A stretch of 64,000 nt of DNA from Ianthella basta (lineage: Eukaryota > Porifera > Demospongiae > Verongiida > Ianthellidae), in assembly GCA_964019415.1 (NCBI GenBank), contig OZ025868.1, positions 2,385,961 through 2,449,960 on the forward strand. Reading direction: 5' to 3'. Both the position numbers and the translations under genes were made by a program. The notes below the pieces were generated by a model. That model was not told the DNA's origin. It ran no database searches and saw only the letters and a list, made by a program, of their open reading frames with translations. Below, one piece after another: positions 1 to 64,000 of this stretch; position 1 is the stretch's first letter, and every line of letters starts with the position of its first letter.

Positions 1-57
1 ATGTTCTAAACATACTGTACAACTACACATCTCCGGCTTGGTCTTTGTTTTAAATAG

Positions 58-1180
58 AATGAGCCCGACTGCCCTGGCTACCCCACTGAGAAATACATAG
101 TGGACGTTGGTGGAGTGCAAGTTGTCAATATGACAGTACTTGAGCTGGAATCCAGAACCACCAACCACACTAATGGCTCTGTGACTCTGTCCCTACCTCT
201 GACCCAACGGCTGTCGGAGGAAGCAATGACAGTGAACATGACCAAGTTCAACACTGTCCCCACCAACATGAGTGATGACATGGGGAACATTGTCACTGAG
301 ATGGTGACATGGGAGACATCAGCTGTGTTTAGTGAGTTCAAAGTGCCTAGAGAACATGCAGGTGTCACAAATGAGCTCTAGGCGTAATAGAATGATGCAT
401 CATGTCTGTGTGTTGTAGAGTGCTATGCCTACAAAGGCACACAGTATTTGTGCTAGCTATTGATTTATAGTCTTGAAGTTATCAACATTTAAAATTCCTT
501 CCCTCACACCAGGTCTTCAATCACCAACTGTGACACCAACTGTGACACCAATTTTTACAACTTTAGTTGGTAAGTACGTACTGTATTGTGCACGTGATGA
601 TATCCAAGGCATACACACATGTGCTGGTGTACGCGTATATATTGTACCTACTGTATGTAGCCACATGCACTAGTCTTGTGCGCCAGCCCCTATTATTGTG
701 CAGTTTTGTAACTAACCTTCATGTACCTGCACTATTCCTCCACTAAACTCCTCGTCCATGTACGCATGTACCTACTTTATCAAGTGTATAATATTATATC
801 TACTGTTTGTCTGTCTGATGGGAAAGTTGCTGTATATCCCCTGTTCATATAATATATTGGCGTAATGTACTATTTCACCCTCATAAATCTGAGAATTCTT
901 CACTCTGCCTTCTATAATTGTCTAATCAGCATTAATGTCCTCAGGATGTGTGTAGCACACACTCTTATATTCCGCAGATACAGGTACCATAGCTGGGGTG
1001 TGTATTGGAGCGGTGGTAGTAGTTGGAGGGACTGGTATTGTTATCATCATCATCACGAACAAAGAAAAGAGGAAGCAGAAAGATGGGATGCAACCAACCA
1101 ACCCATGTCCGGTATGTATGAATGCAGTCACTAACATAGATATACACAGACACGTATTCACATAACCACGTGTACACATA

Positions 1181-1273
<93 letters not shown>

Positions 1274-2144
1274 CACTTGCACATACGCACACACAAACAG
1301 AAACGAAGACATGTACGCCATGTCATACAGATATATATACACACTACACCTGACACAGTCACACTCACCATGTATGGAAGTAGACACACCCGTAGACACA
1401 TACTGTATGTCTCAAAATTTTTGCAACCGAAAACATTTTGCCAATCACCTTCAAAACAGGGTGTCAGAAATTTTCACAAATATATTTTTGAGAAGGAGAC
1501 TATATTACATTTACAACTAATGGCCTCTATGACCAATATATTGAGAGCAATAGCTTCCGAAATTAAGCACACAAGTGCTTCTGTCGACGTTAACTAATCC
1601 ACCATCTCCCTATGTCGTCATAGTACATATTATTATTATAACGTCCGTACTATTATGCACATAAATGTTTGCGATAGAAATATTCGCAACTCTGCTCCAT
1701 TCATGAAAATTGCAAATATTATTGATTGCTAATATTTTGCAACATATGGCAGTACCACTATCCACTGTGCATCTGCAGGGATCAACACAAATTTGCATAA
1801 TTATACAGTACATGTGCATGGGGAACGCACACAAATTAAACTCAAACAAATGTGGTTGTGCATAAGTATTTGCAGTTGTACATTGGGTCCCTTCATCTGT
1901 GGTGCTCCATGTATTCTGTATGCAGACTGGCAAAGAGTCTCTTAGGCCACTGCCAGAGACTCCAAAAGGGATAGAAGATGGTGACAGTGTAGACCAGGAA
2001 AAGCAGCCAAGGATGAAGTCAACTGCAGTGCAAAGTTCCCAGCTGAATTCGGAGTTGGACTTCGCTAGTCGTGAGAATCGTCCAATGCCTGTTCAACGGA
2101 ATGAAAATTTTGATGTTCAGTACCAAAACATCAGTCAGGCGTAG
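58..2144 (+). CDS. R0: 3' part of a plus-strand FN3/TM receptor with ITIM-like tail (5' end outside window)
   Basis: Four exons join in frame: 58-331, 513-569, 978-1111, 1926-2144; all borders are AG/GT. Exon one is the second half of the FN3-like domain seen in the minus-strand paralogs (starts NEPDCPGYPTE) with several NxT/S sequons. Exon two is a Thr/Pro stalk (TVTPTVTP). Exon three gives a glycine-rich membrane span (IAGVCIGAVVVVGGTGIVII) followed by a basic stop-transfer stretch (KEKRKQK). Exon four is an acidic tail of 73 codons ending DVQYQNISQA. VQYQNI fits the ITIM pattern (V-x-Y-x-x-I), and YQN is a Grb2-type site. The TM and tail are unrelated to those of R1-R14, so this is a different subclass sharing the ectodomain. 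It is convergent with R1. The signal peptide, Ig and first FN3 exons must lie to the left. Ligand and role are unknown. Confidence 0.8.
1182..1272. repeat. (CA)n microsatellite
   Basis: About 45 uninterrupted CA units in the R0 intron between the TM and tail exons. Confidence 0.97.
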
Positions 2145-2530
2145 TTTAACAACTGCTCTTTCATCAATATTCAACACGCACATTTTTGTTTGCATCTATA
2201 TACGTAAGCAAATGACCAGTACTACCTCAGTAACTGTGAACTTAAGACAGTCATTCCTGTTTTCTATACTAATCTTTGTCCCTGTAGTGGACTATTGATG
2301 TGTAATGTGCTTGCATTGGTAGTATTCCATACAGTACCAGTTGTACATACATACAAATAACATCAAACCAAATACATAAATGGCTCAAGAAAGGCAATAC
2401 AATGCTGTATTCAGTCTATAGATCCCGTTGCCATGGTAACGTGCGTCTAAACGATGTTTCTAAACGTCGTAGACACACCGGGTGTTGTTTCGCGCCGTGT
2501 TCTATTTCGTCTAGCCGTGTTCTAATTTGA

Positions 2531-2694
2531 CGCGCGGCGTTCGCGCCTATGCTCTAAATAGCGATTTAGAGCATGGGCGTGGCACGCGCGGCGTTCGCGC
2601 TATGCTCTAAATAGCGATTTAGAGCATGGGCGTGGTGGCACGCGCGACGTTCGCGCCTATGCTCTAAATAGCGATTTAGAGCATGGGCGTGGCT
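2531..2694. repeat. Three tandem 54-56 bp units, each with a near-palindrome
   Basis: Units start at 2531, 2585 and 2641 with cgcgcg(g/a)cgttcgcgc. Each holds atgctctaaat-agc-atttagagcat, which can fold as an 11-bp stem. Units two and three differ from unit one only by small indels and one substitution. Confidence 0.9.
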
Positions 2695-3133
2695 TGGTCC
2701 CGTGGTCTATAGCAGAGAAACTGCAGCTGCGATAACAATAGTAGCTAACTCCACAACATACGATGCACAGGTCGCTCGGCTTACTTGTTTCGTCGACAAA
2801 CAGGGTAAAGCAACAATCCGGCAGCGGCCTACGAACCAGAGCCGAGAAAAGAACTGGTTACGAGCTGGGAACAGGCTTAGGACACCGCTCTGGGAAACGC
2901 TGTGGCTGACGGGGCTGACAGTGAGTAAGCTTACGTTTAGCTTACGCGCCGCATCCACTGCCGACCTTTAGGAACGTCTGCTGCGAGATGACAAACCCAA
3001 TATCCAAACGACGTATTCTCGGCCATTGTCAGAAATTGCTAACTACTTCCGGAAGACGCCTGATGACGCAAGTACGAGTAGTTAAACCGATTCGCTACCG
3101 CTCCTTGCCCAATCGTTGGGATCTATAACACTT

Positions 3134-3248
3134 AAATGCTGACCAATCGGTGTCTCTGAAGATTTAGACCACTCGGCACTCGGACGCTTCGCGCCCTCGT
3201 GCCTCGTGCTCTAAATCTCAGAGACACCTCTTGGTTAGCATTTAACTA
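3134..3248. repeat. Imperfect inverted repeat (hairpin, MITE-like)
   Basis: The left arm begins ttaaatgctgaccaatcgg and continues gtgtctctgaagatttaga. The right arm reads gctctaaatct-cagagacacc then ttggttagcatttaa. The arms of about 40 bp pair with a few mismatches around a GC-rich loop. It lies at the right end of the 2.4-3.26 kb insertion. Confidence 0.7.
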
Positions 3249-3311
3249 TTACATAGTCAACAGGTACGTAAGTTCGCTAATTGTTTATTTGCTAGTGCAA
3301 GGTACTTTGCA

Positions 3312-6300
3312 TCATTTTTGATGGCTCATCTCCACTGGACAGTAGCTGGGATTGGGTTGAAGCTGGATGGTGACAGGGTCAGTGGGAGGAGGGGGGCCAG
3401 GATGGGAAGGAGGAGGGGAGGGGCTCCTCTGATGGGAGACTGAAAGAGAAAGAGAGGACTGATTGCATGTTGTGAACTGTTGCTAGAGGTAACCTGATTA
3501 TTAGTGAAAGTGGTCTGATCATTAGTTTACCTTTCTGCTTCAGCTTGTGGATCTTCCAACACAACACAATATAAACAATTATTACCACGATTCCTGCACA
3601 CAGTATTCCGAAGTAGGTGATGGTAATAATGACGATACCTAAGGAAAGTACAACACTTCATTGACATAATACAAAATGCATAATTATATTTCATATATAT
3701 ATGTATATTTATTGTTATTTAGCTTCAGACTACAGCTTATACAGAAACTGGCAGTAGAAAGATCGTGTATTCAAGCATGCTTTAACCTAAGGTTCACCTT
3801 GATCAAGTACTGTAATATAACAGCCATCACTTGAAGATGGGGCATGTATTATACATATTAGCTGAATGCCTGACCTACGGGCAGGTTGCCAGCCTATTGA
3901 AGCCAGCGAGTTGGTCCCTTAAAATTGCCAGTTTTGAACTATCTGCTCAGGTAGCAACAGAGGCTGGCTGCTATAATGACCGTAGAGTTTAATTTGAACC
4001 TTTGCCGACAACGAATAAGATCTCCAGTAAACGAAAGTCCTAGAGACCGATAATTAAAAGTGGTGTCTCGGCCCGCGGAAAAAGGAAGTGCTCTCTTCAG
4101 CTGCAGGGCAGCTAGGTGAACAGCACCCCTCTAAGCTCATGTCCCCCCACTCCCTTAACTGGCATGGCTCGTATCAAATCCACCAATGACCGGTAGCGGT
4201 AAGGCCAGTCGATAATTTTGAAAATGGCGTGTCGGCCCGCGGAGATTTGATGAAGGTCATCTCACTTATCGGTCGCAAGGCAGCTAGGCGAACGGCACCC
4301 AGCTAAGAACATGGCCTTCCAGTCCCTCAACTGGTACAGAGCATCTTGAGCCAATTTCCTGCAAGGCGCCAATTTTATGGCTGAGCAAACATACTTAAAA
4401 ATTCTAGATCTTGCGAATTGTAGTAAGATATGGCCATGGGTATATGTATGTTTATATGTACAGTATGTACATTATTACTGGTTTGTTAAGTTAAAAACGT
4501 ACATCACCATGCATGCAGTATTATGGTTATGCAATTTACATTGATATAATTTCAATCTGTATTATATTATAGCAAACGTGCACAAAAATGATGTCCACAG
4601 TCATCAATATTATATGAATAATAGAAGAAATGAGTACTTAATAAAATTGGAGAGAGAGTTCAGGTTATATTAACGTTGGCACTTACGCACCATGCAGTAC
4701 ATGTAATGTACACAGCAGTTACTCACTGGTGGTACTGAATGCAGCTGCACTTGGTGGCCCAGGTGATAACATTCCAAGGTCTGGTGTACGAGAAGGAATT
4801 AAACTGCTAACACAATCTTACACAATACCATCGATCCCACAGTGGTATTATATATTATGCAGAAAGGGGGTTGTAAATTATTGATTAACATCAGCACTAC
4901 TGGTATAAATTTGTATAACTATTATGTAATTTATATGAAAACATGTGTGCAGTATTCTAATACACACATCCCTGCAACTTTCTAGACACCCGGCTATCTC
5001 TATAGCCACTTTAAGCTGGTCAAACACACCTGATGTCCCCCATGTCATCATCTCAGGGACAATGTTCCCCATGTCATTGCTCATGTTGGTGGGGACAGTG
5101 TTGAACTTGGTCATGTTCACTGTCACTGCCTCCTCTGACAGCCGTTGGGTCAGAGGTAGGGACAGAGTCTCACGCCTATTTGAATTGACTGTGATCCTGG
5201 ACTGGAACTCATCTGCTGTTATGTTAGCAACTTGCACTCCATCAATGTCAACTGTGTACCTCTCAGTGGGGTAGCCAGGGCAGTCGGGCTCATACTGAAC
5301 GGATAGACATCAATAAATGCATGCACCATCGTTGCATGATGGCTGGATGCTTTAATGCACTGCATCACAAAGTCATGTCACACATGTACACATGTCAACA
5401 ATTAGTATAGTGTGTCTCACTTGTACAAATGTCACATTGATGAGGTCACCATCTGCTCCAATAGTGACGCTGGTAATGATGAACCGGCCAGGACCTAAAG
5501 AATCAGCCGGCACCACCATGTACTGCACATACATACATAATGGTCACTATAAAACAAGTGTATTCCTTCCACTTATAATATTATATCATTTTGCATATAT
5601 TGTTAAACCCCTATGGAACTAACAAAAATGGGTTATCCACTGTATATTTAATAAGAATCCATTATAAGAATCAAATAAATTCTTATAATTCTTTCTTAAG
5701 TGGTTGTGGCTAGGTGAGATAATTGCCTCACCTATGTACACATAAAGTCTAACTTGCTAGCCCCTCCATCTGCATGTACAATCACTCACCTAACATCACA
5801 CTGTCTTCCACCACAATGGTGTTTCCTTGTTGGTTGCCAAGCACTGCAGTGGCAGTGGAGTGGTAGGTCCTACACCTCTCCAGGTTGCTGATGGTTTATT
5901 CCACAGTGCACCCACTGGAGGTGGTACTGACTACTGAGAGAGGGGACACAGTGTGCTCCACTGAGAAGTACGAGGTGCACCTCGGGTAGAGGCTGCAGCT
6001 CTCTTGGAAGGAGTAGGTGAAGGTGGAGAGGCGCTCAGTGAAGTTGGCAGTGAAGTTCACCAATGAGAGCGCTGGTTGGTAATCTGTAAGAATAATACAG
6101 CATTAGTATTACAGTACATAACTGGCAGTGAGTAAAGGGTGGGGTCACTGAGGTTGAGAGGGAGCTGGGCACAGCTCACAACTACATACATAGATGCAAG
6201 CTGGTAGCTATGCATACATGTACAAATAATTATGCCTTTATTTATGCACTGCATGGTACAAGGTCATAGATACTTGTATCATATTCTTTGGCCACAAGGT

Positions 6301-7143
6301 GAATTTTATGGATCAACATAACTGTGCAATACAACATTATACAATTCCTGGCAGGTAATGCAAGACAAATGAGGTATGTAACGTGCTGTGACTAACCATT
6401 AGGAACAAAAGTGTACTTGACTGCATTGCTCTTGATGGGAGTGCCCAGTATGCTGTACACACACTGGAAAACATATCCATCCAGAGCTGTTACATCACCC
6501 ACTCCAGTAACTGTCACTCTGTGTTCTGTTCTGTTCTGGAAAGAGTACATTGTCAACCCAGGGAATGCAGTGGCAAGGAGTTCACCACCCTCCACTGTCC
6601 CATTGTGTATCCAGGTTGGGTCAGAAAGAATGTCATCATGTCTGCAGATGAGGGTGAGTTGGTCTGAACAGTCCCCTTGGAGCTCCAAGGAGACACTTAA
6701 GGCAGCTGTGGGATGGAACGAATGCTTAGTGTGCCTGCCATGTAGCTATACAGCTATATACAGTACACCATACACTATACGTAGCACATATGCATAGCTA
6801 CTACATTTATACAAATTCTCTTATCTGAGTCAGTGCTACGTATTCTGCATACATAACAACCACAGCTTACTGTGTAGTACTGAAGCAGCTGTAAAGAAGT
6901 ATAATGTTGTCAGTGGAGTTAGAAGCGCGCAGAGCACACAGATCATACGTACAATGTACCAGCTCATTTACCTCCAGTAGAGCACTCCAGCACTAGTACA
7001 ACAGTGATAGCCAACAGGGAGACTGTGTGACCACTTGCACCTACATGGGGGGGGGGGAGGGGAGGGGAGAGGTGAGGTACACAACTGAACAAGTGAAGGT
7101 GAAGTAGACTAAAATCAATCCACTAACTAAATGGAACGGCCAT
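3312..7143 (-). CDS. R1: Ig/FN3 single-pass receptor, short-tail class
   Basis: Exons: 7128-7143, 6972-7040, 6397-6705, 5790-6083, 5421-5494, 5021-5294, 4727-4744, 3531-3638, 3312-3439; total 1290 nt, 429 aa. Order: signal peptide about 1-28, Ig about 29-131 (LICRH, WIHNGT, FQCVY), FN3-like 132-229, split FN3-like 230-345, six-residue stalk, TM about 355-380 (ILCAGIVVIIVYIVLCW), tail of about 42 residues. The tail keeps the proximal tyrosine (NPSYCPVEM) but stops at SHQK, so the ITIM-like SKYVNL end is missing. Oddity: the donor after the 274-nt exon, gtgagc in paralogs, reads accagc here; without it the transcript would need another donor with a different phase. The frame is otherwise open throughout, so the gene may be recently damaged. 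R6 and R14 share its TM and tail type. Confidence 0.7.
3861..4430. mobile_element. Insertion in R1 intron 7 with two imperfect 160-bp repeats
   Basis: The homologous R6 intron runs straight through (near 23810-23830), whereas R1 has about 570 extra bases. Inside are two diverged copies of a unit starting with a cgataatt motif (near 4048 and 4209), then tcggcccgcgg, a gcagctagg(t/c)gaac motif and a ccct(t/c)aactgg motif. It encodes nothing recognisable, and I could not see a target duplication. Confidence 0.5.
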
Positions 7144-7556
7144 TTTAAAGCTGTGTACACATGTACAATGGGAATGTCCCTTATTAGCAGTCCTGCATAT
7201 GCATGCTTCAGAGCAGGACTAGAATCTCAACTGCAGTACATGGATTAATATACAGTAGACACTCTACAGTATAAGCTATAACATTAAATGGGCCGAGCAT
7301 AGTAAAGATACATCAAATTATTCGAAAGACACCCATATAATCTAGATTTCTTCCTCAGCTAGTCCTCCACACACAGCTAGCTCTGACTGCTGTTAGTCCA
7401 AAATGTTCACGTTGGTAGCTTTACAAGCAAGCTACTGTACAGTACTAACACACGAATACAAATTTAATGAATAAGAATAATTTTGTAAGCACAAGTGTCA
7501 GACCAGTGATTAAGAACGAAATGCACACTGTCCCTACAACAGTGATTAGTGAAACA

Positions 7557-8269
7557 TTACAAATTGACATATTTAGATTCATTCTCCAGCCGGCTGCTCA
7601 TTAGCTGTTGATGGCTCATTTCCACTGAACAGTAACTTGGGTTGGGTTGGAGCTGAATGCTGGTGGGTTCACCAGAGGGGATGGGGTCAGCAGCAGTGGA
7701 TGGGCCAGTAGAGGGGGTGGGGTCACTAGTGGGGGAGGGGTCACCAAATGGGGTCGGTTCACTGAGGTTAAGTGGGAGCTGGACACTGCAGGTACTACAG
7801 TGTGAGCCTGAAATTGAAAGCAGATTAGCAAATTTTAAATAATCTCCAGTAGTGCATGTATGTACATGTGTTCACTCCTACCATCACAAGCACTAAAGTG
7901 TGAGACTGAAATAGAGAACAGCAATTAAAACTTTGAGTACATGTCCTTCGGTTCATTGTCATGAACCATGCATGCAGGAGCAGTACAAGTGTCCATCAAC
8001 TAATAGTGCATACATGTGTACAATGTGATCAATGGGTTACCTTTCTGTTTCAAAGTGTGTACCTTCCAAAACAACACAGCAGTGATACCTCCAAATATGG
8101 TCATACTGACAATGTACAGTGCAGTGAGAGAGTACACCACACCTGTAAAGACCTCCTGTGAGACTGACAGAGGTGACAGGTGACAGAGATATAGATTTAT
8201 ACAATTAATAAACACATTAGTAGATGCGCACACACGCATAAGCACATGCACACCTGCACACGTACACAT

Positions 8270-8334
<65 letters not shown>

Positions 8335-8370
8335 TACGCAGATGCACATGCACTCAAACACACACACACT

Positions 8371-8414
<44 letters not shown>

Positions 8415-10186
8415 TTGGATTTGATGATGCTGAAGTTGCTGTTGGATTGAATACATCTGTACACGGCATAATAATACCAGTCTGAATTTGATAACTTGTG
8501 CTTCACCACCCTCGTACCCAGGCTTTTGCTAAAACTAGTGAAAGCTTGTGTACAAAGCTAGTGCTCCACCTGACAGTTTAACATGGAGGAGGTGTAATTC
8601 CACAACACTATGCTTACACTTTGACTGATTATGACAATATTTCCTCAATGTACTATTATTATAATTTATAGAATACAATAGTATCAGACAGTATGCATAG
8701 CATTGTGTGATCTCAATGCATGTAGCTAGAGATGGTTACATTCTGTTCAATTCATACCTTCTGTTGTGAAGTTCACTGTAGCCACCTCACTGTACACAAC
8801 TGGGTCACTTGAAGTGAACCCAAACAACTCCACTTGGTAGTCTGTGCCATTCATCAGGTTGGTGATGATGTATGCTGTTGCACCTGGTACAGTCACAGCA
8901 CTCTGCCCCTCCCCCCTCTGGGCAACCCCACCCACCACAGGGTACCAGGTGATGTTGTAGGAGAAGGTAAAATTAGTGAAGCAGGGTCCTTTGTCAGTGT
9001 GGTGCCATGATGACGTTGCCATGGTACCATTCACCACAACACATGTGAATGTTGGTGGTGCAGCAATGTCTGAACAAATTGACCAATTCAAGGAGATGAA
9101 AAGGCAATGTATTCAGTACATACAGTGCAGCCCACTCAGGTATTACAGCACTGATACAGACTGTAAGTTAGTGTCCACATTAGAGTACATGTACAGGTAA
9201 CAGTGCTGCAAATTGATTACATCATAGCTGATATAGCAAGCACCTAGCTACTCTGGCACAGATTGGACACATACAATAGGTGTTGGCCACAACATTGTAT
9301 AGTATGGTTCAATAATTGTCCATGGATAAGGACTCCAGTAGCACTGCACAATATTATGCATGGCATACAGTAAACATTCAGTTTGTAGCAGCACTGCATC
9401 TATGACATTTGGGGCAACGTGTTGTGTGTGACTGACCATTCGGAACAAAAGTGTACTTGACTGTATTGCTCTTGATGAGGGTGCCCTGTATGCTGTACGC
9501 ACAATGGAAAACATATCCATCCAGAGCTGTTACATCATCCACTTCAGTGACTGTCACTCTGTGTTCTGTGCTGTTTTGGAAAGAGTACATCGTTAACCCA
9601 GGGAAGGCTGAGGCAAGGAGTTCACCACCCTCTGCTGTCCCATTGTGTATCCAGGCTGGGTCAATAGGAACAGCATCATGTCTACAGATGAGGGTGAGTT
9701 GATCTGAACAGTCCCTTTGGAGCTCCAGGGAGACACTGAAGGCAGCTGTGAGATGAAATGAATGCGTATATAGTGCATGCACGAAATAGCTGCCATGTAA
9801 CTATACAGCTATATACAGTACACCATACACTATACATAGCACATACGCATAGCTACTACATTTATACAAATTCCCTTATCTGAGTCAGTGCTACGTATTC
9901 TGCATACATAACAACCACAGCTTACTGTGTAGTAGTGGAGCTGTAAAGAAGTATAATGTTGTCAGTGGAGTTAGAAGCACACAGACCATACGTACAATGT
10001 ACCAGCTCATTTACCTCCAGTAGAGCACTCCAGCACTACTACAACAGTGATAGCCAACAGGGAGACTGTGTGACCACTTGCACCTACAGTACATGGGGTG
10101 AGAGAGAGGTGAGGTACACAACTGAACAATTGAAGGAGAAGTAGACTGAGGATGAAATAAATCCACTAACTAAATGAGACGGCCAT
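7557..10186 (-). CDS. R2: Ig + single FN3 receptor with long ITIM-like tail
   Basis: Exons: 10171-10186, 10015-10083, 9437-9745, 8758-9069, 8412-8456, 8041-8163, 7557-7807; 1125 nt, 374 aa, fully open. Signal peptide 1-28; Ig 29-131 (CSDQLTLICRH, WIHNGTAEGG, VFHCAYS); one classical FN3 at 132-235 (NLMNGTDYQVELFGFTSSDP) instead of the two FN3-like domains of most paralogs; Ser/Thr stalk; TM exon (VFTGVVYSLTALYIVSMTIF); Pro/Thr tail 292-374. The tail has two tyrosines: SYCSVEM and the C-terminal SKYVNL (ITIM pattern S-x-Y-x-x-L, also a Grb2-type YVN). The stalk donor lies at the edge of a GT microsatellite (GTGCGTGTGT). R7 is its decayed sister. One of the best-preserved genes here. Confidence 0.85.
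8271..8413. repeat. Interrupted (CA)n microsatellite
   Basis: Two long CA tracts separated by a short mixed segment. On the gene strand it is (GT)n and directly abuts the stalk-exon donor of R2. Confidence 0.95.
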
Positions 10187-10212
10187 TTTGAAGCTGTATA
10201 CACATGTACAAT

Positions 10213-10223
10213 GGGACTGTCCC
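10213..10223. promoter_or_regulatory. Conserved kappaB-like palindrome GGGACTGTCCC upstream of the receptor ATG
   Basis: An 11-bp palindrome 27 bp upstream of the R2 start codon. The identical motif lies upstream of R4 (18418-18428), R5 (23002-23012), R6 (26832-26842), R7 (29732-29742), R8 (33742-33752), R9 (37288-37298), R11 (48912-48922), R13 (59058-59068) and R14 (63850-63860). R1 (7170-7180) and R12 (54111-54121) differ by one base; R3 and R10 are degraded. It differs by one base from the classical GGGACTTTCC kappaB site. Whether it lies in a promoter or a 5' UTR cannot be told, and part of the conservation reflects recent duplication. Confidence 0.45.
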
Positions 10224-10599
10224 TTATTAGCAGTCCTGCATATGCATGCTTCAGAGCAGGACTAGAGTCTCAAGTGCAATGCATGGATTAATATACAGTA
10301 GACACTCTTTGGTATAAGCTATAAACAATAAATGGGCCATGTATAGTAAAGATACATCAAATTATTCAAAAGACACCCATATAATCAAGATTTCTTCCTC
10401 AGTCCTCCACACACACCTAGCTCTGACTGCTGTTAGCTAGTCCAATGTGTTCACAATCATAGTATTGCAGCAAGCTACTGTGCAGTGCTAACATAAGAAT
10501 ACAAATGTAATGAATAAGAATAACTTTATAAGTACATGTTTCAGACTAGTGATTAATGAAGAATTGCACACTGTCCATACAATAGTGATTAGTGAAACA

Positions 10600-13500
10600 T
10601 TACAAATTGACATATTTAGATCCATTCTCCAGCTGGCTGCTCATTAGCTGTTGATGGCTCATTTCCACTGAACAGTAACTTGGGTTGGGTTGGAGCTGAA
10701 TGTTGGTGGGTTCACCAGAGGGGGTGGGGTCAGCAGCAGTGGATGGGACAGTAGAGGGGGTGGGGTCACTAGTGGGGGTGGGGTCACCAAATGGGGTCGG
10801 TTCACTGAGGTTAAGTGAGAGCTGGACACTGCAGGTACTACAGTGTGAGCCTGAAAATAAAAACAGATTAGCAAATTTTAAATTAATCTTAGCTAGTGCA
10901 TGTATGTACATGTGCTCACTCCTACCATCACAAGCACTAATTGTGAGACTGAAATAGAGAACAGCAATTAAAACTTTGAGTATAGATGTCCTTCAGTTCA
11001 TTGTCATGAACAGGAGCAGTACAAGTGTCCATTAACTACTAGTGCATACATGTGTACAATGTGATCAATGGGTTACCTTTCTGTTTCAAAGTGTGTATCT
11101 TCCAACACAACACAGCAGTGATACCTCCAAATATGGTCATACTGACAATGTACAGTGCAGTGAGAGAGTACACCACACCTGTGAAGACCTCTTGTGAGAC
11201 TGAAAGAGGGAACAATAGGGTCGACGTTGGAGTTGTACAGTATACACATATATGAAATTGTATACATGCACACACATACCCCCCCCCCCCCCCACACACA
11301 CACACGTGCATGTGCATGCATAACGCTTACCTGTGGCTGAAGGCACTGTAGTGAATTCAGCTGCGGTAAATTATTATATTAATAGAACATGTGAGAAGAC
11401 AGGCAGTGCAGAGAGAAGTAGAAAGATGAGAGTACATAAATATTTCAGAAGGAAATGACTTCAATAAATACATATCTTGCATAAATTGGTGCCACAAATG
11501 TACATCCACCGCATAAATTCCCATGAAGTTGCCAACCAACCAATGCTCTCCTATATACTATATGACACATACTTGCACCACTCAAATATGTGCTCTACTT
11601 CCTTCTCACATCTGTGATATACATATACTAGTCTATATATTCTATAATAATTATAGCTCACCGAACACACCTGATGTCCCCCATGTCACCATCTTAGTGA
11701 CAATGTTCCCCATGTCATCACTCATGTTGGTGGAGACAGTGTTGAACTTGGTCATGTTCACTGTCACTGCCTCCTCTGACAGCTGTTGGGTCAGAGGTAG
11801 GGACAGAGTCACAAACCCATTTGAATAATCTGTGATCTTGGACTGGAACTCATCTGCTGTCATGTTAGCAACTTGCACTCCATCAATGTCAACTGTGTAC
11901 TTCTCAGTGGGGTAGCCAGGGCAGTCGGGCTCATACTGAAGGAATGGCATGGCATGTAATTGTAGTAGGCAATGCTTAGTGATCCTCTCAAGTCACATGA
12001 CTCACTTGTACAAATGTCACATTGATGAGGTCACGATCTGCTCCAATAGTGACACTGGTGATGGTGAATTGACCAGGACCTGAAGAAATGACCACCATTA
12101 ATATACTATATAGGAATATCATTAATGGTCACAGTGTAACAAGTACTGAAATTCCTATTATAGTGCCATGTTGTTGTGTTATTTGTGCATGTATCACTAT
12201 GAGTCATTCCAGCATAGGTATAAGTGTCCCATTAGATCCATTTGGCATTCTTAACTTGTTGTGGCTAGGTGAGACAACAGCTCACTAAGTACACAGTCCA
12301 ACTCACTAGCCCCTCCATCTCCATGTTGGTGCATATACAATCACTCACTTAACATCACACTGTCTCCCACTATCACAGAGTTTCCTCGTCGGTTGCCAAA
12401 CACTGCAGTGGCAGTGGAGTGGTAGGTCCTACACCTCTCCAGGTTGCTGATGGTGTACTCCACAGTGCACCCACTGGAGGTGGTGCTGACTACTGAGAGA
12501 GGGGACACAGTGTGCTCCACTGAGAAGTACGAGGTGCACCTCGGGTAGAGGCTGCAGCTCTCTTGGAAGGAGTAGGTGACGGTGGAGAGGCGCTCGGAGA
12601 AGTTGGCTGTGAAACTCACCACGGAGAGAGCTGGCTGGTAGTCTGCAATGGAAAGAGAATATTTGGAGTAAGTATATTATCATGGAACTATTAAGATTAT
12701 GTAGTTTTCTCTGTACTGCCCTAGCTATAGTCTCGTTCCCAGACCCACCTCCGCCGTTCCGCCAATTTTATTTAGATAGGGGGGTGGAGGAAGGGTCTGG
12801 TAACATTGCCATACCGTTTCTGTACCTGCGCCTGAATCCTGGCGCGACCAATCAGATCACAGAACGTTATTGTAGTTCGCAACTTCATATGCGTTTATGC
12901 ACGTGATTAACTACGTTTATTCATCGGTGACTCCGCCTCCTCGGTACAGAAACGGTATGGCAATGTTACCAGACCCTTCCTCCGCCCCCCCCCCCCCATC
13001 TAAATAAAATTGGCGGAACGGTGGAGGTGGGTCTGGGAACGAGACTACCCTAGCTATTGTGCTTGTGCATTAGATGGGAGTAAACTCATACCCTCCATAA
13101 TGCTCAAATGTGTGGGCTAGAGCTGGGAATCTACCACATGTTTATATATACTTATATATGTGTGTTGATATGTATTTACACCATGTAATTGATGTGCACA
13201 CGTGCACTCATTTATATATACAGTACAGCAGGTGGAACATTCTCTACAGCATACTGACCAGGAGGGATGAAGGAGAACTGGACTGCACTGCTCTTTTCGA
13301 TAGTCCCTAGTACATCATACACACACTGGATGGAGTGTCCATCTAGAGCTTCCACACTGTCTATTCCACTGATAGTTGCTCTGTGTTCAGTTAGGCTTTC
13401 AAAAGTGTACTCAGTCCCTGGGAAGGCAGTGCCAAGAGTATCACCAGCTATTCTGCTCACTGTCCCATTGTGTATCCAGTTTGGAGGAGTGATAACAGCA

Positions 13501-14255
13501 CTGTGTCTACAGATGAGGGTGAGCTGGTCTGAACAGTTTCCTCCTTGGAGCTCCAGGGAGACAGTGAAGTTAGTTTCCGCTGTAAAATTTTAATGACGTA
13601 GAAGTATATGTAAGGATCATGAAAAATGATGAGCAGTATTGCAGCTTTAATAAATGATGGGGGAGCAGAACGTTTCGACCCGGGGGTCTTTGTCAACTGC
13701 TTACAGTGCACACTGTAAGCAGTTGACAAAGACCCCCAGGTCAGTGGGGACAGGACTGTGTCTTCAGATGAGGGTGAGCTCATCTGAACAATCCCCTTGG
13801 AGCTCCAGGGAGACAGTGAATGCAGCTATGAGATGGAGACAACAAGATATGCACGTACTGTACATATATATATATGCACAGTGCACAGAAGATCTGCCAC
13901 CTTATATATAGCCACGTACACTGTACACAATACATTAATGCATAGCCACATTACCATCATACAATTGTATCGTTGCTGAGTCCACTGTGCTCTGATATAA
14001 TGTGCACTAGTGGAGCTGTATGCTGTCAACATGACTAGAAACACACAAAGCACACATAGTGTACCAACTCAGTTATAGCTACCTTCTCCTCCAGTAGAGC
14101 ACTCCAGTACTAGTACAACAGTGACAGCCAACAGGGAGAATGTGTGACCATTTGCACCTACATGGGGTGGGAGAGAGGAGAGATACACAACTGAACAACT
14201 GAAGGAGAAGTAGACTAAGGACAGAATGAATCTACTAACCAAATGGAACGGCCAT
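10600..14255 (-). CDS. R3: Ig/FN3/FN3 receptor with long ITIM-like tail
   Basis: Exons: 14240-14255, 14083-14157, 13259-13579, 12349-12642, 12006-12079, 11662-11935, 11331-11360, 11077-11199, 10600-10850; 1458 nt, 485 aa, open. Signal peptide 1-30 (SLLAVTVVLVLECS); Ig 31-137 of the third Ig subtype (AETNF start, TPPNWIHNGTV, IQCVYDVLG), shared only with R10; FN3-like 138-235 (SNLERCRTYHSTATAVFGNR); split FN3-like 236-351; stalk 352-361; TM 362-402; tail 403-485 with SYCSVEM and the terminal ENGSKYVNL. An additional broken Ig exon lies at 13740-13825 and must be skipped because it has an early stop. Intron 3 carries a MITE and intron 2 a perfect hairpin, neither touching exons. Confidence 0.83.
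11280..11304. repeat. Poly-C plus (CA)n tract
   Basis: About 13 C residues followed by a short CA run, in the R3 intron between stalk and TM exons where paralogs hold long CA tracts. Confidence 0.9.
12728..13047. mobile_element. Mutator-like MITE with about 100-bp terminal inverted repeats
   Basis: The 320-bp element starts tagtctcgttcccagaccc and ends with the complement gggtctgggaacgagacta. The arms extend inward for about 100 bp, through ggtacagaaacggtatggca in the right arm. It is flanked by 9-bp direct copies ccctagcta (12719-12727 and 13048-13056). The paralogous R10 intron near 43721-43737 has the uninterrupted site ccctagctattgtg, so this is a genuine insertion. A 9-bp duplication and long inverted ends fit Mutator-type transposons; there is no coding capacity. 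Confidence 0.9.
13682..13737. repeat. Perfect hairpin, 27-bp arms with 2-nt spacer
   Basis: Arms 13682-13708 and 13711-13737 are exact reverse complements (gggggtctttgtcaactgc outward part). Next to it is gtcgaaacgtt on the minus strand (near 13667-13677), a string resembling the end of hammerhead-type repeats; no full ribozyme core is visible. It abuts the broken Ig exon fragment of R3. Confidence 0.9.
13740..13825 (-). pseudogene. Truncated duplicate Ig exon
   Basis: Starting at a plausible acceptor (13825), it reads AAFTVSLELQGDCSDELTLI, then TGA where paralogs have the Ig cysteine codon TGT. Homology ends at the hairpin after about 85 bp. It is an extra 5' piece of an Ig exon left in R3 intron 2. 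Confidence 0.85.
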
Positions 14256-14639
14256 TTTGAAGCTGTGTACACATGTACAAAGGAACTGTCCCTTATTAGT
14301 AGTCCTGCATTCCTCTGAGCAGGCTATGCTGGGCCTCAAATATGGTGCAGTTGTAATATAATCATACTGGACAGAATGTACGTAGTAGGCATTGCATGCA
14401 CTGAATATGCAACTAAGTACCCAATCATTGTATATGAAGAGCTCATTGCAGCCACATGTGTAGCTAGTCTGTTGCTGGTCCAACAAATCATGAAACAATC
14501 AATGCAGACACTAAGCTGACCACATGACTAAGATTAGGTAGGTTGTTATGTCAGTACAATATCAGACCAGTTGTTATAATATATGCATGCTATTAATGAA
14601 GAATTGCACATTGTCCATACAACAGTGATTAGTGAAACA

Positions 14640-18389
<3,750 letters not shown>

Positions 18390-18741
18390 TTTGAAGCTGT
18401 ATACACACATGTACAAGGGGACTGTCCCTTAATTAGTAGTCCTGCATTCTTGGGCTCTACTGGGCCTCAACAATAGTGCAATTGTAATTATACTGGAAAG
18501 TATCCATATATATATATAGTGTGCATTGCATGCACTTATTACGTAGCTAAGTACCCAAGTTGAATCATGTAAATGAAAACTCATTGCTGCCACATGTGCA
18601 GTCTGTCCACAGTCCAACAAATGAATGCAGACACTAAGCTGACCACATCACAAAGGTTACGTTGTTATGTAAGTGCAAATACTGATGCATGCTTTTAATG
18701 AAGAAATGCACACTGTCCATACAACAGTGATTAGTGGAACA

Positions 18742-19518
18742 TTACAAATTGACATATTTAGATTCATTCTCCAGCCGACTGCTCATTAGCTGTTGATGGC
18801 TCATTTCAACTGAAGAGTAACTTGGGTTGGGTTGGAGCTGGATGTTGATGGGGTCACCAGAGGAGGTGGGGTCATCAGAGGAGGTGGGGTCACCAGAGGG
18901 GGTGGGGTCACCAGACAGGGTGGGGTCAGGGGGGCCTGGTGTGGGTTGGACATTCCTACCCTCACAAGTGCTGAAGTGTGACGCTGAGATGAAATAGAGA
19001 ACAACAAAACTTTGAGTCATGTATTCACTGCCAAGAACTATGAACAGGGGTTGGATCTCTATGATTAAGTGGGAGTTGGATACAATACCATCAAAACTGC
19101 TGAAGTGTTAGACTGAAATGAAAATGAGAGCAATGAAAATTTGAGGGCGTGCAGGCCGGCATTCAGTTTATTGTCAAGAACCAACTGGAGCAGTACAAGT
19201 GTCCATTAACTACTAGTGCATACATGTGTACAATGTGATCAATGGGTTACCTTTCTGTTTCAAAGTGTGTATCTTCCAACACAACACAACAGTGATACCT
19301 CCAAATATGGTCATACTGACAATGTACAGTGCTGTGAGAGAGTACACCACACCTGTGAAGACTTCTTGTGAGACTGACAGAGGTATAAGAAATGGGTCTG
19401 GAGTAATACACTACACATGCACATATGTAATCAAAGTCACACACACACACACACACAGGCACACACAGACACACCCACACACAGACAGACAGACACACAC
19501 ACACACATACACACGCAT

Positions 19519-19616
<98 letters not shown>

Positions 19617-22600
19617 GCACATGCATGTACAACACTTACCTGTGGCTGAAGGGACTGTTGGAACTTGTGATTTAAATTCAGCTGTGGTAATATAATATAA
19701 TATTAAAAGAACATGTGAGAAGACAGTGTATAAAGGTGATTGAGGGTACGTGCACATTAATAATCCTGAAGGAAATGACTTCTTTAACTATGAATACAAA
19801 TCTTACATATTTTTTTGCTATGATAATACATCATCTGCCGTATTCAGTACCCATCAAGTTACATCTTATTAATAGATGATTTCCTGTATGTGAAACATAT
19901 ATACATGCATCACTCAAATACGTACTCTACTTCCTTCTGACATCTGTGATGAATGTAATATTATGTCATCTATGCATTCTATCATTCTATTATAGCTCAC
20001 CGAACACAGCTGATGTCCCCCATGTCACCATCTCAGTGACAATGTTCCCCATGTCATCACTCATGTTGTTGGGGACAGTGTTAAACTTGGTCATGTTCAC
20101 TGTCACTGCCTCCTCTGACAGCTGTTGGGTCAGAGGTAGGGACAGAGTCACAAACCCATTTGAATGATCTGTGATCTTGGAGTGGAACTCATCTGCTGTC
20201 ATGTTAGCAACTTGCACTCCATCAATATCAACTGTGTACCTCTCAGTGGGGTAGCCAGGGCAGTCAGGCTCATACTGAAGGGATGGACATGCACTGCATG
20301 CTATTGTAGTAGGCAATGCTTAGTATTCCTCCCAAGTCACATGACTCACTTGCACAAATGTCACATTGATGAGGTCATGATCTGCTCCAATAGTGACACT
20401 GGTGATGGTGAACCAGCCGGGGCCTGAAGAAACATCCAGCACTACATACCATGTATGGTCTGTATAAAACAATTACCATCCTATAATGTTAACGTTGTTG
20501 GACACAGGAACTAGTGAGTCAGCCTCTGCACACATGCACCCCATTACATCCATTTTAACACTATTAAGTTGTTGTGGGTAGATGAGAGAATTGCCTCACA
20601 TATAATATGTACAGTACACAGTCAAACTCACTAGCCCCTCCTTCTTTACACATTGGTGCATGTACAATCACTCACTTAACATCACACTGCCTCCCACTAT
20701 CACAGTGTGCCCTTGTTGGTTGCCAAGGAGTGCAGTGGCAGTGGAGTGGTAGGTCCTACACCTCTCCAGGTTGCTGATGGTGTACTCCACAGTGCACCTA
20801 CTGTAGGTGGTGCTGACTACTGAGAGAGGGGACACAGTGTGCTCCACTGAGAAGTACGGGGTGCACCTCGGGTAGAGGCTGCAGCTCTCTTGGAAGGAGT
20901 AGGTGAAGGTGGAGAGGCGCTCAGAGAAGTTGGCAGTGAAGTTCACCAAAGAGAGTGTTGGTTGGTAGTCTAGAGGAAGAGATAGGGATGACAGAATTAT
21001 TATTGATATGCAAATCTAATGCTGTGTGCTATATGCACTATACACTATGTTGATATCGATGTAGTTTGAGGGATGGGCATAATCTCTTACAACATTCACA
21101 AGATCCACCACATAACAAAAGCCTATATAGAGCCAGATGCTGACGGTTGATGACACACTGAAGCTGTATTATACGTACATATTATTAATTACAAGACATC
21201 ACAACGCTCCTGAGGGTAGAGCAATGTATTCAATTGTACAGTGATGCAAAGGGGACAAAGTAATATGTTATATTGAGGTACCATACTTGGGCAGCATCTA
21301 ACATAATTGCACTGCACTGCTTTTGATGTTAATAACTGCAAAAGCCAGAAGGACAGTTCTACAGTAAGCATCAGTATAAAACATACTATAATGGCGCATA
21401 CACATTCAGGACAGCAAGCAATTATGAAATGAAACCTGCACGCACATCCTTAGCTTGTGCAGGGGTGATGAAGAACCCATATGTAACACACAACTTGCAC
21501 TGTGAGGGTCAGAATATTGCAACAAGCTCAAGCAAACAATTTCTGCCAATGCATCATGCAGCATCCAGTGTCTATGCATGTAGAGACTGACCTGCAGGGA
21601 TGAAGGAGTACTGGACTGCATTGCTCTTGGTGATAGTGCCCAGCACATCGTACACACACTGGATGGTGAATCCATCTAAACCCTCTCCACTGATGGTTGC
21701 TGTGTGTTCTGATAAAGCTTGAACAGTGTACACTGCTCCTAGGAAGGCAGTGCCAAGGACATCACCACTCTCCACTGTCCCATTGTGTATCCACAGTGGG
21801 GCTACACCAATATCACTATGTCTACAGATGAGGATGAGCTGGTCTGAACAGTCCCCTTGGAGTTCCAAAGAGATATTGAAGGCAGCTGTGAGATGAAGTG
21901 TACCACACATAAGAGTGGCTAAGAACGGTCAACTTACATATGACATAAAACTGCTGACTGTACAACCAGATACTGTGCTACACATGCACATTAGACTACC
22001 ATCGAGTACAATATCAACTAGATTAAGTGCTCCTTACCTACACTGCCTGAAAGAAGACCAAGTTGCAGAAACGTGAACAGAGAAATACTGACAGAAACCC
22101 ACTCCATCCCTTCTCTTGGTCACTTTCAAACACACTCCTCTTCTGCCATGACCTACAACAATTGTGACCACAAAATCATGTGAGAGTGGTTGGTCATGCT
22201 GTTCACCCTTCCTGTCTGTGACCTATAGGTAAGCTATATAATAAATATCACTGTGTCTGCAGATGAGGGTGAGCTGATTGGAACAGTTCCCTTGGAGCTC
22301 CAAAGAGATATTGAAGGTAACTATGAAAGGGAACCAGGCATACACAAACATCCACACTTTATATTGTATATGCAAAGCTACAATGCACTATATACCTAAC
22401 CATGCACCGTATTAATTAAGTCTGTAATCAGACTCAATCATGCCTTTGGAATGCACATATGCAACAGTAACAGTTTGGAGAATTTTACACCACACAATGT
22501 TGCAATCAGATTTGTGTGAAATTGTAAGCGCAGGTGCATTTACACAAATATTATATAGGTTTGTCTATATCAGGTAATTATGATAATAGCTAACAAATTT

Positions 22601-22954
22601 ACAATTACCGTATAACAAAAGCTGCAATACGTAGATACCACTTGAACAAGATGTCAGTTGAGAATATCTATAACAGTCAGGTGTCAGTGGTGTTAGTTCA
22701 CTATACTTATGGTATATGTGAGCTGCAGCAATTGTGCCAATTGAGCTGCATACATCACACTGTGTACACCAATTCAGTTACCTTCTCCTCCAGTAGAGCA
22801 CTCCAGTACTAGTACAACAGTGACAGCCAACAGGGAGATTGTGTGACCACTTGCACCTACATGGGGTGGGAGAGAGGTGAGGTACACAACTGAACAAGTG
22901 AAGGAGAAGTAGACTGAGGATGGAATGAATCCACTAACCAACTGTAACGGCCAT
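18742..22954 (-). CDS. R5: Ig/FN3/FN3 receptor with long ITIM-like tail
   Basis: Exons: 22939-22954, 22782-22856, 21592-21885, 20676-20969, 20350-20423, 20001-20274, 19640-19681, 19251-19373, 18742-18983; 1434 nt, 477 aa, open. Signal peptide 1-30; Ig 31-128 of subtype II (LWIHNGTVESGDVLGTAF, ALSEHTATISG); two FN3-like domains to 342; stalk; class A TM; tail 398-477. The proximal motif is SYSSVEM rather than SYCSVEM; the terminal SKYVNL is intact. The intron between TM and tail contains a diverged second copy of tail-exon 5' sequence (about 19040-19150). An Ig-exon fragment sits upstream at 22247-22326. Confidence 0.83.
19438..19612. repeat. (CA)n microsatellite, interrupted in first third
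   Basis: CA-rich tract with occasional CAGA and CACG interruptions, in the R5 stalk-TM intron. Confidence 0.97.
22247..22326 (-). pseudogene. Ig exon fragment
   Basis: About 70 bp match the start of subtype II Ig exons (FNISLELQG, CSNQLTLICRHS) and then homology stops. It lies in the R5 SP-Ig intron, upstream of the complete Ig exon, and is too short to encode a domain. Confidence 0.8.
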
Positions 22955-23296
22955 TTTTAAGCTGTATACACATTACATGAACTAGAGTGCTAGTGATAAC
23001 AGGGACTGTCCCTTACTTAATGCACTCTACAGAGCACATGGGCCTCACATGTAGTGCACTTGCTAATATACTGAAAAATAGTATGCATTACATGCATTGT
23101 CAGTGTTCATTATGAATGCTCATTTTTAACTGCATGTACAGTACCAGTTGTACATATGTACATATAGCATCAGACCATGCAATTACGTAAATGGCTCAAG
23201 AAAGGCAATACATAGAGTGGTATATTTAGTGTATATTCAGTAGGTAGGTAAGTTTGCTAATTGTTTATTTTCCTAGTGGAAGGTACTTTGCATCGA

Positions 23297-26200
23297 TCAT
23301 TTTTGATGGCTCATCTCCACTGGACAGTAGCTGGGATTGGGTTGAAGCTGGATGGTGTTAGGGTCAGTGGGAGGAGGGGGCCCAGGATGGGAAGGAGGAG
23401 GGGAGGGGCTCCTCTGATGAGAGGCTGAAAGAGAAAGAGAAGACTGACTGCATGTTGTGATCGGTTGAAAGGATGCCTGTTGTTGTGCGAAGGTGGTCTG
23501 ATTAGCAGTTTACCTTTCTGTTTCAGCTTGCGTATATTCCAACACAGCACAGCCGTAACAATTCCAAATATGGTCATGGTAACCACCCACAGTACTACCA
23601 GGAAGGTGGTGGCAGTAATGAGGATGCCTGAGGAAAGTGAAACACTTCATTGACTTACGATAATACACGTACAGTATATTTATTTTTAGCTTTAGACTAT
23701 AGCTTGTGCAGAAAACGGCATGCAGTAATATAATCCTGTATTCAAGCATGCATTTACCTAAGGTTCACCTTGATCAAGTACGGCCATTGCCTGAAGATGG
23801 GGCATGTATTAAACATACGTATCTATGGCCATAGGTAGGCATGTTTATATGTACAGTATGACTGTACCTGTATGACTTGTATGTCAATCATAAACATGCA
23901 TGCAGTGCAATTATACATTGATCTGATTTCTGTAATAAAAAGCGGATGTGCACAAAATGATGTCCACAGTCATCAATATAATATATTGTACAAATTACAG
24001 AAGTCTTAGAACTGAGTATGCATTTGGAGGGAGAATTCAACATTGGCACTTAAGCACCATGCAGTACATGTAATGTACACAGCAGTTACTCACTGGTGGT
24101 ACTGAATGCAGCTGCACTTGGTGGTCCAGGTGATGACATTCCAAGACCTCGAGTAGGAGAAGGAATTAAACTGCTAACACAATCTTAGACAATACCATCC
24201 CACAATTGTATTATTATGCAGAGAGGGTTTTGCAAATTGATTAGGATCAGCACTACTGGTATAAGTTTGTATCATTATACAATACTTATATGAAAAAATG
24301 TGTGCACTATTCTAATACATACATCACTGCAGCTTTTCTGGACACCCTTTCTCTATAGCCAGTTTCAGCTCACCAAACACAGCTGATGTCCCCCATGTCA
24401 CCATCTCAGTGACAATGTTCCCCATGTCATCACTCGTGTTGGTGGGGACAGTGTTGAACTTGGTCATGTTCACTGTCACTGCCTCCTCTGACAGCCGTTG
24501 GGTCAGAGATAGGGACAGAGTCACAAACCCATTTAAATGGTCTGTGATCTTGGAGTGGAACTCATCTGCTGTCATGACAACAAATTGCACTCTATCAATG
24601 TCCACTGTGTACCTCTCAGTGGGGTAGCCAGGGCAGTCGAACTCATACTGAAGGGATGGACAATGATTCATGCACCATTGTTGCAGGCAATTGATCAAAT
24701 CCCATAATGATGGCTGCAGCTGGATGCTGGAATATGCATTGCATCACAAGTTATATCACACATGAACACAGCATACTGTACCATGCATGTCATTAGCTTG
24801 TGTCAACAATTAGACTTATAATATTATAATATGGTGTGACTCACTTGTACTAATGTCACATTGATAAGGTCACCATCTGCTCCAGTAGCAACATTGGTAA
24901 TGAAGAACCGGCCGGGACCTGAAGAATCAGCCGGCACCACCATGTACTGCACATATACATAACAGTCAGTATGGACAAGACTTAGTGCTTTCCTTCCATT
25001 TATCATTTTAGCAGGTATTGTGAAACCATTATGGAACTAATAGAAATAGGTCATCCACTGTATATAATATTATACATACAATAAAAATCTATTATAAGTA
25101 TCCCATTAGACACATTAGACTATTAGTGGTTATGGCTAGGTGAGATAATAGCCTCACCTGTACGTACATACACAGTCCAACTTGCTAGCCCCTCCATCTT
25201 CACACATTGGTGCATTGTACATACAATCACTCACTTAACATGGCACTGTCTCCCACTACGACAGTGTTTCCCCTTTGGTTGCCTAACACTGCGGTAGCAA
25301 TAGATTCATAGCTCTGGCATCTCATCAGGTTCAGGATTGTACACTCTACAGTGCACCCACTGAAAGTGTTCACAATGCCTGAAGAAGGAGACACAGTGTG
25401 CTCCACTGAGAAGTACGAGGTGCACCTCAGGTAGAGGTTGCAGCTCTCTTGGAAGGAGTAGGTGAAGGTGGAGAGGCGCTCAGAGAAGTTGGTTGTGAAA
25501 CTCACCAAGGATAGTGCTGGCCTGTAGTCTGGATGGAAAGGAATGACATAATTATATTGAAGTACTGTCATGTATATGCATTACACTATGGTGATTAATG
25601 GATGGACAAATCACCATCATTATAAGCGGTCACATGCAACAGGCATTAATAGCAACAGGTTAGAGCCAAATCAATACCATGCCTTATAAGGGGAGAGTAA
25701 TGTATAACTGGTCATGTACAGGGGATAATGCATAACAGTATGAATAAATGGGGGGAAGGGGGGGGGGGGGAGGGATCAACATGGATAGCACAGCATGTAA
25801 CATAATTGTACATATACAGTAACATTATACCACACTCCTCTCTGTGTGTAGCTATAAATATGCAAGGACATTACAGTGTATATATACTGTACTGCAAATA
25901 TCAATTCAAGGCATGAGATCATGGTGTACATAAGCTGGCAATTAACTGTGAAATTCAACCTACAATTGCATGAATGCAGTGCGATTATACGTACCGACAC
26001 ACGTACAGTACAGCTTGTACAGGGAGGTCAGAGCCATGCTTGTTTATAGCACATATGCAAACACCATGATTCCATTATGGTACGAATACATCATCCTCAT
26101 ATGCATACTGGATGCTGGATCCATTTAATGCTAGTAAAGTGCCATTTCCGCTGATGGTTGCTGTGTGTTCCGTTCTAGTTAGAACAGTGTACACTGCAGC

Positions 26201-26805
26201 TGCTCCTGGGAAGGCATCGCCAAGGACTGAACCACTCTCCAGTGTCCCATTGCATATCCACAGTGGGGCAGCACCATTATCACTGTGTCTACAGATGAGG
26301 GTGAGTTGATCTGAACAGTTCTCTCCTTGGAGCTCCAGGGAGACATTGGAGACAGCTGTGAAATGAAGAGAACAAGGTAAGTAACTCCCAAAACAACAAC
26401 TCATATGAATGTACAAAGTTATATTTGTAGCTACAGTTAATTTAACACTAACAAACACCATTAATTATTGTTAGGACTCACATGATTCCTACTATCATGG
26501 ACATACATACATTATACCTAGAATATTAATAGTGCTACTCCATCACACTCACACTACACAGTAGTGGAACTGTATTGCTAGCAGTATATGTACACTGTCA
26601 GTGTCACTAAAAGCAGCTCAGTCAGCTCGCTACCTTCTCCTCCGGGATCCAGTAGAGCACTCCAGTACTAGTACAACAGTGACAGCCAACAGGGAGACTG
26701 TGTGACCACTTGCACCTACATGGGGCGGGAGAGAGGTGAGGTACACAACTGAAGGAGAAGTAGACTGAGGATGGAATGAATGCTCTAACCAAATGTAGCG
26801 GCCAT
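23297..26805 (-). pseudogene. R6: decayed short-tail class receptor
   Basis: Exons: 26790-26805, 26634-26715, about 26090-26355, 25235-25528, 24845-24918, 24374-24647, 24094-24111, 23514-23627, 23297-23424. Two lesions affect the 5' half. The signal-peptide exon is 82 nt instead of 75 because of 7 extra bases near 26641-26650, which shifts the frame. The Ig exon loses its 3' part: it reads IQYAYEDDVFVP then stop, where paralogs have IQCVYDVLGT, so the second Ig cysteine is gone. From FN3 onward the exons are open, the TM resembles R1 and R14 (class C) and the tail ends NPSYCPVEMSHQK. R6 and R7 form the same neighbour pair as R1 and R2, suggesting a block duplication. Confidence 0.75.
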
Positions 26806-26920
26806 TTTGAAGCTGTATACACTTGTACAAGGGGACTGTCCCTTCATTAGTAGTCTGCATTATTAGGCTCTACTGGACATCATAATTGGTGCAATTGTAA
26901 TTAATAATATACTGGAAATT

Positions 26921-26960
26921 GAAGTGAGGGCTTCTCAGCTGGCTCAGGCACCCTTTCTGA
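26921..26960 (-). mobile_element. Internally deleted 40-bp copy of a small hairpin element, with 11-bp TSD
   Basis: The direct copies tactggaaatt at 26910-26920 and 26961-26971 flank 40 bp. Read on the minus strand it begins tcagaaaggg and continues tgcctgagccagctgagaag, the two ends of the elements at 40318-40433 and 44508-44640, with the middle missing. Confidence 0.75.
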
Positions 26961-27227
26961 TACTGGAAATTATGCATAATACGGTATGCATTGCATGCAC
27001 TTACATTATACAGCTAATCACCCAATCATTATGAAAGCTCATTGCTGCCACATGTGCAGTCTGTCCACGTTCAAACAAATGAATGCAGACACTCAGCTGA
27101 CTACATCACTAATAAAAATTATTAGGTTGTTACAGTATGTAAGTAAAAAATTCAGACCAGTTGTCACGCATGTTACTAAGGAAAGAAATGCACACTGTCC
27201 ATACAATTAACAGTGATTAGTGAAACA

Positions 27228-27869
27228 TTACAAATTTGCATATTTAGATTCATTCTCCAGCCGGCTGCTCATTAGCTGTTGATGGCTCATTTCAACAGAA
27301 CAGTAACTTGGGTTGGGTTGGAGCTGGATGCTGGTGGGGTCACCAGAGGAGGTGGGGTCAGCAGAGGGGGTGGGGTCAGCAGAGGGGGTGGGGTCACCAG
27401 AGGGGGTGGGAACACCAGAGGGGGTGGGGACACCAGAGGGGGTGGGGACACCAGAGGAGGTGGGGACTCCAGAGGGGGTGGGGTCACTGGGATCAAGTGG
27501 GAGTTGAACACTCCTACCATATGCATCACAACCACTGAAGTGTACAACTGAGATGAGAAGGAGATCATGTAATGTAACTTTGAGTGCATGTATTCAAACC
27601 CCTGGAGCAGTACAAGAGTACATTAACTACAATAGTGCATACATGCGTACAATGTGATCAATGGGTTACCTTTCTGTTTCAAAGTGTGTATCTTCCTTCC
27701 AACACAACACAGCAGTGATACCTCCAAATATGGTCATACTGACAATGTACAGTGCAGTAAGAGAGTACAGCACACTTGTGAAGACCTCCTGTGAGACTGA
27801 CAGAGGTAAAAGGTGACAGAGATATGGATTCATACAATTAATAAACGAATACGCATACACACGAATATG

Positions 27870-27941
<72 letters not shown>

Positions 27942-29705
27942 CACGCACCCATGGGATTTGATGGTGCTGAAGTTACTGTTGGATTGAATACATCTGTACA
28001 CAAGAGATGCATAATATTATACAAATTCCAGTCTGAATATGCTCTTGTACCCTGGCAATGTGATAAAAATTGAAAGCTTGTGTACAAAGCTAGTGCTCCA
28101 CCTGACAGTTTAACATGGAGGAGGTGTAATTCCACAACACTATGCTTACACTTTGACTGATTATGACAATATTTCCTCAATGTACTATTATTATAATTTA
28201 TAGAATACAATAGTATCAGACAGTATGCATAGCATTGTGTGATCTCAATGCATGTAGTTAGAGATGGTTACATTCTGTTCAATTCATACCTTCTGCTGTG
28301 AAGTTCACTGTAGCCACCTCACTGTACACAACTGGGTCACTTGAAGTGAACCCAAACCACTCCACTTGGTAATCTGTGCCATTCATCAGGTTGGTGATGG
28401 TGTATGCTGTTGCACCTGGTCCAGTCACACCACTCTGCCCCTCTCCCCTTTGGATGACCCTACCCACCACAGGGTACCAGGTGATGTTGTAGGAGAAGGT
28501 GAAGTTAGTGAAGCAGGGTCCTTTGTCAGTGTGGTGCCATGATGCAGTTGCCATGGTACCATTCACCACAACACACGTGAATGTTGGTGGTGCGGCAATG
28601 TCCGAACAAATAGACCAATTCAAAGAGATAAAAAGGTAATGTATTCAGTACATACAGTGCAGCACACTCAGGTATTACAGCACTGATACAGACTGTAAGT
28701 TAGTGTCCACATTAGAGTACATGTACAGGTAACAGCGCTGCAAATATAATGATTGATTACATCATAGCTATAGCAAGCACCTAGCTACTCTGGCCCAGAT
28801 TGGACACATACAATAGGTCTTGATATTATGGATCAATATTTTTCCATAGATAAGGACTCTAGTAGCACAGCCCAATATTATGCATGGTATATTCAGTAAA
28901 CATGCAGTTTGTAGTGGCAATGCGTACATTTGGTGCAATGTTGTGTGTGACTGACCATTCGGAACAAAAGAGTACTTCACTGCATTGCTCTTGATGGGGG
29001 TGCCCTGTATGCTGTACAGACACTGGAAAACATATCCATCCAGAGCTGCTACATCATCCACTCCAGTGACTGTCACCCTGTGTTCTGTGCTGTTCTGGAA
29101 AGAGTACATGGTCAAACTGGGGCAAGGAGTTCACCATCCTCCACTGTCCCATTGTGTATCCAGTTTGGGTCAGAAAGAGTATCATCATGTCTACAGATGA
29201 GGGTGAGTTGGCCTGAACAGTCCGTTTGGAGCTCCAGGGAGACATTGAAGACAGCTGTGAGATGGAATGAATGCATATATAGTCCATGCACAAAACAGCT
29301 GCCATGTAGCTATACAGTACACTTTGCACTATACGTAGGATATACGTATGTATAGCCACAATTTCCCTTATCTGAGTCAGTGGCACTACGTGTTCTGCAT
29401 ACACAACAACCACAGCTCACTGTGTAGTAGTAGAGCTGTAAAGAAGTATGATGTTGTCAGTGGAGTTAGAAGCACACAGAGCACACAGAGCACACAAAAC
29501 ATACATATATAGCTACAATGTAACATTTCATATACCTCCAGCAGAGCCCTCCAGTACTAGTACAACAGTGACAGCCAACAGGGAGACTGTGTGACCACTT
29601 GCACCTACATGGGGTGGGAGAGAGGAGAGGCAGCTAAACAACTGAACAGGTAAAGGTTAAGTAGACTGAGGAGAAATAAATCCACTAACTGAATGAAACG
29701 GCCAT
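27228..29705 (-). pseudogene. R7: decayed Ig + single FN3 receptor (sister of R2)
   Basis: Exons: 29690-29705, 29536-29604, 28956-29254, 28290-28601, 27949-27993, 27670-27796, 27228-27547. Three independent lesions are visible. The Ig exon is 299 nt against 309 in R2, with a 10-base deletion near 29117-29127 that causes a stop. The FN3-exon acceptor is CGG instead of CAG (28602-28603). The TM exon has a 4-base duplication near 27694-27700 (tccttcc), giving CWKEDTHFETER then stop. The FN3 exon itself is intact and very close to R2. The tail exon is an expanded Pro-rich repeat (many TPSG/TPSA units) and would end SKYANL if it were in frame. Confidence 0.88.
27872..27937. repeat. (CA)n microsatellite
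   Basis: CA tract beside the R7 stalk donor, as in R2. Confidence 0.95.
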
Positions 29706-30107
29706 TTTGAAGCTGTGTACACATGTCCAATGGGACTGTCCCTTATTATCAGTCCTGCATATGCATGCTTCAGAGCAGGAGTAGTGTCAACTACAGTGCA
29801 TGGATTAATATACAGTAGACATGCTTTAGTATAAGCTATAAACATTAAATGGGCCATGTATATAAGATACATCAAATTATTTGAAAGACACCTACAGTAT
29901 ATTATCAAGATTTCTTCCCCGATCAGTCCGCCACACACTGCTGTTAGTCCAATATGTTCACATTGATAACTTTACAGCATAGCTACAGTGCAGTGCTAAG
30001 ACATGAATACAAATTTAATGAATAAGAATAATTTTATAAGTACAAGTGTCAGACCAGTGATTAAGAAAGAAATGCACACTGTCCATGCAACAGTGATTAG
30101 TGAAACA

Positions 30108-30634
30108 TTACAAATTGACATATTTAGATTCATTCTCCAGCCGGCTGCTCATTAGCTGTTGATGGCTCATTTCCACTGAACAGTAACTTGGGTTGGGTTG
30201 AAGCTGGATGCTGGTGGGGTCACCAGAGGAATTGGGGTCATCGGGAGAAGTGGGCCCAGGAGAAGGAGGGGAGGTGCTTCTTTGATGGGAAGCTGGAAAA
30301 CAAACAACACACTAATTACGTACAGTTGCACAGTTGTACTGTTGTTCCTGTCAAGCACTACAGCTCTAAAATTGTTTTTTTATACCCTTCTTAGGTGTCT
30401 TGTCAGTCTTCCAACACAGCACAGCAGTAACAATTACAGATAACATGGTCATGGCTGCCACACACAGCACTGCCAGGATGGTGACAGTAGGAATGATGAT
30501 TCCTGCAGAAAGTAAACCAACGCTACCACAAGCAATGACATTATGTGATGTCATTAGCACAGGCAACACGAGCAAGTGATCAGGTCAACTGCTCCAGCAA
30601 GATAGCAATTATTTACACACAGGATCGGTGTGAT

Positions 30635-30692
<58 letters not shown>

Positions 30693-30730
30693 CACACACA
30701 CACACACAGACACACACACACACACACACA

Positions 30731-30774
<44 letters not shown>

Positions 30775-33711
30775 TGCACACATGCAGCTGTGCACCACAG
30801 AAGTACATGGCAGGTTACAAGAACGCTCACCAGAACTCATAGAGGGAGAGGTTGGCTGAGGCTGCTGAAGACCTGTAAGAGATGGAAACATGTACAGTAT
30901 GCATTAATATAAATTGACCATCTTGATTGGTACTCACATCACAGAACTGAACAGATTCAAGAGTCAACCAAACATTACCATTTTCACCCCAATCCAGAGG
31001 TTCTCATCATTGGTAAAGACCACAGCACTACAGAGGTGAGCGTAACAAATAGCATGAGGACCTCTATACTGGGGTCAAAGCATTTGCTGGACTCCTACAA
31101 ACAGTATTTCCATGTACTTCCTGTGATCAACTAGAGGAATTCCCGAATAGTCATGCCAGTACTACATAGCCTACTCATGAGTATCATTACACACACCCGT
31201 GTTCACTGTATGTATGTACATACATGTAAGCTAAGCTGCTGTGCTATTTGCTAATACAATACATACATCTACACACAAATACGTACATATGCACCACTTG
31301 CACACTGTGCGGGCACCACTCTGCAATCATTTGTAGCTCACCAAACACAGATGATGTCCCCCATGTCACCATCTCAGTGACAATGTTCCCCATGTCATCA
31401 CTCATGTTGGTGGGGACAGTGTTGAACTTGGTCATGTTCACTGTCACTGCCTCCTCTGACAGCCGTTGGGTCAGAGGTAGGGACAGAGTCACAAACCCAT
31501 TTGAATGGTCTGTGATCTTGGAGTGGAACTCATCTGCTGTCATGTTAGCAATTTGCACTCCATCAATGTCCACTGTGTACCTCTCAGTGGGGTAGCCAGG
31601 GCAGTCGGGCTCATTCTGGGACAAGAGTCATAGACGAGCAGTGTCACTGTACACACAGTACTGTCAAAACACATACAACATCAATGTAAAGCACTAGCAT
31701 AGCAATTAATGTGTAGTAACCATTCACCTGCTCATAGGTCACACCGATGAGGTCACGATCTGGCCCAATGTTGACACTGGTGATGGTGAATTCAGCAGGA
31801 CCTGAGAAAATGGCCACCGTGTACATACAAAATGGCCACTCGAAACAAGTAGCTATGTTCCTATGCCACATTGTTGTATTACAGGTACATGCACAATACT
31901 CAAAATGGGACTGATACAAGAATCCCCTGAATAATTTTTATTAATCATTTTTAAATTATCCCATTACACACTCTTGGTTTGTGGTTACGTGATCTACTTT
32001 AAGTACCACACCTGCGTATACATACAGTCTGACTTGCTAGCCCTTCCAGTTTCACACATTGGTGCACTGTACATTCACTCACTTAACATGACAGTGTCTC
32101 CCAACACAATGGTGCCTCCCCTTTGGTTGCCAAACACTGCAGTGGCAGTGGAGTGGTAGGTCCTACACCTCTCCAAGTTGCTGATGGTGTACTCCACAGT
32201 GCACCCACTGGAGGTGGTATTGACCACTGAGAGAGGGGACACAGTGTGCTCCACTGAGAAGTACAAGGTGCACCTTGGGTAGAGGCTGCAGCTCTCTTGG
32301 AAAGAGTAGGTGAAGGTGGAGAGGCGCTTGGAGAAGTTGGCTGTGAAACTCGCCAAGGAGAGAGCTGGCTGATAATCTACAAGCATAATTAATACAGCAT
32401 GTTCATAGTGCTGTATATATTGATTTGTGATTTACACCTAAGCATAAGAGTGTACGTATAATAGGTAGATGCTCCTAGGGGGCCGGGTGTATGTATTTGT
32501 GTAGCTATGTGTTTGTGTATATACTATGCAATGAATGCATTGTACACTTTGGATCATCTACAATAGATCATTGTGGTCAAGCTATATAGTTTATTGATTC
32601 ATTGATGCCAGTGTGGCTCATAAGCATACCATAGCACAATAAATGAACTGCTGGCAGCAGTCAAAGCATAATAGATTGTCGTAACGTGTTGTGACTGACC
32701 ATTAGGAACAAATGAGTACTGGACTGCATTACTCTTGATGGGAGTGCCCCCTATGCTGTACACACACTGGATGTATCCTTTCACTGCTGGTAAATTTCCT
32801 ACTTCAATAACTGTCACTCTGTGTTCTGTGCTGCTCTGGAAAGAGTACATCGTCAACCCAGGGAAGGCATCGACAAGGAGTTCACCAGCCACCGCTGTCC
32901 CATTGTGTATCCAGTTTGGGTCAATAGGAACAGCATCATGTCTACAGATGAGGGTGAGCTGATCTGAACAGTCCCCTTGGAGCTCCAGGGAGATGTTGAA
33001 GACAGCTGTGAAATGCACAGAGCATGGTACAGTACATGAATATAGTGTACAACAGAGCTACTGCTGCATGTACACATAGCTACAGGACAATTCTAACTAC
33101 AGTAGCTTAACTTAATCACCACTACTTTAACACCATTGTGTGCACATATCTGTATGTCTGTCTGCGGTTGATGATTTCTCCACCATCTTGCTGGGAAACA
33201 AACATGCAGCACATTATCAAGAACTATGCCAAACCACATAGTAAGTGTCGTAAGAGTGTCCAGGTGGTCCATATTCTCTATGCTAGCCAGTTTGAGGCCA
33301 ATGGCTACTTCCATTCGTCTTCTGATTGCAATATTTGTAGCTCTTTTTTGTAACCAAGGACACTTGAGCCCTCACCACGTACTTCTTGAATCTACCCCAA
33401 TATACATATCATTACTACCTATTACTACAGTAGCTGTCACTAGAACGCCTGCTTTTGGTGGGCATATACAGTATATACTGTTAATGTTACTTAGAACTAG
33501 AAGTGGGCACACAAAGTACACAGCTGCAGTGCACCAACTCAGTTACCTTCTCCTCCAGTAGAGCCCTCCAGTACTAGTACAACAGTGACAGTCAACAGGG
33601 AGACTGTGTGACCACCTGCACCTACATGGGGTGGGAGAGAGGTGAGGCAGCTAAACAACCGAACAACTGAAGAAGAGTGGACTGAATCCGCTAACCAAAT
33701 GGAACGGCCAT
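30108..33711 (-). CDS. R8: Ig/FN3/FN3 receptor, class B TM, long ITIM-like tail
   Basis: Exons: 33696-33711, 33547-33621, 32700-33005, 32083-32376, 31728-31801, 31342-31615, 30831-30872, 30386-30502, 30108-30292; 1383 nt, 460 aa, open. Signal peptide 1-30; Ig 31-132 of subtype I (NWIHNGTAVAGELLVDAF); FN3-like 133-230; split FN3-like 231-346, whose 74-nt exon ends GVTYEQ as in R10 and R13; Pro/Ser stalk QQPQPTSPSMSSG; TM exon about 361-399 (ILAVLCVAAMTMLSVIVTAV), unlike the class A segment; short Pro-rich linker, then SYCSVEM and SKYVNL. The TM donor is gtataa rather than gtaaac, a weaker site. If it is not used, the frame stops 6 codons later (GIKKQF). Confidence 0.8.
30641..30771. repeat. 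(CA)n microsatellite
   Basis: CA tract with single interruptions in the R8 stalk-TM intron. Confidence 0.96.
33093..33480 (-). other. Conserved ORF-like block in R8 SP-Ig intron
   Basis: Homologous to the block at 17652-18053. The core reads MEVAIGLKLASIENMDHLDT then LTTLTMWFGIVLDNVLHVCF; 73 codons are open on the minus strand, and upstream sequence remains similar but is frame-broken. It shares over 90 percent of residues with the R14 copy by eye. Function unknown. Confidence 0.4.
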
Positions 33712-34077
33712 TTTTGAAACTGTATACACAGTACGTAAAGGGGGACTGTCCCTTAATTAGTAGTCCTGTATTCATGGGTTCTACTATATAGGCCTCAACA
33801 ATGGTGCAATTGTAATTATACTAGAAAGTATGCATATATTATGCATTGCATGCATGCACATATATTACGTAGCTAAGTACCCAAGCTGAGTCATTATATG
33901 AAAGCTCATTGCTGCCACATGTGCAGTCTGTCCACAGTCCAACAAATGAATGCAGACACTAAGCTGACCCCTTTACTAAGATTAGGTTGTTATGTAAGTA
34001 CAAATATCAGACCAGTTGTCATGCATGCTTTTAATGAAGAAATGCACACTGTCCATACAACAGTGATTAGTGAAACA

Positions 34078-34775
34078 TTACAAATTGACATATTTAGATT
34101 CATTCTCCAGCCGGCTGCTCATTAGCTGTTGATGGCTCATTTCCACTGAACAGTAACTTGGGTTGGGTTGGAGCTGGATGCTGGTGGGGTCACCAGAGGA
34201 GGTGGGGTCATCAGCAGTAGATGGGCCAGTAGAGGGGGTGGGGTCAGCAGCAGTGGATGGGCCAGTAGAGGGGGTGGTGTCAATAGTAGGGGCAAGGTCA
34301 CCAAATGGGGTTGGTTCACTGAGGTTAAGTGGGAGCTGGACACTGCTGGTACTACAGTGTGAGCCTGAAAATATAAACATATTAGCAAAATTTAAATTAA
34401 TGTCAGCTAGTGCATGTATGTATGTGTGCTCACTCCTACCATCACAAGCACTGACAAGTGTAAGACTGAAATAGAGAACAGCAAAACTTTGAGTACATGT
34501 CCTTCAGTTTATTTTCATGAACCATGCATGCAGGAGCAGTACAGGAGTCCATTAACTACTAGTGCATACATGTGTACAATGTGATCAATGGGTTACCTTT
34601 CTGTTTCAAAGTGTGTATCTTCCAACACAACACAGCAGTGATACCTCCAAATATGGTCATACTGACAATGTACAGTGCAGTGAGAGTGTACACCACACCT
34701 GTGAAGACCTCCTGCGAGACTGACAGAGGGAACAAAGGGTCTGGAGTTGTACAATATACACGTACATGAAATTAG

Positions 34776-34857
<82 letters not shown>

Positions 34858-37261
34858 GTGCATATGCATGCACAATGCTTACCTGTGGCTGAAGGGACTG
34901 TAGTGAATTCAGCTGCAGTAAATTATTGTATCAATAGAACATGTGAGAGGACAGGCAGTGCATAGAGAAGTAGAAAGATGAGGGTACATAAATATTTCAG
35001 AACGAAATGACTTCAATGAATACATATCTTGCATAAATTGGTGCCACAAATGTACATCCACCGCATAAATTCTCATGAAGTTGCCAACTAACCAATTAGC
35101 TCCTATATGTGACACATACATGCACCACTGTTGTATGTACTCTACTTTCTTCTGACATCTGTGATATACATATACTAGTCTATATATTGTATACTAATTA
35201 TAGCTCACTGAACACAGCTGATGTCCTCCATGTCACCATCTCAGTGACAATGTTCCCCATGTCATCACTCATGTTGGTGGGGACAGTGTTGAACTTGGTC
35301 ATGTTCACTGTCACTGCCTCCTCTGACAGCCGTTGGGTCAGAGGTAGGGACAGAGTCACAAACGCATTTGCAAGGTCTGTGATCTTGGAGTGGAACTCAT
35401 CTGCTGTCATGTTAGCAACTTGCACTCCATGTCAACTGTGTACCTCTCAGTGGGGTAGCCAGGGCAGTCGGGCTCATACTGAAGGGATAAACATGACGCA
35501 TGTAATTGTAGTAGGCAATGCTTAGTATTCATCCCAAGTCACATGACTCACTTGTACTAATGTCACATTGATGAGGTCATGATCCGCTCCAATAGTGACA
35601 CTGGTGATGGTGAACCGGCCGGGACCTGAAGAAAGTGCCACCATTTACGCTACGATTGCCATGAATGGTCACAGTGAAATAAGCACTGAAATTCCAAAAT
35701 TGCCATGTTGTTGCATTATTAGTGCATGTATAACAGTATGAGTCATTCCTAGCATAGGTAAGTGTCCCATTAAATCCATTTGGCATTCTTGACTTGTTGT
35801 GGCTAGGTGAGACAACAGCTCACTAGGTACACAGTCCCACTCACTAGACTCTTCATCTCCATGTTGGTGCATTGCATGTACAATCACTCACTTAACATCA
35901 TACTGTCTCCCACTATCACAGTGTTTCCTCGTTGGTTGCCAAAGAGTACAGTGGCAGTGGAGTGGTAGGTCCTACACCAATTGTATTATGAGAGCATATT
36001 GAGGTACTATGTATGGGCAGCATCTAACGTAGTTGCACTGCACTAGTACTACGCTTGATGTAGATAACTGCAGTGGAAGGACAGTTCTACAGTAAGCTGC
36101 AAGCATCAGTATAAGCATACTATAATGGCGCATACATATTCAGGAATGCAATAAACTATGAAATGAAACCTGCATGCACCCTTAGCTTATGCATGGCATG
36201 ATGATAAACACATTATGTAAAACACAACTTGCACTGTGTGGGTCAGAATATTGTAACAAGCTCAAGCAAACAATTTCTGCCAATGTACATCAGCATCCTG
36301 TGTCTATGCATGTAGAGACTGACCTGTAGGGATGAATGAGTACTGGACTACATTGCTCTTGGTGATGGTGCCCAGCACATCGTACACACACTGGATGGCG
36401 AATCCATCTAAACCCACTCCACTGATGGTTGCTGTGTGTTCTGATAAAGCTTGAACAGTGTACACTGCTCCTGGGAAGGCAGTGGCAAGGACTGAACCAC
36501 TCTCCACTGTCCCATTGTGTATCCACAGTGGGGCTATACCATTGTCACTGTGTCTACAGATGAGAGTGAGCTGATTGGAACAGTCTCCTTGGAGCTCCAA
36601 AGAGATATTGAAGGCAGTTATGAAAGGGAACCAGGCATAGTGCATATACAAACATCCACACTTTATATTGTATATGCAAAGCTACAATGCACTATATACC
36701 TAACCATGCACTGTATTAATTAAGTCTGTAATCAGACTCAATCATGCCTTTAGAATACAGTATCATATGCAACAGTAACAGTTTGGAGAATTTTACTCCA
36801 CACAATATTTGTCACATATCAAGTTTGTGTGAAATTGTAACTGCTGGTACATGTGCATGAATCTTAGGTTTGTCTATATCAGGTAATTATGATAATAGCT
36901 AACAAATTTACCAATTACCGTATAACAAATGCTACAATACATAGATTCCACTTGAACAAGATGTCAGTTGAGAAAATCTATAACAGTCAGTGTTGTTAGT
37001 TCACTATACTTATGGTATATGTGAGCTGCAGCAATTGTGACAATTGAGCTGCATACATCACACTGTATGTGTACACCAACTCAGTTACCTTCTCCTCTAG
37101 TAGAGTACTCCAGTACTAGTACAAAAGTGACAGCCAACAGGGAGACTGTGTGACCACTTGTACCTACATGGGGTGGGAGAGAGGTGAGGTACTCAACTGA
37201 ACATCTGAAGGAGAAGTAGACTGAGGATGGAATGAATCTCCTAACCAAGTGGAATGGCCAT
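34078..37261 (-). pseudogene. R9: decayed receptor with a deleted FN3 exon
   Basis: Exons: 37246-37261, 37089-37163, 36324-36617, 35892-35978 (remnant), 35552-35625, 35209-35478, 34883-34912, 34597-34719, 34078-34364. Three lesions. The Ig acceptor reads AA instead of AG (36618-36619). A deletion joins the 3' third of the first FN3 exon directly to intron sequence at 35978/35979, removing about 200 coding bases. The 274-nt exon is 270 nt because of a 4-base loss near 35430 (ctccatgtcaac versus ctccatcaatgtcaac). Ig subtype II, class A TM; the tail exon is intact with SYCSVEM and SKYVNL. Confidence 0.88.
34780..34856. repeat. (CA)n microsatellite
   Basis: Uninterrupted CA run in the R9 stalk-TM intron. 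Confidence 0.96.
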
Positions 37262-37654
37262 TTTGAAGCTGTATACACATGTACAAGGGGACTGTCCCTT
37301 AATTAATGCACTCTTCAGAGCACACAGGTCGGGGCCTCACATGTAGTGCACTTGCTAAATACTGAAAGTAGTATGCACTGCATGCAGTGTCATTAATGAA
37401 CTACACAATCCTTATGAAAGCTCATTGTTAATTGCTGCATTTATAGTCTGTTCACAGTATATCAAATGAATGCAGACGCTCAACTGGCCACATTACTAAC
37501 AGTATAGGGTATTGTGTAAGTACACGTTTCTGACTATGCAGTGATTTATATAGAAAGAATGGCACACCGTCCATACAATAGTAGTTAGTGAAACATTACA
37601 AATTGACATATTTCGATTCATTCTCCAGCCGGCTGCTCATTAGCTGTTGATGGC

Positions 37655-38109
37655 TCATTTCAACTGAACAGTAACTTGGGTTGGGTTGGAGCTGGATGCT
37701 GGTGGGGGCATCAGGAGGAGCGGGCCCGGAGGAGGAGGGGAGGTGCTTCTTTGATGGGAAGCTGACAGAAGAAAAAGCAACTAATAACAGTTGTACCGTA
37801 CTGTTGTTGTTGACATGCACTACAGAAATAAGGGTATGCTCAGATTAGCAGTTTACCTTTCTGTCTTGTCTTGTGAATCTTCCAACACGTCACAGTAGTA
37901 ACAATGACAGAAAACAAGGTCATGGCTGCCAAACACAGCACCACAAGGACAGTGACGATAGGAACGATGATTCCTTCAGAAAGTAAACCAACACTACAAA
38001 TAATGACATCATGTGATGTGATTAACATAGGCAACACAAGCAAGTGATTGATGCCAACTGCTCCAGGACATTAGTAATTATTTACACACAGGAACAGCGT
38101 GATGCATGT

Positions 38110-38195
<86 letters not shown>

Positions 38196-38198
38196 ATA

Positions 38199-38270
<72 letters not shown>

Positions 38271-41200
38271 CACACACACACATATATACACACATGCACA
38301 TGTTGCAAGGATGCTCACCAGAACTCATGGTAGGAGAAGTTGGCTGAGATTGCCGAAGACCTGAAAGAGAAGGAAACATATATGCAGTACAATTAAACTG
38401 ACAATATAGATGGTATTCATATCACAGTAACTGGAAAGATGCAGGGTCAACCAAACGTTAATGTTTGGACCCCAACCGGAGGTTCTTATCACTGCTAAAG
38501 AGCATAGCACTACAAAGGCACATGTAGAACAGTAAATAGCAGAGACCTCTGGATTGAGGTCAAAGCATTCGGTGGACTCCTACATTGAGTATGCCCAGTT
38601 CTTGTGGATGACTAGAGTACTTCCAGGATGGTGAACTCATTGACATGTCATTTCAGGGATTAAGATTTAATACACACACCTGGGTTTACTGTAGTTACAT
38701 ATGTACTGTTAGTATAATTTGGTAGAGGCTCATTGCTATGGCAATGAAAGGAGCAGGGGAATTATTGAGCAACACATAGCAGAGGAAATAGATGGAGATC
38801 AATGTAATACAATTGGACCACGAACGTCTTCATATTGTATCATATTGTATATGGACTTTGATCACCGTTGGCGAAAAAAAATGGCGGCGCGCAGCTATCC
38901 AGTGTCAAAGTTGTTCCTAGGATTAGCTGTTATCGTGATGTGTTTGGATGGTTTTGAGCAGCAATGCTCTCAGTGTTGTTGTCCTACACCGCTGGATCGC
39001 TTAACAAGCTATTCCCCATCCTTCCGGCCTCGCTACGCTGGAAGAAGCATTTCTTCACACCTGCGTGAGTGGGAAAAGCGAAGTCGCTGGCAGCTCTCCA
39101 TCTTTAGAAGCCTTGTTCGTGGCCGTACAACCCTGCTACTGCGATGTGGTGATGTTGAGAGAAACCCTGGACCAGCCGCTACCGCCGTGAAGAAGCCCAA
39201 GACCGATATTCTGACCGTGATTCACGTGAACACCCGCAGCCTTCTCAGACACTTCGATGATGTTTCCGCGCTTGTTGTCGCTGAACGCCCTCACATTCTA
39301 GCCCTGTCTGAAACTTGGTTAGATGATTCTGTCTCTGATGCGCAGGTTCATCTCGCTGGCTACAGACTGCTTAGGTCTGACCGTAATCGTTGTGGTGGAG
39401 GTGTTGCTGTCTTCTGTGTTGAAAACTTGCATTGTTCCTTACTCAGTAGTGGTGTTACATCTTCTGGTGCTGAGTTTTTGTGGATTTCTGTTGCTTTCAA
39501 CCATCTCTTGCTGTTGGCTGTTTCTACCGTCCCCCTGGTGCTCCATCACAGTCTGTCAATGTTTGTGATTCGATTGAAGCTATGATGTTGAATAGGAAGC
39601 ACTTGATAGCCTGTGGTGACTTCAACATCAACCTGCTTGACCCAAACACTACCCTTTCCAAGACTTTCCAGAACTTCATCACGTCACATTCCCTTATCCA
39701 ACCAATCTCTGTTCCAACTCGTTACTCATGTTCATCAGCGTCAATCCTTGATCTCTTTCTCACTACTTCAGACATTTCCATCTCCAGCACTTCTGTCCTT
39801 GACACTGCCTTCTCTGACCATCTACCTATCCTCCTACGCATTGACTCATCTGTTCCCTGTCCTACTCCCACCCTCATCAGTTACCGCTCATTTAAACACT
39901 TTTCTAAGGCCAGTTTTGAGGAAGATCTATCTGCTGTTCCCTGGTGTGTGATGGATGCCTTTGATGACCCAGATGACAAACTTGAAGCATTCAACCTTCT
40001 ATTCTCAGACATTTTGGATCAGCATGCCCCGGTTAAGACAGTTAGAGTACAGAAGAAACCATCTCCGTGGATCACCAAGTCAGTATGTAAGGAGATGGAC
40101 AGAAGAAACAGGCTCTTTCGGTTCTACCGATGCAACCCCACTACTGCTGCCTGGGAGATATACAAGGCTCAGCGGAACCGTGTGGTTCAGCTACAGCGCA
40201 ATGCTAAGTCTACGTATTTCCATCGTCTGTTGCTCAAGAAGTCTCATCCATCGGCTCTGTGGAATACACTCAAGTTGGCTACCCGCACTTCAGTACACAC
40301 AAATAACTCATTTTCCAGAAAGGGTTGGAGAGCATCTGGTCGAAACGTCGGCAAGGTTTTTCAACCCTGTTGTGAAGCTGGTATTAGAGAACCAACCCTT
40401 TCTGATGCCTGAGCCAGCTGAGAAGCCCTCACTTAACTCATTTTCCACTGGCTCAGATCCTACCTCCGTTGCTGACAACCTTAACAGCCACTTTGCTTCA
40501 GTCAGTTGCAACACCATTGCTCCTGCCTCTCTTTCTTCTGTTTCCTCTCCAGCCACTCCCACTTCTACTTCCATGCCCGTCCTCTCTCTGACTTTAACTA
40601 CTCCTGAATGGTGTGATCAAGCTCTCTCCAAGCTGAAACCCAGATGTGCCACAGGCCTTGATCAACTACCTCCATCTGCACTTATTGCTGGTCGTTCCAT
40701 CATCTGCTTTCCGCTCTCATCCATCATAAATTCATCCATCTCTTCTTCCAACTTTCCCTGTCAATGGAAATGTGCCTCAATCTGTCCACTCCACAAGGGG
40801 GGTGACCGCGAGAAGGCAACAAACTACAGACCCATCTCCATTCTTCCAGCTACTAGCAAACTCATGGAAAAACACGTCCAGCTTCAGCTGTCTTCACACC
40901 TGAACTCCAACAGCCTTCTCTTTCCTCTTCAGTCTGGTTTTCGCCCTTCCCACTCCACACAAACTCTACTTCTTCATTGCTTAGACAGGTAGTACAAGGC
41001 TCTTGATCAGAAGAGATTAGTTGGAGTTGTCTTTCTCGACATCTCCAAGGCCTTTGACACTGTCAGCCACGAACTTCTGTTGTCTAAGCTTTCTAACCTT
41101 GGCCTCTCTGCTTCTGCTGTTTCCTGGTTTTGTTCTTATCTTTCCAATCGTTGCCATGTCACTCGTGTCGCCGACTCTTACTCTTCCCCTGGCTTCCCTT

Positions 41201-44200
41201 CCTCTGGTGTTCCTCAAGGCTCGGTACTCGGTCCTACTCTTTTCTCTGTTTTTATCAATGATCTTCCCTCTGTGCTTCCTCCTGACTCCACAGTACTGTT
41301 CGCAGATGACACCACCATCTACATCGTCAGTGACAATCTTTCCTCCATTCAATCCTCATTGCAGCTTTGCCTGGACCTTGCCAACCTATGGCTACAGAGA
41401 AATGGCTTGAAGATCAATGTGTCAAAGACCAAGTCGATGTTGATTCATTCCAGCAGGAAGATTGTGGATGGCAACTTAACACTGAAGATTGAGGAAAGTA
41501 TTGTGGAGCAGGTTCGGTGCTGCAAATTCCTTGGAGTAGTAGTCAACGACACCCTCACATGGGTTGATCACATTGACATGGTTTGTAAGAAGGTCTCTCG
41601 TAGTCTAAATTTGCTTCGTCGTCTCTCTTGGTTTCTTCCCCAGCCTCTCCTGGTTCTTTTTCTCAAGTCCTACATACTCCCCCACTTTGACTACTGTGAT
41701 GTTGTGTGGTTTGGCTGTACCAAATCTGAGTCCCATCGTCTTGAGTCTTTGTTGAACTTTGCTTGCCGTACTGTTCTTCGTAGATGTAAACACTCTTCTG
41801 CTTCTGCTGCTCGCCACGATCTTGGTCTATCAACACTGTCCTCCAGAAGGAAACTTCATCTTTCCCAGACTGTCTTCAAGTGCCTCTCTTCCCATTGTCC
41901 ATCCTACCTATATATCTCAGCTCTTCTCTGGTCCAAACTCCTCTCATCACACTCGGTCGTACTCTTCTTGTCAACTCAACCTCCTGCTCACAAGGTCATC
42001 TTTAGGTCAAAGGTCATTCAGTTTTACTGGCGCCTCTATGTGGAGATCACTCCCTGCTAACATCCGCGAGACAAAAGACTTCCGAGCCTTCTCTACCAAG
42101 TACGAAGATTTCCTCCTAGACTGACCTTTATGTGCATGCACAGTCATGATCTATTTTCCATTTTAATATTTTTATAACTGCTTGAATGAACCCAACAATG
42201 TAAATCCTCCATGCATGTCTTTGCTTTTACATCATTTCGTCTCTCTGTTTTGTTTTGTACTGTGGTCCCTTTTCTTTCCCCCTTTTTCTTTACTGGGCGC
42301 CTGGGAGAATAGCCTATGGCTAAAGGCTCCCCAGTCTAAATAATGATCCCCTGACCTGACCTGATTGTAACTGATGAAGATCTTCGTTGTCAAAATGTAT
42401 TACATTGATTTCAATATATTTCCTCTGATATGTGTTGCTCAATACATTTCCTGTTCCTTACTGTTAGTATAGCTGTGCTGTTTTCTAATACTAATTGTAT
42501 ATATATACGGTATATACACCGACACACAGTGGCACGTGCATACACACCACAAGCACACTGTTCAGACACCTCTCTGCAATCATTTACAGCTCACTAAACA
42601 CAGCTGATGTCCCCCATGTCACCATCTCAGTGACAATGTTCCCCATGTCATCACTCATGTTGGTGGGGACAGTGTTGAACTTGGTCATGTTCACTGTCAC
42701 TGCCTCCTCTGACAGCCGTTGGGTCAGAGGTAGGGACAGAGTCACTGAGCCATTAGTGTGGTTGGCGGTTAGGGACTGGAACTCATCTGCTGTCATGTTA
42801 GCAATTTGTACTCCGTCAATGTCCACTGTGTACCTCTCAGTGGGATAGCCAGGGCAGTCGGGCTCATTCTGGAACAAAGTTTATAGACGGGTAGTGTCAC
42901 TGTACACGCAGTACTGTCAATTCATACACAGTACAACATCACAATATTATGCACTAGCATAGCAATGTGTAGTAACATGATTCACCTGCTCAAAGGTCAC
43001 ATTGATGAGGTCACAATCTGGCCCAAAGCTGACACTGATGATGGTGAATTCAGCAGGACCTGAGAAAATGGCCACTATGTACGTACACAATGGCCGCTCT
43101 AAAACAAGTAGCTATGCTCGTATGCCACATTGTTGTATTACAAGTATATGCACAATACTCTAAATGGGACTGATATAGGAATCCACTAAATAATTATATA
43201 TAATAAATTATTTTTAAATTATCTCATTAGACACTCTTGGTTTACACCTATGAGACACTCTATGTACACCAACTACACCAATGTATACATACAGTCTGAC
43301 TTGCTAGCCCCTCCATCTTAACACATTGCATGGTGCACTGTACAATCACTCACTTAGCATGACAGTGTCTCCCACCACAACAGTGCTTCCCATTTGGTTG
43401 CCAAGGAGTACAGTGGCAGTGGAGTGGTAGGTCCTACACCTCTCTAGGTTGCTGATGGTGTACTCCACAGTGCACCTACTGGAGGTGGTGCTGACTACTG
43501 AGAGAGGAGACACAGTGTGCTCTACTAAGAAGTATGGGGTGCACCTCGGGTAGAGGCTGCAGCTCTCTTGGAAGGAGTAGATGAAGGTGGAGAGGTGCTC
43601 GAAAAAGTTGGATGTGAAATTCACCAAGGACAGTGCTGGTTGGTAGTCTGGAATGGAAACAGAATAATTATAGTAAGTTCATTACGGAATTATTATAATT
43701 ATGCAGTTTATCTGTACTGCCCTAGCTATTGTGATTGTGCATTAGATGAGAGTTAACTCTCTCTCTCTCTCATACCCTCCATAATGAATGCTCTAATGTG
43801 TTGGTGTTGGGATTCTACCACAAGTGTTTAGTCTCGTGCTCAACGCTTTCTTGCATCAATTTTATATTTAGATGTCATCGGGAGGCGAGAAAGGGTCTGT
43901 GTTAGACCCCTTCCCGCCCGTGAATGATGTTATGATTAAATGGCCGGCGGACGGGTGGGGTCTGGGTACGAGACGAACAAGTATTGTGTGTCATATTACG
44001 TAATTGACGTGCACACTCATGTAGATACGGCAGGTGGAACATTCTCTATATCACACTAACCGGGAGGGATGAGGGAGAACTGGACTGCATTGCTCTTTAC
44101 AATAGTGCCCAGTACATCATACACACACTGGATGAAGTATCCATCCAGAGCTTGCACACTGCCCACTCCACTGATGGTTACTCTGTGTTCAGTTAGGCTT

Positions 44201-45503
44201 TCAACAGTGTACTCTGATCCTGGGAAGGCAGTGCCAAGGGTATCACCATTTATTCTGTCCACTGTCTCATTGTGTATCCAGTTTGGAGGAGGGAAAACAT
44301 CACTGTGTCTACATATGAGGGTGAGCTGGTCTGAACAGTTTCCTCCTTGGAGCTCCAGGGAGACATTGAAGTTAGTTTCAGCTGTGAAATGTAAATGTGC
44401 AGAAGTATAATTTATGTACGTATGAAAAACTAGAGTACTCATAGAGTACTGTACATACCCCTGTCTAGCACTATAGAAGCAAATGTGTGAACAAGGAGAT
44501 AGGAATCAGAAAGAGTTGGTTCTCTAATACCAGCTTCACAACAGGGTTAAAAACCTTGCCAGGTATTCAACCCTGTTGTGAAGCTGGTATTAGAGAACCA
44601 ACCCTTTCTGATGCCTGAGCCAGCTGAGAAGCCCTAACTTCAACAAGATAGGAATGAAAGCATTAAGTGTAGCTATATAATGCATGACATGCTAGCTATG
44701 AAACACATGGGCACTGGGTTCATACTGTATATATAGTTAATACACTGCAAGTAACAATATAATGCAATGACCTATGATATAATTATGTGTAGTTAGCTAA
44801 TCTGTGTAGCTAGCTAGCTAGCTATAGCTACCTTTTCTACTGTATTGTAAGTGGTGAATTTCTACTTTGTATGCTGGGCTGAACATGCAGTCTATGACCA
44901 TACAGCGTGGAAGAGTACCAAGAAGTAGTATAGCTGCCTGCAACGTATCCACTATGCGTAGATATAAATATACAGCAGCGCAGCCTACTATTTGGGCTCC
45001 GCCATTTTACGTTCCTGGCAAAAATGGTGGCCCAAAGAACGCATCACTTAGTCATCAAATGCTACAAACATCAGTGGTATTGAATCAATTTAAAGGAGTT
45101 GGAGCCAGTTTTCCACCAGTGGTAACCCCTACATGGCACTTACAAGTAGCGCAGGTGCCTTGATGGTGAGATATGTTGAAATTTGTGTCGACGACAACAA
45201 CAACGACAGAACCGATCACTATACCCCATGCGCAATCGGGTATATGATACACTATAGTGATACACAGCAGAGGAAATATAAAACAATGTCAGTGGAGCAC
45301 CCAAAAGGACACAGTGTACAGTAACTCAGTTACCTCCTCCAGTACAGCACTCCAGTACTAGTACAACAGTGGCAGTCAACAGAGAGACTGTGTGACCACT
45401 CGCACCTTCTTGGGGCAGGAGAGAGGTGAGGTACACAACTGAACAACTGAAGGAGATGTAGACTGAGGATGGAGTGAATCCACTCACCACTTGTAACGGC
45501 CAT
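37655..45503 (-). CDS. R10: Ig/FN3/FN3 receptor carrying a LINE in intron 6; tail exon frameshifted
   Basis: Exons: 45488-45503, 45334-45405, 44061-44381, 43354-43647, 42986-43059, 42595-42868, 38319-38360, 37857-37973, then a tail exon starting at 37761. Signal peptide 1-29; Ig 30-136 of subtype III (like R3); two FN3-like domains to 350; stalk SGLRQSQPTSPTMSSG; class B TM (VTVLVVLCLAAMTLFSVIV). The tail exon to the usual stop (37596) is 166 nt and out of phase. In the frame delivered by the TM exon it encodes a Pro-rich stretch ending TQVTVQLK, with stop at 37655, giving 438 aa and losing both tyrosine motifs. The motifs SYCSVEM and SKYVNL survive in the unused frame. Intron 6 is 4.2 kb because of the LINE. 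Confidence 0.7.
38110..38282. repeat. (CA)n microsatellite
   Basis: CA run with a few CAAACA/CATACA interruptions in the R10 stalk-TM intron. Confidence 0.97.
38750..38833. repeat. Left 84-bp inverted end of the LINE insertion
   Basis: Pairs with 42374-42457 (contains ttgagcaacacatagcagag and atcaatgtaatac). It overlaps the region upstream of the likely LINE start codon. Confidence 0.85.
39145..39174 (+). other. 2A-like ribosome-skipping motif
   Basis: Translation CGDVERNPGP matches the known D-V/I-E-x-N-P-G-P 2A core, preceded by the usual hydrophobic LLLR. Skipping would occur between Gly (39169-39171) and Pro (39172-39174), releasing the leader from the endonuclease/RT protein. 2A-like strings are known in non-LTR elements of several invertebrates. 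Confidence 0.88.
40318..40433 (+). mobile_element. 116-bp small element nested in the LINE, 14-bp TSD
   Basis: The direct copies taactcattttcca at 40304-40317 and 40434-40447 flank the insert. It begins gaaagggttgg, contains gtcgaaacgtcggcaagg, and ends with ccaaccctttct, tgcctgagccagctgagaag and ccctcact. The ends match the elements at 26.9 and 44.5 kb. It breaks the LINE frame between the endonuclease and RT domains. Confidence 0.88.
42374..42457. repeat. Right 84-bp inverted end of the LINE insertion
   Basis: Reverse complement partner of 38750-38833, located after the LINE 3' hairpin and directly before the right 13-bp target duplication. Confidence 0.85.
43829..43976. mobile_element. 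Diverged 148-bp MITE of the same TAGTCTCG family
   Basis: Starts tagtctcgtgctcaacg and ends gggtctgggtacgagacga. Flanks acaagtgtt (43820-43828) and acaagtatt (43977-43985) are a 9-bp duplication with one mismatch. The internal arms pair only partly. It lies in the R10 Ig-FN3 intron, near the empty site of the 12.7-kb element. Confidence 0.7.
44508..44640 (+). mobile_element. 133-bp hairpin element, third copy of the small family
   Basis: Arms 44508-44548 and 44569-44609 are complementary with one mismatch in 41 bp (31 bp perfect), around a 20-nt loop containing aaccttgcc. The 3' part is tgcctgagccagctgagaag then ccctaactt. Flanking strings acaaggagataggaat and acaagataggaat look like an imperfect target duplication. 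It lies in the R10 SP-Ig intron. Confidence 0.8.
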
Positions 45504-45817
45504 TTTGAAGCTGTGTAAACATAATAATAGGACTGACCACCCAGCACTGTTACACACCGGGCCACGACATACTGTGCTCAGTACTGAATAGTAGTATGCA
45601 GTGCATGCACTTTCATTAGTTATCTACATGATCATTATGATTTAAAGCTCTTTGCTGCTTTAGTTGCATGTGCAGTCTGTCCATGTGTCCAACAAATGAT
45701 CACATCACTAAATATAACATGCAGAATATACGTAGGTTGCTAATTAAGTACAATATCAGATCAGTGGCTTTAAGGAAGAAATGCACACTGACCATGTCAA
45801 CAGTGATTAGTGAAACG

Positions 45818-48800
45818 TTACAAAATGACATATTTAGATTCATTCTCCAGCCGGCTGCTCATTAGCTGTTGATGGCTCATTTCCACTGAACAGTAACTTG
45901 GGTTGGGCTGGAGCTGAATGCTGGTGGGGTCACAAGAAGGGGTGGGGTCACTAGAGGGGGTGGGGTCACCAGAGGGGGTGGGGTTATCAGAAGGGGTGGG
46001 GTCATCAGAGGGGGTGGGGTTACCTGAGTGTGAAACTGCAATGAAAAAGAGAGCACTGAATAAAGTTGAGGGCCGGCATGCAGGCCAGCATTCAATTCAT
46101 TTGTCAGCAACCATGAACAGTACAAATGTATAACAACTACTAATGCATACATGTGCACTGTACAATGTGATCAATGGGTTACCTTTCTGTTTCAAAGTGT
46201 GTATCTTCCAACACAACACAGCAGTGATACCTCCAAATGTGGTCATACTGACAATGTACAGTGCAGTGAGAGAGTACAGCACACCTGTGAAGACCTCCTG
46301 TGAGACTGACAGAGGTATAAAAAAAGGTCTGGAGTAATACACTACACGTGCACATAATTATGTGATCAAAGTCATACACACACACACACACATACACACA
46401 CACCCACACCCACACCCACACACACCCACACACACACACACACACACATGTGCATACATGTACAACGCTTACCTGTGGCTGAAGGGATTGTTGAAACATG
46501 TGATTTGAATTCAGCTGTGGTAATATATAAATTATATTAAAAAGAACATGTGAGAAGATAAAGGTGATCGAAGGTACATTAATATTCCTGAAGGTAATGA
46601 CTTCTATAAGTATGAATACAAATCTTATTTAATTTTGTGCTACGAAAATACATCATCTGCCACATTCAGTACCCATCAGGTTATATCTTATTAGTAAATA
46701 CTCTCCTGCATGTGAAACATACATGCAATCGATCACTCAAATACGTACTCTACTTCCTTCTGACATCTGTGATGAATGCAATATTATGCCAATTCATGTA
46801 TTCTATCAATCTCTTGTCAATTATAGCTCACCGAACACAGCTGATGTCCTCCATGTCACCATCTCAGTGACAACATTCCCCATGTCATCACTCATGTTGG
46901 TGGGGACAGTATTGAACTTGGTCATGTTCACTGTCACTGCTTCCTCTGACAGCCGTTGGGTCAGAGGTAGGGACAGAGTCACAAACCCATTTGAATGGTC
47001 TGTGATCTTGGAGTGGAACTCATCTGCTGTCATGTTAGCAACTTGCACTCCATCAATGTCTACTGTGTACCTCTCAGTGGGGTAGCCAGGGCAGTCGGGC
47101 TCATACTGAAGGAATGGACACATGCTGCATGTAATTGTAATAGGCAATGCTTAGTATTCATCCCAAGTCACATGACTCACTTGTACAAATGTCACATTGA
47201 TGAAGTCATGATCTGCTCCAATAGTGACACTGGGGATGATAAACTGGCCAGGACCTGAAGAAAGTGCCATGCACCATTTACTGTGCATACACCATTAATG
47301 GTCACCGTAAACAAGCACTGTTATTCCTATGTACCACACATTGTATCATTTGTGCATGCATAACACTAGAAATGGGACTCACAGGAATGAGTCCTTCCCT
47401 GCAAGAGTACTAATTTTACCATTAGATCCATTAGACACCATTAAGTTATTGCATGCAGCCTATGTTATGCGCACCATATGGCCCTTCCACTTCACACAAT
47501 GGTGCATGTACTGTACAATCACTCACTTAGCATGACAGTGTTTCTGACAACAATGGTGTTTCCCCTCTGGTTGCCAAGGAGTGCAGTGGCAGTGGAGTGG
47601 TAGGTCCTACACCTCTCCAGGTTGCTGATGGTGTACTCCACAGTGCACCCACTGGAGGTGGTGCTGACTACTGAGAGAGGGGACACAGTGTGTTCCACTG
47701 AGAAGTACGGGGTGCACATCGGGTAGAGGCTGCAGCTCTCTTGAAAGGAGTAGGTGAAGGAGGAGAGGCGTTTGGAGAAGTTGGCTGTGAAGTTCACCAT
47801 GGACAGAGTCGGTTGGTAGTCTGCGAGAATAATATGTACATCGATCTATAGTATTACAGTACATATTTGGCAGTGAGTAAAGCATTCCCAGCTACATAGA
47901 TGTAAACTGGTAGCTACGCATATATGCATGATTATGCATAATACCAATATCATAATCTACTGTATATGCACTGTGAGGTACAATGTCATAGATACCAGTA
48001 TCTTTCTCTTGGCCACAATTAAGGTGAAAATTCATGGATCAACATAAATGTGCAACATAACATTATACAATTCCCTGCAGGTGATGCAAGACAAAAGAGG
48101 TACATAACGTTGTGACTGACCATTAGGAACAAAATTGTACTTGACTGCATTGCTCCTGACGAGGGTGCCCAATATGCTGTACACACACTGGAAAACATAT
48201 CCATCCAGAGCTGTTACATCATCCACTTGAGTGATGGTCACTCTGTGCTCTGTGCTGTTCTGGAAAGAGTACATTGTCAACCCAGGGAAGGCTGAGGCAA
48301 AGAGTTCACCATACCCCACTGTCCCATTGTGTATCCAGGTTGGGTCAGTGGGAACAGCATCATGTCTACAGATGAGGGTGAGCTGGTCTGAACAGTCCGT
48401 TTGGAGCTCCAGGGAGATATTAAAGTCAGCTGTGTGATGGAATGAATGCATATATAGTCCATGCACAAAAGAGCTGCCGTGTACAGTACGTAGCTATACA
48501 GTACACCATACACTATACGTAGCATATACGTATAGCTACTACATTTATACAAATTCTCTTATCTGAGTCAGTGGCACTACGTATTCTGCATACATAACAA
48601 CCACAGCTCACTGTGTAGTAGTGGAGCTGTAAAGAAGTATAGTGTTGTCAGTGGAGTTAGAAGCACGCAGAGCACACAGAGCATACATAGCTACAATGTA
48701 CCAGCTCAATTACCTCCAGTTGAGCTCTCCAGTACTAGTACAACAGTGATAGCCAACAGGGAGACTGTGTGACCACTTGTACCTACATGGGGGAGGGGGG

Positions 48801-48881
48801 AAGGTGAGGTACACTACTGAACAAGTAAAGGTGAAGCAGACTGAGGATGGAATATATTCACTAACTAAATGGAACGGCCAT
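45818..48881 (-). CDS. R11: Ig/FN3/FN3 receptor with long ITIM-like tail (YVIL variant)
   Basis: Exons: 48866-48881, 48714-48782, 48121-48429, 47527-47820, 47181-47254, 46832-47105, 46473-46514, 46183-46305, 45818-46035; 1419 nt, 472 aa, open. Signal peptide 1-28; Ig 29-131 of subtype I (TWIHNGTVGYGELFASAF); two FN3-like domains to 345; stalk; class A TM (SLTALYIVSMTTFGGITAVL); tail with five TPS repeats, SYCSVEM and the C-terminus SKYVIL. The Asn at Y+2 in sister tails is Ile here, so the ITIM pattern persists but the Grb2-type YxN is lost. Upstream, 48882-50749 is filled by inserted DNA including a retrozyme-like element. Confidence 0.84.
46375..46449. repeat. (CA)n microsatellite with CACACC interruptions
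   Basis: CA tract in the R11 stalk-TM intron. Confidence 0.95.
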
Positions 48882-49179
48882 TTTGAAGCTGCATACACAT
48901 AAGTAAGCAATGGGACTGTCCCTTATTAGCAGTCCTGCATATGCATGCTTCAGAGCAGGACTAGAGTCTCAACTGCAGTGCATGGATTAATATACAGTAG
49001 TCACTCTACAGTATAAGCTATAACATTAAATGGGCCATGTATATAGTAAAGATACAACAAACAGCTAGCTGCACTTGGTCTCGCTAAATTGGCCACAGTA
49101 ATCATTACTGTCTATATCCAGGTAACTGCAGCCTTCATCAAGTTGACCGAGGTGTTCTCATGCAGAGGAACTGAAAGAT

Positions 49180-49632
49180 CGTAGGCGTAATATCCAGTGA
49201 TTAGCCTTTGTTCAACCTAGCCCGGCCTGGCCGTTGCAGTGGCTTACTGCAATGAACTGACCTCTCAACAATCCCGCGCAAGTCACGCTCATGACTTAGC
49301 CTTCCCCCATTAATATTCACCCTTGTTGAAACCACAAGTGTTTCACTGGTGGCGGATACAAGAGTGACTAGTCATCTTGCATTCCATCAGTACGCCACAC
49401 TGATGAGCCCCAATCAGGGGGCGAAACAGCTGTCTGTGGCTCTTCCACCTTTGTAGGATGACTAGTAATGGGGGAGGGCGATCACTGGTTGCCATCAATA
49501 GGGCTCCGGCTCCCCAGCCTCCTGAAACACTTCGGTGTAGAAGGCTGGTAGGCGTAATATCCAGTGATTAGCCTTTGTTCAACCTAGCCCGGCCTGGCCG
49601 TTGCAGTGGCTTACTGCAATGAACTGACCTCT
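49180..49632. mobile_element. Retrozyme-like element: 85-bp direct terminal repeats, 12-bp TSD, internal hammerhead
   Basis: Two identical 85-bp repeats (49181-49265 and 49548-49632, starting gtaggcgtaatatccagtga) are offset by 367 bp. The whole is flanked by direct copies gaactgaaagat (49168-49179 and 49633-49644). The internal 282 bp hold a complete hammerhead fold on the plus strand. It encodes no protein. The structure equals about 1.23 turns of a 367-nt circle, as expected if a self-cleaved, ligated circular RNA was reverse transcribed past one round. It could alternatively be a miniature LTR element, but 85-bp ends without a ribozyme inside them and no primer site make that less likely. 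Confidence 0.8.
49367..49466 (+). ncRNA. Type I hammerhead ribozyme
   Basis: Core CUGAUGA at 49400-49406 and GAAA at 49423-49426. Stem II GCCCC (49407-49411) pairs with GGGGC (49418-49422). Stem III is two pairs (AC 49426-49427 with GU 49432-49433) closed by an AGCU loop. The predicted cleavage is after C49434 (GUC). Inner stem I GCCACA (49394-49399) pairs with UGUGGC (49435-49440); outer stem I ACUAGUCAUC (49367-49376) pairs with GAUGACUAGU (49457-49466), leaving an internal loop that could dock with loop II. All invariant core bases are present. The very short stem III is typical of ribozymes in retrozymes and Penelope-like elements, which often work as dimers. Confidence 0.88.
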
Positions 49633-49649
49633 GAACTGAAAGATGCTTG

Positions 49650-49985
49650 CCTCGTTGGAGTAAACACCACTTTGTTTTCTGGTTCGTTCTGTTTACTCTG
49701 ACTGTGCTATTTCTCAAGCTCATTGCAGCAGCTGCAGCAACTATTGCTGTACTTTTCATCGTAGAGTACTCAGATAGAGTGAGGGCTGTCACTCGTTTAC
49801 TATGCTGCCTATGGATTCTTACCAATACTAATATGCCTTCCTCTGGGCTAAGTCATAATAAAACTTAAAGACCACTGCGAGCAAGGAGAATTTGTAAGTT
49901 ATGCCAAAGAGCAGGAGCCTCATGACACAATTCAAGAACGACACCCACCTGCTGACCTAGACGCAGGTTCTGAATTGCCAACTGC
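49650..49985 (+). other. Possible broken membrane-protein exon in inserted DNA
   Basis: One frame reads HHFVFWFVLFTLTVLFLKLI, AAAAATIAVLFIVEYSD and continues to a stop at 49866-49868. A one-base shift continues KLKDHCEQGEFVSYAKEQ to a TGA near 49982. There is no ATG at the start and no clear splice sites. It resembles a TM segment plus tail but matches no family I know; chance is possible. Confidence 0.25.
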
Positions 49986-50749
49986 ATGCTGAACTACTGG
50001 ATACATGCAAGTGAGAATATAGGGATGTGATAGTACTGTGGGCAATTATGATAATTCAAGGACAACCTTCCCCTGAGGGGTCCTGCACTATAATTAGATT
50101 TGCTTGTAGCCACTAGTACAATAAATTGGTGCTAATTAAACAACATGCAGAGTGCGTAACATGCACATACATGGCCTTTACCTAATGATGCCTTGTTGGT
50201 GCTTTTGCGTCTTAAAAGGAGTAATTGAATCAGAGTGAATAATGATATGAGTTAAGTCAGACTTACATACATGCACCATTGTGGAGGGCTCATTGTCATA
50301 AGTGGCTAGGAAATTCAGACATGCAAGATATATTCACCACTGACATCTTGTCAGTGAACACAGTATAGGGCAGGGTACCCCTCCCTCCGCTCAGTGTGAC
50401 TGCTGTTTGTTGTATAGTGGTAGCTATCCAAGGGAAAACCATTAGTGGTAAAAGGGTAGATAGTCGATCGCTGAGAGAGTGTCATGTGCAGTTACTGTAC
50501 ACAACAGTGCAACATGTACTGTCATCAATGACATTTAATAAAAGGAATGTAATTGAGACTGCCCAACAGTAGAATAAACAATCGCACCCAATTCTTCAGC
50601 TATCTGAAAAAACAATGACAACAGGTTTATGTGTCATGAACACAAGTACTAATGCACACACAGGAATAGGTATACACATAAGTACAAGCATCAGATCAGT
50701 GATTTAGGAACAAATGCACACTGTCCAGACAACAGTGACTTGTGAAACA

Positions 50750-51012
50750 TTATAAATTGACGTATTTAGATTCATTCTCCAGCCGGCTGCTCATTAGCTG
50801 TTGATGGCTCATTTCAACTGAACAGTAACTTGGGTTGGGTTGGAGCTGAATGCTGTTGGGGACACCAGAAGGGGTGGGGTCATTAGAGGGGGTGGGGTTA
50901 CCTGAGGGGTTCGGATCACAATGTACAGTGCAGTGAGAGAGTACACCACACCTGTGAAGACCTCCTGCGAGACTGACAGAGGGAACAATGGGAAGATACA
51001 CATGCACACACA

Positions 51013-51055
<43 letters not shown>

Positions 51056-51097
51056 ACACACACACTCACACGCACACACACACACACACACACACAT

Positions 51098-51135
<38 letters not shown>

Positions 51136-51322
51136 GCACACACACACATGCACACACACACACGTGCACACACACACACACGCACACACTTTCTTTCCTT
51201 CTATTTCACTACCAAATTCACACACACGCATGCACACACACACACACGTATACGTACACAACACATGCACACAGACATACAAGCACATACACAGCTAGAC
51301 ACATAGAGTTGTGCATTCATGT

Positions 51323-51383
<61 letters not shown>

Positions 51384-54080
51384 ACACACACATACACACA
51401 CACATGTGCGCATGCATGCACAACGCTTACCTGTGGCAGAAGGGACTGTTGGAACATGTGAAGTGAATACAGCTGTGGTATAACAACATCATGTTAACGT
51501 GTGAGAAGACAGGCAGAGCATAGAGTAGTAGAAGGGAAGACACACAAATGTTTCTGAAGATTATCAGTCCGATAATGACTTCTATGAATACAAATCTTGC
51601 ATAATTTGGTACACAACTCTAAATCCACCCCATTAATTCCCATCAATGGAGAAGGAAAGAATTCCAAGCATAATCGCAGCCAGGCCCAATGGAAGGAGCT
51701 ATGTCAAAAGACATTAAAGCATTGTGTCAAAACACGACACAATCATTCTGATCAAGTTGCAAAACATTTTAAATTTCCCGTATATGAAACATACATGTAT
51801 CACTCAAATAAGTACTCTGCTTCTTTATAACATGTGTATGTATACTAGTCTATACATTCTATAATATTTAAAGCTCACTGAACACAGCTGATGTCTTCCA
51901 TGTCACCATTTTAGTGACAATGCTTCCCATGTCATCACTCATGTTGGTGGGAACAGTGTTGAACTTGGTCATGTTCACTGTCACTGCCTCCTCTGACAGC
52001 CGTTGGGTCAGAGGTAGGGACAGAGTCACAAACCCATTTCAATGATCTGTGGTCTTGGAGTGGAACTCATCTGCTGTCATGTTAGCAACTTGCACTCCAT
52101 CAATGTCCACTGTGTACCTCTCAGTGGGGTAGCCAGGGCAGTCGGGCTCAAACTAAAGGGATGGACATGCGCTGCATGTAATTGTAGTAGGCAATGCTTA
52201 GTATTCCTCCCAAGTCACATGACTCACTTGCACAAATGTCACATTGATGAGGTCATGATCTGCTTCAATAGTGACACTGGTGATGATGAATTGACCAGGA
52301 CCTGAAGAAACATTCAGCACTACATGCAATGTATGGTCAGTATAAAACAATCACCATCCTATAATGTTAACGTTGTTGGACACAGGAGCTAGCTAGTGAG
52401 TCAGCCTCTGCACACATGCACCCTATTACATCCATTTACCACTATTAAGTTGTTGTAGGTAGATGAGATAATTGTCTCACATATAATATGTACACAGTCC
52501 AACTCGCTAGCCCCTCCATCTCCAAGTTGGTGCATATACAATCACTCACTTAACATCACACTGTCTCCCACTATCACAGTGTTTCCTCGTCGGTTGCCAA
52601 GGAGTGCAGTGGCAGTGGAGTGGTAGGTCCTACACCTCTCCAGGTTGCTGATGGTGTACTCCACAGTGCACCCACTGGAGGTGGTGCTGACTACTGAGAG
52701 AGGGGACACAGTGTGCTCCACTGAGAAGTACGAGGTGCACCTCGGGTAGAGGCTGCAGCTCTCTTGGAAGGAGTAGGTAAAGGTGGAGAGACGCTCAGAG
52801 AAGTTGGCTGTGAAGTTCACCAAAGAGAGTGTTGGTTGGTAGTCTAGAGTAAGAGATAGGGATGACAGAATTATTATTGAAATGCAAATTTAATGCTGTG
52901 TGCTATATGCACTACACTATGCTGATATCGATGTAGTTTGAGGGATGGGCATAATCTCTTACAACATTCACATGATCCACCACATAACAAAAGGCTATAT
53001 AGAGCCAGATGCTGACGGTTGATGACACACTGAAGCTGTATTATACATACATGTTATTAATTACAAGACATCACAACGCTCCTGAGTGTAGAGCAATGTA
53101 TTCAATTGTACAGTGATGCAGAGGGGACAAAGCATCATGCTGTATTGAGGTACCATACTTGGACAGCATCTAACATAATTGCACTGCACTGCTTTTGATG
53201 TTAATAACTGCAAATGCCGGAAGTTCTACAGTAAATATCAGTATAAAGCATACTACAATGCCGCATACACATTCAGGAATGCAAGCAATTATGAAATGAA
53301 ACCTGCACGCATATCCTTAGCTTGTGCAGGGGGTGATGATGAACCCATATGTAACACACAACTTGCACTGTGAGGGTCAGAATATTGCAACAAGCTCAAG
53401 CAAACAATTTCTGCCAATGTATATTAGCATCCTGTGTCTATGCATGTATAGACTGACCTGCAGGGATGAAGGAATACTGGACTGCATTGCTTTTGGTGAT
53501 GGTGCCCAGCACATCATACACACACTGGATGGTGAATCCATCTAAACCCACTCCACTGATGGTTGCTGTGTGTTCTGATAAAGCTTGAACAGTGTACACT
53601 GCTCCTGGGAATGCAGTGCCAAGGACATCACCACTCTCCACTGTCCCATTGTGTATCCACAGTGGGGCAGCACCACTGTCACCGTGTCTGCAGATGAGAG
53701 TGAGCTGATTGGAACAGTCCCCTTGGAGCTCCAAAGAGATACTGAAGGCAGTTATACAGCCTACACAGGATGAAAAACTAGTGGATGTTGGTAGACCACT
53801 GCCAATGCTCCCAGAAGACAACCAACCTATTGTGTCACTGTCACATTGCTTCACAAATAGTAGCGAGCTACAGTCTCTAAAGGCATTACGTAGCTAGTTC
53901 GCCACCTTATCCTCCAGTAGAGCACTCCAGTACTAGTATACAACAGTGACAGCCAACAGGGAGACTGTGTGACCACATGCACCTACATGGGGTGGGAGAG
54001 AGGTGAGGTACACAACTGAACAACTGAAGGAAAAGTAAACTGAGGATGGAGTGAATCCACTAACTAAATGAAACGGCCAT
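50750..54080 (-). pseudogene. R12: decayed receptor with TM and tail exons fused by deletion
   Basis: Exons: 54065-54080, 53906-53982, 53458-53760, 52550-52843, 52228-52301, 51879-52152, 51431-51472, and a fused block 50750-50972. Lesions: 2 extra bases in the signal-peptide exon (tagtatacaa near 53936-53942; 77 instead of 75 nt), a TGA at 52039-52041 where sisters have TCA in the 274-nt exon, and a deletion joining TM-exon sequence (VVYSLTALYIV) directly to the tail exon near 50916/50917, removing half the TM segment and the intron. The tail frame with SYCSVEM and SKYVNL survives but is not the frame delivered. The Ig exon (subtype II) appears to use an acceptor 15 bases upstream of the usual one. 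Confidence 0.88.
51001..51405. repeat. Compound (CA)n region
   Basis: Two CA-rich tracts (51001-51190 and 51327-51405) around a short unique segment containing tttctttccttctatttcac, in the R12 stalk-TM region. Confidence 0.95.
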
Positions 54081-54405
54081 TTTGAAGCTGTGTATATATG
54101 TATATACAAGGGGACTGTTCCTTAATTAGTGCACTCTTCAGAGCACACAGGTCAGGGCCTCACATGTAGTGCACTTGCTAATATACTGAAAGTAGTATGC
54201 ATTGTATTATTGAATTACACAATATGAAAGCTCATTGTTGCTGCATGTGTAGTCTGTCCCCACAGTACATTAAACAAATGCAAACACTCAGCTGGCCACA
54301 TCACTAACACTATAGGTTATTATGTAAATACACGTTTCTGACTATGCAATGATTTAGAAAGAATGCACACTGTCCATACAACAGTGGTTAGTGGATAATG
54401 AAACA

Positions 54406-59009
<4,604 letters not shown>

Positions 59010-59357
59010 TTTGAAGCTGTATACACATGTACAAGTGTAAGAGTGCTAGTGATAACAGGGACTGTCCCTTAGTTAATGCACTCTACAGAGCCACAGGTCA
59101 GGGTCTCACATGTAGTGCACTTGTTAATATACTGAAAAGTACTAGTATGCATTACATGCATTGTCTTTAATGAACTACACAATCATTATGAAAGCTCATT
59201 GTTGTTGCATGTGCAGTCTGTCCACGGTCCATCAAATGAATGCAGACACCTGACCACATTACTAAAAGTACAGGTTATTATGTGAGTACACAATTTCATC
59301 TATGCAGTGATTAATGAAGAAATGCACACTGTCCATACAACAGTGATTAGTGAAACA

Positions 59358-59598
59358 TTACAAATTGGCATATTTAGATTCATTCTCCAGCCGGCTGCTC
59401 ATTAGCTGTTGATGGCTCATTTCCACTGAACAGTAACTTGGGTTGGGTTGGAGCTGGATGCTGGTGGGGTCAACTGGAATAAGAGGCCCAGGAGGAGGAG
59501 GAGGGGAGGTGCTACTTTGATGGAAGGTTGAAACAAGTGACAACAGTCGTGGCTGCCACACTGTATAGCCAGGACAATGACAGTAAGAATGATGATTC
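59358..59598 (-). pseudogene. Orphan class B TM + tail fragment, fused by deletion
   Basis: Begins at an AG acceptor (59599-59600) with GIIILTVIVLAIQCGS, like the R10/R13 TM exon. It then jumps into tail-exon sequence near 59550 without the second half of the TM or the intron. The delivered frame is Pro-rich and ends TQVTVQWK; the SYCSVEM...SKYANL frame is offset. It lies upstream of the R13 start and downstream of R14, with no ectodomain exons of its own. Confidence 0.8.
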
Positions 59599-59729
59599 CT
59601 TCAATCAGAAAGTCAACCAACACTACAAATTATTACATCATGTGATGTTAAGAACACAGGAAACACAAACAAGTAATCAGTGTCAACTGCTCAAGCAAGA
59701 TAGCAATTATGTACACACAAGAACAGTGT

Positions 59730-59730
<1 letters not shown>

Positions 59731-59823
<93 letters not shown>

Positions 59824-59873
59824 ACACACACACACACACACATGCACACACCACACACACACACACACACACA
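59731..59873. repeat. (CA)n microsatellite
   Basis: CA run between the orphan minus-strand TM fragment and the orphan plus-strand tail exon. Confidence 0.96.
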
Positions 59874-59890
59874 TAAATACAACCAACCAG

Positions 59891-60030
59891 AGGAGTTGGC
59901 AGAGTCAGATACACTGCAGCCTTTCCAGCAGTATGCTGAGTTACAATTCGGTGATCGTGAGATGCATCCAATTGCTGCTCCTCCAAATGAGAATTTGAAT
60001 GTAAAGTACACAGAAATCAGTAAGACATAA
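59891..60030 (+). pseudogene. Orphan plus-strand receptor tail exon with tyrosine motifs
   Basis: After a CAG acceptor (59888-59890) the phase-1 frame reads EELAESDTLQPFQQYAELQF and ends NENLNVKYTEISKT then TAA. VKYTEI fits the ITIM pattern and YAEL is a YxxL motif. The end resembles the R0 tail (NENFDVQYQNISQA), so it belongs to the plus-strand subclass. No plus-strand TM, stalk or ectodomain exons are found near it. It is either a relic or an exon of an unseen gene. Confidence 0.6.
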
Positions 60031-60292
60031 CACAATAGCTCCTCATTCATCAAGTATACATCAGCATTACTCAGCACACCCATAAGTGTGTTGCATGGGT
60101 CGATAATTTGGAATCAGCAATTATTGATTTTGCATAATACAACATTCATGCACAAAGCAACAGCTCCTAATTCATCATGTAATTCAGTACTACAATAATT
60201 GCCACATTTGACTTGTAGCATGCATGCAAGATGCTGTACATGTTGAACAGTTATTTCATTGCATGGCTCATCCCTAGTGGAAGGTACTTGCA

Positions 60293-63200
60293 TCATTTTT
60301 GATGGAGCATCTCCATTGAACAGTAGCTGGGATTGGGTTGAAGTTGGATGGTGTTAGAGTCAGTGGGAGGAGGGGGGCCAGGATGGGAAGGAGGAGGGAA
60401 GGGGGTGGGGCTCCTCTGAAGAGAGACTGAAATAGAAAGTAAAGACTGACTGCATGTTGTGAACTGTTGAAAGGATGCATGCTGTTATGTGAAGGTGGTC
60501 TGATTAGCAGTTTACCTTTCTGTTTCAGCTTGTGGACTTTCCAACACAACACAGTAGTAACAATTCCAAATATGGTAATGGTCACCACCCACAGTAGTAC
60601 GAGGAAGGTGGTAGTAACAATACAGGTACCTGAGGAAATATAAACATCCATAAACTAGTTAGCATGCATTGTGCACAACATGTATGTATAATATGCACCT
60701 GCAATAATAATTTTAAAGGCTATTGTCACCTAAAGACTTATACTGTACAGGTATCACCATGCACGTGCATACGTATGCTATACTGCCTAATTGTCCATCC
60801 TATATATATATATATATATTGATTGCTGTTACAGTATCAGATGTGATGCAAAGTGATGATGCTCATTCATCAATTATTGCTTATTACACAAAAGTGAGCA
60901 CGTATTTGGAGGGACAGAGTTGGCACAAGTCATACAAATACCCGGTACATGTATACTCCTTGAGTGCTCAACAGTGTGACACCATCTTTACCTGCATCAC
61001 TGAAGGCTGCACTTGTCTGCTCAGATGGTGATGTTCGTATATCTGATGTAAGTGGAGGAATTTAGTAGAATAAATTAAATGAATCAGTTTTTGGGGAAGC
61101 AGTGACAATTGCTCCAGTAGCGTAGCTAATCTTAAATCATCCCACAGTTATACAAAGAATGGCTTAAAAGTAGCAATCAACAGTGCTAGCAATACATGTA
61201 GTGCAACTTTGCAGAATAAAATGCATCCCTGTTTTCTAGACATTAATGCACACTCTTGTCAATTTCGGCTCACCAAACACAGCTGATGTCCCCCATGTCA
61301 CCCTCTTAGTAACAATGTTCCCCATGTCATCACTAATGTTGGTGGGGACAGTGTTGAACTTGGTCATGTTCACTGTCACTGCCTCCTCTGACAGCCGTTG
61401 GGTCAGAGGTAGGGACAGAGTCACTGAGCCATTAGTGCGGCAGGTGGTTAGAGACTGGAAATGAATTACTGTCATGTTAGCAACTTGCACTCCATCAATG
61501 TCCACTGTGTACCTCTCAGTGGGGTAGCCAGGGCAGTCGGGCTCATACTGAAGGAATGAACAAATGACGCATGCATTGTTGTATGTAGGTTTAGAATAAC
61601 CATAATTATATAGCAGATGCAGTCTGAGATGCTGTAATGCATAATTATACTGTCTGTATATTTAACGGTACTATTAGCTATAATTACATATCACACACAG
61701 TATATGTTATACTGGTCATGATTACTTATGTATAACATTATAGCTTGTCAACAGCTATATGTAATAACATGACTCACTTGTACAAATGTCACATTGATGA
61801 CGTCATGATCTGCTCCAATAGTGACACTGGTGATGGTGAATCGGCCAGGACCAGAAGAAACATCCAGCACTACATACCATGTATGGTCTGTATAAAACAG
61901 TTACCCTCCTAGCTCATGTTGTTGTACAATATTCACATCTATAACACTACAAATGGTACTGAAACAGAAGTGAGTCAGCTCATGCACATGCATCCCATTA
62001 AATCCATTTAACACTATTATGTTGTTGTGGGTAGATGAGATAATTGCCTCACCTATACCACGTACACAGTCCAACTTGCTAGCCCCTCTATCTCCATATG
62101 TTGGTGCATGTACAATCACTCACTTAACATCACACTGTCTCCCACTATCACAGTGTTTCCTCGTCGGTTGCCAAACACTACAGTGGCAGTGGAGTGGTAG
62201 GTCCTACACCTCTCCAGGTTGCTGATGGTGTACTCCACAGTGCACCCACTGAAGGTGGTGCTGACTACTGAGAGAGGGGACGCAGTGTGCTCCACTGAGA
62301 AGTACGAGGTGCACCTCGGGTAGAGGCTGCAGCTCTCTTGGAAGGAGTAGGTGAAGGTGGAGAAGCGCTCAGAGAAATTGGTTGTGCAATTCACCAAGGA
62401 GAGCTCTGGCTGGTAGTCTATACAAGCATAATTAATACAGTTACATCAGTTACAGAATAATTAATGCAGCATGATCATAGTGCTGTAATGATTTGTGATT
62501 CACCCCTAAACATAGCATTGAGTGTACGTATAATAGGTAGATGCTCCTAGGGGGTGTATGTATGTATGCCAATTTCATTTGTGTAGCTATGTGTTTGTGA
62601 ATATACTATGCAATGAATGCATTGTACACTTTGCATCATCTACAATAGATGTTTGTGGTCAAGCTATATAGTTTATGGATTCATTGATGTCAGTCTGGCT
62701 CATAAGCATACCATAGCACAATAAATGAACTGCTGGCAGTAGTCAAAGCATAATTGATTGTCGTAACATGTTGTGACTGACCATTAGGAACAAATGAGTA
62801 CTGGATTGCATTGCTCTTGATGGGGGTGCCCTGTATGCTGTACACACACTGGATGTATCCATTCACTGCTGGTAAATTTCCTACTCCAATAACTGTCACT
62901 CTGTGTTCTGTGCTGCTCTGTAAAGAGTACATTGTCAACCCAGGGAAGGCAGTGACAAGGGGTTCACCGGCCCCCGCTGTCCCATTGTGTATCCAGTTTG
63001 GGTCAGTAAGAACAGCATCATGTCTACAGATGAGGGTGAGCTGGTCTGAACAGTCCCCTTGGAGCTCCAGGGAGACATCAAAGACAGCTGTGAGATGCAC
63101 AGAGCATGGTACAGTACATGAATATAGTGCACAACAGAGCTACCGCTGCATGTACACATAGCTACAGTACAATTCTAACTACAGTAGCTTAACTTAATCA

Positions 63201-63801
63201 CCACTACTTTAACACCATTAATGTGTGCACATGTCCGTATGTCTGTCTGTGGTTGATAATTTCTCCACCATCTTGCTGGGAAACAAACATGCAGCACATT
63301 ATCAAGAATTATGCGAAACCACATAGTAAGTGTCGTAAGAGTGTCCAGGTGGTCCATATTCTCTATGCTAGCCAGTTTGAGGCCAATGGCCACTTCCACT
63401 CGTCTTTTGATTGCAATATTTGTAGCTCTTCGTAACCAAGGACACTTGAGCCTTCACCCCATACTTCTTGAATCTACCCCAATATACATATCATTACTAC
63501 CTATTACTACAGTAGCTGTCATTAGAACGCCTGCTTTTGGTGGGCATATACAGTATATACTGTTAATATTACTTAGAACTAGAAGTGTGCACACAACGTG
63601 CACAGCTGCACTACACCAACTCAGTTACCCTCTCCTCCAGTAGAGCCTTCCAGTACTAGTACAACAGTGACAGCCAACAGGGAGACTGTGTGACCACTTG
63701 CACCTACATGGGGTAAGAGGGAGGTGAGGTACACAACTGAACAACTGAAGGAGAAGTAGACTGAGGATGGAATGAATCCACTAACCAAATGAAACGGCCA
63801 C
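60293..63801 (-). pseudogene. R14: short-tail class receptor with lost start codon and lost acceptor
   Basis: Exons: 63786-63801, 63629-63703, 62782-63087, 62124-62417, 61778-61851, 61274-61547, 60992-61006, 60516-60629, 60293-60426; 1302 nt in phase. The start codon is GTG (plus-strand cac at 63799-63801) where all sisters have ATG, with no in-frame ATG seen close upstream. The acceptor before the 74-nt exon is TG instead of AG (61852-61853). Other exons are open: Ig subtype I, two FN3-like domains, a 5-residue stalk, TM (TTTFLVLLWVVTITIFGIV), tail ending SYCSMEMLHQK, so no distal tyrosine. Possibly a recent pseudogene. The first FN3 exon reads EYT-SNLERCRTY as in paralogs. Confidence 0.7.
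63175..63560 (-). other. Conserved ORF-like block in R14 SP-Ig intron
   Basis: Fourth copy of the block seen in R4, R8 and R13; 74 open codons starting MEVAIGLKLASIENMDHLDT, nearly identical to R8. Unknown function. Confidence 0.4.
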
Positions 63802-64000
63802 TTTGAAGCTGCATACATATGTACATGAACTAGAGTACTAGTGATAACAGGGACTGTCCCTTAGTTAATGCACTCTACAGTGCACACAGGTCAGGGCCTC
63901 ACATGTAGCTAGTGCGCTTACCAATATACTGAAAGTAGTAGGCATTGCATGCATTGACATTAATGAACTACACAATTATTATATATGAAAGCTCATTGTT

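Follow-up and report, generated by a model that had tools for sequence, protein, structure and literature searches.

Tandem Ig receptor genes with NPxY and ITIM tails on opposite strands in the sponge Ianthella basta: a candidate paired-receptor complex

We examined a 64,000-nucleotide stretch of the Ianthella basta genome (the window), in which 14 receptor copies lie on the minus strand between positions 3312 and 63801 (Table 1). The copies were delimited by their second signal-peptide exons (SP2) and splice borders. There is one SP2 exon per copy, with tops at 63704, 58912, 53983, 48783, 45406, 37164, 33622, 29605, 26716, 22857, 18292, 14158, 10084 and 7041, and GT-AG borders are mostly conserved, bearing out the array proposed by an earlier, sequence-only reading of this DNA. 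Chance repeats were rejected as an explanation, since splice sites and frames are conserved. Introns of the reference copy, R13, are in phase 1, except for the FN2/FN3 intron, which is in phase 0. The single exon plan ascribed to all copies proved wrong: in R2 and R7 one FN3 exon replaces the three exons of other copies, and the transmembrane (TM) and tail exons fall into three classes (a, b and c). The array runs on past the left and right edges of the window.

Six copies are open, as had been claimed. The exons of R2, R5, R8, R11 and R13 join into open frames of 367-477 amino acids (no stalk exon was used for R2). R3 is open only if a 23-base mini exon is skipped, inclusion of which brings in three stops. 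The other eight of the 14 are broken or altered. The frameshift reported in R4 was located in the Ig exon, R10 is open as far as the changed tail assigned to it, and the five copies described as decayed (R6, R7, R9, R12 and R14) carry at least two lesions each. R1, which had been taken as in frame, is not: besides the lost donor, an overlooked TAA interrupts its first FN exon. Mitochondrial markers agree with Porifera, and very probably with a demosponge. The gene atp9, whose presence in animal mtDNA is a mark of sponges, is mitochondrially encoded (C96:4910-5098; ATP-synt_C; ORF of 78 amino acids), and COX1 (520 amino acids) is open under code 4.

Table 1. Receptor copies and other features of the window
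Feature	Position	Strand	Description
R1	3312..7143	-	class c; TAA 5898-5896 in FN1 exon; FN3 donor AC; tail end NPSYCPVEMSHQK
R2	7557..10186	-	open; Ig, single FN3 (Pfam fn3), TM class b, NPSY/SKYVNL tail
R3	10600..14255	-	Ig class b, TM class b; open with 23-base mini exon skipped
R4	14640..18389	-	Ig exon frameshifted
R5	18742..22954	-	open; Ig class b, TM class b
R6	23297..26805	-	decayed, class c; SP2 frameshift; Ig exon disrupted, donor lost
R7	27228..29705	-	decayed, R2-type; Ig frameshift, FN3 acceptor GG, TM frameshift
R8	30108..33711	-	open; Ig class a, TM class a
R9	34078..37261	-	decayed; FN1 truncated, FN3 frameshift
R10	37596..45503	-	frame-changed tail after open exons; retrotransposon in intron
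Non-LTR retrotransposon in R10 intron	38713..42060	+	Exo_endo_phos and RVT_1 ORFs (Pfam)
R11	45818..48881	-	open; Ig class a, TM class b
R12	50750..54080	-	decayed; SP2 frameshift, FN3 stop, fused TM-tail region
R13	54406..59009	-	open reference copy; nine exons, 463 aa
R14	60293..63801	-	decayed, class c; GTG replaces ATG; FN2 acceptor TG
Extra class a tail piece by R14	59527-59358	-	beside decayed class c copy
Plus-strand ITIM gene, FN3-equivalent exon	58..331	+	Ig, FN1 exons left of window: C1:2384220, C1:2385362
Plus-strand ITIM gene, stalk exon	513..569	+	
Plus-strand ITIM gene, transmembrane exon	978..1111	+	
Plus-strand ITIM gene, tail exon	1926..2144	+	strict ITIM VQYQNI at 2115-2132
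Relic ITIM tail end (QQYAEL ... VKYTEIS)	59914..60030	+	tail-to-tail with R14

On the opposite strand lies a second receptor family, and the right-hand exons of one of its genes fill window positions 58-2144. This family was absent from the sequence-only reading. Ig and FN1 exons are common to both families: each plus-strand Ig exon shares 75-90% identity with its top match on the minus strand, and trees of Ig and FN1 do not separate the members by strand. Strict ITIMs are present in all five plus-strand tails whose letters were read, and by their motifs these genes are putative ITIM-bearing inhibitory receptors. Together the two families display related ectodomains with contrasting tails, as paired receptors do. 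Candidate SH2 and PTP matches lie at C16:693.8-713.4 kb, where match coordinates place putative SHP-like genes.

The window is a small part of the repertoire. Contigs C1, C9 and C7 hold 63 tail matches and 86 Ig-exon matches, some of the latter fragmentary, so that the proposed tandem birth and death of Ig receptors with tyrosine tails extends far beyond the window. The two tail types occupy opposite strands in 62 of 63 tail matches on C1, where seven ITIM tails of a far cluster are known as matches and motif reading covers five other tails. In this far cluster the nearest opposite NPSY match is 3.2-10.4 kb off for six of the seven ITIM tails, with none for one, and tight tail-to-tail pairing was not seen with the queries used. 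Likewise, NPSY tails on C9 (nine) and C7 (two) have no adjacent ITIM match.

A fold model identifies the N-terminal exon of the minus-strand genes as a V-type Ig domain of the Ig superfamily, with two core cysteines and a tryptophan in an Ig fold. Pfam backs the label "FN3-like" for the exon of R2, which by itself reaches 27.7 bits against fn3 (cut-off 25; 24.6 bits, slightly below it, in the whole protein) and has a homologue in R7. For the common FN1 exon the label finds no backing in Pfam, nor in a fold model that was too weak to use (pLDDT 52) and matched no known fold at E<=0.001; FN1 and FN2/3 of R13 and R11 have no Pfam match. In the suggested Pfam check, whole joined proteins of the common type matched neither Ig nor FN3. 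Because Pfam is silent on these proteins, the domain names rest on the fold model for Ig and on one exon type for FN3. PDB sequence searches returned no relevant match, and eight 3-kb loci with Pfam Ig_3 (six on C21, one on C3, one on C6, none from C8) show no clear kinship to the array family, their best link being a TM-like match at E 0.004. A receptor tyrosine kinase of the GEORTK type was rejected: Pfam detected no kinase domain in R13, R2, R11 or those exons of the plus-strand gene that lie in the window, and the tails are short, the stop codon lying at most about 95 amino acids from the TM exon in joined copies.

The tails had been described as ITIM-like. Across 324 kb, NPxY is the motif that stays constant in minus-strand tails: NPSY is present in 29 of 33 matches, the remaining four being proline-rich stretches or out-of-frame pieces. 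What stands of the description is that 17 of the 29 NPSY tails, those of broken genes included, hold the strict ITIM consensus [SIVL]xYxx[ILV], as SKYxx[LV] in 16; the clear ITIMs are those of the plus-strand family. A distal YxxL is frequent in classes a and b, giving them the NPxY plus YxxL of CED-1, Draper and MEGF10 tails, and class c tails (R1, R6 and R14) have NPxY only, without a distal tyrosine. Since the proximal tyrosine (YCSV) does not fit an ITIM, 17 residues, too many for an ITAM, separate it from the next tyrosine, and no TM helix holds a charged residue (spacing and helices read by eye in window genes and flanks), an activating arm is not supported: these genes include no activating member with an ITAM or a charged TM residue.

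Sponges feed by phagocytosing bacteria, and the array may encode engulfment or microbe-uptake receptors with a tail of the CED-1/Draper/MEGF10 kind, the ITIM family acting as a brake in the manner of Draper-II and Corkscrew, with bacteria or debris, not self, as ligands. We regard this as a serious candidate, at somewhat below an even chance. The prevalence of NPSY and the many distal YxxL motifs are consistent with it, as are passages of PMC8092387 according to which Draper and Megf10 have NPxY plus an ITAM, CED-1 has NPxY plus YxxL, and the Draper-II ITIM binds Corkscrew. However, Pfam finds no EMI or EGF domain in R13, R2, R11 or the in-window exons of the plus-strand gene, and known engulfment receptors are single genes, unlike the large Ig repertoire here. 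NPxY is an integrin-type motif as well. It could connect ordinary, tandemly expanded adhesion molecules to the cytoskeleton, with no immune role, and passages of PMC11999971 assign sponge IgSF chiefly to adhesion. We consider this unlikely, given the many copies, the extensive decay and a strict-ITIM second family that draws on the same ectodomain pool.

At the tail end dN/dS is 0.15, with dN>dS in none of 172 pairs, on a stretch picked for its conservation; the ectodomain is less conserved (dN/dS 0.33-0.50). The Ig domain averages a dN/dS below 1, with dN exceeding dS in 8 of 325 pairs. Variability did not differ significantly between Ig loops and strands (p=0.20), and thus CDR-like hypervariability is not claimed. 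The eight broken or altered window copies and the retrotransposon inside R10 would suit a mostly dead or selfish expansion devoid of function, an account made very improbable by the six open copies and the tail-end conservation.

Many V-type Ig genes, with ITIMs among them, would also be expected of an allorecognition complex that sets fusion or rejection among sponges, as Hydractinia alr or Botryllus fuhc do. An ITIM tail near-identical (99%) to one here was found on another contig (1,684,830 bases), on which 13 Ig ORFs, among the matches listed, share 70-88% identity with their closest counterparts in a set of 26 local Ig ORFs. Passages of PMC12065747 report ITIM/ITAM-type motifs in Hydractinia and Botryllus candidate genes. 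Weighing on the other side, the protein database was clustered at 90%, hiding closer relatives, and the words "immunoglobulin" and "receptor" are absent from the main text of one sponge graft transcriptome (PMC5450542). We hold an allorecognition role as a tentative possibility, less likely than not.

The array is, in our judgment, probably a complex of paired recognition receptors, in which NPxY tails give one output and ITIM tails the other. Each gene encodes a predicted type I surface protein, in which a signal peptide and a single V-type Ig domain are followed by a membrane-proximal region, a single TM helix and a short tail. The two families present a common Ig end on differing tails encoded on opposite strands. 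When phosphorylated, the minus-strand NPxY, with the distal YxxL of classes a and b, may dock phosphotyrosine-binding adaptors and SH2 proteins, leading to uptake, adhesion or activation. The strict ITIMs of the opposite-strand family may recruit an SHP-type phosphatase that damps the same response, and the ligands recognised could be variable self or microbial. Tandem duplication, recombination between Ig and tail ends, and decay would vary the outer parts and keep the tail end constant. Counting against this reading are the shortness of the motifs, the lack of ITAM spacing and charged TM residues, the eight broken or altered copies, the average Ig dN/dS, the Ig loops that do not significantly exceed strands in variability, and the far C1 cluster and the C9 and C7 tails, where close pairing was not seen. 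More speculatively, and with well under an even chance, dozens of genes form a sponge complex in which one V-type Ig pool serves NPxY and ITIM tails on opposite strands, often in convergent pairs, and which governs self/non-self or symbiont/food decisions.

Passages of PMC12065747 trace ITIM/ITAM-type signalling from cnidarians up to mammals and say that the proteins proposed for allorecognition in sponges, cnidarians and ascidians lack conservation. Sponge self/non-self discrimination is sharp, and the receptors behind it are not established. An array of V-type Ig and strict ITIMs beside an NPxY family offers a concrete locus for asking whether recognition already relied on opposing tyrosine signals at the base of animals. 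If the paired complex is real, ITIM-based recognition either was present in the last common ancestor of all living animals or arose separately in sponges, and sponge allorecognition gains a receptor locus to test.

Among known systems, the vertebrate paired receptors KIR, LILR and SIRP and teleost NITR are like the array in that kindred ectodomains bear contrasting tails and that genes arise and decay in tandem and exchange exons; their activating members, in contrast, rely on ITAM adaptors and charged TM residues, and the genes read here show neither. Sponge aggregation factors and Geodia SAM/GEORTK are likewise cell-recognition candidates, some with Ig domains, whereas the scanned array proteins have no kinase or Calx-beta Pfam match. 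No sponge array of this kind was described among the titles and abstract openings listed, in a search mostly outside subscription journals. Hydractinia Alr1 and Alr2 carry several Ig-like domains. Passages of PMC11999971 and PMC12065747 describe Alr, in likeness to the array, as an Ig family of 41 genes, placed in the allorecognition complex of a non-bilaterian and reported to have ITIM/ITAM-type motifs; compared by description only, Alr1/Alr2 differ in their allorecognition role and V-set and I-set domains from a poriferan array with one Ig and tail families on opposite strands. Draper/Draper-II, CED-1 and MEGF10 resemble the array in tails of NPxY plus YxxL or ITAM, and in the presence of an ITIM-bearing form, there Draper-II, by which an SHP-type phosphatase is recruited, but have EMI/EGF-type ectodomains and splice forms of one gene in place of Ig ectodomains and separate tandem genes (passages of PMC8092387). 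The fester co-receptors (FcoR) of the Botryllus schlosseri fuhc locus, again compared by description only, combine hemITAMs with sushi and C2-type Ig domains, where the sponge array has one Ig, another membrane-proximal region and NPxY; both are large type I families with V-type Ig, ITIM or other tyrosine tails and many members per locus (passages of PMC12065747).

The fourteen minus-strand Ig receptor copies that the sequence-only reading had claimed for the window (R1 to R14, from low to high coordinate) were recovered in place by exon-by-exon tblastn and splice-border alignment. In the reference copy R13, a 16-base start exon and a second signal-peptide exon precede a single Ig exon (300 bases) and the exons named FN1 (294), FN2 (74), FN3 (274), stalk (42), transmembrane (TM, 117) and tail (200); every intron is in phase 1 apart from that dividing FN2 from FN3. 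Joining the exons of R2 (stalk left out), R5, R8, R11 and R13 yielded open proteins of 367-477 aa, and R3 joins to an open frame provided that a 23-base mini exon is skipped. R1 had been read as in frame; besides having lost a donor, it is interrupted by a TAA at 5898-5896. In R2 and R7 a single, different FN3 exon replaces FN1-FN3. With Ig and TM classes assigned by hand before counting, all six combinations of two Ig and three TM classes were present among the 14 genes. Directly upstream of the TM exon, 10 of the 14 copies carry (CA)n microsatellites (e.g. 15235-15402, 38111-38294, 54956-55130), which are possible hotspots of recombination between the Ig end and the tail end.

We extended the search by 130 kb on each side, giving a 324 kb region (22.5 kb of the flanks is N), across most of which family exons are spread. 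NPSY was found in 29 of 33 minus-strand tail matches, a set that includes tails from broken genes and an additional tail piece. Class a and class b tails finish with ...ESKYVNL or a variant of it, and a distal tyrosine satisfies the ITIM consensus in 17 of the 29 NPSY tails; the R13 motif, PKYVNL, lies outside it. Class c tails (R1, R6, R14) end at NPSYC[PS][VM]EM.HQK, without a distal tyrosine motif. Within class b tail exons, the proline-rich part is built of tandem 18-base units (six residues each), whose number varies among copies and may thereby alter tail length.

Features of the two receptor families (window positions unless C1, the contig holding the window, is named)
Feature	Position	Strand	Remark
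R13, reference copy	59009-54406	minus	nine exons
Non-LTR retrotransposon	38713-42060		ORFs for endonuclease and reverse transcriptase; lies in an intron of R10
Class b 18-base repeat	7664-7746, 10705-10805, 14745-14863, 18849-18928, 27333-27487, 34183-34282, 45923-46028, 50857-50909		
Edge-spanning plus-strand gene, last four exons	58-331, 513-569, 978-1111, 1926-2144	plus	
Second plus-strand gene, left of window	about C1:2360.9-2367.1 kb	plus	stretches read by eye
Relic ITIM tail	59914-60030	plus	one of five plus-strand tails

The plus strand holds a second family, in which the same Ig and FN1 exons are followed by a TM and a tail of another kind. Plus-strand Ig exons share 75-90% identity with their best match on the minus strand. 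One such gene spans the left window edge; its last four exons, once joined, are open, have GT-AG borders and end in ...NENFDVQYQNISQA. In a second gene, of which stretches were read by eye, signal, Ig, FN1, FN2, FN3, TM and tail exons are recognisable, bounded by GT-AG. A strict ITIM is present in all five plus-strand tails of the 324 kb region, as VQYQNI and VKYTEI in two tails each and as VQYSEV in one; NPxY is absent from the portion read of each. Plus-strand Ig exons at C1:2507089 and C1:2570356 (window +121129 and +184396) lead into a divergent exon of FN type that resembles the one in P0001 and P0002, proteins from outside contigs; they mark a putative further plus-strand subfamily, recognised by its Ig and FN-type exons.

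The assembly searched comprises 96 contigs (209 Mb). COX1 of its mitochondrial contig is open under code 4, and ATP synthase subunit 9 is encoded there (C96:4910-5098, 78 aa); among animals, mitochondrial atp9 is known as a sponge trait. We take the COX1 protein and gene order to be those of a demosponge. Genome-wide, the joined R13 protein gave at least 121 matches (92 of 645 candidates scored), 116 of them in two stretches of C1 (0.30-0.81 and 2.26-2.69 Mb), four on C9 and one on C7. Two Ig queries from outside contigs gave 86 matches each, part of them split or fragmentary. The NPSY tail query gave 63 matches. The ITIM tail query gave 11, all on C1: four near the window and seven, known by their match positions, at 0.32-0.72 Mb.

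In both C1 clusters the two tail types lie on opposite strands, with one exception among 63 matches: at 2.26-2.71 Mb NPSY is minus in 34/34 and ITIM plus in 4/4, and at 0.32-0.82 Mb NPSY is plus in 17/18 and ITIM minus in 7/7 (p-values for this partition assume independent copies, which these are not). After each of the five ITIM tails of the 324 kb region, the next minus-strand NPSY tail is class c, 234-1509 bp away, a label held by 8 of the 29 NPSY tails. No such closeness was seen in the far cluster, where a 35-residue query, which detects class c tails poorly, placed the next opposite-strand NPSY match 3.2-10.4 kb away for six of seven ITIM tails and found none for one. The convergent ITIM/NPSY pair may thus be an ancient unit that was duplicated locally.

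Quick trees of the Ig and FN1 exons each required 5 strand-label changes (against means of 6.3-6.4 after shuffling, with a count this low in 56-82 of 500 shuffles), and the membrane-proximal exon tree 2, reached by 0 of 500 shuffles; weak forks numbered 8/23, 10/21 and 13/20 in the three trees. The labels denote strand, and two of seven plus-strand Ig exons (window +121 and +184 kb) come from the further gene type, tail unseen. Since strand labels mix on the Ig and FN1 trees and not on the membrane-proximal tree, the Ig end seems to have been exchanged between families and the membrane end not.

Nei-Gojobori means, with pairs at saturated distance removed, gave dN/dS of 0.15 for the tail end (dN 0.025, dS 0.171; 20 sequences, 35 residues picked for their conservation), 0.33 for FN1 (24 sequences), 0.50 for Ig (26 sequences; mean below 1, dN>dS in 8/325 pairs) and 0.50 for FN3 (23 sequences; dN>dS in 44/251 pairs), values that gene conversion may distort. 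Conserved tail ends beneath more variable ectodomains fit receptors with fixed signalling and changing ligand contact.

Among four related ORFs of outside contigs, P0006 and P0007 retain the ITIM, P0008 ends ahead of it and P0009 has a different C-terminus. P0006 matches the ITIM tail query from the window at 99% identity, about 20 intron-coded residues included, and lies on a contig of 1,684,830 bases, distinct from the window's own (1,446,205 bases, identified through 100% matches). In a comparison of 58 of 120 listed proteins (the best 120 of 212 found), the 13 Ig ORFs listed for the P0006 contig were 70-88% identical to the nearest of 26 local Ig exons. P0031, one of these 13, and P0012, from another contig, reach no more than 84% and 83% identity, respectively, with any sequence of this genome. 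As a lead only, the P0006 contig may represent a different haplotype, or come from a near relative whose gene set differs; the protein database is clustered at 90%, which may hide closer copies.

Candidate signalling partners lie on C16, where five SH2 matches (697956-713366) and three PTP matches (693793-694062, 694657-694794, 706914-707039), all minus-strand, alternate in two blocks, as expected from their coordinates for two tandem candidate SH2-SH2-PTP genes. At least dozens of protein tyrosine phosphatase matches form arrays at C6:4.2-7.6 Mb and C12:4.4-6.1 Mb, and phosphatase-like genes seem also to be expanded in this genome. Long Pfam Ig_3 arrays occur at C8:1.76-3.49 Mb and C21:2.05-2.67 Mb, and account for many of the 150 matches scored; the six loci compared, all on C21, were not clearly related to the receptors of the window.

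We propose that minus-strand receptors would turn ligand binding into uptake, adhesion or activation by way of NPxY/YxxL, and that plus-strand receptors would answer the same ligand class with ITIM-dependent inhibition. The ligands may be self, other sponges or microbes. According to PMC8092387, the Draper tail combines NPxY with an ITAM, and the Draper-II form has an ITIM to which the phosphatase Corkscrew binds; Draper offers the nearest working model for these tails. For the array itself, the closest counterparts are Botryllus FcoR and Hydractinia Alr (PMC12065747, PMC11999971).
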